Assembly: GCF_032027425.1 (NCBI RefSeq)
Contig: NZ_JAVSJA010000001.1
Location: forward strand, 1,488,001 to 1,552,000
Direction: 5' to 3'
Source: Microcystis wesenbergii NRERC-220
GTDB taxonomy: Bacteria; Cyanobacteriota; Cyanobacteriia; Cyanobacteriales; Microcystaceae
Length of the DNA: 64,000 nt
This document shows positions 1-64,000 of this stretch, piece after piece; position 1 is the stretch's first letter, and each line of letters begins with the position of its first letter. The notes under the pieces are model-generated. The model did no database searches. It saw only the letters and a program-made list of their open reading frames with translations, and was not told the origin of the DNA. The position numbers and the translations under genes were made by a program.

Positions 1-1
1 T

Positions 2-304
2 AATCTGTTTAATCCGGCAAATATTGTTCCTGTAGGAGGTGTAGGTGCTTTTAGTGCAGGGGGATTAGCCTACATCGAAGATGGAAAAGAATATCGGCTA
101 CTTTATGATGGGGGTAAATATATGGGGTGTATACCAGGGTGTACTCCTGTTCAAAACCTGGATGTAAAATTAGTTCCTGAACCCTCCTCAACCGCTGGAC
201 TTTTAGCTATTGGCTCCTTTGGTGCATTAGGCGCAGCTTCAACCCTCAAACGCAAACTAAAATCATCCAAAACATCAGAAAAAGAAACCATAAAAGTAGG
301 CTAA
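2..304 (+). CDS. C-terminal end of a PEP-CTERM exported protein (5' end outside window)
   Basis: The frame is open from the first bases of the window to the TAA at 302-304, so this is the last 100 codons of a longer gene. It ends with a PEP-CTERM sorting signal: VPEPSS, then a hydrophobic stretch (GLLAIGSFGALGAA), then a basic tail (KRKLK). In this family the tail is recognised by an exosortase and the protein goes to the cell surface or extracellular matrix. No catalytic domain is visible in the part present. A near copy of its last codons and terminator lies at 1071-1187, beyond the TA pair. Confidence 0.8.
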   Translation, partial: NLFNPANIVPVGGVGAFSAGGLAYIEDGKEYRLLYDGGKYMGCIPGCTPVQNLDVKLVPEPSSTAGLLAIGSFGALGAASTLKRKLKSSKTSEKETIKVG

Positions 305-328
305 ATTGCTTACCAAAGTAGAATTAAT

Positions 329-359
329 GCCCCTTCATTCAGTCAGTTGAGGGGGTTTA
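329..359 (+). terminator. Terminator-like hairpin after the PEP-CTERM gene
   Basis: An imperfect inverted repeat (CCCCTTCA and TTGAGGGGG) is followed by TTTATTGT. The same hairpin recurs at 1152-1187. A TATAAT at 363-368 lies just after it and could be the -10 box of the TA pair that follows. Confidence 0.45.
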
Positions 360-400
360 TTGTATAATGGGGACATGATTAAATCAAGAGGATTTTGGTT

Positions 401-655
401 ATGCAACAGGTGACGATTGAGCTACCCACCACCATAATTAATGCTCTAGCCGCCTACAATCAAGAGCATAAGGTATCTTCTTCTGATACAGTACAAACGG
501 CTATAGAATCATTTTTAATAGCGAAAGGCTATTTATCCAAACCGAAAAAATCTTTTCACTTATCTCCCGCACCCAAAGGAAGTGGCTATACTGACACATC
601 CATCAATCATGACGCTGTTTTAGCCGAATTTACTCTGTCCCATAAATTACCTTAA
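401..655 (+). CDS. Antitoxin of a PIN-toxin TA pair
   Basis: A small protein of 84 residues directly upstream of a PIN-domain toxin and in the same direction. I chose ATG 401 over the TTG at 395 because AAGAGGA at 386-392 is well placed as a ribosome binding site. The N-terminal half (QVTIELPTTIINALAAYNQ) looks like a ribbon-helix-helix DNA-binding segment. The C-terminal half is polar and proline/serine-rich, as expected for a toxin-neutralising tail. Its role as antitoxin rests mainly on position. The pair is flanked by direct copies of a PEP-CTERM gene tail. Confidence 0.65.
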   Translation: MQQVTIELPTTIINALAAYNQEHKVSSSDTVQTAIESFLIAKGYLSKPKKSFHLSPAPKGSGYTDTSINHDAVLAEFTLSHKLP

Positions 656-664
656 GCTCAAATC

Positions 665-1063
665 TTGAAAGCGATTATTGCCGACACAACCCCCCTTTAC
701 GGAGCGATAGATACCAGCGATCAATATCATAGCAGAGCGCAAACAGAGCTAAGACGCATAGAATCGGAAGATTTAACAGTTATTATCTCTTTCCCCGTAT
801 ATATAGAAACTTACAGCTTGCTTCTATATAGATTAGGATTTGAACAAGCCACTCATTTCACACAAAATTGCTTAGAATCTGCTAATCTGATCAATCCGAC
901 AGAAGATCAGTATTTCGCAGCCATAGCAAAAGCTAAACAATTTCCTGATCAAACTATTACTATTGTTGATGCTTTGACTGCTATCATCTCAATCGAATTA
1001 GATCTACCTGTTTGGAGCTATGATTATCATTTTGATATAATGCGGGTGAAAGTATGGAGATAA
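665..1063 (+). CDS. PIN-domain toxin (VapC-like ribonuclease)
   Basis: A 132-residue PIN-domain protein. The acidic residues expected in the metal site are visible: D7 (ADTTPLYGAID), E48 (VYIETY), D102 (TIVDAL) and D120 (WSYD). PIN toxins cleave RNA, often tRNA, when their antitoxin is lost. The start is a TTG at 665, nine bases after the antitoxin stop, with only a weak upstream binding site; tight spacing of this kind is normal in TA operons. The length is usual for the family and no lesion is visible, so it is probably functional. Confidence 0.75.
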   Translation: MKAIIADTTPLYGAIDTSDQYHSRAQTELRRIESEDLTVIISFPVYIETYSLLLYRLGFEQATHFTQNCLESANLINPTEDQYFAAIAKAKQFPDQTITIVDALTAIISIELDLPVWSYDYHFDIMRVKVWR

Positions 1064-1070
1064 CCCTAAA

Positions 1071-1187
1071 GTGCCAACTAAAACCCTCCAAACCCTCAGA
1101 AAAGGAAACCACAAAAGTCTCCTAAAAAACATTAATAAAAAACTCGCAATCGCCCCTTTATTCAGTCAGTTGATGGGGTTTATTTTT
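1071..1187 (+). repeat. PEP-CTERM tail and terminator scar (copy of 240-360)
   Basis: The bases encode a degraded copy of the last residues of the gene ending at 304 (LKPSKPSEKETTKVS then a stop). The same hairpin follows, with CAGTCAGTTGA in its loop and descending arm. There is no gene body in front of it. It lies in direct orientation to the copy at 240-360, and the PIN TA pair sits between the two. Confidence 0.75.
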
Positions 1188-1436
1188 CCCCTTTATTAAC
1201 TTGATTAATAACAAATCCAACTTTAAAAACCCGCTCCCTTCTCCCCATTTTCCCGCTTTCCTATACCTTTTAAACAGGATTTATTAGGGTCAACAAGAGT
1301 CTTAGGGAGACAAATTAATCGATACTTTTGCCTCTTGCCTCTTGCCCCCCCGACCCCCCCGATGTCGGGGGGGGCGGGGGGGTGGGGTGGTCTTTCCTCT
1401 TGCCTTTTTCAATCTGTCCCTAAAAAGGTCTTAATT
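1188..1436. other. Intergenic stretch with heptamer repeats and a GC palindrome
   Basis: No gene seen. It holds tandem TGCCTCT/TGCCTTT-type heptamers (1324-1345, 1396-1407) and a C/G-rich palindromic run centred on GATGTCGGGGG (1346-1383). A similar palindrome lies at 30955-30990. Confidence 0.6.
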
Positions 1437-2336
1437 TTAGGGAAATACAGTTAAAGGAATCCATTCGTAGGTGTTGACAATGCCTTGAAAATAATCATTA
1501 ATAGTTTCTCTGGAATAGGGAACAACACCATCTTCACCAAACCAACGTTCATAAATTGTCACCGCTTGTTGTTGGTCACTAACGATCCCTTCCATGAATT
1601 TTAATAGGGTATAATTCACTGTATCGCGCCATTTAGAATCATTTTCGGGTAAAGTACAGGCATAGGATTCGTAGGCGTAGGGATAGGAGGGAACTATGGC
1701 TAAATTATTAGGATTTTTAGCGCTTTTCCTTAAGCCTTCTAGGGTAATGCCATCACTGGCAAAACCATCAATTTCTCCCGCTTCTAGTTTTTGTAAACCC
1801 TCGCCACGATTTTTAACTTTGACCAAAATAGCGGCGGGTTGTTGGGTTTTAATCACCGCTTCATTAGTAGTATTGGCAATCACTCCAATGCGTCTGCCTG
1901 CCAAGCTACCGATGTCATCGAGATTACTACCTTTGCGGGTGAGCAATTGAGTACCACTGGCAAAATAACTAACGGAAAAATCCACTTCATTTTCTCTTTT
2001 CCAAGTAAAAGTAGTGGAGCCACATTCGATATCTATAACCCCTGTTTTTAACTTTTCAAAACGATTTTGGGGAGTAATCTCAACAATTTTTAACTTAATT
2101 GGTTTTCCTAACTTCCGTTCGGTTTCTTTGCGAATTAACTCTAACATATCAAGGCTGTAACCCACCCACTTGCCCTGGGAGTTGACAAAACCAAAGGGAA
2201 TAGCATCTTTACGAGCGCCGGCAGTAATTACCCCAGTTTTTTGAATGCGATCGAAGATTGCTCCCGCAAGGCTAGAATGGTTACTGGTGAGGGTTAAAGC
2301 TACTGTCATCGTCATGACGGCAAGTGTACGCTTCAT
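1437..2336 (-). CDS. Periplasmic amino-acid-binding protein of an ABC transporter (family 3)
   Basis: The product is 299 residues with an N-terminal signal peptide (MKRTLAVMTMTVALTLTSNHSSLAG). The body is a bilobed family 3 solute-binding fold. Recognisable parts are GVITAGARKDAIPFGF near the start, WVGYSLDMLELI, and DIECGSTTFTWKRENEVDFS, which resembles the glutamate/aspartate (GltI-like) group. It would capture an amino acid in the periplasm for an inner-membrane importer. No permease or ATPase gene is next to it, so its partners must be elsewhere. The ATG at 2336 is preceded by GATTAGGAAA. Substrate is inferred from family resemblance only. Confidence 0.8.
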   Translation of the reverse strand: MKRTLAVMTMTVALTLTSNHSSLAGAIFDRIQKTGVITAGARKDAIPFGFVNSQGKWVGYSLDMLELIRKETERKLGKPIKLKIVEITPQNRFEKLKTGVIDIECGSTTFTWKRENEVDFSVSYFASGTQLLTRKGSNLDDIGSLAGRRIGVIANTTNEAVIKTQQPAAILVKVKNRGEGLQKLEAGEIDGFASDGITLEGLRKSAKNPNNLAIVPSYPYAYESYACTLPENDSKWRDTVNYTLLKFMEGIVSDQQQAVTIYERWFGEDGVVPYSRETINDYFQGIVNTYEWIPLTVFP

Positions 2337-2377
2337 TTTTTTTCCTAATCTGAAAGTGGCTCAAGTCTGGGACTGTT

Positions 2378-2584
2378 TCAGGAGACTGAGAGTTTCCCAG
2401 AGGAAGATTTTTCAGAGGAGATTGCTGGGGACAAAAAAAGAGGAGAGATGTTACTCTCTCCCCCTTTTAGTTTTTTCGACAACATTTTAAATTGTTTTTT
2501 CAGTTGTCGCTGTCGGGCCGAACCGCCCTTGCCTTTGTCGTTACGTCCCTGACGGCGGGGGGACTCCCATCGCTTAAGTCGCAT
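2378..2584 (-). CDS. Possible small basic protein, uncertain
   Basis: A minus-strand frame starting at ATG 2584 begins with a strongly basic stretch (MRLKRWESPRRQGRNDKGK, then ARQRQLKKQFKML). This composition looks selected, as in small RNA-binding proteins. After the GGE motif the frame runs straight through a good terminator at 2433-2461, and the residues after that do not look conserved. Either the true gene once stopped near the terminator and has been extended by mutation, or this is a chance frame. No family recognised. Confidence 0.3.
   Translation of the reverse strand: MRLKRWESPRRQGRNDKGKGGSARQRQLKKQFKMLSKKLKGGESNISPLFLSPAISSEKSSSGKLSVS
2433..2461 (-). terminator. Rho-independent terminator on the minus strand
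   Basis: Read on the minus strand: GGAGAGA, loop GTAACA, TCTCTCC, then a T-rich run. It lies inside the frame 2378-2584, about 40 codons after its start. Confidence 0.55.
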
Positions 2585-2680
2585 AGTTTTTAATTCCAAT
2601 TTAGTCAGTTATATTTACTGTAACAGGTTTAACGTCAGTTTGGGTTAAGGAATTGAAACTGTGACAACTCAGGCTCTCTG

Positions 2681-2760
2681 TCATACTAAATCCGGTTATT
2701 AAAAACTGATTATTTATTCCCCCTTTTGCCTTTTGCCTTTTGCCTCTTGCCTTTTGCCTG
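2681..2760 (-). repeat. Dispersed repeat with GGCAAAA/GGCAAGA heptamers
   Basis: On the minus strand this is a run of GGCAAAAGGCAAGA-type heptamers followed by AATCAGTTTTTAATAACC and GGATTTAGTAT. The same order of blocks occurs on the plus strand at 63783-63848. The GGATTTAGTAT block alone recurs at 3940-3950 and 42912-42922. Confidence 0.6.
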
Positions 2761-2776
2761 TCCTTATAAGTAGCCT

Positions 2777-3921
2777 CTAAGTACAGGACAAAAAGCTTGA
2801 AAAGTAGGCGGGAGTGGGGTTTTATGAGAAATAGCACTAATCTCGAAACCCCTATGAACCAGTATAATGCGTTGAAACAAGCTCTCAAACCTCATTTGCG
2901 ATGGCACGGAGCAAGACTCTCTTTCCTCGCTCTATTCTTACTGGCTCTGTTGAAAGTAAAAACCGTCAACCTCAAGGAATTAGCCCTAGGTTTTGAAGGT
3001 CGGGTATTGGTAGAGTCCCATTACAAACGATTACAACGCTTTTTTGGGGACTTCGAGATAGATTACCCTGAAATAGCTCGCATTGTAGTCCAGTGGCTCA
3101 ATATCCCTCAACCCTGGGTATTGAGTATTGACCGCACCAATTGGTCATTTGGTAGTCATCACTACAACATCCTCACAGTCGGCATTGTCCATGAAGGGGT
3201 AGCTATTCCCATTCTCTGGTGGATGCTCAAGAAGAAAAAAGGCAACTCAAACAGCGATGAACGGATGCGTTTTATTGAGGAGATGCTGAAGATTTTTCCT
3301 TCTGCGGAGATTCGTTGCTTGTGTGGAGACCGTGAGTTTATTGGGCTGGCGTGGCTGAGGTATCTTTTGCTTGAACCGATGCTGGCTTTCTGTTTAAGAA
3401 TTCGGGCGACAGACAAGATTGAGTACAATGGCAAGCGGTTGGCCGCCAAGGTTATTTTTGCCCATCTTGCCATTGGTGAATCTCAACGTCTGCAGGGGAG
3501 TTGTCTAATTTGGGGTTATCCCGTTTCTGTAGAGGCTCTTCGCTTACCCGATAATTCTTTGCTCATCGTCATTGGACAGCCCGATTGTCTGGGTCTGATT
3601 CAGGATTATGCCCAACGTTGGGGTATTGAAACTCTTTTTGGCATCTTTAAGACCCGTGGGTTTTGTCTAGAATCTACTCACTTTACTGACCCAAAACGTC
3701 TGCGTAAGCTTTTAGCCTTACTGACTTTAGCTTTGGTCTGGTCTCTCAAGACAGGATTGGAGATACATCATCTTAATCCAATTCCTATCAAGAAACATGG
3801 TCGCCGAGCAAAAAGCCTCTTTCGGCTAGGTTTAGACCACCTTCGTCATCTTATTCTCAATCCTTCATTACCTAACTTTTCTCTTTTTCTCCAGTCCTTA
3901 CATTTTTTGTCCTGTACTTAG
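2777..3921 (+). mobile_element. Complete IS4-type insertion sequence, 1145 bp
   Basis: The ends are perfect 18-bp inverted repeats: CTAAGTACAGGACAAAAA at 2777-2794 and its complement at 3904-3921. The element is flanked by a 9-bp direct target duplication, AAGTAGCCT, at 2768-2776 and 3922-3930. It holds one transposase gene whose TAG stop is the last three bases of the element. Perfect ends, perfect duplication and an open transposase indicate a recent insertion. Confidence 0.95.
2854..3921 (+). CDS. IS4-family DDE transposase
   Basis: About 355 residues from ATG 2854 (MNQYNALKQ); ATG 2824 is an alternative start. The likely catalytic triad is D93 in IDRTNW, D159 in CGDREF and E259 in GIETLFGIFKTRGF; the last carries the Y-(2)-R-(3)-E-(6)-K type context of IS4 transposases in modified form. 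The C-terminal part is basic (KKHGRRAKS). The protein cuts and joins the element ends during transposition. No frameshift or internal stop is visible, so it is probably active. Confidence 0.9.
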   Translation: MNQYNALKQALKPHLRWHGARLSFLALFLLALLKVKTVNLKELALGFEGRVLVESHYKRLQRFFGDFEIDYPEIARIVVQWLNIPQPWVLSIDRTNWSFGSHHYNILTVGIVHEGVAIPILWWMLKKKKGNSNSDERMRFIEEMLKIFPSAEIRCLCGDREFIGLAWLRYLLLEPMLAFCLRIRATDKIEYNGKRLAAKVIFAHLAIGESQRLQGSCLIWGYPVSVEALRLPDNSLLIVIGQPDCLGLIQDYAQRWGIETLFGIFKTRGFCLESTHFTDPKRLRKLLALLTLALVWSLKTGLEIHHLNPIPIKKHGRRAKSLFRLGLDHLRHLILNPSLPNFSLFLQSLHFLSCT

Positions 3922-4010
3922 AAGTAGCCTATGCTCAACGGATTTAGTATCACCCTGTGAGATGCTGAACTCTAGTTAACCAACCTTGTCCACCTAATTA
4001 GTATTTTCCC

Positions 4011-4637
4011 ATGCTTAGTCAGCAACTTTGGCACAGCCATCAAGATCTAGTGCAAGCTTGTCTAGAACACCCTTTTGTGCGAGGTATCGCCACAGGAGAG
4101 CTTAAACGGGACTGTTTCGCTTTTTATGTCGGTCAAGATGCTTTTTTTCTGGAATCTTTCGCCCGTGCTTACAGTATCGCCGCCGCTAAAGCTCCCGATT
4201 GGCAGGGATTCACTAGCTTTCATCGGTTAGCGGCAGGGGTATTAAAGGAATTAGAATTACATGAAAATTATGCTTTACAGTGGGGAGTTGACCTGAGAAA
4301 GGTTCAGCCCGCTAATGCCACCCGTCGCTATACGGATTTTCTTCTCGCTACCGCTTGGATGGGTGACATCGGTGCGATTGCTGTGGCGATGAGTCCCTGT
4401 ATGAGTCTTTATGCTTATCTAGGTCAACAATTAGCCTTAGAACCAATTTCTGAGAATCCCTATCAAGCTTGGATTGATAGTTATAGTGGGGATGAATTCG
4501 CCGCTTTAGCAAGCCAGTTAGAGGAATTAGCCGATAAATACGCCCTGATGACGAAAAATATCTCTTTATCCTATCGTTATGCCCTTAGTTGTGAACAGGA
4601 CTTCTTTAGTGCCGCCTACAGCCGGGGCAAATCTTAA
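4011..4637 (+). CDS. tenA: TenA/thiaminase II family protein
   Basis: The product is 208 residues with the all-helical TenA fold signature. It begins with LWHSHQDLVQACLEHPFVRGIATGEL, then FAFYVGQDAFFLESFARAYS, and has a cysteine in MSPCMSLYAYLG that matches the nucleophile of the TenA_C subgroup. TenA enzymes hydrolyse aminopyrimidines during thiamin salvage. The final conserved helix (YRYALSCEQDFFSAAY) is present, so the gene is complete. The neighbours are not thiamin genes. The IS4-type element ends 90 bp upstream and may have replaced its natural promoter region. Confidence 0.85.
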   Translation: MLSQQLWHSHQDLVQACLEHPFVRGIATGELKRDCFAFYVGQDAFFLESFARAYSIAAAKAPDWQGFTSFHRLAAGVLKELELHENYALQWGVDLRKVQPANATRRYTDFLLATAWMGDIGAIAVAMSPCMSLYAYLGQQLALEPISENPYQAWIDSYSGDEFAALASQLEELADKYALMTKNISLSYRYALSCEQDFFSAAYSRGKS

Positions 4638-4712
4638 AATTTTCCCGTCACAATGTTAAGAAATATAAATAACGCTAAGATTAAGGTAAGCAAAATCGTC
4701 ATTATAAGAATA

Positions 4713-5060
4713 ATGTTTCCTTCGCAACCCACCGAAAACGAACTCCTGAAAACTATCTTGGAACCTCTACTAGAGGATTTCACCCATTGGTTTTCCCGTT
4801 CCCGTCTCCTCCTCGAATCCGAGAGATTATCCTTTCTCAGCGTCGAGGAACAAAACGATTTATTAGCAAGAGTCAAAAACGCCCAACAGGAGGTAGCCAC
4901 GGCTCATTTACTCTTTAAAACCACAGGTGGTCAGGTGGGTATCGAGGCCAAGATGTTGTTGCCTTGGCATCAGCTGGTGGCAGAGTGTTGGGGGGTCAGC
5001 AGTCGTCGTCGTCGATTACAGGGTTGGGGAGAACATCAATCTCCTCAAACTGATGCTTAA
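4713..5060 (+). CDS. DUF2605-type small cyanobacterial protein
   Basis: About 115 residues from ATG 4713 (MFPSQPTENELLKTILEPLL). It resembles the cyanobacteria-specific DUF2605 family: a helical N-terminal half (LLEDFTHWFSRSRLLLESERLSFLSVEEQ) and a C-terminal part with FKTTGGQVGIEAKMLLPWHQLV. It is soluble and of unknown function. The next gene is a DUF2973-type protein, and I recall these two families occurring together in cyanobacteria. The in-frame upstream extension to 4653 has no good binding site, so I prefer 4713. Confidence 0.7.
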   Translation: MFPSQPTENELLKTILEPLLEDFTHWFSRSRLLLESERLSFLSVEEQNDLLARVKNAQQEVATAHLLFKTTGGQVGIEAKMLLPWHQLVAECWGVSSRRRRLQGWGEHQSPQTDA

Positions 5061-5159
5061 CCTGAAACTTTTTTGGTAAGCTAGAGAGTTGAGCGAATTT
5101 TTAGCATAAAGTTTTGGCAATTAGGAATATTCACACATAATTCATGGGAGACTCGGCCA

Positions 5160-5465
5160 ATGTTACATCTGCTCTATATCCTCGCCTTCACAGTTATCGC
5201 TTTTTTGACCATTAATAATTTAATTCGGAGTCTGATTACCGTCAGCATGGATTCCCAGAAACGTCCTGCTAAATCGGCTAATTCCTATAATCCCTACGGT
5301 TATCCCATGACTTCCCATCCGGAACTTTTGGACGAGGCCGGACAACTGATTAATGAACCTCTGTTAGTGATTCGTTCTCTCACTGTCGAAGATGCTCGTC
5401 AGCAGTTAGATGCCATTTATAATTCTTCTCCCAGTGCTACCAAAGAGCAAGATGAAGAAATCTAA
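5160..5465 (+). CDS. DUF2973-type small membrane protein
   Basis: The product is 101 residues with one N-terminal membrane segment (LLYILAFTVIAFLTINNLI). A soluble tail follows with SYNPYGYPMTSHPELLDEAGQLINEPLLVIRSLTVEDARQQLDAIY split over its length. This pattern fits the cyanobacterial DUF2973 family; function unknown. It lies downstream of the DUF2605-type gene and may be co-transcribed. Its TAA stop forms the start of the 6-bp duplication created by the MITE at 5469, so the insertion remade the stop codon. Confidence 0.7.
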   Translation: MLHLLYILAFTVIAFLTINNLIRSLITVSMDSQKRPAKSANSYNPYGYPMTSHPELLDEAGQLINEPLLVIRSLTVEDARQQLDAIYNSSPSATKEQDEEI

Positions 5466-5468
5466 TTG

Positions 5469-5682
5469 GGGTTGGCTGAATAAATCTAAAAATCTTGTTG
5501 GGTAAGACTTTGAGACCTTTTTGAAATCCAAAAGTGCTAGGCAAGAGGGTGATCAGGGGGAAAATTCAGGTGCTTTTTCCCCGAAAATTAGGTAATTGAC
5601 CTCCTCAAAATCGGTAAAACCCTACACCCCACACCCCACACCCCACACCCTGCCCCCACCAGCAAACTTTTTCAGCAGACCC
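5469..5682. mobile_element. MITE family A, copy 1 (214 bp)
   Basis: The ends are imperfect inverted repeats: GGGTTGGCTGAATAA at the left and, at the right, the complement of GGGTCTGCTGAAAAA. It is flanked by the 6-bp direct repeat TAATTG (5463-5468 and 5683-5688). The interior has no gene but contains tandem CACCCCA heptamers. It has the same length and structure as the copy at 52444-52657. Confidence 0.85.
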
Positions 5683-5696
5683 TAATTGGTTCTAGA

Positions 5697-6344
5697 ATGG
5701 CAGTCCTTGAAAACAGATATATTTATCTACACGGTTTTGCTTCTGGCACCCAATCAACAAAAGCACAATTTTTGAGGCATTGTTGGCAAAAGAGGGGTTT
5801 AGCAATGGAAATACCCGATCTTAACGGTGATGACTTTTCTAGCTTAACTCTCACTCGTCAGATTGTTCAAGTCGGCCAATTGATTGAACAATCTCAGCTT
5901 CCCGTTACCCTAATTGGTTCCAGTTTTGGCGGTTTAACGGCAGCTTGGCTGGCCGAAACTTATTTTCAGGTGCAAAGGCTCGTTTTATTAGCTCCGGCTT
6001 TTAATTTCGGGCCGATTTGGTTAGGACAATTGGGAGCAGAAACCCTAGCCAATTGGCAAAAATCTGGGAGTTTATCGGTTTATCACTACGGTTATCGTCG
6101 TTATCTGCCAATTGATTACAAGTTGATCGAGGACTTAGCCAATTATCCCCAAGAAAAGTTAATCAGGCAGCTCCCCACCCTAATTATTCATGGTCGTGCC
6201 GATGAGGTGATTCCCCTAGAAAATAGTCGCCATTATTGCATGAATCGCCCTTGGGTGAAATTAATCGAATTAGATAGCGATCATGCCCTTACCGATGTGA
6301 TGACGAGAATCTGGGCTGAAATACAATTATTTCTCAATTTTTGA
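5697..6344 (+). CDS. YqiA/YcfP-type alpha/beta hydrolase
   Basis: The product is 215 residues in the small esterase group of YqiA/YcfP. It starts with YIYLHGFASGTQSTKAQFL (oxyanion HGF-type motif). The nucleophile elbow is GSSFGG at about residues 78-83, the acid is in IIHGRADEVIP, and the histidine is in LDSDHALTD. It is probably a cytoplasmic carboxylesterase acting on short acyl or thioester substrates. MITE A ends only 14 bp before the ATG, so its promoter or binding site may now be partly MITE-derived. Confidence 0.8.
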   Translation: MAVLENRYIYLHGFASGTQSTKAQFLRHCWQKRGLAMEIPDLNGDDFSSLTLTRQIVQVGQLIEQSQLPVTLIGSSFGGLTAAWLAETYFQVQRLVLLAPAFNFGPIWLGQLGAETLANWQKSGSLSVYHYGYRRYLPIDYKLIEDLANYPQEKLIRQLPTLIIHGRADEVIPLENSRHYCMNRPWVKLIELDSDHALTDVMTRIWAEIQLFLNF

Positions 6345-6594
6345 CTAAAAAAGAACCCCCCCTTCGATCGGAAAAAGGGAGAGTTTTAGTATATTTGTAT
6401 GGGATTTTGAGAAGATTTTTCAGCTTCTAAGACAAGAGATTTTCTCCTGATATCTTGCCACTACCAAAGTCCGCGGATAGGAGATAAGCTAAGACGCATT
6501 TAAAGCGCTTATTCTTAAGATTAGCCGAATCTCCCCCAATCCCTTTACTGTTGCCTCTTGCAAGAGTGCCTCTTGGCTCGTCTCAACAAGCAAT
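6345..6594. other. Intergenic stretch with a dispersed repeat
   Basis: No gene seen. At its right end (about 6550-6610) is a repeat that, read on the minus strand, contains GCGCATTTAAATTGCTTGTT and then GAGGCA-type heptamers. Related copies lie at 30911-30950 and 63752-63806. Confidence 0.5.
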
Positions 6595-7155
6595 TTAAAT
6601 GCGCGGGCAGCTTACACTAGGATCGGGAGCGTTTTGAGGAGCAACTTCAGTAAAGGTTCTAGTTTCCGGGGGTAAAGCGGGAAGTCCCCAAGCGGGTTCT
6701 TTTTGGTTAAGTTCTCTTAAAAGTTGCGAGCGATTGCTGCTGGTGGCGATTTACGATTTTAGTTTTAAGCGGGAAACCCAATAGGGACGAGCTTTACCCA
6801 CATAAACTAATTTGCCATCTACCACTTGCAATAGTACATCGTCGCCACCCGTGGCATCCCCAGCAATACGAGCGGTGGTTCCGTCAGCAAAGTCGCCGTT
6901 GAAAATTTCTTTGCCATCCACTGTTACAAGTCTGATCAATTGGATGGACATAATACCACCCACGGTTCCCCGGACGCGACCTAGTATATAGTCACCGGGG
7001 TTGAGTTGCGGCTCACCTCTGTAGGTGTTATGGCCGCGCAGTTGACTGATCAGGATTTCGTTATTTTGCGGTTCTGCTTGTGCGGGTACAGCGCCAAGGG
7101 TAGTTAGGGCAACTAAACCGGCAAAACCAGCGACAAGGGAAATTTTGTTAAACAC
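6595..7155 (-). pseudogene. Exported protein with an in-frame stop; a 52-codon tail follows
   Basis: The main open part runs from GTG 7155 (MFNKISLVAGF, with GAGG just upstream) to TAA 6751-6753, giving about 134 residues. A signal peptide ends at AQA. The mature part is a small beta-rich domain (LNPGDYILGRVRGTVGGIMSIQLI). The same frame continues past the stop with protein-like sequence (SSNRSQLLRELNQKEPAWGL, then LPALPPETRTFTEVAPQNAP) up to TAA 6595-6597. The simplest reading is a nonsense mutation in a roughly 187-residue protein. If so, the short form may still be secreted. Family not recognised. Confidence 0.55.
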
Positions 7156-7170
7156 AATTACCTCAAGCAA

Positions 7171-7756
7171 AAAGTTAGTAAATTACCTAGAGACGTTCTA
7201 GATTATAACTTAGTTCCTAATTTTGTCTATATTGCGAAATATTTGTTTAATAATTTCTCGATCGAGCGGTTGGGGATTTAGTATCAGTTATCAGATTGCA
7301 GTTTTAAGTAGACAGTGTTAGGTGAAAACTTCGGGGTCTTCTGGACATCAGGTGAAAAATGTTCACCGTGTTACATAATGGTTATTAATGCTAGGGACAT
7401 AAGGCTTATAGCGGTAAGCGCTTGAGTGAGATACAGACCAAGCTTTGCCTAGCATGGTTTATAGCTTGTGACACTGTACCTAATACGACTGCACACCGCT
7501 ATAAGCTAGTGAGGTACACATATTTTTCTTCCCTTTTGACTTTTGCCTCTTGCCTTTTGCCTAAAACCCATAACTTTTGTACCTCAGCAGACTGAAAAAC
7601 GCTATATGCCCTTTTTTCGATAAGATAAGCTGATCACCTTAACTCCAATAGAACCAAACTTGGGAACTTTCTTTTCACTGATTACTGTTTACTGTTCACT
7701 GCTCACTGAAAAATTCCCCATTACCCTATTCCCTGAAAACCGGATGAAGCTAGGCT
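7171..7756. other. Gene-free stretch with degenerate repeats
   Basis: No gene seen. It holds a TGCCTCT/TGCCTTT heptamer run (7543-7562), a TTACTGTTTACTGTTCACTG low-complexity run near 7680-7710, and a weak inverted pair GTGAGGTACA / TGTACCTCA (7508-7585). The left part probably carries the promoter of the minus-strand gene starting at 7155. Confidence 0.5.
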
Positions 7757-9310
7757 TTAAGATCGATCGATATTGGTGAATAATTCAGGATCGAGGGTGG
7801 GTAGTTCGATATCTTTTTCTGCTGGGGGAGAGGCTAACTGGAAGCGATTTAAAGTTTGTTGAATGCGATCAAAAATGGTGATTTTTTGCTCGCTATTGTT
7901 TTGGGGTTCGGGAATAGGTTCCATTTCTACCGGAGGCTGAACCCGAGGGGCCGGTTCGTTAATCTCTTTTGTCTCTGGTATGGTGGTTAGGGGAGATTCG
8001 ATCGCTTCGGGGGTTTCCTCGACCTTTTCGATTGTTTCTGTCTCTACTGGTTTTTCTTCCACTATTGGGCTTTCTGGCTGAATAACAGGGCTTTCTGGCT
8101 GAATAACAGGGGTTTCCTCAACTATTGGGGTTTCTTCTTCCTCAATAACAGGGGTTTCCTCAACTATTGGGGTTTCTTCTTCCTCAATAACAGGGGTTTC
8201 CTCAACTATTGGGGTTTCTTCTTCCTCAATAACAGGGGTTTCCTCAACTATTGGGGTTTCTTCTTCCTCAATAACAGGGGTTTCCTCAACTATAGGGTTT
8301 TTTTCCTCCTCAACTATAGGGGTTTCTGGCTCAATAACGGGTGTTTCTTCCTCTAGACTAGGAATAGTTTTATAGTTGGGATCAACAATGCTACGGGCAA
8401 TTGTAGGGGATAAATCGCCACGGACTAATTGACTAAGACCGTCTTGGTAAGAGGGATCAAAGCTAATCACGCGCACGCTGGTATTAAACTCGTTTTCGAT
8501 TTTATTTCCCTTACCATCGATGAATTCTAGTTGTACCCAGTTATTGCCTTTGGCAAAACCCTTGAGATAGATTGGTTCCCAAGTATCAAGCAGAAAACTC
8601 TCACCGTTGACAGTGACACGAATGCGCCAATCTTGAAGATTATTATCCCCGTTGGCAGTATTGGACAGACGTAGAGGAGCATTACTCAGATAAAAATCGA
8701 GCAGGATCGGTTCTGCACCGTAGATTCCCTGCGGACTACTGTAGGTTAATAGGGGTAAGTTGTGATCAGGGGCATTTTTGCCTGTTTTTGTCAGAATATG
8801 AAAGGTTGTTTCAGCGAAGGCACCATCATTTTTAAAACTTTCCTGCCAAGGCCGCAGGGCCAAGACGCGGAGGGTGTGAGTACCGGGAGCAAGATTTTCT
8901 AGGATAATCGGTTGCTTGAGGTCGTAAATAGCTGCTGCTGGTTCATTATCGACAATTAGGCTCAAGTGGGGTCCTAATTTCAGGGTATCGTCTTGGAAAA
9001 TTGGCAGCTCTGACACTTGTAGTTTAACTGTCACCTGAGGGTCATCGAAAACTTGTTCGGCCAGAGGACTGAGAATCGTTACTTGGGGAGCGTAACGATC
9101 TAAACTGGGGCGCAGTTCCTGAATTAGGGCCGGGGGGGCAACCTCAGAAATGCGTCCTTGGAGGATGGGAAGATGAGGGGTTTCGGAAGTGGGGAGATTG
9201 GTAGCCGTCAGGCGATCGCCACAGGCGGTTAACAGGGTGGTCAGTAAACCGATCACAAGACATATATGAAGGGTTTTGACTGGGATTAATTTATGTAGTA
9301 GGGATAGCAC
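7757..9310 (-). CDS. Lipoprotein with acidic tandem repeats
   Basis: I place the start at GTG 9310 because AGGAGG lies three bases before it; a longer frame begins at 9349. The N-terminus is a lipoprotein signal (GLLTTLLTACGD), so the protein is likely membrane-anchored in the periplasm. Two beta-sandwich-like regions follow (YAPQVTILSPLAEQVFDDP; LLTYSSPQGIYGAEPILLDF). Then comes a proline/glutamate linker with about four perfect 14-residue repeats (unit ETPVIEEEETPIVE), and a short C-terminal piece (IFDRIQQTLNRFQLA). Function unknown. It is divergent from psaA and shares the intergenic region with it. Confidence 0.75.
   Translation of the reverse strand: MLSLLHKLIPVKTLHICLVIGLLTTLLTACGDRLTATNLPTSETPHLPILQGRISEVAPPALIQELRPSLDRYAPQVTILSPLAEQVFDDPQVTVKLQVSELPIFQDDTLKLGPHLSLIVDNEPAAAIYDLKQPIILENLAPGTHTLRVLALRPWQESFKNDGAFAETTFHILTKTGKNAPDHNLPLLTYSSPQGIYGAEPILLDFYLSNAPLRLSNTANGDNNLQDWRIRVTVNGESFLLDTWEPIYLKGFAKGNNWVQLEFIDGKGNKIENEFNTSVRVISFDPSYQDGLSQLVRGDLSPTIARSIVDPNYKTIPSLEEETPVIEPETPIVEEEKNPIVEETPVIEEEETPIVEETPVIEEEETPIVEETPVIEEEETPIVEETPVIEEEETPIVEETPVIQPESPVIQPESPIVEEKPVETETIEKVEETPEAIESPLTTIPETKEINEPAPRVQPPVEMEPIPEPQNNSEQKITIFDRIQQTLNRFQLASPPAEKDIELPTLDPELFTNIDRS
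8110..8277 (-). repeat. 42-bp tandem repeats inside the lipoprotein gene
   Basis: About four near-identical 42-bp units encode ETPVIEEEETPIVE. Partial units continue on both sides (NPIVEETPVIEEEE; PVIQPESPVIQPES). Such repeats commonly change in number by slippage or recombination. Confidence 0.85.
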
Positions 9311-9349
9311 GTTCCTCCTAGAGCCAAGGCCAAAATCTATACAAACCAT

Positions 9350-9816
9350 TGATTTTTGCTAGAGTCATTGAATGCTCCGGTGTCAGCAAAAGCGCGAGAA
9401 GATGAGGTCATGGCCTCAATTTTACAGAATTGTTTGATTGTTTTTTGAGAATCTATCTATTGAATTTTCTATATGGTCTGATCGGGGAGAAAAGGGGGAA
9501 ATTGGCTTCTGGAGCGACAATTGATAAACTTTTGTAAAGAAAAATCACCGGTCTGACCCTGACTAAGACCGTCCATAGCAGAAAATGTCTCTCCTATCAA
9601 GGATTGAGAGAATTTTAATTATTGTTAAGCATAACGAACAGACAAGAGAACAAAGACTTATCATCTACTATTGATGCTTTCGACTGGAATCTCACCCAAG
9701 AGGAAAGTCAAGCGACATTAACAAAAGGTGGGTCAGATTTCAACTTGCCTTTTTTAGGTTAAAAAATCTATCCTCAAATAAAACGCTAAGTCTATTGTCG
9801 AGAGAGGAGAATCCTC
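9350..9816 (+). promoter_or_regulatory. psaA upstream region with an HLR1-like site
   Basis: This is the long non-coding leader of psaAB. On the minus strand at 9519-9538 there is TTTACAAA, four bases, then TATCAATT, resembling the paired-octamer HLR1 motif bound by RpaB upstream of photosystem I genes. The second octamer is a poor match. GAGAGGAGAA at 9802-9811 is the psaA ribosome binding site. A start site cannot be placed from sequence alone. Confidence 0.45.
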
Positions 9817-12063
9817 ATGGCACTCCCCCCCAAAGCGGTAGCTAAAGTGATTGTAGATAAAGACCCAGTACCTACTTCCTTTGAGAAGTGGGGGCAACCG
9901 GGGCATTTTGATCGCACTTTAGCCAAAGGACCCAAAACCACTACCTGGATTTGGAACCTACACGCCAACGTCCACGATTTTGATAGTCAAACCAGCGATC
10001 TAGAAGATATTTCTCGGAAAATCTTCAGCGCCCACTTCGGACATCTCGCCGTTGTCTTCGTTTGGCTGAGTGGAATGTACTTCCACGGCGCGAAATTTTC
10101 TAACTATGAAGCTTGGTTAACCAACCCGCTGGCCATCAAACCCAGCGCCCAAGTGGTCTGGCCGATCGTCGGTCAAGGCATCCTCAACGGCGATGTGGGC
10201 GGCGGTTTCCACGGTATTCAGATCACCTCTGGTCTGTTCTACCTCTGGCGGGCTTCCGGGTTCACCAACAGCTATCAGCTATACTGCACCGCTATCGGTG
10301 GTTTAGTTATGGCGGGCCTGATGCTGTTTGCTGGTTGGTTCCATTACCACAAAAGCGCACCGAAACTGGAATGGTTCCAAAACGTGGAATCGATGATGAA
10401 CCACCACTTGGCGGGTTTACTCGGCTTAGGTTCCCTAGGTTGGGCCGGTCATCAGATTCACGTTTCTTTACCGGTGAACAAACTCCTCGATGCGGGAGTC
10501 GCTCCCCAAGATATCCCCTTGCCCCACGAGTTCATCCTCGAACCGAGCAAGATGGCGGATTTATATCCCAGTTTCGCCCAGGGTTTGACCCCCTTCTTTA
10601 CCCTTAACTGGGGTGCTTACTCGGATTTCCTCACCTTCAAAGGTGGCTTGAACCCCGTGACCGGTGGTCTCTGGCTTTCCGATACCGCTCACCATCACTT
10701 GGCGATCGCTGTATTATTCATCATTGCCGGTCATATGTACCGTACCAACTGGGGTATCGGTCACAGCATGAAGGAAATCCTCGAAAACCACAAAGGTCCC
10801 TTCACCGGTCAAGGTCACAAAGGACTGTACGAAATCCTGACCACCTCTTGGCACGCCCAGTTAGCGATTAACCTGGCTCTCTTAGGTTCGCTAACCATCA
10901 TCGTGGCCCACCATATGTACGCCATGCCGCCCTATCCCTATCAGGCGACTGACTACGCCACCCAACTATCCTTGTTTACTCACCACACTTGGATCGGTGG
11001 CTTCTTAATCGTCGGTGCGGGAGCGCACGGAGCGATCTTCATGGTACGCGACTACGATCCGGCCAAAAACGTCGATAACCTGCTCGATCGGGTGATCCGT
11101 CATCGCGACGCAATTATCTCCCACCTGAACTGGGTATGTATTTTCCTCGGCTTCCATAGCTTCGGTTTATACATTCACAACGACACCATGCGGGCTTTTG
11201 GTCGTCCCCAAGATATGTTCTCGGATACGGGAATTCAACTACAACCCATCTTTGCCCAATGGGTACAAAGTCTCCACACCCTAGCCCCCGGCAACACCGC
11301 TCCTAACGCTCTAACTACCGCTAGTTATGCTTTCGGTGGCGACGTAGTAGCAGTGGGTGGCAAAGTGGCCATGATGCCGATCACTCTCGGTACTGCCGAT
11401 TTCCTCGTGCATCACATCCACGCCTTCACCATCCATGTCACCGTGTTGATTCTCCTCAAAGGGGTTCTCTACGCTCGCGGTTCCCGTCTGATTCCCGATA
11501 AAGCGAATCTCGGTTTCCGTTTCCCCTGCGATGGTCCCGGTCGCGGCGGTACCTGCCAAGTTTCGGGTTGGGATCACGTCTTCCTCGGCCTGTTCTGGAT
11601 GTACAACTCCCTCTCGGTCGTAATCTTCCACTTTAGCTGGAAAATGCAGTCCGATGTCTGGGGAACCGTCGCCCCCGATGGCACTGTCACCCACGTTACC
11701 CTCGGTAACTTCGCTCAAAGTGCCATCACCATCAACGGTTGGTTACGCGATTTCCTCTGGGCGCAAGCGGCGCAAGTCATTAATTCCTATGGCTCTGCCC
11801 TGTCTGCCTACGGAATCATGTTCTTAGCCGGTCACTTCGTCTTCGCGTTTAGCTTGATGTTCCTGTTCAGTGGTCGCGGCTACTGGCAAGAATTAATCGA
11901 GTCGATCGTCTGGGCGCACAACAAGTTAAGAGTTGCCCCCGCTATCCAACCTCGCGCCCTGAGCATCATTCAAGGTCGTGCCGTTGGTGTGGCTCACTAC
12001 CTCTTAGGCGGTATTGTCACCACTTGGGCATTCTTCTTGGCCAGAAGTCTCTCGATTGGCTAA
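9817..12063 (+). CDS. psaA: Photosystem I P700 apoprotein A1
   Basis: The product is 748 residues, the usual PsaA length. It forms half of the photosystem I core in the thylakoid membrane and binds P700, A0, A1 and many chlorophylls. It is rich in membrane helices and histidines (for example [19 protein letters not shown]). The loop [12 protein letters not shown] at about residue 569 supplies two of the four cysteines that hold the FX iron-sulphur cluster; PsaB supplies the other two. The gene is complete and starts at ATG 9817 behind GAGAGGAGAA. psaB follows after 178 bp, and the two are normally transcribed together. Confidence 0.98.
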
Positions 12064-12078
12064 ACTTGCCTATAAGGG

Positions 12079-12164
12079 CTTGCCAGTCCCTCGGGGATTG
12101 GCAAGACTAGGCTGAACCAGCGTCGATTGACCGATACCACTGTAAGCGTTTCCTATTACAGTGG
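12079..12164 (+). promoter_or_regulatory. Two hairpins between psaA and psaB
   Basis: The first is CTTGCCAGTCCC / GGGATTGGCAAG (12079-12105, loop TCG, one G-U pair). The second is CCACTGTAA / TTACAGTGG (12137-12164). Neither is followed by a T run, so they are more likely RNA processing or stability elements than terminators. Confidence 0.55.
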
Positions 12165-12241
12165 GTGAATTTAAAAAAGGAAATAACCAGCACTCGTGTA
12201 AGAGCCTCAGTTATTTAGAGAGGAGAATTTCCTAAACAGCT

Positions 12242-14455
12242 ATGGCAACTAAATTCCCTAAATTTAGCCAAGATCTAGCCCAAGATCCGACTACCCGTCG
12301 GATTTGGTACGGGATCGCCACAGCCCACGACTTTGAAAGTCATGATGGCATGACAGAAGAGAATCTCTACCAAAAGATTTTCGCGTCCCACTTCGGCCAC
12401 ATTGCAATCATTTTCCTGTGGACTTCCGGCACTATATTCCACGTCGCTTGGCAAGGTAACTTCGAGCAGTGGATCAAAGATCCCTTAAACATCCGTCCCA
12501 TCGCCCACGCGATTTGGGATCCCCAGTTCGGTAAAGGCGCTGTAGATGCCTTCACCCAAGCTGGTGCTTCTAATCCGGTTAACATCGCCTATTCCGGGGT
12601 TTACCACTGGTTCTACACCATCGGTATGACCTCCAACCAAGACCTATACCAAGGTGCGGTGTTCCTGCTGATTCTCTCGGCGATTTTCCTCTTTGCTGGC
12701 TGGTTACACTTACAACCTAAGTTCCGTCCTAGCCTCGCTTGGTTCAAAAACGCTGAATCTCGCCTGAACCACCACCTCGCCGCTCTGTTCGGTGTTAGCT
12801 CTCTGGCTTGGACCGGACACCTCGTTCACGTTGCTATCCCCGAATCCCGCGGTCAGCACGTTGGTTGGGACAACTTCCTCTCCACTCCCCCCCACCCGGC
12901 GGGTTTACTACCCTTCTTCACCGGTGACTGGGGTGTGTATGCGGAAAACCCCGATACTGCTAACCACATTTTCGGTACCGCCCAAGGCGCGGGAACTGCG
13001 ATTCTCACCTTCTTAGGTGGTTTCCATCCCCAAACCGAGTCCCTCTGGTTAACCGATATGGCTCACCACCACTTGGCGATCGCTGTGATCTTCATTGTGG
13101 CTGGTCATATGTACCGCACCAACTGGGGCATCGGTCACAGCATCAAGGACATCCTTAATGCACACAGACCCCCCAGTGGTAAGTTAGGAGCCGGTCACAA
13201 AAATCTTTATGACACGGTTAACAACTCTCTCCACTTCCAACTCGGTTTGGCCCTGGCTTCTTTAGGCGTGATCACCTCTCTGGTGGCGCAGCATATGTAC
13301 GCGCTACCCCCTTATGCCTTTATCGCTAAGGACTACACTACCCAAGCGGCTCTTTATACCCACCACCAATACATCGCTGGTTTCCTAGCGGTGGGTGCTT
13401 TCGCCCACGGTGCTATCTTCTTCGTGCGTGACTATGATCCCGAAGCGAACAAAGATAACGTCCTGGCGCGGATGCTGGAGCATAAAGAAGCGATCATCTC
13501 TCACCTAAGCTGGGTTTCCCTTTTCTTAGGTTTCCACACCCTCGGCCTCTACGTTCATAACGATGTCGTCGTCGCTTTCGGTACTCCCGAAAAACAAATC
13601 CTGATCGAACCTGTGTTCGCTCAATTCGTGCAAGCTGCTTCGGGTAAAACCCTGTACGGCATGAACGTACTGTTGTCTAACCCCGATAGCATCGCTTACA
13701 CCGCCTATCCTAACTACGGTGATGTTTGGTTGCCCGGTTGGCTAGACGCAATCAATAGCGGCACTAACTCCCTCTTCTTAACCATCGGTCCTGGCGACTT
13801 CCTCGTTCACCATGCGATCGCTCTTGGTTTACACACCACCGTTCTAATCCTGGTTAAAGGTGCTTTAGACGCTCGTGGTTCCAAATTAATGCCCGATAAA
13901 AAAGACTTCGGGTATTCCTTCCCTTGCGACGGTCCTGGCCGTGGCGGTACTTGCGACATCTCTGCTTGGGATTCCTTCTACCTAGCCATGTTCTGGATGT
14001 TGAACACCTTGGGTTGGTTAACCTTCTACTGGCACTGGAAACACCTCGGTGTCTGGTCGGGTAACGTGGCTCAGTTTAACGAAAACTCCACCTACCTGAT
14101 GGGCTGGTTCCGCGATTACCTCTGGGCTAACTCGGCTCAGTTAATCAACGGTTACAACCCCTACGGTGTTAATAACCTTTCTGTCTGGGCCTGGATGTTC
14201 CTCTTTGGACACCTCGTTTGGGCAACCGGTTTCATGTTCCTGATCTCTTGGCGTGGTTACTGGCAAGAGTTGATCGAAACTATCGTTTGGGCCCACGAAC
14301 GCACTCCTCTGGCGAACCTCGTTCGTTGGAAAGACAAACCCGTGGCTCTCTCGATCGTTCAGGCTCGTTTGGTTGGTTTAGCTCACTTCACCGTTGGCTA
14401 TATCTTCACCTACGCCGCCTTCTTGATCGCTTCCACTGCTGGCAAGTTCGGCTAA
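12242..14455 (+). CDS. psaB: Photosystem I P700 apoprotein A2
   Basis: The product is 737 residues and partners PsaA in the photosystem I core heterodimer. The FX-binding loop [12 protein letters not shown] lies at about residue 560, and histidine-rich membrane helices run throughout ([20 protein letters not shown]). The C-terminal part ([20 protein letters not shown]) matches the P700/A1-binding region. GAGAGGAGAA precedes ATG 12242 by a suitable distance. A strong terminator follows the gene. No anomaly is seen. Confidence 0.98.
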
Positions 14456-14475
14456 ACCTTGAATTAGGTGACTAA

Positions 14476-14509
14476 AAAACCCCCCGCCCATTGGTGGGGG
14501 GTTTTGTTT
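14476..14509 (+). terminator. Rho-independent terminator of psaAB
   Basis: AAAACCCCCC and GGGGGGTTTT form a long stem around GCCCATTGGT, followed by TTTTGTTT. Confidence 0.9.
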
Positions 14510-14548
14510 ATGATTGATCATAAAAGCGCGGCTCAATCTCAAAAATCT

Positions 14549-15001
14549 ATGCAGTTGGAAGAATTAAAACAGCTTTATGATCAGGACTTTGTTTTGTGGA
14601 TTGAGCGAACCACCGAACAAATTCGACGCGGGGAGATTAAAAATTTAGATTGGGAACATCTTTTAACGGAGATAGAAGATTTGGGGAGAGAACAAAGAAA
14701 CAAAGTGGAAAGCTATCTAATTCAAACCGTTAAACATTTATTAATGTATCAGTATTGGCTGACTGAAAAAGGTAATTGTGGCCGGGGATGGGCCGATGAA
14801 ATCGATAATTTCCGTCTAGAACTAGAAATTTTATTCCAGTCAAAAACCCTCTACAATTATGGGGCTTCTAGGCTAGATATAATTTATGATAAAGCCAAGC
14901 GATCGGTGATCAAAAAAACTGGTTTATCTTTGGATACGTTTCCGCAAGTTTGTCCTTATACCTTTGCAGAAATCATAGATTTTGACTTTTTACCAGTTTA
15001 G
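14549..15001 (+). CDS. DUF29 family protein
   Basis: About 150 residues from ATG 14549 (MQLEELKQLYDQDFVLWIE). The helical DUF29 pattern is clear: LYDQDFVLWIERTTEQIRRG, WEHLLTEIEDLGREQRNKV, then KHLLMYQYW. The family is abundant in cyanobacteria, lacks known catalysis and is often found near mobile or TA genes. An upstream ATG at 14510 lies inside the psaB terminator and is a less likely start. No conserved operon partner is seen. Confidence 0.8.
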   Translation: MQLEELKQLYDQDFVLWIERTTEQIRRGEIKNLDWEHLLTEIEDLGREQRNKVESYLIQTVKHLLMYQYWLTEKGNCGRGWADEIDNFRLELEILFQSKTLYNYGASRLDIIYDKAKRSVIKKTGLSLDTFPQVCPYTFAEIIDFDFLPV

Positions 15002-15040
15002 AATAGGAGAATTAAAGGCAAGAAAGAAAATTATCCTTAT

Positions 15041-15274
15041 CTATAGCAATTCAGTATCTTGACGAAACGTAAAAATAATACGACAATCGTAAGCAACAGA
15101 AAAAGACCAATATCCTTCTAAACTTCCTGTTAACTTATGAGACTTTAAAGAAGGAAGAAAGGGATCAGCTTCTAATCAATCTAAGATACTCAATAACTTT
15201 TATTTAAGTTGAGGATTTTTCTTGATAAATTCTTTAAATGCTCTTTTAAAACTCTTGTCAGCAACTAATTTCAT
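15041..15274 (-). pseudogene. Broken RelE/ParE-type toxin gene
   Basis: Read on the minus strand from ATG 15274, the frame encodes MKLVADKSFKRAFKEFIKKN, then reaches a TAA after PQLK. In the same frame the sequence goes on with KVIEYLRLIRS, a TGA, then SLLPSLKSHKLTGSLEGYW and SVAYDCRIIFTFRQDTELL before TAG 15041. This is a RelE-superfamily toxin (SVAYDCRIIF is characteristic) with two nonsense codons and without its usual IDIGTHDEVY-like end. No antitoxin is visible next to it. Confidence 0.75.
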
Positions 15275-15332
15275 TTGATCTAAAATTAAGGGGAAATGAG
15301 TTATATTAATTTGCCAGTTGAGAATATGAGAA

Positions 15333-15973
15333 TTAAATTACACTCCACGGTACACTCTGCATCCGAGTAGATTCTACTACCTTTGGATGAGGAGCGATCG
15401 GCTTAATTAATCTTCTCAGTTTTTGCTGCACATCTACAGGGTTAATGGCGCGGGGAAAAAGTCGGGAATGTGTTTCCGGTTGTTCAAGATGAAGGACAAC
15501 CTGTAATTGTTTTCCCTGAAGAACTTTTCTGGCAAAATTTGCTTCGGATTTGTCAGAGGCATTAATCTTCGCTGGTAACATAAGTAGCTGGTTATAATTA
15601 AATTAAAAATGGATTTTAGGTTCGATCCCCCCTGTCCTCCTTGATAAGGTAGGGTTGATTCATGAATCAACCCTACCCTTGATAAGGGGGGTGTCTGATA
15701 ATTTTTAACGCCTACCTACTTAGCCGCGATTGTATAGAGAACTTTTTCGGTAACTTCTTCGGCGAGATCTTGAGCTTTAGTACGACGTGACTGGCGATAA
15801 TCTTTCACCTCAATTAACCAGATATCTTGTCGAGCAATCGCAATCAAATCAACCCCTTTAATTCCATCTAGCATTGTAGAGAACTGGTGACGATAAAAAG
15901 ACCAATTATCGTATTTACTGACTTGCCACGAATCGGGAAAATCAAAGATTATGCCGTCCACTTCAACCCTCAC
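15333..15973 (-). pseudogene. PD-(D/E)XK nuclease-like gene split by a MITE
   Basis: The N-terminal part (15722-15973) encodes about 84 residues and carries a likely nuclease core, D42 (GVDLIAI) and E55-V-K57 (IWLIEVKDYR). A 138-bp MITE (15583-15720) follows. The rest of the gene continues at 15579-15333 (LPAKINASDKSEANFARKV, then LQVVLHLEQPETHSRLFPRA). If the MITE and one TA copy are removed, the codons read GCG GCT ATG TTA CCA and join the halves in frame, giving about 167 residues. The start overlaps the stop of the ATPase gene by four bases, so the two form an operon. The nuclease role is inferred from the D-ExK motif. Confidence 0.75.
15583..15720. mobile_element. MITE family B, copy 1 (138 bp), inside the nuclease gene
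   Basis: Its ends are AGTAGCTGGTTATAATT and, reversed, AGTAGGTAGGCGTTAAAAATT, with TA direct repeats at 15581-15582 and 15721-15722. The centre holds a 30-bp perfect palindrome (15648-15677, GGTAGGGTTGATT, CATG, complement), also found at 37311-37340. A TA duplication is typical of IS630/Tc1-mariner-type elements, so such a transposase probably mobilises it. Confidence 0.85.
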
Positions 15974-17028
15974 CGTCTTTCTTCTCCCATACTTAAAAAG
16001 CGATCGGATTGAGCAAGCTCTTGATCAAGGGCTGTGATTTCACCGATTTCATCGCTTGTATTTCCTTGTTGAACGACTACAGCACCATCGGAGAAATGTA
16101 GGCCGAAAAAACGCTGATTCAGGGGAAAGTTATCTCGATCGCTCATTAAAATTTCCAGTTCTCGTAGTAAAAATAAACTATGGGTTGCCAGAAAGACTTG
16201 AATACCCGCATGACTAAGATTGACGATGCTCTTAGCGACTTCTCTGATCAAAATAGGGTTGAGATTCGCTTCTGGTTCATCCCAAAATAAAACACCTTTT
16301 TCCATTAACACACCAGTGGCGATTAGACGAGCTAACATCGCTAATTTACGATTTCCTTCGGCAACGAGAGGCATCTCGAATCGTCCACTTTCATTTTTTA
16401 GATAAAAACGCCCATTTTTATCTAACTCTAGCGAACCTCCCATCGCCGATTCGATCGGTTCCAATAACTTTTGAATGGGTTTTTCCTTATTGCCACGTTG
16501 CAAAGGAGCGCCGAGAAGTAAGCAAGTATCTCGCCAAGTTTCGTCAAATTCAAGATAATGACTTTCGTATAGAGATACAAAGTTTGGAAAAATTGTCAAT
16601 AGCTCTCTAGTAGGAAAATAGGCAGAAGATACATCAAGCCAAGCCTCTGGAACTTCCTCTAGGGAGACTTCTGTTTTACTATTAGTTGCGAAACTGAAAG
16701 CAAAATTAAATCGACTATCTTGAAAGTGTAATTTTATATCACATCGTTCTCGCCCTTGTTTTCTGCGGGTGAGCCTTCCTAAATAATCGGGGCGAAATAC
16801 ATGAATCAGTTTATCGGCTAAACGAGTTTGCAATAACGTTTTTGTTGGCGTTCCGTTCGGAGATTTTCGCCCTTCTTCCCCACTGGTAGCGAGTGCCGAA
16901 TAGAGAATCTTGAGAAGATGAGTTTTGCCTGTTCCGTTTTCCCCGACAATGACATTCAGATTTTGGGAAAATTGCAGCTGTATTTCGGGAAAAACCGTCA
17001 AATTTTTAACTGTTAAGTTATTCAGCAT
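15970..17028 (-). CDS. AAA/SMC-like ATPase of a putative ATPase-nuclease module
   Basis: The product is 352 residues. Walker A is GENGTGKT at residues 29-36. An ABC-type Walker B follows at about 250 ([14 protein letters not shown]), and a switch histidine is in [14 protein letters not shown]. This layout matches the AAA_15/AAA_21 (OLD/RecF-like) ATPases that partner nucleases in phage-defence systems. The next gene overlaps by ATGA and encodes a PD-(D/E)XK-like protein, now split by a MITE. The two probably worked together on foreign nucleic acid, but no test of this is possible here. The ATPase frame is intact. Confidence 0.8.
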
Positions 17029-17376
17029 TTCTGCGTGCCTAGAAAAGAGTCGCTCACTATACTTCTAAAATGCCCCCTTTCAAGATGATAGCTTTTAGGG
17101 GGCAAAGTGCGCTAGTATAACTCCCTTAGAACTTAGACAAAAAACGGGGTTTTCAAGATATGAAAACCCTAGCGCAAGTGCATCAGCTATTTTCAATTAG
17201 CTAAATTGTCTCAGTCTCCCTAAGATTTATAGTGGGGACTTTTAAAATGCGGAGGCAAGTTTAGGACACAGCCATCCCCAAGTCCCTTTTAGGGTTTGCT
17301 GTTCTATTTTAAGACCTCATCTTAAATATCAACCATTATAGTGCAAAGCCTAAACCTAACAAATAATCCCCCTCAA
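17029..17376. other. Gene-free stretch upstream of the ATPase gene
   Basis: No gene recognised. It should hold the ATPase promoter near 17030-17080. A short imperfect inverted pair (TGCCCCCTTTCAAGATGATAG / TTTTAGGGGGCA, 17070-17105) could form a hairpin. Confidence 0.4.
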
Positions 17377-17493
17377 CTTATTCAATTAAGGGGGAATGAG
17401 TTATATAAAAAGGCAATTTAACCAACGTTAGTGGGTTCTTTTTCGAGGGAATGAGTGCGTTTTAAGGTGGCATCTACGGCAAGCACTTAATTA
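17377..17493 (-). repeat. PEP-CTERM tail and terminator scar
   Basis: Read on the minus strand it encodes VLAVDATLKRTHSLEKEPTNVG and a stop, matching the end of the PEP-CTERM gene at 17937-18812 (IKRKVKRSNSLEKEPNNIG). The same CCCCCTTAATTGAATAAG hairpin and T run follow. No gene body precedes it. It is in direct orientation to the copies at 17877-18010 and 20297-20402. Confidence 0.85.
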
Positions 17494-17503
17494 AGGATAA
17501 AAA

Positions 17504-17767
17504 CTAGGATTTAGCTTTTAAAGGAAATCTCTCAGGATTTTTAATAATTTCTTTGCTTAAATCTACATCTAAATCTGGCCAATAAAAATGATTAGAAAAA
17601 GGCTCTTGTATATTTAAAATTTGTCTAATAGGTACATCTTGAAACCAAGGAAAATCTTGATAGGAAAGGAACATTTCTTCATTGTTTGCCAGAATCCATA
17701 TTCCATGGGAAGAAATATGAGTTACTTCAGCTTGAGAAGTGTTTTGCCCAAGCATTTTTACGTTCAT
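17504..17767 (-). CDS. DUF2442 family protein
   Basis: The product is 87 residues from ATG 17767, with GAGGAAC placed before it. The pattern MLGQNTSQAEVTHISSHGIW, then FLSYQDFPWFQDVPIRQI and YWPDLDVDLS is typical of DUF2442, a small protein usually paired with DUF4160 in a TA-like module. The partner gene upstream is reduced to its last ~35 codons, which overlap this start. A 5' fragment of a second DUF2442 gene lies at 21264-21308. Confidence 0.8.
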   Translation of the reverse strand: MNVKMLGQNTSQAEVTHISSHGIWILANNEEMFLSYQDFPWFQDVPIRQILNIQEPFSNHFYWPDLDVDLSKEIIKNPERFPLKAKS

Positions 17768-17845
17768 TTTGTCGTTCCTCAATAATAGTTTCTATCGCTT
17801 GAAGATGATTTATGCTTACCCTTCGTTTATTATAGCAAATATTCA
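17727..17845 (-). pseudogene. 3' remnant of a DUF4160 gene
   Basis: On the minus strand the frame that overlaps the DUF2442 start reads NKRRVSINHLQAIETIIEER and then QNERKNAWAKHFSS before the stop at 17727-17729. This matches the C-terminal end of DUF4160 proteins, which normally sit directly upstream of DUF2442. The frame is closed by a stop just upstream and no N-terminal part exists, so only the tail remains. Confidence 0.6.
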
Positions 17846-17876
17846 GTTAAAAATACAAGAGGGAGAAGTAAGAGCA

Positions 17877-17912
17877 TAAAAATCCCCCTCAACTGGTCTA
17901 AAATTAAGGGAG
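17877..17912 (-). terminator. Terminator of the PEP-CTERM gene
   Basis: Minus strand: CTCCCTTAATTTTAGACCAG TTGAGGGGG, then ATTTTTATG. Close copies follow the scars at 17377 and 20297. Confidence 0.6.
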
Positions 17913-17936
17913 AATGAGTTATATAAAAAAGGCAAT

Positions 17937-18812
17937 TTAACCGATGTTATTGGGTTCTTTTTCGAGGGAATTAGAGCGTTTTACTTTCCGTTTTATGGTT
18001 GCACCTGCACCAAGTATTCCCAGGGAAAGGAGACTTATGATTGATGTGGGTTCAGGCACAACACACAGTTCTGCTTCCCATGTTGCTTGAAACACACCTG
18101 TATTTACGTCATAAGTTGCTACAGGAGAAAAACGACCAACTTGGGAGTTGAGTAGCGGTGTTGATAATCCACTATAAATAGTATTTATTTTGAGAGGCAA
18201 AATATTACCATTACTTGTTTCCATAATTGCTGAACCTTCTTCAATAACTTGATTACCAAAAGGTGTCCACTTAACCTGATAATCGACAACCCGACTGATA
18301 TCTAAGGGACCGTTATATGTTCCTATAAAGTTAGCAGAATATTGCAAAAGTTGATTATTGATATTAGAAACTTGTCCAGTTACACTGATTGTACTATTTG
18401 GAAGAGAAGTCCAATTAAAAGTACGTTCTAAACTGTAGTTTCCTCCACTTAAATCAAATAGATTTTGTCCATTATCAGGTGAACAATTACTTGTACGTGC
18501 CGAAGCCCAGCAAACAACTGTGACTACAGAACTGCCAAATGATAGTGGAGTAAAAGTTGAAGGAATCTGAGTAAAAGTTGCAGTTAGATTTCCGCCAGGA
18601 CCATCGGTATTAATTTCACCTGATGCAGTAGCATTGATTGATGACCCATTAACTGTTCCTGTATATGTACCATTTAATGCCAATTGCAAGGCTTCTGCCT
18701 GACCTGCATTCAATCCTATTAAGCTAGTAGCTATTATCAATCCAAAAATACTGTTATCAAAAATATTTTTGCTGATTTTAACTTTTTGTAAATCCTGAAT
18801 ATTCATAAACAT
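17937..18812 (-). CDS. PEP-CTERM exported protein
   Basis: About 291 residues from ATG 18812, with GAGG nine bases upstream. A signal peptide (SIFGLIIATSLIGLNAGQAEA) is followed by a beta-rich body of about 230 residues (NGTYTGTVNGSSINATASGE). The end is a PEP-CTERM signal: VVPEPTSIISLLSLGILGAG, then a basic tail KRKVKR. The protein is probably secreted and released or anchored by exosortase processing. No enzyme motif is visible. Fragments of paralogous gene tails lie on both sides. Confidence 0.8.
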   Translation of the reverse strand: MFMNIQDLQKVKISKNIFDNSIFGLIIATSLIGLNAGQAEALQLALNGTYTGTVNGSSINATASGEINTDGPGGNLTATFTQIPSTFTPLSFGSSVVTVVCWASARTSNCSPDNGQNLFDLSGGNYSLERTFNWTSLPNSTISVTGQVSNINNQLLQYSANFIGTYNGPLDISRVVDYQVKWTPFGNQVIEEGSAIMETSNGNILPLKINTIYSGLSTPLLNSQVGRFSPVATYDVNTGVFQATWEAELCVVPEPTSIISLLSLGILGAGATIKRKVKRSNSLEKEPNNIG

Positions 18813-18897
18813 AATAGTTAGCCTCTGAATTTGATATCTTTTTCCTTCGGAAATTGTATGCTCGCAAAAATTAACTTTCAAGGCTTTTAAAGTAATA

Positions 18898-19523
18898 TAA
18901 AGCTATATAAGGCAGTATTAAGAAAAATAACTTAAATCTAAAAATAATATTAAATTGACCGTACACCTTATAATGTCATATAATGTCGGGTAAAAGCTTA
19001 TTAATCTTGATTCTGTGTTTAAAAATGAACAATTTTGATATTCACTCTTTAATTACAACTGTTGATAATCTCATCTTCTCCTATACAGGAGAAAATTTAG
19101 ATGATGTTCAGTCTGAAATCTTAGAAGGGGTGATTAATCACCAAAAATACACAGAAATCGCTAAAAGTCATCATCGTTCCGAGAAATATGTCAAGGATGT
19201 AGCTGGTAAATTATGGAAAACCTTATCAGAAATTTTAGGAGAAGAAGTTAATAAAGCTAATCTCAGGTCTAGTCTGCGAAGATATTATTATAATGTCTCT
19301 CATAACTTTAATGTAATAAATCCCGTACAAATTAATAAAGGTCATATCTGTAATCAACTACCAGAAAATCAATTACAAAAACCTAATCTTGCTGAAGAAT
19401 CTAAACTCGAAATCGCTACAGAATTGATGAAAGAAGGCTTAACCGTCGAACAAATTGCTAGAGTGTTAAAACTTCCCTTAGAATTAGTTAAAGAGCAACT
19501 TGAAAAACCTAAGTCACCTAATT
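18898..19523 (+). repeat. Long direct repeat, copy 1 (pairs with 20400-21020)
   Basis: From TAAAGCTATATAA onward the two copies share a promoter, leader and the helix-turn-helix gene with few differences. The MntA/HepT pair and a PEP-CTERM tail scar lie between them. Confidence 0.9.
18955..18984 (+). promoter_or_regulatory. Promoter of the first HTH gene
   Basis: TTGACC (18955-18960), 18 bases, then TATAAT (18979-18984). The second copy has the same boxes at 20457-20462 and 20481-20486. Confidence 0.55.
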
Positions 19524-19525
19524 AA
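19025..19525 (+). CDS. HTH protein, copy 1 (vMAP/EAD-type N-terminal domain)
   Basis: About 166 residues from ATG 19025. The N-terminal domain (LDDVQSEILEGVINHQKYTE, then KYVKDVAGKLWKTLSEILGE and NLRSSLRRYYY) resembles the helix-turn-helix domain found at the N-terminus of cyanobacterial effector-associated and vWA-MoxR-associated proteins. Here it is not fused to an effector. The C-terminus (ATELMKEGLTVEQIARVLKL PLELVKEQLEK, broken here) resembles the tail of Rpn/PD-(D/E)XK-type proteins. It could be a regulator or a truncated adaptor. A near twin lies at 20527-21021. Confidence 0.6.
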   Translation: MNNFDIHSLITTVDNLIFSYTGENLDDVQSEILEGVINHQKYTEIAKSHHRSEKYVKDVAGKLWKTLSEILGEEVNKANLRSSLRRYYYNVSHNFNVINPVQINKGHICNQLPENQLQKPNLAEESKLEIATELMKEGLTVEQIARVLKLPLELVKEQLEKPKSPN

Positions 19526-19578
19526 TGGTGGTATTTGGCACTGGCAGAGCATTTCTAAGTTCAATAATAATTTCTATT

Positions 19579-19622
19579 TTAATAAACTTCATCATGAGAG
19601 CCAATATCAACGAGACAACCAT
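19579..19622 (-). pseudogene. Orphan C-terminal end of a RelE-type toxin
   Basis: On the minus strand the bases read NLNGCLVDIGSHDEVY and TAA (19579-19581). VDIGSHDEVY is the typical last strand and tail of RelE/ParE-superfamily toxins. Nothing else of the gene is present. The broken RelE gene at 15041-15274 lacks exactly this end, but whether the two were once one gene cannot be decided. Confidence 0.6.
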
Positions 19623-19661
19623 TAAGGTTACAATGAAGGAATCAGATTTCAGGAAATAGCC

Positions 19662-19952
19662 ATGAAACGAGATGAGGTACTAACAATTCTCGCAAAACAC
19701 CGAGAACAATTAGAAAAACTAGGGGTAAAATCTCTGTCTCTATTTGGTTCAGTAGCAAGGGATGAAGCACGTTTTGACAGTGATGTAGATTTATTGGTAG
19801 AATTTAGTAAAGCGGTAGGGTTATTTGAGTTTATCGAGGTACGACTTTACTTAGAAGATATATTAGGATGTTCTGTTGATTTAGGTACTCAAGATTCTTT
19901 AAAAGAACATTTACGACAACCTGTATTAAAGGATGTGATTAATGCCTTTTAG
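19662..19952 (+). CDS. mntA: MntA-type nucleotidyltransferase antitoxin
   Basis: The product is 96 residues of the minimal nucleotidyltransferase family. G29-S30 and D41-x-D43 form the GSx10DxD active site (LFGSVARDEARFDSDVDLLV). In the HepT/MntA systems this protein AMPylates the HEPN toxin and neutralises it. It overlaps the following HepT gene by 11 bp, the usual arrangement. The pair is intact and sits between the two copies of an HTH gene. Confidence 0.88.
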   Translation: MKRDEVLTILAKHREQLEKLGVKSLSLFGSVARDEARFDSDVDLLVEFSKAVGLFEFIEVRLYLEDILGCSVDLGTQDSLKEHLRQPVLKDVINAF

Positions 19953-20292
19953 AGATTGGCAACTTCGTCTTCAAGATATTATTGAATCCATTGATGAAAT
20001 CTTGGAATGGACGGCTAATATGACCTTTGAAGATTTTAGCTCAAATCGAGTGACTCTTAAAGCAGTTCTTTATAATTTAGGAATTATTGGTGAGGCATCT
20101 AGAAATATTCCTAGTCAGATACAATTGCGTTATTCTCAAATTCCTTGGCGTTTAATGGGAGATATGCGAAATGTCATTTTTCATGAATATTTTCGGGTAG
20201 AATTGGCAATTGCTTGGCGGACGATTGAAAATAATCTAACTCCATTGCGTTCACAATTACAGGAAATTTTAGAAAATGAAGCCGAAAATTAA
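19942..20292 (+). CDS. hepT: HepT-type HEPN ribonuclease toxin
   Basis: The product is 116 residues of the DUF86/HEPN family. The RNase motif Rx4HxY is intact at R76, H81 and Y83 (RNVIFHEYF). HEPN toxins of this type cleave RNA, and the Tyr is the target of AMPylation by MntA. ATG 19942 lies within the end of the antitoxin gene, so translation is probably coupled. Flanked downstream by a PEP-CTERM tail scar. Confidence 0.88.
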   Translation: MPFRDWQLRLQDIIESIDEILEWTANMTFEDFSSNRVTLKAVLYNLGIIGEASRNIPSQIQLRYSQIPWRLMGDMRNVIFHEYFRVELAIAWRTIENNLTPLRSQLQEILENEAEN

Positions 20293-20296
20293 TCTA

Positions 20297-20402
20297 TAAA
20301 AATCCCCCTCAACTTATTCAATTAAGGGGGAATGAGTTATATAAAAAAGGCAATTTAACCGACGTTATTGGGTTCTTTTTCGGGTGAATGAGAGCGTTTT
20401 AA
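20297..20402 (-). repeat. PEP-CTERM tail and terminator scar
   Basis: On the minus strand it encodes ALKRSHSPEKEPNNVG and a stop, then the CCCCCTTAATTGAATAAG hairpin and a T run. It is the third copy in 3 kb in the same orientation and is joined directly to the second copy of the HTH repeat. Confidence 0.85.
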
Positions 20403-21020
20403 AGCTATATAAAGCAGTATTAAGAAAAATAACTTAAATCTAAAAATAATATTAAATTGACCGTACACCTGATAATGTCATATAATGTCGGGTAAAAGCT
20501 TATTAATCTTGATTCTGTGTTTAAAAATGAACAATTTTGATATTCACTCTTTAATTACAACTGTTGATAATCTTATCTTTTCCTATACAGGAGAAAATTT
20601 AGATGATGTTCAGTCTGAAATCTTAGAAGGGGTGATTAATCACCAAAAATACACAGAAATCGCTAAAAATCATCATCGTTCCGAGAAATATGTCAAGGAT
20701 GTAGCCGGTAAGCTATGGAAAACCTTATCGGAAATTCTAGGAGAAGAAGTTAATAAAGCCAATCTTAGGTCTAGTCTGCGAAGATATTATTATAATGTCG
20801 CTAACAATAATGTATTTGGAATCCAAATTAGCGAAGGTAATATCTGTAATCAACTACCAGAAAATCAGTTACAAAAATTTGATCCAGAAGAAGAATATAA
20901 ACTCGAAATCGCTACAGAATTGATGAAAGAAGGCTTAACCGTCGAACAAATTGCTAGAGTATTAAAACTTCCCTTAGAATTAGTTAAAGAGCAACTCGAA
21001 AAACCCAAGCAACCTAATTA
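20400..21020 (+). repeat. Long direct repeat, copy 2
   Basis: Matches 18898-19523 over promoter, leader and gene. The differences are concentrated in the linker region of the protein and its C-terminal third. Confidence 0.9.
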
Positions 21021-21021
21021 G
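20527..21021 (+). CDS. HTH protein, copy 2
   Basis: About 164 residues from ATG 20527, nearly identical to the protein at 19025-19525 in its N-terminal 100 residues. It then diverges in the linker (VANNNVFGIQISEGN in place of VSHNFNVINPVQINKGH), and the C-terminal helices match again (ATELMKEGLTVEQIARVLKL). Most changes in the N-terminal half are silent (for example AAGCTA for AAATTA, GCCAAT for GCTAAT), so both copies may still be under selection. The promoter is also duplicated. Function unknown. Confidence 0.6.
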   Translation: MNNFDIHSLITTVDNLIFSYTGENLDDVQSEILEGVINHQKYTEIAKNHHRSEKYVKDVAGKLWKTLSEILGEEVNKANLRSSLRRYYYNVANNNVFGIQISEGNICNQLPENQLQKFDPEEEYKLEIATELMKEGLTVEQIARVLKLPLELVKEQLEKPKQPN

Positions 21022-21150
21022 AAGTCAGGTTGACAGTGGTAGAGGGTGTTAAGCTATTGTTGACGCACCGCTTAATGGTTATCCTGGCGAATTGTCGCAA
21101 TTTAGTGGATAGGGTTTTTCGGTGGATTAAGCTTCCCTAATCTCTACTTA

Positions 21151-21263
21151 TACCAATTCTCTCTCATAAAAACTACACATCAAATTATCGAATTTAAGCC
21201 CCCCTTGAAAAGGAGGATTTAGGGAGTTCAGACTTTTGTAGCCAGATTTTGTAGAATTAGTAT
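21151..21263. mobile_element. MITE-like sequence
   Basis: The ends TACCAATTCT and, reversed, ATACTAATTCT form an imperfect inverted repeat, with TA on both sides (21149-21150 and 21264-21265). It abuts a broken DUF2442 gene. Only one copy is seen in the window. Confidence 0.4.
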
Positions 21264-21308
21264 TACTTCAACTTGAGAAGTATTTTGTCCAAGCATTTCT
21301 AAATTCAT
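21264..21308 (-). pseudogene. 5' fragment of a second DUF2442 gene
   Basis: On the minus strand from ATG 21308: MNLEMLGQNTSQVEV, closely matching the start of the DUF2442 gene at 17767. Homology stops at the MITE-like sequence. The rest of this gap (21022-21150 and 21309-21381) holds no recognisable gene. Confidence 0.65.
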
Positions 21309-21381
21309 TAATAATTTCGGCGTTGCTGATTCATACCTTGATTCAGCAACGCCATAACTGATTACTGATAACTCAGGTTAA

Positions 21382-23934
21382 CTAACTATTTTTCGCCTCT
21401 AATTTGGTCAAACGACTTTTAAGTTCCTGATTTTCCTGTTTCATTTTTGCTAATTCCTCGCGAATTTCCTGAATTGCTTTCTCGGAACCTAATTTTTTCT
21501 GGACTTTTTGTACTGCTTCCTCGGCTACACGACGGACGCGACCATCGGGAGTTCGATCGCTCAAAGCTTGTAAAATAGCGATAGCTTTGGCATTTTCTAT
21601 CTGTCCTAAAGCGTTACACACTGCCACTTGCGTCAAGAAAAAAGTTTCTTTGGCAATGGTTTCTAAACGTTCCAAAATTACGGTTAATTTATCCGTGGTT
21701 TGTCCCGAAGAAATCGCTCCCAGGGCGCGGATAGCTCCTAATCTCAGGGGTTGAGGCGTGCCTAAAGCCGTGTAGGTCAAAATTGACTCCAAAGCCGCCG
21801 GCGAGGTTTTTAACTGGCTTAAACCCCCAATTGCGCCCGCTCTTACTACCTCATTCCACCCCTTTCTTGACTGTAAAATGTGATTGAGCAGGTCAATAAT
21901 TTCCCCTTCTTTATTTTGTAATTGTCCCACGGCCATGGAGCCTAATCCTCGCGCCGTGGCCGCTTCCACATAATAACTAGCATCTCCAGTTTCTAATAGG
22001 GATTTAAGCGCGTTATAACTATCTAAGGTTTTAATTTCACTTAATCCCTCGACAATTGCCCGACGGACTTGTGCTTTTTCATCGTTTAAACCTTTAATTA
22101 AAGCAGTAACTGCCTGATCTAAACCAAGAGTTGCTAACTGTTTGGCCACCTCCACACGCACACCCCAAAAAGGCTCATTTTCTAGGGATGTCCCTAAAGC
22201 TTCGATCGCTTCTAAACCGCCTTTTTTAGCAATGGCCGTCGCTGCATAGATACGGGAAATCGGGTCGGGATCCTGTTGTAATTGCGCTTTTAATTCGGCG
22301 ATGGGATACTCAAGAGTGACGGTTTTGAGGAAATTATTACCCCGATCAAACTTGACAAAATCGGGCTTTTGTGCTAGGGGAAAATAGAAACTTTGTTCTT
22401 TTTGGTGAATCCGCAGATTGTAGGTAAGATCGTCAGAGTTGAGATAGGCAAAAGCGACGGGAATTTTCAAGTCGAATAGTTCCTTTTCATCCTGAGTTTG
22501 GGTGACGGTTAATTGGGCTAAATTATTCTGATTATCCCAACTGTAGGCCACCTTATAATCGGGATGACCACCGCGATAAACGTACTGATCAAAGAGGAAT
22601 AATAAATTGTAGCCGGTCGCTTTTTCGATCGCCCGTAATAAATCCACAGTTTCTACGGTTTTATGGGCATTATCCCGCACAAAAGTATGAATCGCTTTTC
22701 CGAATAAATCTTCCCCTAAAATAGAGCGGATCATGTGATAAACACAAGCACCTTTTTCGTAGAGATGACGATCATAAAGTTCGATCGCTTCTCGATAAAC
22801 ATGAGTAACAATCGGACGACGATAGCGGGAAGCATCTTCTTCTAAATAACTTCTTGCTTCCCCTAATAAATAATAACTACCAGCAGCTTTTCCGTATTCC
22901 GATTCTGTCCATAAAACCTCAGAATAGGAAGCCATTCCCTCTTTAATCCAAGCGTGAGACCAGTGTTTAATCACCACTAAATCACCGAACCATTGATGAG
23001 CTAATTCATGGGCAACTAAGCTTTCTGTCCAAGTATGATCAATGCTGGCTCTTTGATCAATTAAACAGCGATCGGTTAAAATTGTGGTGGAAGTATTTTC
23101 CATCCCACCAAAAATAAAATCATCTACACAAACTTGCGCGTATTTGGGATAGGGATAGGGATAACCAAACTTTTGGCTAAAAAACTCGATCATGCGGGGA
23201 GTTTTACCCATACTTCTTTGGCCCTCTTCTTCCCGTCCTTTTTCCACATAATAAGTGACAGGAACACCATTCCATGAGTCGCATAATTCAGCAAAATCTC
23301 CCACCGCAAGAGTCATTAAATAGGTAGGATGAATTTGCTTTTGTGACCAGTGATAAATTCTGTCCTCACCAACGGTTGCCACCGAGATTAATTCCCCGTT
23401 AGAAATAGCGATATAGGGTTGGGGAATTTTAACCCGAATTTCGGAGGTAGTTAATTGGCCGGGGTAATCAAAACAGGGAAACCAAAAGCGAGAATCTTCA
23501 TCTTCTCCCTGGGTCCAAACTTGCATCGGTTTATCGGGATAATATTCGTCGGGGCCGATAAAATATAATCCCCGTTGTGGTTGCTTAACCTGATAGTTAA
23601 TCGTCAGGATAATCGGTTTATCGCTGGTGGGTTGTAGCAGATGAATGGTCAGCAGAGAACGATCATAGTCAAAGGGTTGACTGATACCTTCAATGAACAC
23701 AGAATTAATATTTAGATCCACTGCATCCAGGGTTAAACTGCTAATTCCCTGACGAATGGGGGTGAGGGTAATCTGACAGCTGCCCTGAAAACTTTGCTGA
23801 GGAATATCAATAATTAAATCGAGAAAAATATGATTAACTTGTCCGGGTCGATCGGGGTTATAATGGGGTTTAGCCCCCGGTAATTCAAAGGGTTGACGCT
23901 GATTATTTTCCGTGTCGATGGTGAGATGAGACAT
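21382..23934 (-). CDS. M1-family aminopeptidase with HEAT repeats
   Basis: About 850 residues from ATG 23934 (MSHLTIDTEN); the longer frame to 24018 would overlap the divergent gene. The N-terminal beta domain is followed by the substrate-binding GGMENTST motif and the zinc site HELAHQW at about residue 307, with the downstream glutamate in WIKEGMASYSEV. This is a zinc metallopeptidase that trims N-terminal residues. The C-terminal 300 residues are HEAT-like repeats (AEVAKQLATLGLDQAV-type) and the end is a coiled coil (EIREELAKMKQENQELKSR). It is complete. Confidence 0.9.
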   Translation of the reverse strand: MSHLTIDTENNQRQPFELPGAKPHYNPDRPGQVNHIFLDLIIDIPQQSFQGSCQITLTPIRQGISSLTLDAVDLNINSVFIEGISQPFDYDRSLLTIHLLQPTSDKPIILTINYQVKQPQRGLYFIGPDEYYPDKPMQVWTQGEDEDSRFWFPCFDYPGQLTTSEIRVKIPQPYIAISNGELISVATVGEDRIYHWSQKQIHPTYLMTLAVGDFAELCDSWNGVPVTYYVEKGREEEGQRSMGKTPRMIEFFSQKFGYPYPYPKYAQVCVDDFIFGGMENTSTTILTDRCLIDQRASIDHTWTESLVAHELAHQWFGDLVVIKHWSHAWIKEGMASYSEVLWTESEYGKAAGSYYLLGEARSYLEEDASRYRRPIVTHVYREAIELYDRHLYEKGACVYHMIRSILGEDLFGKAIHTFVRDNAHKTVETVDLLRAIEKATGYNLLFLFDQYVYRGGHPDYKVAYSWDNQNNLAQLTVTQTQDEKELFDLKIPVAFAYLNSDDLTYNLRIHQKEQSFYFPLAQKPDFVKFDRGNNFLKTVTLEYPIAELKAQLQQDPDPISRIYAATAIAKKGGLEAIEALGTSLENEPFWGVRVEVAKQLATLGLDQAVTALIKGLNDEKAQVRRAIVEGLSEIKTLDSYNALKSLLETGDASYYVEAATARGLGSMAVGQLQNKEGEIIDLLNHILQSRKGWNEVVRAGAIGGLSQLKTSPAALESILTYTALGTPQPLRLGAIRALGAISSGQTTDKLTVILERLETIAKETFFLTQVAVCNALGQIENAKAIAILQALSDRTPDGRVRRVAEEAVQKVQKKLGSEKAIQEIREELAKMKQENQELKSRLTKLEAKNS

Positions 23935-24022
23935 ATTAGCCCTAACTTGCTGATTTTTGTCCGGTAAACTTAAATTAACACGATCGGTCGTCCCTTTCCT
24001 TGCTAATAATAATCCCACCCCT

Positions 24023-24460
24023 ATGAATCTCCCTTCCTTTCTCTGGTTATGGAAAATTGCCGCTTGGTCGATGGGATTTACCCTCTTTGCCTATTTTTTA
24101 CTAGCGGTTTCGGGGGTAAACATGGGTTATCGACGACTCGCGGGCCAATCTCGACCAAAATGGTTAAGACCCTTTCATCTCCTCAGCGGCCTGATCATGG
24201 TTGCTTTGGTCTTAATTCTGCTGGGAATCGGATTAGTGGGAACAATCGGTCATTATGGCAGTTTAGGCCACTCTTCCCACCTGATAGCGGGTTTATCGGT
24301 GGTTTTTCTGGTTTTTGTTTCGGCAATTAGCGGCCTGAACATTACAACCCGTCCACCTCTAGCGCGGTCTCTCCACATCGGCACTAATCTTTTATTGTTT
24401 CTGGGTTTTCTTTTTGTTAGCCTAACAGGATGGGATGTGGTCCAAAAATATCTACAATAA
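24023..24460 (+). CDS. DUF4079-type membrane protein
   Basis: About 145 residues from ATG 24023 (MNLPSFLWLWKIAAWSMGF). Four membrane helices with conserved histidines (RPFHLLSGLIM, GHYGSLGHSSHLIAG, RSLHIGTNLLL) suggest a small haem- or quinone-type b561-like fold, as proposed for the DUF4079 family. It is in the thylakoid or plasma membrane; the role is unknown. It starts 88 bp from the divergent aminopeptidase gene, so the two share a promoter region. Confidence 0.75.
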   Translation: MNLPSFLWLWKIAAWSMGFTLFAYFLLAVSGVNMGYRRLAGQSRPKWLRPFHLLSGLIMVALVLILLGIGLVGTIGHYGSLGHSSHLIAGLSVVFLVFVSAISGLNITTRPPLARSLHIGTNLLLFLGFLFVSLTGWDVVQKYLQ

Positions 24461-24562
24461 AAATAGTCGGCGATCGAGTGGAGACTGTTTGATCGAGAAA
24501 AACTAGCTATCTCATCCCGAAAAATCGCTTTTTAGTGACAGAATACTCACCCCCAAATCATT

Positions 24563-25654
24563 ATGCAAACCGTCGAATCACAAGCTATTAACACGATGTC
24601 AGTGCCAAAAAAAGGGCTACCGGTAACAATTATTACTGGGTTTCTTGGTAGTGGTAAGACTACTCTCCTCAATCATATTCTCAGCAATCAACAGGGATTA
24701 AAAACTGCTGTTCTTGTCAATGAATTCGGTGAAATCGGTATCGATAACGAACTGATTATCAGCAGTGATGACAGCATGGTAGAATTAAATAATGGCTGTA
24801 TTTGCTGCACGATTAACGAGGATTTAATTCAAGCAGTTTATAAAGTTCTCGAACGTCCCGAAAAAATCGATTATTTAGTCGTAGAAACCACGGGATTAGC
24901 CGATCCTTTACCGGTAGCTTTAACCTTTTTAGGGACGGAATTACGCGAAATGACCCGTTTAGATTCCATTGTCACTATGGTGGATTGTGCCAATTTTAGT
25001 CTCGATTTATTCAACTCGCAAGCGGCCTTAAGTCAAATCACCTACGGTGATATTATTGTTCTCAATAAAACCGATCTAGTGGATGAAGCTGATGTGGATT
25101 CTTTAGAAATAAGAATCCGGGACATGAAGGAAGGAGCGAGAATTCTTCGTACTAGCAAAAGTCAGGTCCCTTTACCCTTAATTCTCAGCGTCGGACTATT
25201 TGAATCGGATAAATATTTCGACACAGAGGAAGAACACCACGACCATGATCACCACGACCACGATCACGACCATTGCGATCATGATCACCATCACGATCAC
25301 GATCATGATCATCACGACCATTCCAATCATTTAGAGGTGGATGGATTTACTTCTATTTCCTTTGCTAGTGACCAACCTTTTTCGATTCGGAAGTTCCAAT
25401 ATTTCCTCGATAATCAGTTACCGGAAAGCGTTTTCCGCGCTAAGGGTATTCTCTGGTTTGATGAAAGTCCTAAACGTCATATTTTCCACCTCAGTGGTAA
25501 ACGTTTCACTCTCGAAGATGACGAATGGAAAGGTAATCCGAAAAATCAGCTAGTTCTTATCGGTCAAAATCTCGATCATGAAACCCTAAAAGAACAGATT
25601 AACAATTGTCTTTGTTTACCTGCCGTCAATCGCGGTAAAGGATTTGGGAAATAG
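24563..25654 (+). CDS. CobW/COG0523 GTP-binding metal chaperone
   Basis: The product is 363 residues. The GTPase core has GFLGSGKT (Walker A, about residue 27), NGCICC (the metal-binding CxCC), a Walker B in VVETTGLADP and LNKTDLVD (base recognition). A histidine/aspartate-rich stretch at about 225-262 (repeats of HDHD) would bind zinc. The CobW C-terminal domain follows (GFTSISFASDQPFSIRKFQY). Members deliver zinc, cobalt or another metal to target enzymes. The convergent gene encodes a metal-binding lipoprotein, which supports a metal-homeostasis role. No clear Zur box is seen. Confidence 0.88.
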   Translation: MQTVESQAINTMSVPKKGLPVTIITGFLGSGKTTLLNHILSNQQGLKTAVLVNEFGEIGIDNELIISSDDSMVELNNGCICCTINEDLIQAVYKVLERPEKIDYLVVETTGLADPLPVALTFLGTELREMTRLDSIVTMVDCANFSLDLFNSQAALSQITYGDIIVLNKTDLVDEADVDSLEIRIRDMKEGARILRTSKSQVPLPLILSVGLFESDKYFDTEEEHHDHDHHDHDHDHCDHDHHHDHDHDHHDHSNHLEVDGFTSISFASDQPFSIRKFQYFLDNQLPESVFRAKGILWFDESPKRHIFHLSGKRFTLEDDEWKGNPKNQLVLIGQNLDHETLKEQINNCLCLPAVNRGKGFGK

Positions 25655-25669
25655 ATAACCGTCTCTTGC

Positions 25670-25699
25670 GGGGGTGTTAGCCTAGGGTAACCCACCCCC
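25670..25699. terminator. Hairpin between convergent metal genes
   Basis: GGGGGTG and CACCCCC (25670-25676 and 25693-25699) with an inner TTA/TAA pair. No strong T run, so it is a weak terminator for either strand. Confidence 0.4.
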
Positions 25700-25736
25700 A
25701 TTACCTAAATTCCCCACTGCCCCCAATTATTTATTT

Positions 25737-26648
25737 TTATTCGGGTACTTTTCCCCCTAAAGATTCCACGATCGATCGAGTATTTTCCCTGAGCATTTTT
25801 ACATAACTATCCCCTCTAGTACCCACCGCACCGATCGAATCAGAATATAATTGTTGTGGTGCTAATTTTACCCCCGCTTCTGCGGCTACAGTGGTAATTA
25901 AAGTGGGATTAATAGTCGTCTCGGCAAAGATAGCAGGAACCTGGAGATTTTTAATAGCATCGGCTAAATTTTTCACCGTTTGGGCGCTAGGTTGTTCTTC
26001 GGTACTAATGCCAATTAAAGTTCCCGCAACTTTTAAACCGTAGGCATGAGCATAATACTGAAAAGCGTCATGAGTGGTGACTAATTGCCTTTGGGAAGGG
26101 GGGATAGTTTCAATAGCCGCAGTAATCCAGCGATCAAGATTTTCTAATTCTGCGATTAATTGGGCGGCATTTTCAGTAAAAATCTCTTTATCTTCGGGAC
26201 TTAATTCAATCAATTGATCTCGGATTTTTTCCACCATGATTATCCCATTTTTCGCCGAACCCCAAACGTGGGGATCGGGGACTTTCTGCCCCTCTTTTGC
26301 CAGTTGTAAAGGTGTAATGGCTTCTCCCACGGCCACTTTTTTCGCCTTAATCCCCGTAGAATTGATCATTTTAATTAACCCCGGTTCGAGATTATAACCG
26401 TTATAGAGAATTAAATCGGCTTTTTCTAAAGCGACACTATCGGCGGGAACTGGTTCATAAACGTGAGGATCATCCCCCGGTTTTAAAATGTCTTGATGGT
26501 CAATTTCTTCACCGCCCACTCGTGCGGTTAAATCGGCGATAATTGTGCTAGTGGAGATTACCTTTGGTTTTTGGTTATCGGTGGTATTAACCGAGGCATT
26601 ACAAGCAACCAATCCCAAAAATAAACAGGATAAAATTAGTTTTTTCAT
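25737..26648 (-). CDS. mntC: Metal-binding lipoprotein of an ABC importer (Mn/Zn type)
   Basis: The product is 303 residues with a lipoprotein signal (LFLGLVACNAS). It belongs to the cluster A-I metal-binding proteins. The four ligands appear to be His (DPHVYEP), His (DPHVWGS), Glu (FAETTINP) and Asp (LYSDSIGA). This His2-Glu-Asp set and the lack of a His-rich loop favour manganese (MntC/PsaA group) over the zinc-type ZnuA. It would deliver metal to an inner-membrane permease. No permease or ATPase gene is adjacent. The symbol is by resemblance. Confidence 0.78.
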   Translation of the reverse strand: MKKLILSCLFLGLVACNASVNTTDNQKPKVISTSTIIADLTARVGGEEIDHQDILKPGDDPHVYEPVPADSVALEKADLILYNGYNLEPGLIKMINSTGIKAKKVAVGEAITPLQLAKEGQKVPDPHVWGSAKNGIIMVEKIRDQLIELSPEDKEIFTENAAQLIAELENLDRWITAAIETIPPSQRQLVTTHDAFQYYAHAYGLKVAGTLIGISTEEQPSAQTVKNLADAIKNLQVPAIFAETTINPTLITTVAAEAGVKLAPQQLYSDSIGAVGTRGDSYVKMLRENTRSIVESLGGKVPE

Positions 26649-26782
26649 CGGGAAATAGAGATGAGGGTTTAGAGGTTAGAGATGAGGGTAAATGGCATTG
26701 ATATCTATCTTGATTTTTTTCCTGACTAAAGACTCCTTTTACCATTAAAATAGAGAATAGAGAAGGTGTAAATTCAAAAGAT

Positions 26783-28582
26783 ATGGATAACCAAGCCCCG
26801 ATTAAACTACCGAAAACCAGCGAATCCGACCACCTCAAGCGCATTCGTCACACCACCTCCCATGTGATGGCCATGGCGGTGCAGAAATTATTCCCGCAAG
26901 CCCAAGTTACTATCGGGCCTTGGACTGAAACCGGATTTTACTACGATTTTGATGTGCCGGAACCTTTTACCGATAAGGATCTCAAGGACATCAAAAAAGA
27001 GATGGTCAAAATTATCAATAAAAAACTGCCGGTGATTCGCGAGCAAGTTTCTCGGGAAGAGGCGGAAAAGCGCATTAAAGCGATTAATGAAGCCTATAAG
27101 CTGGAAATTCTGGCGGGAATTCAAGAACCCATCACCCTCTATCATCTTGGTGACGCTTGGTGGGATTTGTGCGCCGGTCCGCACCTAGATAATACAAGTG
27201 AACTAGACCCGAAAGCGATCGAATTAGAGACGGTAGCGGGTGCTTATTGGCGTGGGGATGAAAATAAAGCCCAATTGCAGCGCATTTATGGCACAGCTTG
27301 GGAAAATCCCCAACAATTAGCCGAATACAAGCGCCGTAAGGAAGAAGCACTGAAACGGGACCATCGGAAATTAGGCAAAGAATTAGGTTTATTTATTTTC
27401 TCTGATTCTGTCGGGCCGGGGTTGCCTTTGTGGACACCCAAAGGAACTTTAATTCGTTCTTTGTTAGAAGATTTTCTCAAAAAAGAACAGTTAAAACGCG
27501 GTTATTTACCCGTAGTTACTCCCCATATTGCTCGCGTCGATTTGTTTAAAATTTCCGGTCACTGGCAAAAGTACAAAGAAGATATGTTTCCCATGATGGC
27601 GGACGATGAGGAATCTGCTGGTAAGGAAATAGGATTTGTCCTCAAACCGATGAACTGTCCTTTTCATATTCAAATCTATAAAAGTGATTTGAGATCCTAT
27701 CGGGAATTGCCGATGCGTTTGGCAGAATTCGGTACAGTTTATCGTTACGAACAATCGGGAGAATTGGGAGGATTAACTAGAGTTCGCGGTTTTACCGTCG
27801 ATGATTCCCATTTGTTTGTCACTCCCGAACAATTAGACAAGGAATTTTTAAGCGTTGTTGATTTAATTTTGACGGTGTTTAAGAGTTTACAATTAAAGAA
27901 TTTTAAGGCGCGATTGAGTTTTCGTGACCCCGAATCGGATAAGTATATCGGTTCCGATGAAGCTTGGGAAAAGGCAGAATCAGCGATTAGAAAAGCGGTG
28001 CAAACTTTGGGGATGGATTATTTTGAAGCCCCCGGAGAAGCGGCTTTTTACGGTCCAAAATTAGACTTTATTTTCCAAGATGCCCTCGAAAGAGAATGGC
28101 AGTTAGGAACGGTACAGGTAGATTATAATTTACCCGAACGTTTTGAACTAGAATACGTTGCCGAAGATGGTAATCGTAAACGTCCAGTGATGATTCATCG
28201 CGCCCCCTTTGGTTCTTTGGAACGTTTAATTGGTATTTTAATCGAAGAATACGCGGGGGATTTTCCTCTTTGGTTAGCCCCTGTCCAGATACGATTATTA
28301 CCAGTTAGTGATACTCAATTGGATTACGCGAAAGAGGTGACAGCGAAAATGCAGTTGTTAGGAATTCGCGCCGAAACCGATACCAGTGGCGAACGTTTGG
28401 GCAAAATGATCCGCAATGCTGAAACCGCAAAAATCCCCGTGATGGCAGTGGTGGGGGCAAAGGAAATGGAAACTAATAGTTTAAGTATTCGCACCCGTGC
28501 CACGGGCGATTTAGGGGTAATTAGCGTTGAGGAAGTGGTGGCAAAATTAGAAAGTGCCATCCAAAATTACGGTAATTTTTAA
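26783..28582 (+). CDS. thrS: Threonyl-tRNA synthetase
   Basis: The product is 599 residues. It starts directly at the editing-domain region (HLKRIRHTTSHVMAMAVQKL) and lacks the N-terminal TGS domain present in many bacteria; the short form is common in cyanobacteria. Class II core motifs are clear: MNCPFHIQIY (zinc cysteine, about residue 291), RYEQSGELGGLTRVRGFTVD, and HRAPFGSLERLIGIL. The anticodon-binding domain follows. It charges tRNA-Thr. A hairpin terminator lies downstream. Confidence 0.95.
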   Translation: MDNQAPIKLPKTSESDHLKRIRHTTSHVMAMAVQKLFPQAQVTIGPWTETGFYYDFDVPEPFTDKDLKDIKKEMVKIINKKLPVIREQVSREEAEKRIKAINEAYKLEILAGIQEPITLYHLGDAWWDLCAGPHLDNTSELDPKAIELETVAGAYWRGDENKAQLQRIYGTAWENPQQLAEYKRRKEEALKRDHRKLGKELGLFIFSDSVGPGLPLWTPKGTLIRSLLEDFLKKEQLKRGYLPVVTPHIARVDLFKISGHWQKYKEDMFPMMADDEESAGKEIGFVLKPMNCPFHIQIYKSDLRSYRELPMRLAEFGTVYRYEQSGELGGLTRVRGFTVDDSHLFVTPEQLDKEFLSVVDLILTVFKSLQLKNFKARLSFRDPESDKYIGSDEAWEKAESAIRKAVQTLGMDYFEAPGEAAFYGPKLDFIFQDALEREWQLGTVQVDYNLPERFELEYVAEDGNRKRPVMIHRAPFGSLERLIGILIEEYAGDFPLWLAPVQIRLLPVSDTQLDYAKEVTAKMQLLGIRAETDTSGERLGKMIRNAETAKIPVMAVVGAKEMETNSLSIRTRATGDLGVISVEEVVAKLESAIQNYGNF

Positions 28583-28605
28583 GCGTTTGCTTATCTAATT
28601 CTATG

Positions 28606-28637
28606 GGGACAGAAAATATTTCTGTCCCAGCATTTTT
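28606..28637 (+). terminator. Terminator after thrS
   Basis: GGGACAGAAA, loop ATA, TTTCTGTCCC, then AGCATTTTTG. Confidence 0.65.
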
Positions 28638-28853
28638 GCTCAAGCGAGAAGATTTTTCCTGATTAGAGTTCTTGCATAATTAATTTTTGAGAGGGCAAAA
28701 ATGAGAAAAATAGACATAAAATTGCATAAAATCCCTAAATAGAGCATTTAATTGATTAATGCTCATTCTTAATTCTCCTGACGACCGGCTACTGGCTCGG
28801 AGACTCCTCACCTAAGGTCAGATTTTTGATTTTTGCAAGAGGTCTATTACCCT

Positions 28854-29150
28854 TTAGGTATCATCATCTTTTTGAAAGGTATTTTCCCCAATGCCTAGGC
28901 CTTTTTTGCTCTGTTTTAAGTCTTTCCAGAGGGCTTTAATTTTTTGGTAGGCTTCTAGAGAACTGATTTTGCCCCCCGTTTCCAGATTACAAATAAAACT
29001 GACCTTTTGGGCAAATTCCTGTAAATTGGCGTTAAATAGCAAATTCTCCGGCTTAAATTCCCCATAGTAGGGGGCGCGAGGATAGAGAAAATTCTCCTTG
29101 CGGCGATCGGGGAGATTTGGGTTATCATCGTTAGGAGGATTCTGGTTCAT
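28854..29150 (-). CDS. Small conserved cyanobacterial protein (DUF7219-like)
   Basis: The product is 98 residues. Pattern: a charged N-terminus, then FLYPRAPYYGEFKPENLLFN, ANLQEFAQKVSFICNLETGG, and KISSLEAYQKIKALWKDLKQ. I recognise this as a short cyanobacterial family of unknown function, probably DUF7219. It is soluble and mostly helical. The ATG at 29150 is the only good start. It is divergent from purC, with about 340 bp between the two starts. Confidence 0.65.
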   Translation of the reverse strand: MNQNPPNDDNPNLPDRRKENFLYPRAPYYGEFKPENLLFNANLQEFAQKVSFICNLETGGKISSLEAYQKIKALWKDLKQSKKGLGIGENTFQKDDDT

Positions 29151-29488
29151 AGGGCGACGGCGGGTAATTTTTCGGAATTTCTTTAGATTTTTCGGTAATG
29201 ATAATGGGAGATAATATCAATTGTTGGCTATCATTGAGGATTCAAGTAAAAACTGGGCCGATTCGCCAAAAATTGACCCCTAGGATCGTGACACTTTTTG
29301 GTTATAGGTTAAGGTTCGGTCGCAAAATGTTGGCAGTTATCTTTAAGCAGCAATTATACATTATTTTTTCTCAACAATCATCTCCCTGATGATATATATT
29401 TTTTGTCTAGGTTGATCCCCAAAATTTGCTGCTGCCACTATCCGATTAACCATCGATTTTCGTTTATCAATTGTCGAGGATGATAACT

Positions 29489-30214
29489 ATGGAAAAACTC
29501 TATGAAGGTAAGGCCAAAATTCTCTATCAAACCGATGATCCCGATATTCTCCTCACTTATTACAAAGACGATGCCACCGCTTTTAATGCCCAAAAACGCG
29601 GGCAAATTGTCGGCAAAGGGGAAATTAACTGTACTGTCTCCACTGCCCTCTTTCAATGGTTAGAATCCCTAGGAATACCTACCCATTATATCGATCGCCC
29701 TAGTTCTAGGGAAATGCGCGTCAAGGCGATTAAAATCATTCCCTTGGAAGTAGTAGTCAGAAATATCGCCGCCGGGAGTTTGTGCAAGCAAACGGGATTA
29801 AAGGAGGGGAAAGTTTTACCTTTTCCTCTTGTAGAATTTTACCTCAAGGATGATGCTTTAGGCGATCCTTTGTTAACGCCCGATCGCATAAAAGTGATTG
29901 ATATTGCCAGCGAGGAGCAAGTCAATCAGTTACGAGATTTAGCCCTGCAAATCAATCAATATCTACAAGAACTTTTTGATAAGTGCCAGATTATTCTCGT
30001 CGATTTTAAGTTAGAATTTGGAGTTGATCAAAGGGGCAAAATTTATCTAGGTGATGAAATTAGCCCCGATACCTGTCGTCTCTGGGATAAAACCCAAGAG
30101 GATGCTCAAGCGCGTATTCTCGATAAGGATCGTTTTCGTCGCGATTTGGGAGATGTGGAAACTGCCTATCAACAAGTACAAGCAAGAGTTTTACGACAGA
30201 TAGAGAGTTTATAA
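29489..30214 (+). CDS. purC: SAICAR synthetase, purine biosynthesis
   Basis: 241 residues from ATG 29489 (MEKLYEGKAKILYQTDDPDI), with GAGGATG before it. Diagnostic motifs are GKAKILY, KIIPLEVVVRNIAAGS and DEISPDTCRLWD. The enzyme joins CAIR and aspartate using ATP in purine synthesis. The last 17 bases of the gene are part of a 52-bp tandem duplication that runs downstream. Confidence 0.95.
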   Translation: MEKLYEGKAKILYQTDDPDILLTYYKDDATAFNAQKRGQIVGKGEINCTVSTALFQWLESLGIPTHYIDRPSSREMRVKAIKIIPLEVVVRNIAAGSLCKQTGLKEGKVLPFPLVEFYLKDDALGDPLLTPDRIKVIDIASEEQVNQLRDLALQINQYLQELFDKCQIILVDFKLEFGVDQRGKIYLGDEISPDTCRLWDKTQEDAQARILDKDRFRRDLGDVETAYQQVQARVLRQIESL

Positions 30215-30301
30215 CTTTAGGGTGTGTTAGCGAGCGCGTAACGCACCTTAGATAGAGAGTTTATAACCGTAGGGTGTGTTAGCGAGCGCGTAACGCACCT
30301 T
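30198..30301. repeat. 52-bp tandem duplication at the purC 3' end
   Basis: Copy 1 is 30198-30249 and copy 2 is 30250-30301, differing at one or two positions. Each contains the purC end (AGATAGAGAGTTTATAAC) and a GC-rich imperfect palindrome (GGTGTGTTAGCG ... GTAACGCACC) that may act as a transcription-end hairpin. Confidence 0.9.
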
Positions 30302-30327
30302 AATTGAGATTAGCAATTTAATAATTT

Positions 30328-30909
30328 ATGTCGAGAAGAATTATCGGGTTAACAGGGGGAATAGCTTGTGGTAAATCCACGGTTTCTCATTATTTGGAAA
30401 ATATCTACAAAATTCCCGTCCTTGATGCGGATATTTATGCCCGGGAAGCAGTGGAAAAAGGTTCGGAAATTTTAGAGAGAATTTTGGCGCGTTATGGCAG
30501 AAAAGTTAAAACTGAGGATAATTCCCTTAATCGCCAACAGTTAGGAGAGATTATTTTTAATAATCCCGAGGAAAAAATCTGGTTAGAAAGTCAGATTCAT
30601 CCCTACGTTAGAGAATGTTTCAAGCGGTATTTAGAGCAGTTAGAAGCCCCAATAGTTGTTTTTTCTATTCCTTTATTATTTGAGGCAAAATTAACCCATT
30701 TAGTCACAGAGATTTGGGTGGTTTCTTGCAGTTTCGAGCAACAAATTCAACGCTTAATGACTAGAAATAACTTAACTAGAGAACAAGCGAACGCTCGGAT
30801 TAATAATCAAATGCCTTTAGCCGAAAAAATTGCCTTAGCTGATATTGTTTTGGACAATTCCGGGGATTTAGAAGCTTTATATACTCAGATCGATCGAGCT
30901 ATCCTGTAA
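30328..30909 (+). CDS. coaE: Dephospho-CoA kinase
   Basis: The product is 193 residues. The P-loop GGIACGKST is at residues 10-18, followed by VLDADIYAREAVEKG (substrate aspartate), VVFSIPLLFEAKLTHLV and the lid region QIQRLMTRNNLTREQANARI. It phosphorylates dephospho-CoA in the last step of CoA synthesis. ATG 30328 follows the tandem duplication by 26 bp, so the duplicated hairpin lies in its leader. Confidence 0.95.
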   Translation: MSRRIIGLTGGIACGKSTVSHYLENIYKIPVLDADIYAREAVEKGSEILERILARYGRKVKTEDNSLNRQQLGEIIFNNPEEKIWLESQIHPYVRECFKRYLEQLEAPIVVFSIPLLFEAKLTHLVTEIWVVSCSFEQQIQRLMTRNNLTREQANARINNQMPLAEKIALADIVLDNSGDLEALYTQIDRAIL

Positions 30910-30910
30910 A

Positions 30911-30990
30911 CATTTAAATTGCTTGTGGAGATCAGGCAAGAGGCAACACCCCCCCTTGCCCCCCCGACGTCGGGGGGGTTGGGGGGGCGG
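30911..30990 (+). repeat. Dispersed repeat and GC palindrome
   Basis: CATTTAAATTGCTTGTGGAG followed by AGGCAAGAGGCAA matches blocks at 63764-63800 and, reversed, at 6560-6605. A C/G palindrome around CCGACGTCGG follows (30955-30990), as at 1346-1383. Confidence 0.6.
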
Positions 30991-31054
30991 AGATATAGCT
31001 AATCTAAGGAGAGGCGGTTAAAATATATCCTAGCTTATACAATAGGGATTAATC

Positions 31055-31885
31055 TTAAAACAACCAGGCAAATTTTCCCACCCCGAATTTTACATAGAGA
31101 ATAATTGCCAAAACCAATAAAAATAGAAAGCCAATAATTAATAAATAGTCTTTATTGGTTAAGATTGATTCCTGTAAAAATGTGCGATCGGGATCACCAG
31201 AGAAAGCTTTAGCCTGTAGAACTACCTCTAATTTTTGCGATTTAGCCATAGCGTTTAAAATTAAAGGTACAGCGATAGAAGCGTAAATTTTTCCTTTTTG
31301 TAACCAACCCATTTTTTCTATTGCTAATCCTCGTAATCTTTGAGCAGAAATAATCGAGCGAGATTCTTCTACTAGGAGAGGAAATAAACGCAGGGTAGAG
31401 GAAAAAATAAAGACTATTTTGTAAGGAATTCTGGCTTTAGTTAAACTCACCATCATCTGATTTATATCGGTGGTAAAAATAGCGAGGGGAATAATTAAAA
31501 CCATGGTGAGAGTTTTAAAGATCACATTTAAACCGTAGAGGGTTCCCTCCACAGTCATTTGAGCAGAACCGACGGTTAATAAGGGAGTTAATTCAGGTTT
31601 TCCCGTTAAAGCTTTTACCTGTTCCACATTAAAAAATCCCATGGTAATTAATAAGAATAGATAAAAGGGAGCCATGAATTTTAAAATGGTGAGGAGATAA
31701 GACCATTTTACCCCAGCCCAGAGACAAGCTAAAGCGACAATAAGAGTTAGAAAACCGCCAGCGAGGGGACTTTCCCAAGTAAAAGCGATGAGAGTAACCA
31801 CGATCATCATGGTTAATTTTGTCCGAAAATCTAGGCGAGTAAAAGGGGAATCTCGATCGACGGTTTGCCAGTTAAATGATTGCAT
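31055..31885 (-). CDS. ECF transporter transmembrane component (EcfT/CbiQ family)
   Basis: The product is 276 residues with five to six membrane helices. The coupling-helix motifs of EcfT are visible: SAQRLRGLAIEKMG and VLQAKAFSGDPDR. This subunit joins a substrate-specific S component to a pair of ATPases for vitamin or metal uptake. No S component or ATPase gene is adjacent, so it probably serves a shared (group II) module. A MITE ends 20 bp before its start codon and may affect its promoter. Confidence 0.85.
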   Translation of the reverse strand: MQSFNWQTVDRDSPFTRLDFRTKLTMMIVVTLIAFTWESPLAGGFLTLIVALACLWAGVKWSYLLTILKFMAPFYLFLLITMGFFNVEQVKALTGKPELTPLLTVGSAQMTVEGTLYGLNVIFKTLTMVLIIPLAIFTTDINQMMVSLTKARIPYKIVFIFSSTLRLFPLLVEESRSIISAQRLRGLAIEKMGWLQKGKIYASIAVPLILNAMAKSQKLEVVLQAKAFSGDPDRTFLQESILTNKDYLLIIGFLFLLVLAIILYVKFGVGKFAWLF

Positions 31886-31905
31886 AATCAGGAAAAAAGT
31901 TAGTA

Positions 31906-32029
31906 AGTAGCTAGGTGTTAAAAACTGTCAGATGCCCCCCTTATTAAGGGGGGATTAAGGGGGGATCGGCACACCCCTTATTAAGGGGGGATTGAGGGGG
32001 GAACTATCTTCAATTTAATTATAACTACT
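31906..32029. mobile_element. MITE family B, copy 2 (124 bp)
   Basis: Ends AGTAGCTAGGTGTTA and, reversed, AGTAGTTATAATTAA, with TA at 31904-31905 and 32030-32031. The centre has two runs of CCCCTTATTAAGGGG-type palindromes. Confidence 0.85.
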
Positions 32030-32070
32030 TACCTAAGGGAATGAGTTAATTACCCATCCCCATCAATTCC

Positions 32071-34239
32071 CTAGGAAGGGTTAGCAATTCTGTTCATTTG
32101 CTCTTGAATTTCGGGGTTATAAATCTGGAGATAATTCCAATAATTACCAAACACCGATTCTATATAACCCTTAGTTTCTCTAAAGGGAATATTCTCAACA
32201 AATTCATCGTGATCGCTAAAATCAAAACGCTGTTTCCATTTGGAAACTGCCCCAGGTCCGGCGTTATAACTAGCCACGGCAAAAAGTGAATTTCCAGCGA
32301 ATTTACCGTGGGTATAATCGAGATACCATGTCCCCATCATAATGTTATCTTCGGGATTAGTTAAAGAATAACTTTTATTGCCAGTATTACCTGCGATATA
32401 TTTACCCGTATCGGGCATAATTTGCATTAATCCCACTGCCCCCACAGGAGAACGAATTTCTTTTTCAAAGCGGGATTCTTGCCGGATTAAAGCTGTCACT
32501 AGCAGGGGATTTAATTGTCTATCTTTTGACCATTGTAGGATGCTATCGTAGTAGGGGAAAGGGAATAAAGCGTGCCAGTATTTATCATTTTGTCGCAGGG
32601 CTTTCCATGCTTCCCTTTCCTCCGGGGTATCTCTTTCTCGCAAGCGCCAAATCAGGTTAATTCCTTCTAAATTTTGATTGCGAGAGAGTTTATAGACACC
32701 GAGGTTAAATTGTTCGTCAACGGTTAAATGCCAAGGATCGACAATTTCTGCTTGAAAGAGATTCCAAGCGTCCGTATCTTCACCAATTCGATATAATTCC
32801 TTGAAAGCTTCCGAACCGACGGGGGGATCGTTACGGGTGGCGGGTTTGACGGTGGTAGGATTATAGGAGCGGACAGTGGTAAAATCCCCCACGTCCCAAC
32901 CTAATAAAACCGCCGAGCGCCAAGCATAATAGGAATGGGGATGACGGGAAATAGTGTAGGTAAAAGCTTGTTTTGCTTCTTGGTTTTTGCCGAGTTTTTG
33001 CGCCCATTTTCCCACCCAAAAGGCCGCTTTCGGGGCAGTTTGACTATCGGGATTATTAACCGCAATTGGCTGCGCCCACTGCCACGCCTTGGCGTAATCA
33101 CCAGATTTAGCGGCTCTTTGGGCCATTAACCAGCGATAATCGGCGGCTTCGTCGGATTTTGGGTATTTATTTAATAAAGTCTGCCATGTTTGACTAGCGG
33201 CCTGGGCATTAGTTGAGTTGAGTAATTTGGCTTTCGCTTCCAAAGCTTCCGGAGCGCGATCGGGAAATTGCTTGACAATGCGATCGAGATATGCTATGGC
33301 ATCGCGGTTAGGAGAAATTTGGGCGAGTCGCAGTAATCCCAAACCGGTTTCTGAGGCTTGGGGATAGGTTTTAATTAGTTTTTGGTAAGCGCTGCGAGCT
33401 TCTGGCAGTTTTTTGGCAATTTGTAGCCCGCGGGCGTAACGATAGGCTTGTTCGGGGCTAGGAGTGGCTTTAGCGTAAGCTTTATAGGCTTTTTCGTACA
33501 ATCCCGACTGCCAATAACCCGCCCCAATCATTGCCCAATCGGCCGGAGTTAACTGCTCGGCGTAGTCTTTCACCAAACGATCGCGGGCCTGATTGAGGGT
33601 AGGATCAAAAGGATTAGCCTTGGCTAACTGCAACCATAAGGGAAATTGATCGGGATTTTCTTGAAGACGTTGGCGAATTAAAGCCAAAGTGCGCGGGTGT
33701 CGGGGGTATTCCTTGAGCAATTTTTCATGATAACTGGGGTCGTATTTGCCCAAAGCATAGTAAGCTTCCGCCACTACGGGCGATTGGGGATAGGTTTCCA
33801 CTAATTTTTGCCAAATTTCTTGCGCTCTTTCACTATCATTGGTTAATTCGTGGGCGCGTCCCTGTTTGAGGAGAATCTGGGGAGCGAGGACAGGATATTG
33901 TTTTTCTAAGCCGTCTAATTGTTTTAAAGCCGGACCACCTTCATATTTTCTCAATAAATCCATGGCCAAGAGATAGCGGGCGCGACTACGCTCTAAAGAG
34001 GGCGCATTGCCATCGGCAACATCTTTTAACTTGACATCTCGCTCGGTTTGTGGTAAAGAAGTGCTATCAACTACGGCAGAGGGTTGGTTAGGAGCTTGGC
34101 TAGGAAGCGAAGCACTATTGCGATCGAGCCAAGCGAGAATTTTCGGGTGAAAGAGAAAGAGACTGGTGAGAGTAAAAAGCGCAACCCCAGAACCTAGTCC
34201 AAGAATGAGCGGGGTGTGAGGGGGGAATTTCTTAAACAT
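32071..34239 (-). CDS. slt: Soluble lytic murein transglycosylase (Slt70-like)
   Basis: The product is 722 residues. An N-terminal membrane segment or uncleaved signal (LILGLGSGVALFTLTSLFLF) leads to a long superhelical region of TPR-like repeats (AYYALGKYDP, YEKAYKAYAKATPSPEQAYR). The catalytic SLT domain is near the C-terminus: LIRQESRFEKEIRSPVGAVG, with the catalytic glutamate in QES, then LMQIMPDTGKYIA and VASYNAGPGAVSKW. It cleaves peptidoglycan in the periplasm. It is complete. Confidence 0.92.
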   Translation of the reverse strand: MFKKFPPHTPLILGLGSGVALFTLTSLFLFHPKILAWLDRNSASLPSQAPNQPSAVVDSTSLPQTERDVKLKDVADGNAPSLERSRARYLLAMDLLRKYEGGPALKQLDGLEKQYPVLAPQILLKQGRAHELTNDSERAQEIWQKLVETYPQSPVVAEAYYALGKYDPSYHEKLLKEYPRHPRTLALIRQRLQENPDQFPLWLQLAKANPFDPTLNQARDRLVKDYAEQLTPADWAMIGAGYWQSGLYEKAYKAYAKATPSPEQAYRYARGLQIAKKLPEARSAYQKLIKTYPQASETGLGLLRLAQISPNRDAIAYLDRIVKQFPDRAPEALEAKAKLLNSTNAQAASQTWQTLLNKYPKSDEAADYRWLMAQRAAKSGDYAKAWQWAQPIAVNNPDSQTAPKAAFWVGKWAQKLGKNQEAKQAFTYTISRHPHSYYAWRSAVLLGWDVGDFTTVRSYNPTTVKPATRNDPPVGSEAFKELYRIGEDTDAWNLFQAEIVDPWHLTVDEQFNLGVYKLSRNQNLEGINLIWRLRERDTPEEREAWKALRQNDKYWHALFPFPYYDSILQWSKDRQLNPLLVTALIRQESRFEKEIRSPVGAVGLMQIMPDTGKYIAGNTGNKSYSLTNPEDNIMMGTWYLDYTHGKFAGNSLFAVASYNAGPGAVSKWKQRFDFSDHDEFVENIPFRETKGYIESVFGNYWNYLQIYNPEIQEQMNRIANPS

Positions 34240-34317
34240 TACCTTATTAAAGACAGTAACTCAACATACATTATCAATGATCGTGGTGACAGGTTGTTTG
34301 TTTCAATCAGGTTGGGG

Positions 34318-34372
34318 AAGTGGGGTGTGGGGTGTGGGGTGTGGGGTGTGGGGAGGTGGGGAAGTGGGGAGA
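34318..34372. repeat. TGTGGGG heptamer tandem repeat
   Basis: About five units of TGTGGGG followed by GTGGGGA-type units. Similar runs lie at 40303-40350 (reverse), 52479-52506, 61169-61250 and inside the family A MITEs. A CTCCTATCTCCTGACTC repeat follows (34388-34445). Confidence 0.75.
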
Positions 34373-34500
34373 ATAAATAAAATAATCTCCTGTCTCCTAT
34401 CTCCTGACTCCTATCTCCTGACTCCTATCTCCTGACTCCTGATCACTGATCCCTGAGATATGGTACGCTAAACAGGATTTAAGTATTATTAATGATTACT

Positions 34501-35046
34501 ATGAAACAGCGCGGCGTGACGGTTTGGTTAACAGGATTGAGCGGTGCGGGAAAAAGCACGATTACCGAGGCATTACAGGCAAAATTAATCGCTGAAGGTT
34601 ATTCCATTGAAGTTCTCGATGGCGATATAGTACGTACGAACCTCACCAAAGGTTTAGGATTTAGTAAAGAGGATCGCGATGAAAATATCCGTCGCATTGG
34701 TTTTGTGTCTAATTTGCTCACCCGTCACGGTGTAATTGTCCTAGTTTCGGCCATTTCTCCCTATCGTGAGATTCGCGAGGAAGTACGGGGGAAAATTGGC
34801 AGTTTTGTCGAAGTTTTCGTGAATGCTCCCTTAAGCGTCTGTGAGGATCGCGATGTGAAAGGATTATATAAAAGAGCGCGTGCTGGCGAAATCAAGTCTT
34901 TTACGGGAATTGATGATCCCTATGAACCACCTTTTAACCCGGAAGTGGAATGCCGCACCGATTTAGAGACTTTAGAGGAAAGTGTCGCCAAAGTCTGGGA
35001 CAAATTGACGGAATTAGGCTACATTAATCAAGCTGTGGCGGTTTGA
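34501..35046 (+). CDS. cysC: Adenylylsulfate kinase
   Basis: 181 residues from ATG 34501 ([20 protein letters not shown]). P-loop GLSGAGKST, substrate motif [26 protein letters not shown] and the lid region [20 protein letters not shown] are all present. It phosphorylates APS to PAPS for sulphate assimilation. ATG 34492 is an alternative start. No other sulphur gene is adjacent. Confidence 0.95.
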
Positions 35047-35364
35047 TTAATGTATAACTTTGTATTGTTGGAAAATATCGTAGGGACGTGGACTAAAAAC
35101 GTCTCTACATCCTGATTAACCCCTTAAGCAAATTTGTTAGTTAATCTCCTTTTCTTCAGTACCTAAGCCAAGTTAATTATACCTCTCCCTAACCCTCTGG
35201 CTAAAGTGCAAGAGTGCCTAAACAGTAATCAGTGATCAGTAAACAGTGAAAAGACAGTAGGAAACTTCTATTTAATACTGCTCACTTAAAACTCAAATCT
35301 GATAACTGATAACTGATAACTGTCTCGACTAGCAAATTAATTTTGCAGGAATACTTAATAAGTA
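35047..35364. other. Gene-free stretch before the ABC transporter gene
   Basis: No gene seen. It contains repeated AATCAGTGATCAGTAAACAG and TGATAACTGATAACTG low-complexity sequence (35222-35330) and then a family B MITE. Confidence 0.5.
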
Positions 35365-35462
35365 AGTATTTATAATTGAAGAGAAGATAGATTTTGCCTT
35401 TGATCCCCCCTTAATCCCCCCTTAATAAGGGGGGTGCCGACAGTTTTTAACACCTACCTACA
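35365..35462. mobile_element. MITE family B, copy 3 (98 bp)
   Basis: Ends AGTATTTATAATT and, reversed, TGTAGGTAGGTGTTAA, with TA at 35363-35364 and 35463-35464. The centre is a CCCCCCTTAATAAGGGGGG-type palindrome. It lies 22 bp before the start of the ABC transporter gene. Confidence 0.8.
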
Positions 35463-35484
35463 TATTTAAAGGCGCTAAATTATT

Positions 35485-37212
35485 TTGAAATCTCGCTCTA
35501 GTTATTGGAACCTCATTCCCTATCTCCGTCCCCAAACCCAAACAATTATTTTGGCGTTTATCTGTACGATCGGATTTACGGTATTTTGGCCGATTTTAGC
35601 TTGGTTAGCCGGACAAATGGCCAGATATATCGGTGAGGGAAATGTGCAAGCATTGGCGACACTTTCGGGGGTGGGAGCAGTGGTTTTTTTACTGCGGGGA
35701 ATGTCTCAGTATGGGCAAGATTCCCTGATGGCAAAAGCTTCTTTAAAAATTGCCCTGGAATTAAGAAAAAAAGTTTATGCACATCTGCAAACCCTCGGCT
35801 TAAATTACTTTGAAACGGCAAAAACCGGTGATTTATCCTATCGTTTAACGGAAGATATCGATCGCATTGGGGAAGTAATTAATAAATTTTTCCATGATTT
35901 TATTCCCTCAGCCTTACAGTTAATTGTCGTCTTTGCCTATATGTTTATTGTTAACTGGCAATTGACGATCGCTGTCATTATTATCGCTCCTTTGTTGGGA
36001 GTTTTGGTGGGATTTTTTGGTGAAAAATTATTACAATATGCTCGTCGCGCCCAAGCGAAAATATCTAATCTTTCTGCGTTATTAACCGAAGTTTTTAGCG
36101 GTATTCGTGTGGTGCAAGCTTTCGCTGCTGAAGATTATCAAACCGAGCTTTTTGCCAAAGAAGCGGAGGAAAATCGCCGCGCTCAATACCTATCAGAATC
36201 CACCAAAGCTTTACAATACGTCGTGGTGGGATTCTTACAAGCTCTCGGTGTCATCTTTTTATTCTTTCTCGCTGGTTGGCAAATTTCCCAAAAGAATTTA
36301 ACTGGAATTGACTTTGTTAGTTATGTGGCAGCGGTGGCAATGTTAATCGATCCCATCGCCCATATTACCAGTAATTATAATCAATTTAAACAGGGTCAAG
36401 CCTCCATGGATCGGATTTTTGAATTGTTAGCTATTCTGCCGACAATTACCGAAAAACCGAATGCGATCAATCTGCAACCCCACAGCAAAGAAGTTGAATA
36501 TTGTCAAGTAAATTTTTCTTACAATGAGGACAGACAGGTTTTAAAAAATATTAATTTTACTGCACACGCTGGCGAAATGATTGCTTTAGTGGGAGCATCG
36601 GGAGCGGGAAAAACCACTTTAGTTAATCTTTTATTGCGTTTTTATGACCCCACTGCCGGCAAGATTTTAATCGATGGGGTGGATATTCGTGATGTGACTT
36701 TAAAAAGTCTCCGGCGACAAATTGGCGTAGTTTTGCAGGAAAATATTCTCTTTTCTGGTACTATAGCCCAAAATATCGCTTTTGGCCAGGGAGATTTTAA
36801 TCTGCAAGAGGTGGAAAAAGCGGCAAAAATTGCCAACGCTCATCAATTTATTGGTGAACTTTCCCAGGGTTACTATACCTATGTGGGAGAAAGAGGTGTT
36901 AATTTATCGGGTGGACAAAGACAAAGAATCGCCATCGCGCGAGCGGTTTTATCTAATCCGAGAATTTTAATTTTAGATGAAGCGACTTCAGCGCTCGATT
37001 CGGAATCGGAAGCTTTAGTGCAGGAAGCTTTAGAAAGAATTATGACGGAGCGCACGGTATTTGTTATTGCTCACCGATTAGCAACTGTCAGAAAAGCTAA
37101 CCGTATTTTAGTTTTAGAAAAGGGTGAAATTATCGAGGTGGGTAATCACGAGGAGTTATTAAATCTTAATGGTCGTTACGCTCAATTTCATGCTAGACAA
37201 TTTCAAGATTAG
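35485..37212 (+). CDS. ABC exporter, fused permease and ATPase (MsbA-like)
   Basis: 575 residues from TTG 35485, with AAAGG at 35468-35472 as a distant binding site. The first 320 residues hold six membrane helices. The ATPase half has Walker A GASGAGKTT (about 373), signature LSGGQRQRIAIARAVL, Walker B ILILDEATSALD and switch H in VIAHRLATV. It is a half-transporter that dimerises and exports lipids, peptides or drugs; the substrate is not readable. A family B MITE sits directly upstream and may have replaced the native promoter. Confidence 0.9.
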   Translation: MKSRSSYWNLIPYLRPQTQTIILAFICTIGFTVFWPILAWLAGQMARYIGEGNVQALATLSGVGAVVFLLRGMSQYGQDSLMAKASLKIALELRKKVYAHLQTLGLNYFETAKTGDLSYRLTEDIDRIGEVINKFFHDFIPSALQLIVVFAYMFIVNWQLTIAVIIIAPLLGVLVGFFGEKLLQYARRAQAKISNLSALLTEVFSGIRVVQAFAAEDYQTELFAKEAEENRRAQYLSESTKALQYVVVGFLQALGVIFLFFLAGWQISQKNLTGIDFVSYVAAVAMLIDPIAHITSNYNQFKQGQASMDRIFELLAILPTITEKPNAINLQPHSKEVEYCQVNFSYNEDRQVLKNINFTAHAGEMIALVGASGAGKTTLVNLLLRFYDPTAGKILIDGVDIRDVTLKSLRRQIGVVLQENILFSGTIAQNIAFGQGDFNLQEVEKAAKIANAHQFIGELSQGYYTYVGERGVNLSGGQRQRIAIARAVLSNPRILILDEATSALDSESEALVQEALERIMTERTVFVIAHRLATVRKANRILVLEKGEIIEVGNHEELLNLNGRYAQFHARQFQD

Positions 37213-37256
37213 TCTATTTGGCGTTAAGAGTTGGGCATTATTTCTGATTTTATCAC

Positions 37257-37340
37257 TCAACCCTAGGGGTTTGGGGGGTTCTACCCCCCAAACCCCTAGG
37301 GTTGATTCAAGGTAGGGTTGATTCATGAATCAACCCTACC
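37257..37340. repeat. Two adjacent strong palindromes
   Basis: A perfect 22-bp stem (CCCTAGGGGTTTGGGGGG and complement, loop TTCTA) spans 37257-37305. A 30-bp perfect palindrome (GGTAGGGTTGATT, CATG, complement) at 37311-37340 is identical to the one in the MITE at 15648-15677. They may end transcription of the ABC gene, but there is no T run. Nothing gene-like is seen in 37341-37562. Confidence 0.8.
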
Positions 37341-37562
37341 CGAACCCCGGAGCGCATTAGTTTTTCGGTGGGATGCTTACACGCGGTTGTTCATATACTT
37401 GTACTAATTTAAGAGTCACCGATATAGCAGTTATCTTAATGGTGAGGTAGGAAGTTTTCGTTTTGGAAAGTCAGTTGCGGAATTAGGTTAGACTTCATCT
37501 TTAGGGAAACGCTGTAAGTATCCAGACAGAATTAATTATAGATATTTTTCCGTTCCCTCTAC

Positions 37563-38510
37563 TTAGGGTTTTTTTCGGGGAATTCCTCGCAAAGCTAAAA
37601 CATCATCGAGGGTGGAACAATAGTTTTTTAAACCAAAATCAGCAGGAGTATAGGTTTTAATGTGGGTGAAGTGGCGATAATTCATGGCAAAGCGGTCCCA
37701 TGCTTCCATCTGCAAGTTAAAAACTTTGATAAAAAAGTTAGCGATGGTTAAAGATAAAGGAATGCGAAAGTAGATTTTTTTGTTTAAATAAGTGCAGATT
37801 TCCTCCACTGCTTGGTTAGCTGTTGTGCGTTGATTGCCTAGAACAATTTTGCTTTCTGGTGCGGGATTTTCGATTAAATAATTCACCACTTGAGCTATAT
37901 CTTTGGCATGGATAAAATGAAAACTGCCATCAGCTTGAAACCAACGCACTAAACCGATATATTTCAACACATCTGGTAAACCGCCATAGATATGAGAATA
38001 GGGTTTATTTTCGTCACCACCTAAGACAAAAGTGGGGTATAAAGTGATAATTTTATCGGCAATTTCTAGGTCAGTAAATTTACTATAACAAATATATTTA
38101 GTGCGAATATAATTAGTTCCTATCTCCCCAGCTTCGGGCAAAGGTTGATTATTTTGATTGAGAATACTGGCAGTAGAAAAATAGAGGACTTTCTCGCATA
38201 TCTGAGCATCTAAATAACTAATTAATTCTAGGGTTTTTACCACATTAATCTGATAACTTTCCTCCTCTCCTCCCCAACTGGTAGCGATTAAAATCGCCCT
38301 ATTCATTGTTTTTAAAAGCTCCGCATATACCCCAATATTTTGCATATCGCCTAAAAGTATATGAACATTTGATCGCCCTTGGTAAGTAAATTTTAACTTC
38401 TCTGGATTACGCACTAAAAAATATAATTCATAGTCGGGATTTTCCAGTAAAATTTCGGCGATATAATGCCCAATACAGCCACTCACACCCGTTAGAAATA
38501 TTTTTTTCAT
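37563..38510 (-). CDS. Extended-SDR NAD-dependent epimerase/dehydratase
   Basis: The product is 315 residues. The Rossmann motif is TGVSGCIG near the N-terminus, the catalytic pair is in YIRTKY (YxxxK), and a sugar-epimerase-like second half follows (GSFHFIHAKDIAQVVNYLIE). It probably oxidises or epimerises a nucleotide-linked sugar or a related substrate; which one is not readable. It lies upstream of hemE on the same strand, with a 161-bp gap. Confidence 0.82.
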   Translation of the reverse strand: MKKIFLTGVSGCIGHYIAEILLENPDYELYFLVRNPEKLKFTYQGRSNVHILLGDMQNIGVYAELLKTMNRAILIATSWGGEEESYQINVVKTLELISYLDAQICEKVLYFSTASILNQNNQPLPEAGEIGTNYIRTKYICYSKFTDLEIADKIITLYPTFVLGGDENKPYSHIYGGLPDVLKYIGLVRWFQADGSFHFIHAKDIAQVVNYLIENPAPESKIVLGNQRTTANQAVEEICTYLNKKIYFRIPLSLTIANFFIKVFNLQMEAWDRFAMNYRHFTHIKTYTPADFGLKNYCSTLDDVLALRGIPRKKP

Positions 38511-38671
38511 TTGATCACTAGGACAGAGAAATTAGATTTGTTGATAGGGTTTAGGTGTGGGGTATTGAGTCGGGGATATTGAGTTAGGGGTTAGGGATTT
38601 TTTAGTTTTCTGCCAAGATTCCCTATCGATCATTTCCTAACCCCTATTCCCTAAACCTTGATCACGACATC

Positions 38672-39736
38672 CTAGGCGTGAACTGCTAATAATTGATCCG
38701 CTTGTTTAGCAGTTTCAAAGAAGAAACGCACGTTATCTTCAGGAGTTCCCACTAAAACACCATGACCTAAATTAAGAATATGGCCTTGATTACCCGCTTT
38801 ACGAATAGTATCAAGAATCCGCTCGCGAATAAAAGACTGGGAACCGAATAAAACCCCCGGATCGATATTACCTTGAACCATCATCGATTTACCTAAACGC
38901 TGTCTCGCTTCCGCCATATCCACGGTCCAATCGACGCTCACAATATCAACCCCCGATTGAGCCATTCTTTCCAAAACGCCGGCGCTGCCACTAATGTAGA
39001 GAATTAAGGGTGTATCGGGATGGGTTTCTTTCACCAAACGAACTACTTTTTGTTGATAGGGTAAGGCAAAAACATCGTAATCTTGGGGAGTTAATTGACC
39101 CGCCCAAGAATCAAACATTTGTACTACTTGCGCCCCACAATCGATTTGATAACGGACATAGGTGGCGATCATATCCGCTAATTTATCTAAAAATTGGTGC
39201 AGTACCGAAGGTTCCGAAAAAGCCATCCCTTTAATCACAGAATAACTTTTAGAACCTTTCCCTTCCACTGTATATGCTGCTAAAGTCCAAGGCGCTCCGA
39301 CAAAACCGAGGACAGTGGATTTATTTCCCACCTCTTGACGCAGGGTTTTTAAAATCGTTTTGATAAAAGGTAAAGACTGATCGGGATCGAGGGGATTAAG
39401 TTGATCCACCTGCGCTTGAGTACGAATGGGAGAATCGATAATCGGCCCCTTACTTTCGATAATATCAAAGGGAATACCAATTCCCGCCAAGGGAGTGAGG
39501 ATATCGGAGAACATGATCACCCCATCCGGTTGAAAAGCGCGCCAAGGTTGCAGGGAGATTTCGATCGCTAAATCGGCATTTTCCGATCTTTCCCGAAAAC
39601 TGGGGTATTTATCCCGCAATTCTCGATAAATCTGCATATAACGTCCTGCTTGTCTCATCATCCACACGGGAGGACGGGGTAAGATTTCTCCTTTGGCAGC
39701 GCGTAATAAATAAGGTATTTCAGGGGAGTCAGTCAT
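38672..39736 (-). CDS. hemE: Uroporphyrinogen decarboxylase
   Basis: 354 residues, the usual length. Diagnostic motifs are [13 protein letters not shown] near residue 22, MFSDILTPL (catalytic Asp), [11 protein letters not shown] and [10 protein letters not shown]. It removes four carboxyl groups from uroporphyrinogen III to give coproporphyrinogen III on the way to haem and chlorophyll. No anomaly. Confidence 0.96.
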
Positions 39737-39930
39737 ATCACGATGATTATTCTATTGCCTTTTCTACGGTATCATCCCCCGTACAGCTAATTTTTCTGGT
39801 TTTTCCTTAAGAATTGTTAACGAAAATTATCCCCCTTTGCATTGAAACTGGGTACTGGAAATTGTAGTACAATCTTTTGGGTTGAGACAGGGTGTAGAGT
39901 GTAGGCTATAGGGATAAGTTGATAAAATCT

Positions 39931-40302
39931 ATGGCGGATTCAAAAATTCAATCTTACCGAGATTTAAGAGTTTGGCAGGAGGCCGTAAATTTAGCTGAAA
40001 GTTGCTATCGTCTCACTAAAACTTTTCCCAAAGAAGAGCTTTATGGGATGACAACACAGATTCGCCGAGCTTCGGTGTCAATAGCAGCGAATATTGCCGA
40101 GGGGTATGGACGCAAAACCCGGGGAGAATACATCCAATTTTTGTACATAGCTCAAGGTTCTCTCAAAGAGTTGGAGACTCATTGGTTAATCTCTCAAAGA
40201 GTTGAACTAGCTTCCCCTCAGAGCGTCAATCCTATTCTTAATCAATGTGAATCAGTAGGCCGACTCCTGCTAACTTTGATTCGCGCTCTTGAAAATAAAT
40301 AA
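39931..40302 (+). CDS. Four-helix-bundle protein (S23 family)
   Basis: 123 residues from ATG 39931 (MADSKIQSYRDLRVWQEAVN). The pattern YRDLRVWQEAVNLAESCYRL, ELYGMTTQIRRASVSIAANI and AEGYGRKTRGEYIQFLYIAQ is that of the S23/23S rRNA intervening-sequence protein family. These four-helix bundles are widespread in cyanobacteria and are not tied to an rRNA insertion here. Function unknown. Tandem ACACCCT heptamers lie directly after the stop. Confidence 0.88.
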   Translation: MADSKIQSYRDLRVWQEAVNLAESCYRLTKTFPKEELYGMTTQIRRASVSIAANIAEGYGRKTRGEYIQFLYIAQGSLKELETHWLISQRVELASPQSVNPILNQCESVGRLLLTLIRALENK

Positions 40303-40340
40303 CCCCCACACCCTACACCCCACACCCTACACCCCACACC

Positions 40341-42566
40341 CTACACCCTGCTCCCCACCCTGGGATGAACTCGACGCAATCGCAAGGCATTCGTCACCAC
40401 GGAAAGGGAACTTAAAGCCATGGCAGCGCCGGCAATAATCGGATTGAGCAGAAAAGGATAGAGGACTCCGGCAGCGATGGGAATGGCAATCAAGTTATAA
40501 ATAAAAGCAAAAAAGAGATTTTCTTTGATATTTCGCATTGTTGCCCGACTTAACTCAATAGCGGTCACAATTCCCTCTAAATCTCCCGAAATTAAGGTTA
40601 TATCACTGGCGGCGATCGCTACATCAGTCCCCGTGCCAATGGCAATACCTAAGTCCGCTTGCGCCAATGCGATCGCATCATTGATGCCATCGCCAACCAT
40701 GGCGACTATTTTCCCTTTTTTCTGCAAATATTCGATTTTTTCGGCTTTTTCTTGGGGACGGAGTGCGGCAAAAAAGCGCCAGATACCCAACTCTCTGGCG
40801 ATCGCTTCTGCGGTTTCGAGGTTGTCCCCCGTCATCATCATCACCTCTAAGCCCATTTTTTTGAGCTTGGCGACCACTGAGGAAGAAAAAGGTTTTAAAA
40901 CGTCGGAAATGGCGATCATCCCCTCTAAACCCCCGTTAACCGCTATCCAAGCCACGGTTTTTTTCTGCCATTCCCAATCGTGGGCGACTTTTTTAAGAAC
41001 TTTTGTTTCAACCCCTTGACGTTCTAACCATTGTTGTGTACCAATTTGCACGAAATCTGACCCGACTTTTCCCTGCACTCCTGCCCCAGTTATTGAGTCA
41101 AATTCGGTTACTTCTAGGGGTTTAATCTGGTTTAACTGTCCATATTTAACTATTGCTTCTCCTAACGGATGTTCAGAATGATTCTCCACCGAAACGACTA
41201 ACTGCAGCAGCGATAATTCCCGTCCATCCCTCACCCCTTCGCGAGTCAAGAAGTCCGTCACCGTTGGTTTACCCTGGGTGAGAGTTCCCGTTTTATCGAG
41301 AACAATAGTAGTAATGCCCTGGGCTAATTCTAAACTTTCGGCATTTTTAATTAAAATTCCCTGTTTTGCTCCCTGTCCTGTTCCCACCATAATCGAGGTG
41401 GGTGTAGCTAATCCTAGCGCGCAGGGACAAGCGATAATTAAGACTTCCACCATTGTAATCAAAGCGAGGGTGAGATTACCCGTGCGGAGAATCCAAAATA
41501 AGAAAGTTATTACGGCAATAATCATCACCACCGGCACAAAATAAGCGGTCACTCGATCGACTAATCTTTGTATAGGTGCTTTTGATGCTTGCGCGGTTTG
41601 CACTAATCGGACAATCTGGGCTAAAACCGTATCTTTTCCCACTCGTAACGCTTGCATTTGTAGGCTACCAGTTTTATTAATTGTCGCCCCGATTACCTGT
41701 TGATTGACGGTTTTTCGCACGGGTAAACTTTCCCCCGTCACCATCGATTCATCAATGCTAGAACTGCCCTGGATAATTATGCCATCCACGGGAATTTTTT
41801 CTCCCGGACGCACTAAAATTATATCTCCTACCTTCACCTCTTCTATCGGTAGATCTAGTGTCTGTTCTTCCCTAATCACCCTAGCGGTTTTTGCCTGTAA
41901 TCCCATTAATTGTTTAATAGCGGCGGCCGTTTCTTTTCTGGCACGTTTTTCGAGGAAACGACCGAGTAAAATCAGAGTAATGACGATAGCTGATGCTTCG
42001 TAATAGACATGGGAATTAAACCCCTGTTTTTCGATAAAATCACTCTCGAAGGTTAAAAATAGGGAATAAAAATAGGCGGCACTGGTTCCCAAAACTACTA
42101 AAGTGTCCATGGTGGCAGTGCGATTTTTTAAAGCTTTCCAAGCATTTTTATAAAAACTTTGACCACACCAAAATTGGACAGGAGTAGCGAGAATTAATTG
42201 TAATAAGGGAGCGTGTAACCAGTGGGGAATAAAAGATAGAGATAAACCCGTCATCATCGGCAAAGAACCGATAAAAAGTATAATACTAATAACAATAGCG
42301 ATCGATAGTTTAGGGAGAAGTTCTTTTTCTGGCCTGGATTCGAGATTAATTTCTGTTATCGGTGTGGCTTGGAAACCGGCATCCCTAACTTTTGCTTGAA
42401 TAGTGTTAAGATCGGTACGCTTAGGGTCATAGTCCACCTCCACCTGTTCCATGCCAAAATTAACTTGACATCGAATCACTCCGGGGATAGATTTAATTAT
42501 CCGCTCGATCGAATCAGCACAACCAGCGCAACTCATCCCGGCGAGTTTGAGAGTTTGATGGGTCAT
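40341..42566 (-). CDS. Copper-transporting P1B-type ATPase
   Basis: 741 residues from ATG 42566 ([20 protein letters not shown]). An N-terminal heavy-metal domain carries GMSCAGC. Eight membrane helices follow, with the metal-path motif ACPCALGLA, the phosphorylation site [10 protein letters not shown] and the SEHPLGEAI nucleotide motif. It pumps Cu(I) across the plasma or thylakoid membrane (CtaA/PacS type). Which of the two roles applies cannot be read. A MerR-type promoter candidate lies upstream. The C-terminus reaches into a heptamer repeat. Confidence 0.92.
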
Positions 42567-42624
42567 AATTTTAATAGCAGGGAAAGTCAGCAATAAAATC
42601 CCCTGCACCAGAGTTCTATCTTTA

Positions 42625-42656
42625 GGATAAAATATTCCCCTAGCTGCAGGGTCAAG
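42625..42656 (-). promoter_or_regulatory. Candidate metal-responsive (MerR-type) promoter of the copper ATPase gene
   Basis: On the minus strand TTGACC (42655-42650) is followed by CCCT-AGCTGC-AGGG-type dyad symmetry within the spacer, then TATTTTAT. A dyad placed between -35 and -10 is the layout of MerR/CueR operators. The match is visual only. Confidence 0.35.
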
Positions 42657-42813
42657 AATCCTCTGTTAATTTTTCTGAATAGATATGAAGAAATGTCTAG
42701 AAATATTTCCCAAAAACGGGATAGAGAAAACCAAGCTCTTTCTGCGGCATCAAGTAGCATAGTTTACTTTGTTTTCTTTGGCAGAGTCTATCCAAAATCT
42801 CAGACATTTGTTC

Positions 42814-43105
42814 CTAATGAATGCCCATTCTGATAGCTTCTTGAATGGCTATCTTTTGCCATGGGTTGGCTTTTAATTTAAACTCTATGACTACGGGCTC
42901 GACCTCTCAACGGATTTAGTATCAGACTATGTTCACATTCTTCTTACTTACCCACCCCTGATGTTCTTAAGTGGGTTAATAGCCAATCTAAATTATGTTG
43001 GTCAGGTTTCATCCCTTCGGCAAAATCGAGGCTCTTCACCCGACATTCAAGATAAATATCGGGTGTATTAGGCTGCCCTAACACACCCAGAAAAGATTTT
43101 AGGGA
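42814..43105 (-). pseudogene. Gene fragments between the copper ATPase and prxQ
   Basis: At 42814-42900 the minus strand encodes EPVVIEFKLKANPWQKIAIQ EAIRMGIH and a stop, which resembles the start of an IS605-type TnpB protein. At 42944-43105 another frame encodes a protein-like piece (DIYLECRVKSLDFAEGMKPD, then NLDWLLTHLRTSGVGK). Neither has a complete gene. I see no other gene in 42657-43108. Confidence 0.4.
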
Positions 43106-43108
43106 AAA

Positions 43109-43543
43109 TTAACCGACGACGCAGAGAATATCCGATGCGTGACTAGCGGTATTCACTTTCTCATCTACATGGCTAATTTTGCCTTCTGCATCGATGATAT
43201 AGGTGACGCGCTTAGAATAGCCACCCCCATCCACATCATAAGCTTTGGTGATAACACCATCGGTATCTACGAGCAATTGGAAGGGTAAACTATATTTTTC
43301 TTTAAATTGTGCATGGGAACCCTGGTCATCCCTGCTCACCCCGAAGACTACTATTTCCTTGTCTTGGTATTGTTCGTAGTTATCCCGGAAGCTTTGCGCT
43401 TGCTTGGTGCAGCCGGGGGTATCATCTTTGGGATAGAAGTATAAAACTACGACTTTACCTTGAAAATCCGACAGGGAAACGGTTTTTCCAGTATCGTCGG
43501 TGGTGGTAAAGTTCGGTGCGATTGTTCCAACGGTTAAAGCCAT
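43109..43543 (-). CDS. Peroxiredoxin Q/BCP family
   Basis: The product is 144 residues with a thioredoxin fold. The peroxidatic cysteine is in DTPGCTKQAQSF. The resolving cysteine usual five residues later (PGCTxEAC) is a glutamine here, so a second cysteine elsewhere (for example in SDILCVVG) or an external thiol must resolve the sulfenate. It reduces H2O2 and alkyl peroxides in the cytosol. ATG 43543 is the clear start. Confidence 0.9.
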   Translation of the reverse strand: MALTVGTIAPNFTTTDDTGKTVSLSDFQGKVVVLYFYPKDDTPGCTKQAQSFRDNYEQYQDKEIVVFGVSRDDQGSHAQFKEKYSLPFQLLVDTDGVITKAYDVDGGGYSKRVTYIIDAEGKISHVDEKVNTASHASDILCVVG

Positions 43544-43739
43544 AACTCCGATTCCTTTACAAAAGTTAATCTATATTGATCATAAGGGATGAGGGTCAAA
43601 AACAGGGAGAGGGGAGAAGCAGTCAGAGCATTTGTACTGAATTTCCCGATCAGTTTAAATGCAGTACAACTGAGAAGACGAACAACAAACCTCTAGAATT
43701 TGTCCTAGGATAATATTTGTCAGCTAAGAGGGGGATAAT

Positions 43740-45536
43740 ATGGGGCCATTCTGGTTAAAAGTGAGAACTTTTGGGCAAAATATCTTAATCGGTTTAGTTT
43801 TAGTGCTATTAATTGGTTTTTATCACAGCATCAGCGCTAAATCTGCCTCATTAATGATTGTTTATCCCCCCGATAATCATCAAACCACGGCATCGAGAAT
43901 CTTTTTTATTGGTTCTGCTCCTCCATCGGGTCAAGTTTTGCTTAATAATCAACCGATTCAACGCAGTGCTAAAGGATATTTTGCCCCTAGTTTTCCCCTA
44001 GAAGTTGGCGAAAATAATTTCACTATTCGCTATCAAAACCAAACTATTAATCGCCAAATAATTCGTCGAGATACTCAAGCAATTATTCCCCACGAATTAG
44101 CTTTTGCTGATAACTCTCTCAGTCCTTCTGTCCATAAGACGAGGTTAGTGGGGGAATGGATTTGTTTTAGTGCGATTGCCACTCCCCAAGCTCAGGTTTC
44201 TGTGCAGTTAGGAGATAAAATCCTACCTCTTTTACCCCAACCTCAAACCACAAAACTGCCTAGTAATGCCGCAGTTTTAACTAATCTTAATCAAGCGAAT
44301 TCCGAGGATAAAACTGGTTACTATCGAGGTTGTCAGCAGTTTAAGCAAGAGGCTAACTTAGGAAAACCTATTTTTACAGCACAATTAAATAATCGATCGA
44401 TTAGCCAACAAAGTCAAGGAGAAATTAACATTATTAGCGATCAAAATTTACCAGTGATTGAAATTATAGCAGCCCAAGGGGTAGCGCGCACGGGGCCGGG
44501 TAGTGATTATTCCCGTTTAACTCCTTTACCCCAAGGCACGAAAGCGAGAGTCACCGGGAAAGAAGGGGATTGGTTGCGGTTAGATTATGGTGGTTGGATT
44601 TTAGAGCGAGAAACCCGTTTAATAGTTAATGAAGTCCTAGATAATGCTAATATTCGTGGTCTCTCTTCTCGCAGTATCAATCAAGCAACAGAAATTATTT
44701 TTCCCCTCTCCCATCCTGTACCCATCGCCGTGAGACAAGAAGATGATAAATTTATTTTGACCCTTTATAATACCATTGCCCAAACCGATACAATTTTTCT
44801 AGTGGATAATCCTTTAGTCAGACGTTTAGATTGGCGACAAATCAACCCGACCACGATAGAATACACTTTTAATCTTAACCAAAAACAACAGTGGGGTTAT
44901 AGTCTTCGTTACCAGGGGACAAATTTAATCTTAACCCTGCGTCATCCCCCAGAAAAAAGTAATAATTTACAGGGCAAAGTTATTTTATTAGATCCTGGAC
45001 ATGGAGGGAAAGAAACTGGTGCTGTCGGTCCGACGGGTTACACAGAAAAAGAGATTAATTTGGTTATGTCTAAATTAATTAAACGGGAGTTAGAAAAATT
45101 GGGGGCAACAGTTTATTTAACCAGAGAAACGGACATCGACCTATCCCTACCAGCACGAGTAGAGATGATTAATAATCTGCAACCAACCCTAGCAATATCG
45201 GTTCACTATAATGCTTTACCCGATGATGGAGATGCCTTAAATACTCAAGGAATTGGCATATTTTGGTATCATCCCCAGGCAGCGGATCTATCGGTTTTTC
45301 TCCACGATTATTTAACCAAAAATCTTAACCGTCCTTCCTATGGAGTATTTTGGAATAATTTAGCTTTAACTCGTCCCTATAGTAGTCCTTCATTGTTATT
45401 AGAGTTAGGATTTATGAGTAATCCTCAAGAATTTGAATGGATTACCGATACTCAGGCACAAAAACAACTAGCGCAGGTTTTAGCCGCCGGAATTAGCCAA
45501 TGGTTTCAACAATCTGGGGTAATCGCTTCCAGTTAA
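43740..45536 (+). CDS. N-acetylmuramoyl-L-alanine amidase with SH3 domain
   Basis: 598 residues. It has an N-terminal membrane segment (NILIGLVLVLLIGFYHSISA), a beta-rich region, a bacterial SH3-like domain (AAQGVARTGPGSDYSRLTPL) and a C-terminal Amidase_3 domain. Zinc ligands are visible in LLDPGHGGKETG, TEKEINLVMS and AISVHYNAL, with the catalytic Glu in LLLELGFMSN. It cleaves the amide between MurNAc and the peptide during septum splitting or remodelling. The ATG at 43740 has AGAGGGGGA before it. Confidence 0.9.
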   Translation: MGPFWLKVRTFGQNILIGLVLVLLIGFYHSISAKSASLMIVYPPDNHQTTASRIFFIGSAPPSGQVLLNNQPIQRSAKGYFAPSFPLEVGENNFTIRYQNQTINRQIIRRDTQAIIPHELAFADNSLSPSVHKTRLVGEWICFSAIATPQAQVSVQLGDKILPLLPQPQTTKLPSNAAVLTNLNQANSEDKTGYYRGCQQFKQEANLGKPIFTAQLNNRSISQQSQGEINIISDQNLPVIEIIAAQGVARTGPGSDYSRLTPLPQGTKARVTGKEGDWLRLDYGGWILERETRLIVNEVLDNANIRGLSSRSINQATEIIFPLSHPVPIAVRQEDDKFILTLYNTIAQTDTIFLVDNPLVRRLDWRQINPTTIEYTFNLNQKQQWGYSLRYQGTNLILTLRHPPEKSNNLQGKVILLDPGHGGKETGAVGPTGYTEKEINLVMSKLIKRELEKLGATVYLTRETDIDLSLPARVEMINNLQPTLAISVHYNALPDDGDALNTQGIGIFWYHPQAADLSVFLHDYLTKNLNRPSYGVFWNNLALTRPYSSPSLLLELGFMSNPQEFEWITDTQAQKQLAQVLAAGISQWFQQSGVIASS

Positions 45537-45952
45537 GATTTAATGCCCATCGGCGGGAGAGAAGCTTAAATCTTTCTGAAAAATCAAGCCCTAGCTGGAA
45601 AGCCAGTGATAGGATTTGCTGGAGTCTTTATTTTAATCCGAGGAAATTAAATCAAGTTCATGGAAAAAATGTTACCAGTGAACAGCAATCGGAGAAAATA
45701 ACTGCTAGATTACAAGGTATAGCCGATCACTCTCTAGTAGATATTTAAACAGCGATCGCTGTGTGATAAAAATCGCTGGATTAGCCAACAAATAAAGATA
45801 GTTTACTGAAAATTTGCCAACAATTCACGCCCTTATAGACAACTTGATCGCTGCTCCCCTTATTAAGGGGGGATTAAGGGGGGATCAATCGCTCACCTCA
45901 AGGTTGGGGTGAGTGAATTAAATTCCACCCTCGTTATTATTCTGCTCTACCC
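45537..45952. other. Gap between the amidase gene and pta
   Basis: No certain gene. A 60-codon protein-like open frame (KSSPSWKASDRICWSLYFNP, ending LQGIADHSLVDI at 45748) has no good start of its own. A CCCCTTATTAAGGGGGGATT palindrome (45855-45886) resembles the centre of the family B MITEs. Confidence 0.4.
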
Positions 45953-48049
45953 ATGACTAACTCTTTATATATCAGCACGACGGCAACGGGAAGCGGTAAA
46001 GCGTTAGTAGCTTTAGGAATTATTGACTTAATTCTCCGCAAAACTAATAAAGTTGCTTTTTTCCAGCCAATTGTTCTCGACTGTTCCGAAGGTCATCGGG
46101 ACGAAGACATTGACTTAATCCTCAATTATTTTAAATTAGAACAAACCTACGAAGAAGCCTTCGGGTTATGTTACGAAGAAGTTAAGGATTTATTGGTACA
46201 ACAAAAATTTGATGAAATCATTGAAAGAATTATCAAAAAGTTTAAAAACTTAGAAAAAAAATATGATTTTATCCTCTGTGAAGGTTCCGATTATCTGCAA
46301 GAAAATTCCGCCTTTGAATTTGAACTAAATACAGAAATCGCCAAAAATCTCGGCCATCCCATCTTAATATTAGGTAATGCCTACCAGCGCAGTATCGAAG
46401 ATGCCCTTAGTCCGATCCTGATTTCCTGCGACACCTACCAAGATAAAGGTTGTACGGTGATTGGGATTATTATCAATCAAGCTGAAGAGGAAAAAATAGA
46501 GGAATTACGGAAAACCCTGACTAAAATTTTCCCCCCCCAAGAATATGCCCTAGGAGTGATTCCCCATAATGCTAAACTTAGCAGCCCGCGAGTAGCAGAA
46601 ATCGCCCAACAATTACAGGCAAAAGTTCTCTACGGACAGCAGAGATTAGACAGTTTAGCTAGTAACTTTCTGGTGGTGGCCATGCAGATGCAAAATGCCC
46701 TAGAGCGGCTAAAAGAAGATAGCTTAATTATCACCCCTTGGGATCGCGGCGATGTGATTATCGGGATGTTACAGGCCCACCAATCGGCCAATTATCCCCA
46801 ATTAGCTGGTATAGTCTTAACAGCAGGTCATAACCTCAATCCTTCGATCGCCCGTTTAATTGAAGGTTTGCCCGATCCCTTACCGATTCTCTCCGTCACC
46901 ACCGATACCTACACCACGGCCGAACGCATCCACCAAGTGCGGACGACCCTGACCTCGACGGACTACGATAAAATTAACCTCAGTCTGCAGCTTTTTCACA
47001 GTAACATCAATCTCGATCGCCTAGAAGCGCAAATTCGCACTTTGCGGACCCAGGGGATTACCCCGAAGATGTTCACCTATAATCTCGTACAACAGGCCAA
47101 AGCGCAAAAACGTCACATCGTTTTGGCCGAAGGGACCGAACCGCGCATCCTCCAGGCGGCCACAGTTTTAATCGAACAGGATATCGTCGATTTAACCCTC
47201 CTGGGACAACCGGACGAGATCGCAATGGTGATTAAAAAACATGGTATCACTCTCGATCTCGATCGCCTGCAAATTATTGACCCCGTGGCTAGTCCCCATT
47301 TTGAAAGCTATGTGCAGACCCTCTACGAAGCGAGAAAAGCCAAGGGAATGAATCTCGACATGGCCCGGGATTATGCACAGGATGTCTCCTATTTTGGCAC
47401 TTTAATGGTGTATCAAGGCGATGCTGATGGTATGGTATCGGGGGCAGTGCATACCACTCAACACACGATTCGGCCTGCACTCCAGATTATCAAAACTAAG
47501 CCCGATTGTGCGATCGTCTCCTCGGTCTTTTTTATGTGTCTAGAGGATCGAGTCTTGGTCTATGGGGATTGTGCGGTGAATCCCGACCCCAGTGCCGAGG
47601 AATTAGCCGAAATCGCCCTATCTTCTGCCGAAACCGCCCAAAAATTCGGAATTGAACCGCGAATCGCCCTGCTTTCCTATTCTTCGGGTCAATCGGGCCA
47701 GGGAGAAGACGTGGAAAAAGTACGACAAGCGACCAAAATCGCTAGGGAAAAACGCCCCGATTTGAAGCTAGAAGGGCCGATTCAGTACGATGCGGCCGTG
47801 GATAAGGAAGTAGCCGCCCAAAAAATGCCGGGGTCAGAGGTGGCGGGCCAAGCGACGGTGTTTATTTTTCCTGACCTGAATACAGGGAATAATACTTATA
47901 AAGCCGTGCAGCGGGAAACGAAAGCTTTAGCGATTGGTCCAATCCTACAGGGATTAAAAAAACCCGTCAATGATCTCAGTCGCGGTTGTACCGTTCCCGA
48001 TATTATCAATACGGTGGTAATCACAGCAATTCAATCCCAATCTTTTTGA
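45953..48049 (+). CDS. pta: Phosphate acetyltransferase, long form
   Basis: 698 residues. The N-terminal half is a P-loop-like domain of the DRTGG/BioD type (SLYISTTATGSGKALVALGI). The C-terminal half is the catalytic PTA domain (GTEPRILQAATVLIEQDIVD, VSGAVHTTQHTIRPALQIIK, SYSSGQSGQGEDVEKVRQAT). It interconverts acetyl-CoA and acetyl phosphate. Its stop codon borders a truncated vapC gene on the other strand. Confidence 0.94.
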   Translation: MTNSLYISTTATGSGKALVALGIIDLILRKTNKVAFFQPIVLDCSEGHRDEDIDLILNYFKLEQTYEEAFGLCYEEVKDLLVQQKFDEIIERIIKKFKNLEKKYDFILCEGSDYLQENSAFEFELNTEIAKNLGHPILILGNAYQRSIEDALSPILISCDTYQDKGCTVIGIIINQAEEEKIEELRKTLTKIFPPQEYALGVIPHNAKLSSPRVAEIAQQLQAKVLYGQQRLDSLASNFLVVAMQMQNALERLKEDSLIITPWDRGDVIIGMLQAHQSANYPQLAGIVLTAGHNLNPSIARLIEGLPDPLPILSVTTDTYTTAERIHQVRTTLTSTDYDKINLSLQLFHSNINLDRLEAQIRTLRTQGITPKMFTYNLVQQAKAQKRHIVLAEGTEPRILQAATVLIEQDIVDLTLLGQPDEIAMVIKKHGITLDLDRLQIIDPVASPHFESYVQTLYEARKAKGMNLDMARDYAQDVSYFGTLMVYQGDADGMVSGAVHTTQHTIRPALQIIKTKPDCAIVSSVFFMCLEDRVLVYGDCAVNPDPSAEELAEIALSSAETAQKFGIEPRIALLSYSSGQSGQGEDVEKVRQATKIAREKRPDLKLEGPIQYDAAVDKEVAAQKMPGSEVAGQATVFIFPDLNTGNNTYKAVQRETKALAIGPILQGLKKPVNDLSRGCTVPDIINTVVITAIQSQSF

Positions 48050-48240
48050 GTTATCGTCATTTCAGAACAGAGAGAGAGTTTACCAATTTTTACCTTGATC
48101 GATATTTCCCAAAAACTAGCAATACTTACAAAAACATTATCGGTATTTTCAAGACTATCTCGCAGCGAAACAGGCAAAATCGGGTAATCCTCAGCTAACC
48201 AGATAAAGACATGAGTATCTATTAAAGCACTCCTGATTAC
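48050..48240 (-). pseudogene. Truncated PIN-domain (VapC-like) toxin
   Basis: On the minus strand the frame behind the DUF2281-type antitoxin gene reads IRSALIDTHVFIWLAEDYPI, then DNVFVSIASFWEISIKVKIG. These are the first PIN motifs: D of LIDTH and E of WEI. Only about 60 codons remain. The C-terminal half, with the last acidic residues, is missing where the pta end begins. There is no ATG, GTG or TTG start; a GTA stands where one is expected. Confidence 0.75.
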
Positions 48241-48479
48241 CTATAGTCCTCAAAGTCTTCTAAGGGAGCATCAAAGTCATTAGCTAAAGGTAAAACGAAA
48301 GTTCCTTTTATTGAACCAGCTAAAGTTCTTTTAACAGTTACAGATTCTTTTGCTGCTTGTTTATTTTCTTCTGTTTGGTCAGACTTAGTGAGCAAATATT
48401 CGGCATAATGTAAAAGTTCATTTTTGAGAGCATCGGGCATATTCTCAACTATATTCTTAAGGGCTGAATCTATACTCAT
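48237..48479 (-). CDS. DUF2281-type antitoxin
   Basis: 80 residues. The N-terminal half (IVENMPDALKNELLHYAEYL) is the helical DUF2281 pattern and the C-terminal tail is acidic (DFDAPLEDFEDYR). It is the antitoxin partner of the truncated PIN toxin just downstream, whose frame overlaps its stop. With the toxin disabled it may now be a free antitoxin that could still bind related toxins. Confidence 0.78.
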   Translation of the reverse strand: MSIDSALKNIVENMPDALKNELLHYAEYLLTKSDQTEENKQAAKESVTVKRTLAGSIKGTFVLPLANDFDAPLEDFEDYR

Positions 48480-48511
48480 AATGGCTCACTTTTAGTTAAA
48501 TTAATCAATAT

Positions 48512-48781
48512 TTAGGGAAAGTAGCGATAAAATTCACGTCGGTGTAGGAGCCGCATTACCTCAATGTTATCATCAACAACGGCTATTCCTAATCGATATT
48601 CACCAAGCCGTATTCGGTAGCGATTGGTAGCTCCCTTCATTGGCTTGACATTACCAATATCCTGCAATGATTTGGCATTGGGTAAATCTCTAAAAGCAAG
48701 CTGTAAAATTTGTTCATAAACAGGCTGGTTTTTCAATGCCTTCAAATCTTTGAGAAATCTTTTTCGATATTGAACCTTCAA
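48512..48781 (-). CDS. relE: RelE-family toxin
   Basis: 89 residues from TTG 48781, with GAGGAATAG before it. Features of the RelE/ParE fold are KVQYRKRFLKDLKALKNQPV, VKPMKGATNRYRIRLGEYRL and the C-terminal LLHRREFYRYFP. It probably cleaves mRNA on the ribosome. The antitoxin gene lies seven bases upstream. The gene is whole. Confidence 0.85.
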   Translation of the reverse strand: MKVQYRKRFLKDLKALKNQPVYEQILQLAFRDLPNAKSLQDIGNVKPMKGATNRYRIRLGEYRLGIAVVDDNIEVMRLLHRREFYRYFP

Positions 48782-48788
48782 GGGAAAT

Positions 48789-49010
48789 CTATTCCTCCAA
48801 ATAAGCCAGTGCCTCTTCGATATCTAATAGTGGACTCTGCTGTGCCTCATCCATCGCTTGGTTAAGGCAGTAGTCTTCTATTGCTTCGGTGAACTCTTCA
48901 CAAGACATATCTTCTTGGGGAAATACTTGTCTCCATAGTTCAATCGGAATAACAACGGCTTTGGGTTGTCCGTTTTGGTCAGTTAGGTATTCTATTGAAA
49001 GCATAGACAA
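48789..49010 (-). CDS. Antitoxin of the RelE toxin
   Basis: 73 residues. It starts MSMLSIEYLTDQNGQPKAVV IPIELW, resembling small cyanobacterial antitoxins with an N-terminal beta-strand region, and ends in an acidic helix (LLDIEEALAYLEE). It forms a compact operon with the toxin gene. Its role is inferred from position. Confidence 0.75.
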   Translation of the reverse strand: MSMLSIEYLTDQNGQPKAVVIPIELWRQVFPQEDMSCEEFTEAIEDYCLNQAMDEAQQSPLLDIEEALAYLEE

Positions 49011-49060
49011 GACTTGTCAAGTTTGATAAGTCTATGATATAGCACTACGCGATTACATTA

Positions 49061-49091
49061 GAAAACGGGTTTCTCAAAGAAACCCGTTTTC
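49061..49091. repeat. GAAAACGGGTTTCT hairpin, copy 1
   Basis: A perfect 14-bp stem with loop CAA. Copies at 51477-51507 (with an extra half copy at 51456) and 52349-52379 lie after the two PEP-CTERM genes. The DNA between this copy and the first PEP-CTERM start (49092-49199) is similar to 51508-51636. Confidence 0.9.
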
Positions 49092-49871
49092 TGGAGATGA
49101 AAAACATAGATAAAACTCTATATAATCGATAAAAAAGCGATATTTGACAAAATCGGGGGGGGTGATAGGGTTTTTCACATAATTTACCCGAATAAACCGA
49201 TGGCTACTCAAAAAAGCTCATTCTTAAGCCGCTCCCGTCCCTTAAAGCCTGTCTCAGATTTTCTCGGGACAACAATCGGCATGGCCACTGCTGTCACCCT
49301 CGGAACGGTAGTTAGCTTGCCCGCACAGGCAACTACTCTATTTAGCCAGACGAATATCGTCACCAACCCAGGCGCAGGATTCAACGGCTCAGATGTCAGT
49401 CAAGCCTCTGCTACTGTGGATGTGGCGGGGCAGAATGCAACCGGTGATTTCCGCTTGGCAGAAAGCTTTACCATTTCTGATGCAGGACTGTGGGCGATCG
49501 ATAAGGTATCGGTGATGGCTTACATGACATCAACTTATGGGTTTCCCCCCACTTCACCTTTTACTGGCATCTCAGTTAATATTTGGGATAATGCCCCCGG
49601 TCTTGCCGGAAGTAATATCCTCGGTTCGTCCACAAATCTACTATCTACTAACTGGACTGGCGTTTACCGCACTTTCAATGGCGTGTTAGACGATGCCCAA
49701 CGCCCGGTGATGAACATTGCCGCCAATTTCAGTGGTTCTGGTCTTACTCTCGCGCCAGGCACTTACTGGGCAGACTACCAACTAACGGGGCTGTCACCCA
49801 CAGGAGGTACAACTGCTTTTACTCCTTATCTAATGACAACTTCAGGGGGAAATCGCTTGACACTCCCCGCT

Positions 49872-51106
49872 CTAAAGAGACGGGGATTCTTGGTTCAAAG
49901 AGATTACTTGCTTAGACAGAATCGCTTCTGAAAAAGTAGAGGTATTCTCTCCCCAAGCGTTTATCGGATCTAGCCCGAAAGTTCCCGTATGCCCTACGGT
50001 ACTTAACCCTTTTTTAAGGATATTGATAGCGGCGTTTTCATCCCTATCTAAAACACACCCACATTTACACTGATGGGTTCTAGTCGATAAAGATTTCTTA
50101 ACAATTTCACCACAGTTTGAACAGTTTTGGCTTGTATAATTCGGTGAGACAGCAATCGTTATCTTGCCGAATTTAACCCCAAAATACTCTATCCATTCCC
50201 GAAACTGATACCAGGCCGCATCATTGATCGATTTAGCTAGACAATGATTCTTGACTAAGTTCTTAACTCTTAAATCCTCGTAGGCTATCACATCGCTAGA
50301 GTGAACTACGCACCGTTCGGCTGAGCTCACGGCCGAAGCCTTGCTAATTTCACAGCAAAGTCTTTACGTTGCCTACTTACTTTAAGGTGAGCTTTAGCTA
50401 ATCTTTGTCTAGCTTTTTGACGATTTTTACTTCCCTTTTTCTTTTTAGATAATCGCCTTTGAAGTCGTTTTAATCGTTTCTCAGACTTTCTCAAGAATTG
50501 AGGATTATCAACCTTGTCGCCATTGTGATCTGTATAGAAAGAAGCCAAACCTACATCTAAGCCAATACACTTACCTGATGGTTTAACATCTTCTTTAACG
50601 TCACAAGAAAGGACAAATTGACAATAATAACCGTCCGCTCTCCGAATCAACCTAACCCGTTTAATATCGGATTCTTGAAAGTACCCTAAATCCCAAGTTC
50701 CTACCAACTTAAGAACACCAATGTTTTTCTTGTCAGTGAACTTAACAGTTTTAGGGCTAAGAAGCTTCCATCCTGATTGTTTGTATTCAACAGAGCGAGA
50801 TTTTTTAAATTGAGGATACCCCTTTTTGCCTGATACTTTACGTTTACAGTTGTCGTAAAAACGACTAATTGAACTCCAAGCACGTTCAGCACTTGCCTGT
50901 CTAGCAGTTGAATTAAGTTCATCGGCAAATTTAAAGTCCTGAGCTAATTCTTGAGAATATCGGTATAAATCGTTCTTACCCGTACCTTTTGTATCCATCC
51001 ATAACCTTACACATTTGTGACGGATGAATTGAGCAGTACGAATAGCATCGTCTATGGCTTGATACTGTTGAGTTTTAGCTTTAACTTTAAACTCTAAGAC
51101 AAACAT
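49872..51106 (-). pseudogene. tnpB: TnpB gene split by a 26-bp palindromic insertion
   Basis: The first part, from ATG 51106 (MFVLEFKVKAKTQQYQAIDD), runs through the RuvC aspartate in GLDVGLASF. It is then thrown out of frame at KLAR by a 26-bp palindrome (50313-50338). The rest continues with CVVHSSDVIAYEDLRVKNLV (RuvC Glu), the zinc ribbon CSNCGEIVKKSLSTRTHQCK CGC and the last Asp in DRDENAAINI. All catalytic residues are present in the two parts. TnpB is an RNA-guided DNA nuclease; this copy needs a frameshift or excision to be made whole. Confidence 0.85.
50313..50338. repeat. 26-bp palindromic insertion in tnpB
   Basis: Arms TTCGGC and GCCGAA around CGTGAGCTCA (minus strand). Removing it rejoins KLAR and CVVHSSDV exactly. 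Size and structure are like the very small dispersed repeats known from cyanobacteria. Confidence 0.75.
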
Positions 51107-51254
51107 TTTACGCAGGGGGGACTTAGACAAAATCAGTATAGCACAATAAAAGTTAAGTTAACAAGATATAGTTTAAAAAGCCGTCCTAAAAGGACGGGGC
51201 TTTAACCCAAAATTTCGGTAAATGGAAATGCACAGCAGTTTAACAACTCGGCTG

Positions 51255-51301
51255 CCCCTTGAGCCGGATTACCCTCGCTTTGGGTAATCCGGCTCAAGGG
51301 G
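51255..51301. repeat. 47-bp perfect palindrome in the PEP-CTERM gene
   Basis: CCCCTTGAGCCGGATTACCC, loop TCGCTTT, and the exact complement (20-bp stem). The direct repeat CGGCT at 51249 and 51290 marks a 41-bp insertion that shifts the reading frame. Confidence 0.85.
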
Positions 51302-51455
51302 TTTCTTTTCCCTTAACCGTAACAGGACAGAACGTTCAAGTACAGCAAGTTCCCGAACCCAGTACCGTTTTAGGGTTAGGCTTATTAGGCCTGGGTGCCT
51401 TGGTTAAACGCCAGTTAAAGCCAAAGCAAGGCAGTGACAAAGCTTAATTGCCATA

Positions 51456-51507
51456 GAAAACGGGTTTCTTTGAGAAGAAAACGGGTTTCTTGAAGAAACC
51501 CGTTTTC
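51456..51507. repeat. GAAAACGGGTTTCT hairpin, copy 2 with an extra half
   Basis: A half copy (GAAAACGGGTTTCTTTGA) is followed by the full hairpin at 51477-51507. It ends the split PEP-CTERM gene. Confidence 0.85.
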
Positions 51508-51636
51508 TGGAATAAGAGGCGAGCGATGAATTGACGAAAAACATAGATAAAACCCTATAAAATCGATAAGAAGCAATAATTGACAAAATCGGGGTGGTGT
51601 GATAGGCTTTTTGGTAAAATTTATACAAAATTGTCA

Positions 51637-52344
51637 ATGAACACTACAACTATCCTCAAATCCCTGTCTGGTGTTGTCTTCGCTGGCACAGTTGGCGCGA
51701 TCGCTGTGCTGGCCACCCTCCCCGCCAGCGCCGCCACCCTTACCTTTACCGGAAATGGTAGTGGCGGTAATATCCCTGATAACAACGCCACTGGTTTTAG
51801 TAGCACTATTACCGTTCCCACCAGTTCCAACTTTTTGATCACCGATGTCACTGTCACCCTCACGGGACTGCAGCACAACTCTCTAGGCGAGTTGCGTGCC
51901 GACCTCACCTACGTCCCAACCAACACGCAGGTACCCCTGTTCCGCCGGATTGGGCGCGTTGTTCCCCCTGCTACTGCGACTGGCGATAACAGCAACTTCA
52001 ACGGCAACTACAGCTTTAACGATGCCTTTACCGGCAACATCTGGACGGTAGCGGCTTCTGGGGGTAATCTTTTTGACCTCCCCTCTGGCAACTACTTCGC
52101 CACTGGTTTGAACAGTGCCACCAAGGTTCCCATGCTCGCTTCCCTAGGCGGACAAGAGTCCAGCGGCGTCTGGCGGCTGACCATTGCCGATACTGTCGCT
52201 GGTACTACTGGCTCTTTCACTTCTTGGACGCTAAATTTGCAAGGTACCCCCATTCCTGAGCCAAGTTCTAGCTTAGGTTTGCTGGCTTTAGGCTTACTGG
52301 GAGCGAGAGCGGCACTTAAGCGCCATTTGAATGGGAAAGATTAG
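51637..52344 (+). CDS. PEP-CTERM exported protein with a P-domain-like body
   Basis: 235 residues from ATG 51637 (MNTTTILKSLSGVVFAG). A signal peptide ends at ASAATL. The body resembles a proprotein-convertase P domain: FLITDVTVTLTGLQHNSLGE, LRADLTYV and GVWRLTIADTVAGTTGSFTS WTLNLQG. The end is the PEP-CTERM signal IPEPSSSLGLLALGLLGARA with basic tail KRHLNGK. It is exported and probably sorted by exosortase. Its upstream DNA is paralogous to that of the split PEP-CTERM gene, so the two arose by tandem duplication or share an origin. Confidence 0.82.
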   Translation: MNTTTILKSLSGVVFAGTVGAIAVLATLPASAATLTFTGNGSGGNIPDNNATGFSSTITVPTSSNFLITDVTVTLTGLQHNSLGELRADLTYVPTNTQVPLFRRIGRVVPPATATGDNSNFNGNYSFNDAFTGNIWTVAASGGNLFDLPSGNYFATGLNSATKVPMLASLGGQESSGVWRLTIADTVAGTTGSFTSWTLNLQGTPIPEPSSSLGLLALGLLGARAALKRHLNGKD

Positions 52345-52348
52345 CATA

Positions 52349-52379
52349 GAAAACGGGTTTCTTTGAGAAACCCGTTTTC
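52349..52379. repeat. GAAAACGGGTTTCT hairpin, copy 3
   Basis: Perfect 14-bp stem, loop TTG, directly after the PEP-CTERM stop; likely its transcription end. Confidence 0.9.
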
Positions 52380-52443
52380 TGGACTAAGAGGCGATCGCTA
52401 GGGATTGCTAACTCGCGCTAGACTAGATTAAAACAATTAATTA

Positions 52444-52657
52444 GGATTTGCTGAAAAAGTTTGTTGGTGGGGGCAGGGTGTGGGGTGTGGGGTGTGGGGT
52501 GTGGGGTTTTACCGATTTTGAGGTAGTCAGTTACCTAATTTTCAGGGAAAAAGTACCTGAATTTTACCCCCGATCCCTCCAATGGTCGGCACTTTTTGAG
52601 GGAAAAAAAGTCTAAAAGCCTTATCCAACAAGGTTTTTAGATTTATTCAGCAAGCCC
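52444..52657. mobile_element. MITE family A, copy 2 (214 bp)
   Basis: Ends GGATTTGCTGAAAAAG and, reversed, GGGCTTGCTGAATAAAT. Flanked by the 6-bp duplication TAATTA (52438-52443 and 52658-52663). Same length as copy 1 and in the reverse orientation; the interior shares the heptamer run. Confidence 0.88.
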
Positions 52658-52685
52658 TAATTAACTCCTAATCATTTGTTTAATC

Positions 52686-52967
52686 ATGAGTCAAGCTGCT
52701 GCAATCAATACTAAACTAATTGATTCCCTTGCTCAAATTATCCTTTCTTTAACTGACGAAGAACAACAGCTTCTCCTACAAAAAATTCAGCATCCAGCCT
52801 TATCTGATGTCGATTGTCATCAAGGTTTTCCCTTTGATGTTCAAATTCCTAATACAGAAACGCTCGCCGCCATTGAAGAAGTAGAAAAACATCCTGAGCG
52901 TCTTAAGCGTTATAGTAGCGTTGGGCAGATGTTCGAGGATTGGAACAAGGATACAGGGGAATGTTAA
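52686..52967 (+). CDS. Antitoxin of a YafQ/RelE-type pair
   Basis: 93 residues. The N-terminus (KLIDSLAQIILSLTDEEQQL LLQKIQ) and the C-terminal half (ETLAAIEEVEKHPERLKRYS SVGQMFEDW) look like a RelB/DinJ-type antitoxin. It overlaps the start of the toxin gene by seven bases (ATGTTAA). The gene appears whole. MITE A ends 28 bp upstream. Confidence 0.78.
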   Translation: MSQAAAINTKLIDSLAQIILSLTDEEQQLLLQKIQHPALSDVDCHQGFPFDVQIPNTETLAAIEEVEKHPERLKRYSSVGQMFEDWNKDTGEC

Positions 52968-53167
52968 CCCCACAGGAAAGCACCCACTTTCGACGCGATT
53001 TGAGGCGGATGAAAAAACGGAGTAAAGACTTGGAAAAATTAAAAACTGTGGTGGAACTACTGGTGCAAGAACAAATACTACCAGAGCGATACCGAGATCA
53101 TAATCTCGTTGGAGATTTGTTAGACACTATTAAGATGCTTGCAAACAGCGACTTCAACAGGAGTTAA
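52961..53167 (+). CDS. C-terminally altered YafQ-like toxin
   Basis: From ATG 52961 the first ~50 residues (MLTPQESTHFRRDLRRMKKR, then LLVQEQILPERYRDHNLVGD) match the YafQ branch of RelE toxins. After VGD the usual continuation (beta strands with the catalytic HIEPDW-type and final motifs) is missing. The frame instead ends LLDTIKMLANSDFNRS. It is probably inactive, because the missing part carries the catalytic residues. The new tail may come from a ParD-type antitoxin, since a ParE remnant follows. Confidence 0.65.
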   Translation: MLTPQESTHFRRDLRRMKKRSKDLEKLKTVVELLVQEQILPERYRDHNLVGDLLDTIKMLANSDFNRS

Positions 53168-53171
53168 TTTA

Positions 53172-53355
53172 GTGAATCGCTTTCGTTTCACGGCAAGCAG
53201 AGCAAGACTGGCGGGATATTTGGCTCTATTTAGGCAGACAAGATGAATTAATGGCCGACCAAAAGATCGCTCAAATTCTGGACAGATTTCCCCTGTTATC
53301 CCAGTTTCCTGATCTGGGCAGGCAGCGTGACGATTTACCGGTAGTTCACTGGTAG
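53172..53355 (+). pseudogene. ParE-type toxin remnant
   Basis: It begins VNRFRF from GTG 53172. A one-base frameshift follows near TTCACGGCAAGC, and another frame continues RQAEQDWRDIWLYLGRQDEL, ADQKIAQILDRFPLLSQFPD, then LGRQRDDLPVVHW and TAG. This is the N-terminal two thirds of a ParE toxin; the last strands are missing. The rest of the gap up to 53613 shows nothing but the prk leader. Confidence 0.7.
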
Positions 53356-53613
53356 GCTGTGAAGCGCGATAGCGCAACGCACCAATTTAATGATAAAGTT
53401 GATGGGTTACGGCGGATTATTAATTGGTTTTTTGTCAGAGATTATCGCCGCCAACAGGCCCCCTAGTATTAAATACTTACTCATTCTAGCGTGAGGCTCT
53501 TGCCAAACCTGTCAGCAGCAGAAATTTCTGGCGGCGGGGTACGGCGAGGGTCCAGAGTCTGGTTTAATTACATACTATGGGTTAACAATTAGTTGTGTAT
53601 TTAGAGGGAAACT

Positions 53614-54615
53614 ATGGCCAATAAGCCAGAGCGCGTGGTTCTAATCGGTGTAGCTGGGGACTCCGGCTGTGGGAAGTCTACTTTTTTACGTCGTTTGACG
53701 GATTTATTCGGGGCCGAGTTTATGACAGTGATCTGTTTAGATGACTACCATTGCCTCGATCGCAAACAGAGAAAAGAGGTGGGTGTCACCGCACTCAATC
53801 CGAAAGCGAATAACTTTGACCTGATGTATGAGCAGATTAAAGCGCTCAAGGAAGGTCAAGCCATTAATAAACCTATTTATAATCATGAAACGGGGATGAT
53901 CGATCCTCCCGAAATCATCGAACCGAATAAGGTAATCGTGATCGAGGGACTGCACCCCTTATATGATGAACGAGTCCGGGCCCTATTAGATTTCAGCGTT
54001 TATCTCGATATTAGCGATGAAGTCAAAGTTAACTGGAAAATTCAACGGGATATGGCCGAGCGCGGTCACACCTATGATGATGTGATGGCGGCCATTAATT
54101 CTAGAAAACCGGATTTCAGTGCCTATATCGATCCCCAAAGACAGTACGCTGATGTGGTGATTCAAGTGCTGCCCACCCAATTACTTGAAGATCACGAAAG
54201 TAAGTTACTACGGGTTCGTTTAATCCAGAAAGAAGGGGTGGAAAACTTTGAACCCGCTTATCTGTTTGATGAAGGTTCCACCATCGATTGGCGGCCCTGT
54301 GGTCGTAAATTGACCTGCGCTTATCCCGGTATTAAACTCTACTATGGTCCGGATGGCTTCTTGGGGAATGAAGTGTCGATTCTGGAACTAGATGGTCAAT
54401 TCGATAACCTGGAAGAAATGATCTACATCGAAAGCCATTTGAGCAAAACCGGCACTAAATACTACGGTGAAATGACGGAATTACTGCTCAAACACAAAGA
54501 TTATCCCGGTTCTACCAATGGTACGGGTTTATTCCAAGTGTTAGTCGGTCTCAAAATGCGTGAAACCTACGAAAAACTAATGGCGGCCGAATCAAAAGTG
54601 GCAGCGCCAGTCTAG
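53614..54615 (+). CDS. prk: Phosphoribulokinase
   Basis: 333 residues. P-loop GVAGDSGCGKSTF with a cysteine, DDYHCLDRK with a second cysteine (the pair that forms the redox-regulatory disulphide in many PRKs), and VIVIEGLHPLYDERV. It phosphorylates ribulose 5-phosphate in the Calvin cycle and is bound by CP12/GAPDH in the dark. GAGGGAAACT precedes the ATG. A strong terminator follows. Confidence 0.97.
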   Translation: MANKPERVVLIGVAGDSGCGKSTFLRRLTDLFGAEFMTVICLDDYHCLDRKQRKEVGVTALNPKANNFDLMYEQIKALKEGQAINKPIYNHETGMIDPPEIIEPNKVIVIEGLHPLYDERVRALLDFSVYLDISDEVKVNWKIQRDMAERGHTYDDVMAAINSRKPDFSAYIDPQRQYADVVIQVLPTQLLEDHESKLLRVRLIQKEGVENFEPAYLFDEGSTIDWRPCGRKLTCAYPGIKLYYGPDGFLGNEVSILELDGQFDNLEEMIYIESHLSKTGTKYYGEMTELLLKHKDYPGSTNGTGLFQVLVGLKMRETYEKLMAAESKVAAPV

Positions 54616-54631
54616 TTTCTAGTTTTGACCG

Positions 54632-54669
54632 AACTGGCATCCTACCATGGTTAGGATGCCAGTTTTTTT
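54632..54669 (+). terminator. Rho-independent terminator of prk
   Basis: AACTGGCATCCTA, loop CCATGGT, TAGGATGCCAGTT and a T run. It abuts the end of the convergent regulator gene. Confidence 0.92.
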
Positions 54670-55459
54670 AACGTACTAATCCCGATCGCAGGGCCAGCAC
54701 TGCCGCTTGAGTGCGATCATCGACAGAGAGTTTATTTAAGATATTGCGGACATGGGTTTTCACCGTGCCGATGGTGATATAGAGTCGGCCGGCAATCTGA
54801 GCATTACTGTAACCCCCGACAATCAGAGCGAGAATTTCTAGCTCTCGTTCCGTTAGGGGCGCATTTTTCAGCAATTGGCGATGTTCTGGTTCAACGCCGT
54901 CAATTACCACTGTTTTGCTCCCGGCAGCCGCACCGACGGCAAAAATTTGGCGCACTTGTTGCAGAATAACACCGGCGATCACGGGATCGATCCAAGGATT
55001 GCCTTCGTGGGTGGAATAAATCGCCTCGACTAATTGATCGACGCTGGTATCCTTCATACAGTAGGAATAAGCCCCAGCAGTAAAAGCCGCTAAAATCAGT
55101 TCTTGGGTTTTGTACATGGTTAGCATAAGGATTTTCGTGGCCAAGCTGTCCTCGCCCCGATTTTGTTGGAAGCGTCGCACTAACTCGATCCCATGGATCA
55201 TGGGTAAATCTATATCGATGATCGCTACATGGGGTTTGGCCTCCTCTAGCAGTTTTAGTCCCTGTAATCCACTGATGGCTTCTCCCACCACTTGAATACC
55301 CTCTCGATGCTGGAGAGCCGCCACTAACCCCATGCGCGTTAAATCGTGATCCTCTATAACGATAACCCGCACTTTATCCATATTTTTTCGCGGTTTTGCT
55401 GAACTAGGCGATGATTCAATAATTTTGGCTTTTGGATTATTAGAGCCGTTCCTAAACAT
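54668..55459 (-). CDS. NarL/LuxR-type response regulator
   Basis: 263 residues from ATG 55459; GGAGGGA is placed well for this start, while ATG 55468 is too close to it. The receiver domain has IEDHDLTRMGL (acidic pocket), the phosphorylated Asp in AIIDIDLPM, a Thr in MLTMYKTQE and a Lys in CMKDTS. The LuxR HTH is LTERELEILALIVGGYSNAQ, then IAGRLYITIGTVKTHVRNIL. It is a DNA-binding regulator; no histidine kinase is adjacent. A run of 10-bp repeats lies upstream. Confidence 0.9.
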   Translation of the reverse strand: MFRNGSNNPKAKIIESSPSSAKPRKNMDKVRVIVIEDHDLTRMGLVAALQHREGIQVVGEAISGLQGLKLLEEAKPHVAIIDIDLPMIHGIELVRRFQQNRGEDSLATKILMLTMYKTQELILAAFTAGAYSYCMKDTSVDQLVEAIYSTHEGNPWIDPVIAGVILQQVRQIFAVGAAAGSKTVVIDGVEPEHRQLLKNAPLTERELEILALIVGGYSNAQIAGRLYITIGTVKTHVRNILNKLSVDDRTQAAVLALRSGLVR

Positions 55460-55580
55460 TGACTTCATTCCCTTCCTCCTTCCTTGAATTCCACTTTCTT
55501 ATCTTCATTCGGCAATCCCCTTTTTTCAGTTGATTTTATTTCTACTTATTCAAAGCGGCGATTACAAATATACTTAAACT

Positions 55581-55620
55581 CCCACTAAAATCTACTCACA
55601 TCTACCCAAATCTACCCATA
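55581..55620. repeat. 10-bp repeats upstream of the regulator gene
   Basis: TCTACTCACA, TCTACCCAAA, TCTACCCATA are adjacent 10-bp units, with a weaker one before. Spacing of one helical turn would put protein contacts on one face, as for an operator. Confidence 0.45.
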
Positions 55621-56163
55621 ATTTTCTCCTTTAATTCTTCTATTATAATATCATGCAAATTTAGATTAGGCAAGAATTAGGCTCTTCTGAGTCCTGTGTG
55701 AAAATGAGGTCTATACTGATAGTTTATTTAACAAAATAGTCCTTAAAGTCTTTCCCAGTAAAGATTTCAGAATTTGATCGGCAAAAAATATCACACAAAA
55801 TCGAGAAGATACAAAATTCTTTAACAAGAATACATCTTCGAGCTGCTTGGATTTTCATAGAATAGAACCAAGCTCTGGTTTAATTAATTTTTTAGCCTAT
55901 ATTAACAAAAAAAAATAATCTAAAATTAATAAATAATTTATGGTTTCTTGATTTAAGTAATCAATAATTAATTCAAACTATTCTATTGATAACTAGATAG
56001 TTTCTCAAAATTACTCTAGTCCTTTAGTTTATGGATAGAGGTAGTTTTTGTCTATTTTTCGCCCTTGGCCGTAACCTCCAATGGGATTGAGGCGGAATTT
56101 TTCCCCACTGTGCCAATGGATATAAACAAATAAAAATGGTGTCAGTAGGGAAAAAGCTCACCC
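55621..56163. other. AT-rich gap with one candidate small gene
   Basis: Mostly AT-rich with no gene. On the minus strand at 56029-56157 is an open frame encoding YIHWHSGEKFRLNPIGGYGQ, then GRKIDKNYLYP, which looks like a real protein. It lacks a normal start codon downstream of mtnA, so it may be a fragment or use an unusual start. Confidence 0.35.
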
Positions 56164-57231
56164 CTAGGAGTCCTGTAAAAAAATTAATTCAGCCGGTGTT
56201 ACCGCTCCTTTTTCCGTGATGATAGCGGTGATTAAAGCGGCGGGAGTAACATCGAAAGCGGGGTTATAAAAGTTAACATCTCTAGGGCAAAGGGTAGTTG
56301 TCCCCACCTGATAAATTTCGGCACGATCGCGCTGTTCGATCGGGATACCCGTACCATCCTTAAGGGAAAAATCCACCGTCGATAGGGGGGCAGCCACATA
56401 AAAAGGCAGATGATGAGCTTTTGCCAGCACCGCGAGGGAATAGGTGCCAATTTTGTTGGCTGTGTCCCCATTGGCCGCAATGCGATCGGCCCCAACAATC
56501 ACCGCATCGATCAGTTTTTGCTGCATACAGTGGGCTGCCATGCTATCGGTGATCACAGTGACGGGGATTCCCTCCCGCGCACATTCCCAGGCGGTTAATT
56601 TTGCCCCTTGCAGCCGTGGCCGGGTTTCGTCTGCATACACTTGTATTAGTCTTCCTGCCGTCCAAGCAGAACGAATTACCCCTAAAGCAGTACCATAACT
56701 GGCCGTGGCCAGGGAACCAGTGTTACAGTGGGTTAAAATTGTCAGTTTTTCCGGTTGCTCCGGCAGCGCCAATAAACCATGGCGACCGATCGCCCGACAG
56801 GTTTCCACGTCTTCTTTTTGGATATTTTGGGCAGTTTCAAGGAGATTTTTGGTAATTACTGCCACTTCTGGGCCACTTTCCTGGGCCACTTTTAACATTC
56901 GCTCGATCGCCCAGAATAAATTCACCGCCGTCGGCCGGGTTTGGGCTAATCGATCGGCTATTCTAGTTAAATCAGCCAGAAATTGCTCTTTCTGGTCGGT
57001 TTTAATTTCCTGCGCTCCTAAAACCATACCGTATGCAGCCGCCACCCCGATCGCCGGAGCGCCGCGCACAATCATCGTTTCGATCGCCCGGGCCATGGCT
57101 TCACTGCTGGTGATCTCAACTTCCCCATACTCCATGGGTAAACGGGTTTGATCGATCAGCCAAACTTTGTTATCTTGCCAACGCACGGGATAGATCGAGT
57201 TACTCTCGCAAGTGGTTGTGGTCATAAACAT
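56164..57231 (-). CDS. mtnA: Methylthioribose-1-phosphate isomerase
   Basis: 355 residues. Motifs are [40 protein letters not shown] with the catalytic Cys, and [20 protein letters not shown] with the catalytic Asp. It isomerises 5-methylthioribose-1-phosphate to the ribulose form in methionine salvage. ATG 57225 is a possible alternative start. The downstream region contains no other salvage gene. Confidence 0.94.
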
Positions 57232-57445
57232 TTTTAGATTGAGAATTAGCTAAATTTATCACTATAGCAGCGGCCTTTCTCCACGGCTGATCAGCAGTAA
57301 AAACTATTTTGTGTTTTTTTGTAAAAAGTAATTTTAAATACAGAAACTTTTTTTAGAATGTATAGATAAGTGACTAGGAAAAATTTAAGAATACTTTCTC
57401 ACCTAGCCCGACCTTTTATACTAACCGATTAAGAGGATAATTACC

Positions 57446-57880
57446 GTGAAAACAGCGAAATATCCCGAAAAAATTGCCGCTCTCTGGACAACATTCCTCT
57501 TGGGAACCCTATTTCACACCCAACTGGGTTTAATGCCGCTCTTCCATGGTCAATCGATCGTCGAGAGTCATCAAACCAGCAATCTCGATCCGATTTTCTG
57601 GGGAATGTTGCTCTTTTTTTTGCTGCCAATGTTAGCGATTATCGGGGTCAATTTTAGCGAAAGTCGCTCCTTGAGAAAAACCCATTTCTGGCTGACAATT
57701 CTCTATTCTGTCTTGAATTTAGCCCATCTGATCGCCGATCTTCTGGTCAGACCGATCGCCTGGTATCAAATCGCTCTCATGGCAATTTTACTGATTATCG
57801 GACTGATTTTAAATCTAGTTTCCTATCAATGGCTGCGGTTAGCGATCGCCCATCCGCACCATCTCTCGGAAAGTCATTAG
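57446..57880 (+). CDS. Small membrane protein of unknown function
   Basis: 144 residues with four membrane helices (IAALWTTFLLGTLFHTQLGL; FWGMLLFFLLPMLAIIGV; FWLTILYSVLNLAHLIADLL; YQIALMAILLIIGLILNLVS). Histidines are placed near the helix ends (FHTQLG, NLAHLIAD). It looks like a small integral membrane protein, but I do not recognise its family. It is divergent from mtnA, 214 bp between starts. Confidence 0.7.
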   Translation: MKTAKYPEKIAALWTTFLLGTLFHTQLGLMPLFHGQSIVESHQTSNLDPIFWGMLLFFLLPMLAIIGVNFSESRSLRKTHFWLTILYSVLNLAHLIADLLVRPIAWYQIALMAILLIIGLILNLVSYQWLRLAIAHPHHLSESH

Positions 57881-58268
57881 TAGTGCCAAGATCAAAAGGT
57901 AGCCGGTTGACTAACTGATTCAGACAAGAGGAGGCCTTTTGAGCTTAAGTTGGTGCTTATTAAGGCAAAAGCAAGCTTAAACCGTAGCTAAAGCGATTTT
58001 TTTTGAAAATATAGCTTAAAAACTCCAATTAATCCCTATTATTCCCCAGATCAGCGCGTAAATTGCCCCTATTTCCTGGCCGCCGCTGCGACCACATCTC
58101 ACCAAATATGGAGCTTTTTAGCTATGATGGTTCAAAAGCAAGCCAATAAAGGGAACTTTCGTGGCTGGTTATTCATCAGAAAACTCCTGATCGGAGGAGT
58201 TAAGCAGACGATATAGTTCAGATTAACGGCAAATATTGGTTAATAGTAATAACGAGGTAATTATTTTG
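57881..58268. other. Gap before tic22 with one possible micro-gene
   Basis: No certain gene. An open frame of 30 codons from ATG 58124 (MMVQKQANKGNFRGWLFIRK, ending LIGGVKQTI at 58216) has GGAG upstream. It is too short to judge. Confidence 0.25.
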
Positions 58269-59069
58269 ATGAAATCTCTCATTCGTTGGACAGCAACTCT
58301 TGGTTTAGTAGGAACGACAATGTTGACTTCGCTGCTGGGAAGCTATTCTAAAGCACTCGCTTTACCGGAAGAACAAATCGTCAGAACCTTGCAGTCTGTA
58401 CCTGTCTTTGCTATTGCCGACGATCAAGGAGTTCCCCTAATTGCCGTGGGAGAAAAAGAACAAAAATTCACGGGAGTTTTTATCAGTCGGCAGGACGCAC
58501 AAAACTTTTTTGAACGACTGAAAAAAGAGAATCCCGAAGTGGCCAGCAAAGTTAAAGTTCAGCCCGTTTCTTTGGCACAAGTCTATAAAATGCAAACCAG
58601 TCAAACCGATCAAAATCGTTTAATTATCGATTTTGTTCCCAAAGAGTCGGAAGTAGAATCAGCGAAAAAACTGCTCAGTGAAAGAGGTCAACAATATCAA
58701 GGTGGTGTACCTTTGTTTGTGCCGAAAGCAGGAAAAGAGAGTAATTTTCTGGTGATCAATCGCAATAATCAGGATTTGATTCCTTTCTTCTTTGAAAAGG
58801 CCGCCGCTTTGCAAATGGTAGAACAATACAAAAAAGCTAATCCCGCAGAAGCAGCCACGGTGAAAATTGATGTTATTCCCTTAGAAAGTGTCATCGCTAC
58901 CCTACAACAAAGTAACGATGAAGCTTTAACTAAAATTCTCCTCTATCCTAGCCAAGAAACGATTGATTTTATCCGAGCAAATAGCAACCAAAATGCTCCC
59001 AACCAACCCCCGGCAAATCAGCCACGCCCTAATAATAATACCAATAATCGCCCCGCCCCCAATCGTTAA
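58269..59069 (+). CDS. Tic22-family periplasmic protein
   Basis: 266 residues from ATG 58269, with GAGG upstream. A signal peptide (LGLVGTTMLTSLLGSYSKAL A) is followed by two Tic22-like repeats (LQSVPVFAIADDQGVPLIAV and VFISRQDAQNFFERLKKENP in the first). The tail is Asn/Pro-rich. The cyanobacterial Tic22 protein is a periplasmic chaperone for outer-membrane proteins. It is the likely first gene of a pair with prmC, six bases apart. Confidence 0.85.
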   Translation: MKSLIRWTATLGLVGTTMLTSLLGSYSKALALPEEQIVRTLQSVPVFAIADDQGVPLIAVGEKEQKFTGVFISRQDAQNFFERLKKENPEVASKVKVQPVSLAQVYKMQTSQTDQNRLIIDFVPKESEVESAKKLLSERGQQYQGGVPLFVPKAGKESNFLVINRNNQDLIPFFFEKAAALQMVEQYKKANPAEAATVKIDVIPLESVIATLQQSNDEALTKILLYPSQETIDFIRANSNQNAPNQPPANQPRPNNNTNNRPAPNR

Positions 59070-59074
59070 GCCTT

Positions 59075-59959
59075 GTGTCTGCTAGTATTTCCGGTCAAGA
59101 ATTAAGTCAATGGCGCCAACAGGCGATCACCGATTTAGAGCAAGCGCAACTATCTCCGAAAGAAGTGGATATCTTTCTGCAAGCAGTGACAGATTTAGAT
59201 ACTCTTTCCCTGCGCTTACAATCCTTTCGGGAACGAGAAAAAATCCCTTTGAGTTATTCTTGGTCGGAAATTACTAAACGCTGGCAAAAACGCCTGCAAG
59301 CAAGGGTTCCCTTGCAGTATTTGCTCGAATCGGTGGTCTGGCGTAATTTTACCCTGAAAGTCTCCCCGGGGGTCTTAATTCCTCGTCCCGAAACCGAGTT
59401 ATTAATCGATATCGTTGGAGAAACCGTCAGAGGAGAAGAAGGGGGAATCTGGGTAGATCTGGGAACCGGTAGCGGTGCGATCGCTATTGGTTTAGCCAGT
59501 ATCTTGACAAAAGCAGAGATATATGCCATTGATTACAGTCAAACGGCTTTAGCGATCGCCAAAGAAAATATCATCAATACGGGTTTTGCCGACAGAATTA
59601 TCTTAAAACAGGGTTCTTGGTGGACCCCCCTAGAGAAGTGGAAAGGACAGATTAGCGGTATGCTGTCCAATCCTCCCTATATTCCCAGTGCAGAAATCCT
59701 CGACTTACAAATTGAAGTGCGGGAACATGAACCCCGTTTGGCCCTCGATGGAGGTGAAGACGGATTGACCGCGCTACGCTATCTAGTGGCCACTGCTCCC
59801 GATTATCTGCGATCGGGAGGCCTTTGGCTAGTGGAAATGAGAGCCGGTCAAGGGGAAAAAGTAGCGCAAATGCTGGAAAATCAGGGCAATTATCGACAAA
59901 TTCAGATTATTAACGACCTAGCAGGTTTCGATCGCTTTGTTTTGGCCGAGCGAATTTAG
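59075..59959 (+). CDS. prmC: Release factor glutamine methyltransferase
   Basis: 294 residues from GTG 59075. The N-terminal helical domain is followed by the methyltransferase core: WVDLGTGSGAIAIGLASIL, YAIDYSQTAL, and the catalytic NPPY motif in LSNPPYIPSAEI. It methylates the GGQ glutamine of class I release factors. It overlaps the convergent gene by four bases at its stop. Confidence 0.92.
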   Translation: MSASISGQELSQWRQQAITDLEQAQLSPKEVDIFLQAVTDLDTLSLRLQSFREREKIPLSYSWSEITKRWQKRLQARVPLQYLLESVVWRNFTLKVSPGVLIPRPETELLIDIVGETVRGEEGGIWVDLGTGSGAIAIGLASILTKAEIYAIDYSQTALAIAKENIINTGFADRIILKQGSWWTPLEKWKGQISGMLSNPPYIPSAEILDLQIEVREHEPRLALDGGEDGLTALRYLVATAPDYLRSGGLWLVEMRAGQGEKVAQMLENQGNYRQIQIINDLAGFDRFVLAERI

Positions 59960-60492
59960 CGCAATGTACCCGCTTCGCAGTCCCGCAGCCAGAGACGCAC
60001 CGCTTGGCCGATGGTGCCTTGACTGGTTTCTAGGGGAGGTAAGGGGACTTGAGCGGGTTCAAGGGAAGCTAATTGACTGTAAACCGTCACTAATCGCCAT
60101 CCTTCCCCAGTTTTAGTTAAAAATAACCAGTGATAATTCTGGAGGCTGACAGAGCGATTTTTGCTATACTGACGCTCTAAAGTCGTAAAAAAAACCTGTT
60201 GAGTGTCATCGGCAATTTGACCGGAATATTGACTAGCAGTTAAAGGTAGGGGTGCAAATTCGGGACGACCGGCAATAATCACAAAAACCGGTGTAGATAA
60301 TTTTTGGTCGATTTGGGAACGGGTAATAACTCGATTAGCATAACCGGGTAAATCTGACAAGAGGCGATCGACTAAAAGATTTAAATCCTCCGGACAGCTA
60401 GAAAGAGGACGACTAACTGCTGGCAAGTTAATCCCGAAAATAACCAGTAATACAGCTAAATGTCGGTTAATTCTTGACAAATTTTTGTCCAT
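59956..60492 (-). CDS. Exported protein of unknown function
   Basis: 178 residues with a signal peptide ([16 protein letters not shown]). The mature part has two cysteines near its ends ([18 protein letters not shown]) that could pair. The middle ([20 protein letters not shown]) looks like a small alpha/beta domain. It overlaps the pyrF stop by 37 bases, so it is translated from the same message. Family not recognised. Confidence 0.75.
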
Positions 60493-61157
60493 GCTACCTT
60501 TGGCTCCTCGGCACCGGTGATCGGTCGTCCAATTACTAGATAATCAGCCCCAGCTTTAATCGCTTGGGCCGGAGTCATCACCCGACTTTGATCCCCTTTG
60601 CTTGACCAAGAGGGACGAACTCCGGGGCAAACTAAGAGAAAATCCTCTCCACAGACGCGACGCAATTGCGCCACTTCCTGGGGAGAACAAACCGCCCCAT
60701 CAATTCCTGATTCCTTGCCCAATAATGCCAGATTTAAGGCATATTCCGATAGTTCTAGGGGAATTTTGAGGTCGAGGGCTAATTCGCGGGCGTTAAGGCT
60801 GGTTAAAACGGTGATAGCGAGAAGTTTTGGCGGCGATAGCAGGTCAGATATTGCCTCCTTAGCTGCCGTCAGTGCTTGCCGTCCGGCCGTAGCGTGCAGG
60901 GTGAGTAAATCCACTTGATAGCGACTAGCGGAACGACAGGCCCCGGCGACCGTATTGGGAATATCATGAAATTTTAGGTCGAGAAAGCTCTTTTTTTGTC
61001 TTTCTTGCAGAATCCCTAGAATTTCTGCACCGCTACTGACAAATAATTCTAGTCCCACTTTCCAAAAATTGACTTCCGGCAACAGATCGAGCAGTGCGAT
61101 CGCTGATTCTAAATCCGGCACATCGAGAGGAACAATAATTCGGTCTGAGTTGGTCAT
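60456..61157 (-). CDS. pyrF: Orotidine 5'-phosphate decarboxylase
   Basis: 233 residues. Active-site motifs are [39 protein letters not shown] (Asp-x-Lys-x-x-Asp) and [14 protein letters not shown]. It makes UMP from OMP in pyrimidine synthesis. It is upstream of and overlaps the exported-protein gene. Confidence 0.95.
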
Positions 61158-61168
61158 ATTTGGGTGAT

Positions 61169-61255
61169 ACAGTGGGGGTGTGGGGTGTGGGGTGTGGGGT
61201 GTGGGGTGTGGGGAGAGGGAAGCGGGGAGAGGGAAGTGGGGAAGTGGGGAAGTGG
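61169..61255. repeat. TGTGGGG heptamer and GAAGTGGG repeats
   Basis: About five TGTGGGG units, then AGGGAAGCGGGG / AGTGGGGA units, in the pyrF leader. Confidence 0.75.
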
Positions 61256-61285
61256 GGACGGAGTTTCAAGGCAGTACAGCTTAAA

Positions 61286-61750
61286 TCAGAGAAAAATCCA
61301 ATCGGCAAAAGTGGCAGCCTGTCCGCAATAAATGCCATCACGATCGATGATATTCCAAACGATCGCTTTTTCAATACGAAATAGTTGACCGTTTTTCGTG
61401 ATCCTTACCCCGTGATAATCGTTGATATAGCCCTGTTTTTTGACTAAATCCAGCATTTTTTGGCGTTCTTGGGCGGGTTCCTCTCCCTCTACCGTTGCTC
61501 GCGAAGGAGTTGCTAATAATTCTTGCCAAGTTAAACCCCAGAGATCGAGGGCGCAGCGATTACCATAATTGAAGATCGGATTAGTTTGTGTACCGTGGGA
61601 AACTAGCACAAAAGGGGCATAAAAGAGCATTTTACTCTGTTCTTTGCCAGTACCGATCCGGGGTAAAAGCGATCGCCCGATTAACCGTTCATAATTATCC
61701 AGCAGCAATTCCGTCCAAGCTATAATAGCTAAATCTTGCCAAATTTCCAT
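61286..61750 (-). CDS. MEKHLA-domain protein
   Basis: 154 residues. The pattern LLLDNYERLIGRSLLPR, APFVLVSHGTQTNPIFNYGN and ALDLWGLTWQELLATPSR is the MEKHLA domain, a PAS-like sensor fold. The C-terminal half (GVRITKNGQLFRIEKAIVWN) completes it. Free-standing MEKHLA proteins occur in cyanobacteria; the ligand is unknown. It is downstream of the M20 peptidase gene on the same strand, 22 bp apart. Confidence 0.82.
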   Translation of the reverse strand: MEIWQDLAIIAWTELLLDNYERLIGRSLLPRIGTGKEQSKMLFYAPFVLVSHGTQTNPIFNYGNRCALDLWGLTWQELLATPSRATVEGEEPAQERQKMLDLVKKQGYINDYHGVRITKNGQLFRIEKAIVWNIIDRDGIYCGQAATFADWIFL

Positions 61751-61772
61751 AAAATTATCTTGAAAAACCGGT

Positions 61773-62954
61773 TTAATCTTCCCTTTGCCAATATTTATAG
61801 GCCGCGTAGGCTAAAGTAATCACTCCCGTCAGAATTGCCGACTCATCGACTAAAAATTCCGGATGGTGAAGGGGGGGATTGAGGAGGTTAGTAGAACCCA
61901 CTCCCAGACGGAACATTGTCCCCGGGGCCTGTTGCAAATAAAGGGAAAAATCCTCGGCCCCCATGGAGGGTTCCGAGAGAATTAAAACCCGATCCCGTCC
62001 CCAAGCTTCTAAACCAGCTTCTTCGACTAACCGGGTTAAAAATTGGTCATTTTGTACCGATGGCACACCCCGACGATATTTTACTTGACATTTTGCGTTA
62101 TATGTGCTACAGACATTCGTGACCAAACTCTCGATCCATTCCGGGAGATGGGCGTGGGTTTCTGGGTGCAGCGATCGCACTGTTCCTGCCATGCGTACCT
62201 GATCGGCGATGACGTTGGGGGCGCGACCACCGCTAATCTGGCCGATGGTGAGGACAATGGGACGCAAAGGGTTTTGAGTCCGACTAATTGCCTGTTGCAA
62301 AGTGGTGATTACTTGCGAGGCGATCCAGATAGCATCGATCGCCTCGTGGGGCCGGGCCCCGTGGCCGGATTCCCCTTGAATAAAAATCTCCAGATCGTCG
62401 GCAGCCGCAGTTAAGGCCCCGTAACGAACCCCGATCGATCGGGCCGGAATCGAGGGGAAAACGTGCAGCCCGAAAACGGCGCTGACATCCCGCATCACCC
62501 CCTCCCGGATCATCCAATTGGCCCCCTGGGCGATTTCCTCTGCTGGTTGAAAGAGAAAGCGTATTTTTCCCCCCAAAGGTTCCGAGAGACGGGAAAGCAC
62601 CATCGCCACCCCTAAACCGACGGTAGCATGAACATCGTGACCGCAGGCGTGCATAATCCCCGGTTTGCGGGAAGCAAAGTCTAAATCGGTTCTTTCTTGG
62701 ATCGGTAGGGCATCCATATCGGCGCGGATAGCTAAAATTCTCCGATCACTGCCTTTTCCCGCCAATTCTCCCTTAACTCCCGTTTTTCCCACCGCTTCCT
62801 GCACCGATAGACCACAGGAAGACAAAACTCCGGCAATATAGGCGGCAGTTTGATATTCTTGCCCGCTTAACTCTGGATTCGCGTGAATGTGGCGGCGAAT
62901 CTCCACTAATCGGGGTGCGAGACTCTCGGCTATGTTTTTAATCTCGGAGAGCAT
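61773..62954 (-). CDS. M20-family amidohydrolase
   Basis: 393 residues. Metal-site motifs are MHACGHDVHATVGLG, FQPAEEIAQGANWMI, GLHVFPSIPARSIG and GHGARPHEAIDAIW, with the last ligand in PLHHPEFLVDE. This is the M20D group (IAA-amino-acid hydrolase/N-acyl-amino-acid amidohydrolase). It probably cleaves acyl- or amino-acid conjugates. No anomaly is seen. Confidence 0.9.
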   Translation of the reverse strand: MLSEIKNIAESLAPRLVEIRRHIHANPELSGQEYQTAAYIAGVLSSCGLSVQEAVGKTGVKGELAGKGSDRRILAIRADMDALPIQERTDLDFASRKPGIMHACGHDVHATVGLGVAMVLSRLSEPLGGKIRFLFQPAEEIAQGANWMIREGVMRDVSAVFGLHVFPSIPARSIGVRYGALTAAADDLEIFIQGESGHGARPHEAIDAIWIASQVITTLQQAISRTQNPLRPIVLTIGQISGGRAPNVIADQVRMAGTVRSLHPETHAHLPEWIESLVTNVCSTYNAKCQVKYRRGVPSVQNDQFLTRLVEEAGLEAWGRDRVLILSEPSMGAEDFSLYLQQAPGTMFRLGVGSTNLLNPPLHHPEFLVDESAILTGVITLAYAAYKYWQRED

Positions 62955-63181
62955 GAAACCAGTTTTACAGTATCTTTAGGGTTAATCATAGAGCATTTTT
63001 TACCTGAAAATTGGGCTTGGCTGATTTTCAGTCTGAATTGTCTTCTCGGCATTCTTTCAATGTAGGACTAAGCTAATTTGTCAATAGGATGCAGGAGTTA
63101 CTATTCATCTCTTGATTCGGTAACACCTCTCGAGAGAATATTCCAGCTATGATAGGAAACATTGTCTAGTTAGGAAAAAAC

Positions 63182-63577
63182 ATGGTTCAGTCTTCCGAAA
63201 AAATTGAAGTTAAGTACGGGGAAAGAGAAATTGCCGAAGGAACATTAATTACTTTCCCCAATCCACGTCCTGGCAGAAATTACGATATTCAGATCACTCT
63301 GCCGGAATATACCTGTAAATGTCCCTTTTCCGGTTATCCCGATTTTGCCACTATTTATCTTAGCTACGTTCCCGATCAAAAGGTGATGGAATTAAAGGCG
63401 ATTAAACTTTATATTAATAGTTATCGCGATCGTTATATTTCCCACGAAGAAGCAATTAACCAAATTTTAGATGATTTGGTGGCCGCTTGCGAACCCTTGC
63501 AGATGAAAGTTAAGGGGGATTTTCATCCGAGGGGTAACGTTCATACCGTGGTGGAGGTGATGTATAAAAAAGAATAG
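63182..63577 (+). CDS. queF: preQ0 reductase (QueF)
   Basis: 131 residues, the short type I form. The catalytic cysteine is in CKCPFSGYPDFATIYLSYVP, and the Glu-Leu-Lys-x3-Lys region is ELKAIKLYINSYRD. It reduces 7-cyano-7-deazaguanine to the aminomethyl form during queuosine synthesis. A preQ1 riboswitch is not evident in the 120 bp upstream. Confidence 0.94.
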   Translation: MVQSSEKIEVKYGEREIAEGTLITFPNPRPGRNYDIQITLPEYTCKCPFSGYPDFATIYLSYVPDQKVMELKAIKLYINSYRDRYISHEEAINQILDDLVAACEPLQMKVKGDFHPRGNVHTVVEVMYKKE

Positions 63578-63586
63578 CATAATTGT

Positions 63587-63778
63587 CTAGTTTGGGGATG
63601 GGGTTGCTCCCATCCCTTGCTGTTCTAGTTTTTGTTGTTCAAGTTTTTTGCTGTCCTTGTTTTCAATACTTATTTTAAAATTGTCCTCTATACTTAGAGC
63701 TTGAATCTTATCGTTAAGAGTTGGTTGATTGCCTTTGACTGCTGCTAGGTAAACTGCCCGCGCATTTAAATTGCTTAT
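63587..63778 (-). pseudogene. Fragment of an ISAs1-like transposase
   Basis: On the minus strand the frame reads ARAVYLAAVKGNQPTLNDKI then QALSIEDNFKISIENKDS. YxxAVKGNQPTLxxxI is a conserved stretch of ISAs1-family transposases. Only about 55 codons are left and the ends carry low-complexity repeats, so this is a relic. Confidence 0.6.
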
Positions 63779-63848
63779 TGAGATGAGGCAAGAGGCAAGA
63801 GGCAAAACGGAGAATAAATCATCAGTTTTTAATAACCAGATTTAGTAT
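63752..63848 (+). repeat. Dispersed repeat blocks
   Basis: It contains CTGCCCGCGCATTTAAATTG, GAGGCAAGAGGCAAGAGGCA and TCAGTTTTTAATAACC with GATTTAGTAT. The first block matches 6588-6610 (reverse), and the last two match 2681-2760 (reverse). Confidence 0.65.
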
Positions 63849-63853
63849 AAGTA

Positions 63854-63984
63854 GGGCTGGCTGAATAAATCTAAAAACCTTGTTGGATAATATTTTTAGG
63901 CTTTTTTGCAATCAAAAACTGCCAACCCTTGGCGTGATCTACACCCCACACCCTGCCCCCGGGAAAAACTTTTTCAGCAAACCC
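63854..63984. mobile_element. MITE family A, copy 3 (131 bp, shortened)
   Basis: Ends GGGCTGGCTGAATAAATC and, reversed, GGGTTTGCTGAAAAAG. Flanked by the 6-bp duplication TAAGTA (63848-63853 and 63985-63990). Shorter than the 214-bp copies, with an internal deletion. Confidence 0.85.
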
Positions 63985-64000
63985 TAAGTAGAATTTCAAA

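Follow-up and report, generated by a model that had tools for sequence, protein, structure and literature searches.

Gene tails and small-gene modules in the window

The window is a stretch of 64,000 nucleotides from Microcystis wesenbergii NRERC-220 in which copies of a short repeat, here called the tail, border small-gene modules. A tail spans ~116 nt and comprises the last ~20 codons, the stop codon, the 3' UTR and the terminator of one PEP-CTERM gene subfamily; tails were located with a profile (HMM) built from tail copies and run over 12 Microcystis genomes. At the left edge, the 3' part of a PEP-CTERM gene (2-304, + strand) forms an open ORF with the C-terminus VPEPSS...LKRKLKSSK; its 5' end lies outside the window, and the gene encodes 219 aa in the genome. 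The tail of this full gene (242-360, +; E-value 1.5e-28, 3.3e-26 on the genome scale) is followed by a putative antitoxin gene of 86 aa (395-655, +), an ORF directly 5' of a PIN gene and without a match in Pfam or NCBIfam, then by the gene of the PIN-domain toxin-type protein itself (665-1063, +; PF01850, 2.4e-5, above the cut-off). An orphan tail (1063-1183, +; 1.8e-22) touches the PIN stop codon, and the identical junction occurs in six genomes.

The second group lies between 17 and 21 kb. It begins with an orphan tail (17364-17465, - strand; 7.1e-24), a DUF2442 gene (17504-17782, -; PF10387, 1.3e-11) and a truncated remnant of its partner gene (17783-17845, -), called DUF4160 in the earlier note, which has an internal deletion relative to the longer versions in L085 and L045 and retains ~30 C-terminal residues. 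The tail at 17880-17999 (-; 9.2e-25) ends a full PEP-CTERM protein gene (17937-18881, -; an ORF that gives 314 aa when read from the first start listed; TIGR02595, 18.8 bits against a cut-off of 16). Beyond it are an HTH-type gene (copy 1, 18983-19525, +), an ORF marked by the repeats D3/D4 and by weak Sigma70_r4 matches below the cut-off, an MntA-type nucleotidyltransferase antitoxin gene (19662-19952, +; PF01909, 8.1e-14), a HepT-like ribonuclease toxin gene (19942-20292, +; PF01934, 5.1e-25), an orphan tail (20300-20401, -; 7.7e-24) and a second HTH-type gene (copy 2, 20485-21021, +), which matches copy 1 with 98% identity along 300 nt and 91% along 197 nt.

The bodiless tails that the earlier note placed near 1071, 17377 and 20297 were recovered as profile matches at 1063, 17364 and 20300. 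Their genome E-values (5.9e-21, 1.4e-17 and 1.4e-16, respectively; the first copy was part of the HMM training set and the other two were outside it) imply that these orphan tails did not arise by chance. The direct orientation of the tails to the full gene ends was borne out as well, with repeat identities of 76% over 123 nt (1062 versus 241) and 88-94% within the 17-20 kb set. Of the genes that the note named in its toxin-antitoxin (TA)-type cassettes, PIN, DUF2442, nucleotidyltransferase and HepT are supported by Pfam; the DUF2442 partner is internally deleted, and the PIN partner lacks a family match. The HTH and MntA/HepT genes are present between tails as proposed, but they do not form a simple tail-cassette-tail unit, because the PEP-CTERM body at 17937-18881 also lies between the tails at 17880-17999 and 20300. 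Nor is the tail near 20297, though real, well explained as a cassette border: it adjoins the second HTH copy, the HTH duplication spans 18898-19524 and 20400-21020, and the relative G010 carries a PEP-CTERM body at this place, so that this tail is best read as what is left of a PEP-CTERM gene whose body was deleted.

The tail belongs to one PEP-CTERM subfamily

Across the 12 Microcystis genomes we found 170 tail matches (5-27 per genome), which were sorted by a simple rule into 78 that end a PEP-CTERM ORF and 92 that do not (orphan tails); eight of the genomes are draft assemblies in 140-340 contigs, where a contig end may have cut off the body of some of these orphans. Among 38 other genomes of the family, ten had 1-4 matches and 28 had none. 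Only one of the 16 PF07589 matches in the window genome coincides with a tail, indicating that the repeat is confined to one PEP-CTERM subfamily; the view of PEP-CTERM ends as conserved repeats thus stands for this subfamily and not in general. The tail genes carry a PEP motif, a TM segment and a C-terminal basic cluster. They are identified as PEP-CTERM by TIGR02595 for the gene at 17937-18881 and by PF07589 for the gene of the L031 array described below, while the others are assigned by C-terminal sequence alone, the rest in the window genome being absent from the PF07589 list. When four tails were folded, two gave strong hairpins (z -4.0 and -3.4), and that of the orphan tail at 1120-1195 equalled shuffled sequences (z -0.2).

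Tails alternate with TA-type modules in arrays

The 12 genomes contain 32 multi-tail clusters, and all 57 pairs of neighbouring tails less than 5 kb apart have the same orientation, while the modules lie in either orientation relative to them. The clearest array of the window genome (L031, G000:C1:829-833 kb, outside the window) consists of one full gene followed by an alternation of orphan tails and gene pairs, four of each; its 3400-9000 region has no match to known RNA elements at Rfam gathering thresholds. A separate repeat lies close to the arrays, at L031:3513-3689. Recurrent pieces have a nearly constant tail-to-tail length (e.g., 759-763, 907-919, 1100-1102 and 927-940 bp), with exceptions of 702, 731, 771, 1030 and 1091 bp and of pieces that insertions have made longer.

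Fifty pieces have an orphan tail at their end. A TA-type cluster is present in 36 of them, and one or other of two unnamed gene pairs in the remaining 14; a transposase cluster occurs in four of the 50. We assigned the TA-type and transposase classes from family matches. PIN, HepT/nucleotidyltransferase, PemK, BrnT/BrnA and DUF3368/UPF0175 all form adjacent pairs of small genes, as type II TA systems do, the families being called from sequence; the RelE-like partner of UPF0175 and a PBECR1-like gene fall below the curated cut-off. One pair, L031:7439-7923, matches neither Pfam nor NCBIfam, and in 20 of the 31 non-Microcystis loci tested its partner gene lies immediately upstream. PADLOC labels were mostly candidate systems (PDC-S70 and others).

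A concentration of TA genes at tails was borne out by genome-wide counts of two families: 25 of 113 UPF0175 matches lie within 1 kb of a tail where 0.58 were expected, and 6 of 115 PemK/MazF matches where 0.59 were expected, although the relatedness of cassettes and genomes means that the enrichment probabilities overstate independence. Most matches (88 of 113 UPF0175 and 109 of 115 PemK) are not within 1 kb of any tail, implying that tails are only one route. Pfam controls covered 127 random ORFs (best 25 of 133 families) and 100 small ORFs, where PIN appeared twice and PemK once among the best 25 of 76 families.

Occupied and empty sites

The earlier note had suggested looking for relatives that lack a cassette and keep one tail, and aligned pairs of this kind were found. 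Two tails with 2.5 kb between them in the window genome correspond to a single tail in G006 (flank identity 92.8% and 95.1%), and a MazF-type cassette lies between two tails in G004 where G003 has one (95.9% and 96.2%). The window itself has two tails and DUF2442 where G011, assigned by tool to the same species, has one (97.3% and 96.4%); the PEP-CTERM body differs as well in this pair, so the change was larger than the cassette alone. A wider screen for empty sites gave 36 rows from 21 intervals. These rows are not 36 independent events and the chance level is high (permuted neighbours gave a mean of 15 and a maximum of 30 rows, and none of 200 runs reached 36), and we therefore give the screen less weight, the case being strengthened by the direct orientation of all 57 tail pairs.

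Recombination at and inside tails

Recurrent pieces are joined across the tail to at least two partners in 12 of 14 cases on the left and 24 of 26 on the right; for each cassette type, the left junction is constant and the right neighbour variable. Inside the tails, neither the decay of r2 nor the low incompatibility of near sites was reached in any of 1000 permutations. Tails with only the right neighbour in common are alike in their right part only, and the slope for left neighbours alone is not significant, its bootstrap interval spanning 0. The stop-region type tracks the right neighbour in L1-R5, and the left neighbour in L5-R3 and L5-R14. Not every orphan tail borders a cassette: the 20297 tail and the L6/R1 group do not. 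The R1 flank lies behind a full gene in six tails, and in six others behind a truncated orphan tail. Tail-to-tail identity is often 75-95%, which is low for efficient homologous recombination.

Proposed mechanism and alternatives

The aligned empty sites and the recombination inside tails point to shared homology at the places where modules recombine. We propose, with a probability of roughly three in four, that the 3' ends of this PEP-CTERM subfamily serve as dispersed shared homology for the exchange of TA modules in integron-like arrays of module-plus-tail units, most likely through RecA-type recombination. Small TA-type modules would once have been joined to a tail and now move together with it. 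Recombination between two tails would remove the stretch between them and leave one tail, an outcome seen in the genome comparison; in the reverse step, a circle or incoming DNA may cross over at a tail, inserting units and regenerating the end of the host gene. Unequal exchange could then build arrays with tails in one orientation and modules in either, and these arrays may persist because TA modules are selfishly retained. We infer a RecA-type driver and no dedicated recombinase from the variable crossover points and the missing attC cores.

A site-specific recombinase (an integron integrase or another tyrosine or serine type) acting on the tail, perhaps by recognising the terminator hairpin, seems improbable. 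Strong hairpins in two of four folded tails and integron integrases (TIGR02249) above the cut-off in four of the 12 genomes, one with a stop, would favour it, as would partial matches in seven more genomes, including one in the window genome (contig 2). Some of these partial matches, however, cover only the C-terminal part shared by general tyrosine recombinases. In the window genome, the model is covered only for residues 10-105 and 245-314, and the two stretches lie apart. None of the four integrases above the cut-off was found on the same draft contig as a tail or, for G001, less than 100 kb from one. Core pairs of attC (RYYYAAC...GTTRRRY) were found in 4 of 170 tails extended by 40 nt per side, against a shuffle mean of 1.88 and a maximum of 6, and only one attC-like site was seen in five integrase loci. 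An attC-based integron, the type that the recombinase search covered, was therefore rejected. The variable crossover position (stop-region types, in-tail linkage and right-neighbour pattern) and the orphan hairpin that folds no better than shuffles also argue against a recombinase.

The tails might instead be relics of PEP-CTERM genes, often tandem, whose bodies were deleted, with TA modules gathering there independently. This is the scenario that the earlier note named as its own refutation, and it fits the 20297 tail with its duplicated HTH gene, the R1 flank and the tandem PEP-CTERM genes at G000:C1:1312833 and 1313650 (G000 being the window genome). As a general account it is unlikely, since the occupied/empty pairs break at tail edges, the junctions between cassette and tail are identical in genomes whose right neighbours differ, and TA genes concentrate at orphan tails. 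Transposition, in which insertion sequences or MITEs shuffle the islands and tails are passengers, could draw on the four pieces with transposase clusters and on the other repeat near the arrays; it is very unlikely given the 46 of 50 pieces without an assigned transposase cluster and the coincidence of junctions with tails. Spread by phages or plasmids was rejected: the L031 array has no match in phages and only distant ones in six plasmid records (69-79% identity, at most 9% of the array length). No relatives of one cassette protein were found in viral contigs.

The reading of gene ends as sites of cassette entry and exit, already put forward in the earlier note, was thus upheld in the main by the occupied/empty pairs, the variable neighbours, the direct tails, the in-tail recombination and the TA concentration. 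A broader version, which we offer tentatively and at somewhat less than even odds, is a system equivalent to the integron but free of an integrase. The subfamily 3' end with its terminator would be a genus-wide, concertedly evolving exchange site; TA modules would circulate as module-plus-tail units from a common pool, which contains at least one unnamed two-gene family that occurs in more than one phylum; and each insertion would restore the surface-protein gene it entered, the bodies also being swappable. If the tails do act as exchange sites, ordinary gene ends can do the job of integron sites, TA modules and surface-protein genes have a concrete route of turnover in a major bloom-forming genus, and tails are a natural trap for new TA families by position, such as the L031:7439-7923 pair.

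Comparison with known systems

No title or abstract in the open-access literature searched describes PEP-CTERM ends as exchange sites. Sedentary chromosomal integrons are similar in their arrays of small mobile modules with a short common repeat in one orientation and in their reordering, gain and loss, and integron cassettes in Vibrio are often TA pairs. Unlike them, the Microcystis tails lack attC cores and have no integron integrase beside them, cross over at no single point and are the end of a protein gene, and the modules lie both ways whereas integron cassettes usually share one orientation. The pdif modules of Acinetobacter plasmids likewise include TA modules among others and are flanked by short recombination sites, but these sites are Xer dif-like and on plasmids, which the L031 array barely matches.

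In M. aeruginosa PCC 7806, a TA pair linked to MaOC1 lies between two 152-bp direct repeats (PMC7935541). The genus and the placement of a TA pair between direct repeats are shared with our case, but the repeat differs, and the parts of that report considered here describe no array or exchange. The published 16-nt inverted repeat of MaOC1 does not occur in the window and was found in 5 of 178 loci, with a single copy in each, and we rejected the idea that its border repeat is the same element. As far as the parts consulted describe them, orphan cdiA-CT/cdiI and rhs-CT arrays place orphan ends behind a full gene; they include toxin/immunity modules, and their homology to the main gene would permit homologous recombination (PMC4927057). 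The Microcystis arrays resemble these in the orphan gene ends that trail a full gene with toxin-type modules and shared homology, but differ in that the shared piece is a 3' end with its terminator, no module is fused to the product of the main gene, and the anchor is a PEP-CTERM protein.

Tails of one PEP-CTERM subfamily and the small modules between them

Five PEP-CTERM tails, i.e. ~116-nt gene ends comprising the last ~20 codons, the stop and the terminator, were found in the window by both direct reading and a tail profile (plus strand, 242-360 and 1063-1183; minus strand, 17364-17465, 17880-17999 and 20300-20401). As the earlier note had claimed, tails without a gene body (orphan tails) are present, three of the five profile matches being of this kind. 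Its claim that toxin-antitoxin (TA)-type modules lie between the tails stands for PIN, DUF2442, nucleotidyltransferase and HepT, all matched by Pfam, but the DUF2442 partner is internally deleted. The third interval is not the plain cassette it was taken for, as a PEP-CTERM body also lies inside it. The 20300 tail, formerly seen as a cassette border, is most plausibly left over from a deletion because it adjoins a duplicated HTH gene at its second copy, where G010, another Microcystis genome, carries a PEP-CTERM body; in the alignment to G010, window 17876-19741 corresponds to L039 7163-9001 and the tail after MntA/HepT is common to both. The HTH-type gene and its upstream region are tandemly duplicated at 18898-19524 and 20400-21020, in two blocks of 98% and 91% identity. 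Elsewhere in the window, a 42-nt tandem repeat (8051-8386) lies inside an ORF (7757-9349), and PF07589 matches at 51346-51408 and 52249-52317 are both without a tail match.

A sequence-only model built from 47 tails gave 170 matches in 12 Microcystis genomes: 16 in the window genome G000 (4.68 Mb, two contigs) and 23, 9, 7, 14, 8, 5, 9, 27, 8, 22 and 22 in G001 to G011, respectively, where G011 is of the same species as the window genome according to the tool. Under stricter filters, 10 of 38 other genomes of the family had 1-4 matches and 28 had none. Counting a tail as full if it closes an ORF of 60 aa or more that has a PEP-type motif gave 78 full and 92 orphan tails, the latter count being approximate owing to drafts and contig ends. 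The tail marks one PEP-CTERM subfamily only, because, of 16 PF07589 matches across the window genome, just one coincides with a tail. The 170 tails form 113 groups, 32 of them with at least two tails <5 kb apart, and all 57 adjacent pairs within this distance have the same orientation (opposite, 0). An orphan tail closes 50 of the inter-tail pieces, which together contain 127 ORFs.

Tail DNA used as a genome query led to an array outside the window, at 829-833 kb of contig C1 of the window genome (locus L031). Its first member is a full PEP-CTERM gene (L031 4531-5319), after which come tails at 6272, 7257, 7909 and 8735, all in one direction, which is also that of a 49-nt terminator fragment at 6132. 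Between the tails lie four gene pairs (DUF3368/UPF0175; one with a weak PBECR1 nuclease match; one without any Pfam family; UPF0175 and a RelE-like gene that scores below cut-off), and these modules, unlike the uniform tails, occur in either orientation. At L031 7439-7923 (G000:C1:831438-831922), two overlapping genes of 80 and 81 aa match neither Pfam nor NCBIfam. The second, 81-aa gene has relatives at 40 loci in several phyla, with the partner directly upstream in 20 of 31 non-Microcystis loci tested, and the pair is a candidate unnamed TA-like module. A ~177-nt repeat (L031 3513-3689), which the tail model does not match, occurs at many sites in the genus, some near tail arrays.

TA genes are over-represented at tails

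Pfam matches of the 127 inter-tail ORFs, among 25 of 34 families listed and with one protein possibly counted in two families, were UPF0175 (14), PIN (9), RelE (7), PIN_3 (6), DUF3368 (6), PemK (5), two each of HepT-like, BrnT, BrnA, NTP_transf_2, Unstab_antitox, DUF2442, ParE and PBECR1, and YoeB (1), together with some transposase families. By our own assignment of gene clusters, 36 of the 50 pieces contain a TA-type gene, the remaining 14 contain one of two unnamed pairs, and four contain a transposase. As a control, 20 seeded random regions of 9 kb supplied 127 ORFs, and the families listed for these (25 of 133, including every family with at least two members) comprised no TA family; in 100 ORFs of 60-185 aa, PIN (2) and PemK (1) were present among 25 of 76 listed. 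Genome-wide, 25 UPF0175 matches out of 113 and 6 PemK matches out of 115 begin no more than 1 kb from a tail, compared with 0.58 and 0.59 expected from the 0.52% of sequence in these neighbourhoods, the enrichment probabilities being too small because copies share ancestry. Most genes of both families are not near tails. The over-representation raised in the earlier note is borne out by these two families and by random-ORF controls poor in TA families.

Modules appear to be exchanged at tails

Both flanks of every tail were labelled by DNA piece type, L on the left and R on the right. Two or more right partners were found for 12 of the 14 orphan left pieces that recur, and two or more left partners for 24 of the 26 right pieces that do so; the left cassette seen most often (13 copies) is followed by nine right labels. 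Across six genomes, R9, the start of the window PIN cassette, is preceded by PEP-CTERM genes whose bodies fall into five clusters; three right labels follow the end of this cassette, L5. At the gene adjoining the L031 array (L031 8908-10485, label R4), which we take to be a porin, a tail is present in eight genomes, joined to four different left pieces.

A screen for empty sites, where the left and right pieces that enclose 1-4 cassettes at one locus enclose no cassette at a second, returned 36 rows; these cover 21 distinct intervals, and one of the rows is inside a single genome. The excess is real but single rows are weak, because 200 runs with permuted right neighbours averaged 15 rows, with a maximum of 30. 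Alignments are stronger evidence of cassette movement. Between G000 and G006, L031 3750-5377 corresponds to L065 8929-7293 and L031 7909-10500 to L065 7409-4819, the two L065 ranges overlapping within one tail; between G004 and G003, L091 5067-5428 corresponds to L086 4873-4513 and L091 6226-8446 to L086 4619-2397, again overlapping within one tail of L086, where the MazF-type cassette of L091 is missing. Relatives with the cassette gone and one tail left, a check proposed in the earlier note, are seen in both comparisons. In G011, flanks aligned to window 15902-17464 (97.3%) and 18867-21150 (96.4%) enclose a single tail, that of an unlike PEP-CTERM gene, where the window has DUF2442, a tail and one PEP-CTERM body; this pair is not among the screen rows because the bodies differ.

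The G000-G006 and G004-G003 pairs speak against reading all tails as remains of deleted PEP-CTERM bodies, a reading that nevertheless fits some of them, namely the 20300 tail and the R1 group. The tail before R1 belongs to a full PEP-CTERM gene in six cases and is a truncated orphan in six more, indicating that orphan tails also arise by body loss without a cassette. The truncated form, which has its left flank as well as R1 in common among six genomes (G002:C1:1685991, G004:C23:21745, G006:C242:19731, G007:C69:10334, G009:C238:19074 and G011:C88:41014) is probably a deleted PEP-CTERM gene whose terminator was kept.

The left junction is constant for each cassette type, and the tail sequence and right neighbour vary; in the 81-aa gene, for example, the last two codons and stop are apparently tail-derived, and non-Microcystis relatives of the protein have different C-terminal ends. 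Within tail sequences of the 101 main-type tails, r2 falls from 0.078 (≤12 nt) to 0.015 (>50 nt) and site incompatibility is 0.41 near vs 0.61 far, neither pattern being reached in 1000 site permutations. Main-type tails with only the right neighbour in common diverge at the left edge like unrelated tails (ratio 1.02) and become more similar over the right half (0.49-0.73; bootstrap interval excludes zero). With only the left neighbour in common, the two ends follow expectation (0.52 at the left edge and 1.04 at the right), but the slope between thirds in this mosaic test was not significant. A two-state stop-codon marker tracks the right neighbour at L1-R5 and the left neighbour at L5-R3 and L5-R14. 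These data agree poorly with one fixed point of crossover and well with homologous recombination.

At the level of sequence, we could demonstrate the repeats, the arrays, the uniform tail orientation, presence and absence with one tail left, the exchange of neighbours and recombination within tails. The exchange would be RecA-dependent, might pass through circular or transformed intermediates and would regenerate the host gene end on insertion, and TA addiction may provide selfish retention.

Comparison with integrons and other known systems

The integron-type integrase was the recombinase searched, and the cassette arrays are not an integron by this test. Tails were rejected as attC sites, attC cores being found in 4 of 170 tails compared with a shuffle mean of 1.9. 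Four of the 12 Microcystis genomes have an integrase above cut-off (one with a stop), seven have partial matches, some to the C-terminal part only, and one has none; below cut-off, the model also matches all 14 control genomes. In the window genome it matches with residues 10-105, an N-terminal stretch of ~96 residues, at C1:344378 (344378-344665, L183) and with residues 245-314 on contig 2. One of the five integrase loci (L179-L183) contains a single attC-like site, and these loci have only a transposase copy and short repeats in common with the array loci L031, L052, L053, L054 and L056.

Among published work, strain FD4 is reported to have 62 PEP-CTERM clusters (PMC7498433), expression in colonies is the topic of PMC12642866, and recombination is discussed for orphan cdiA-CT modules (PMC4927057). 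In M. aeruginosa PCC 7806, a TA pair is reported to be flanked by two 152-bp direct repeats (PMC7935541), which by our comparison differ from the PEP-CTERM tail.
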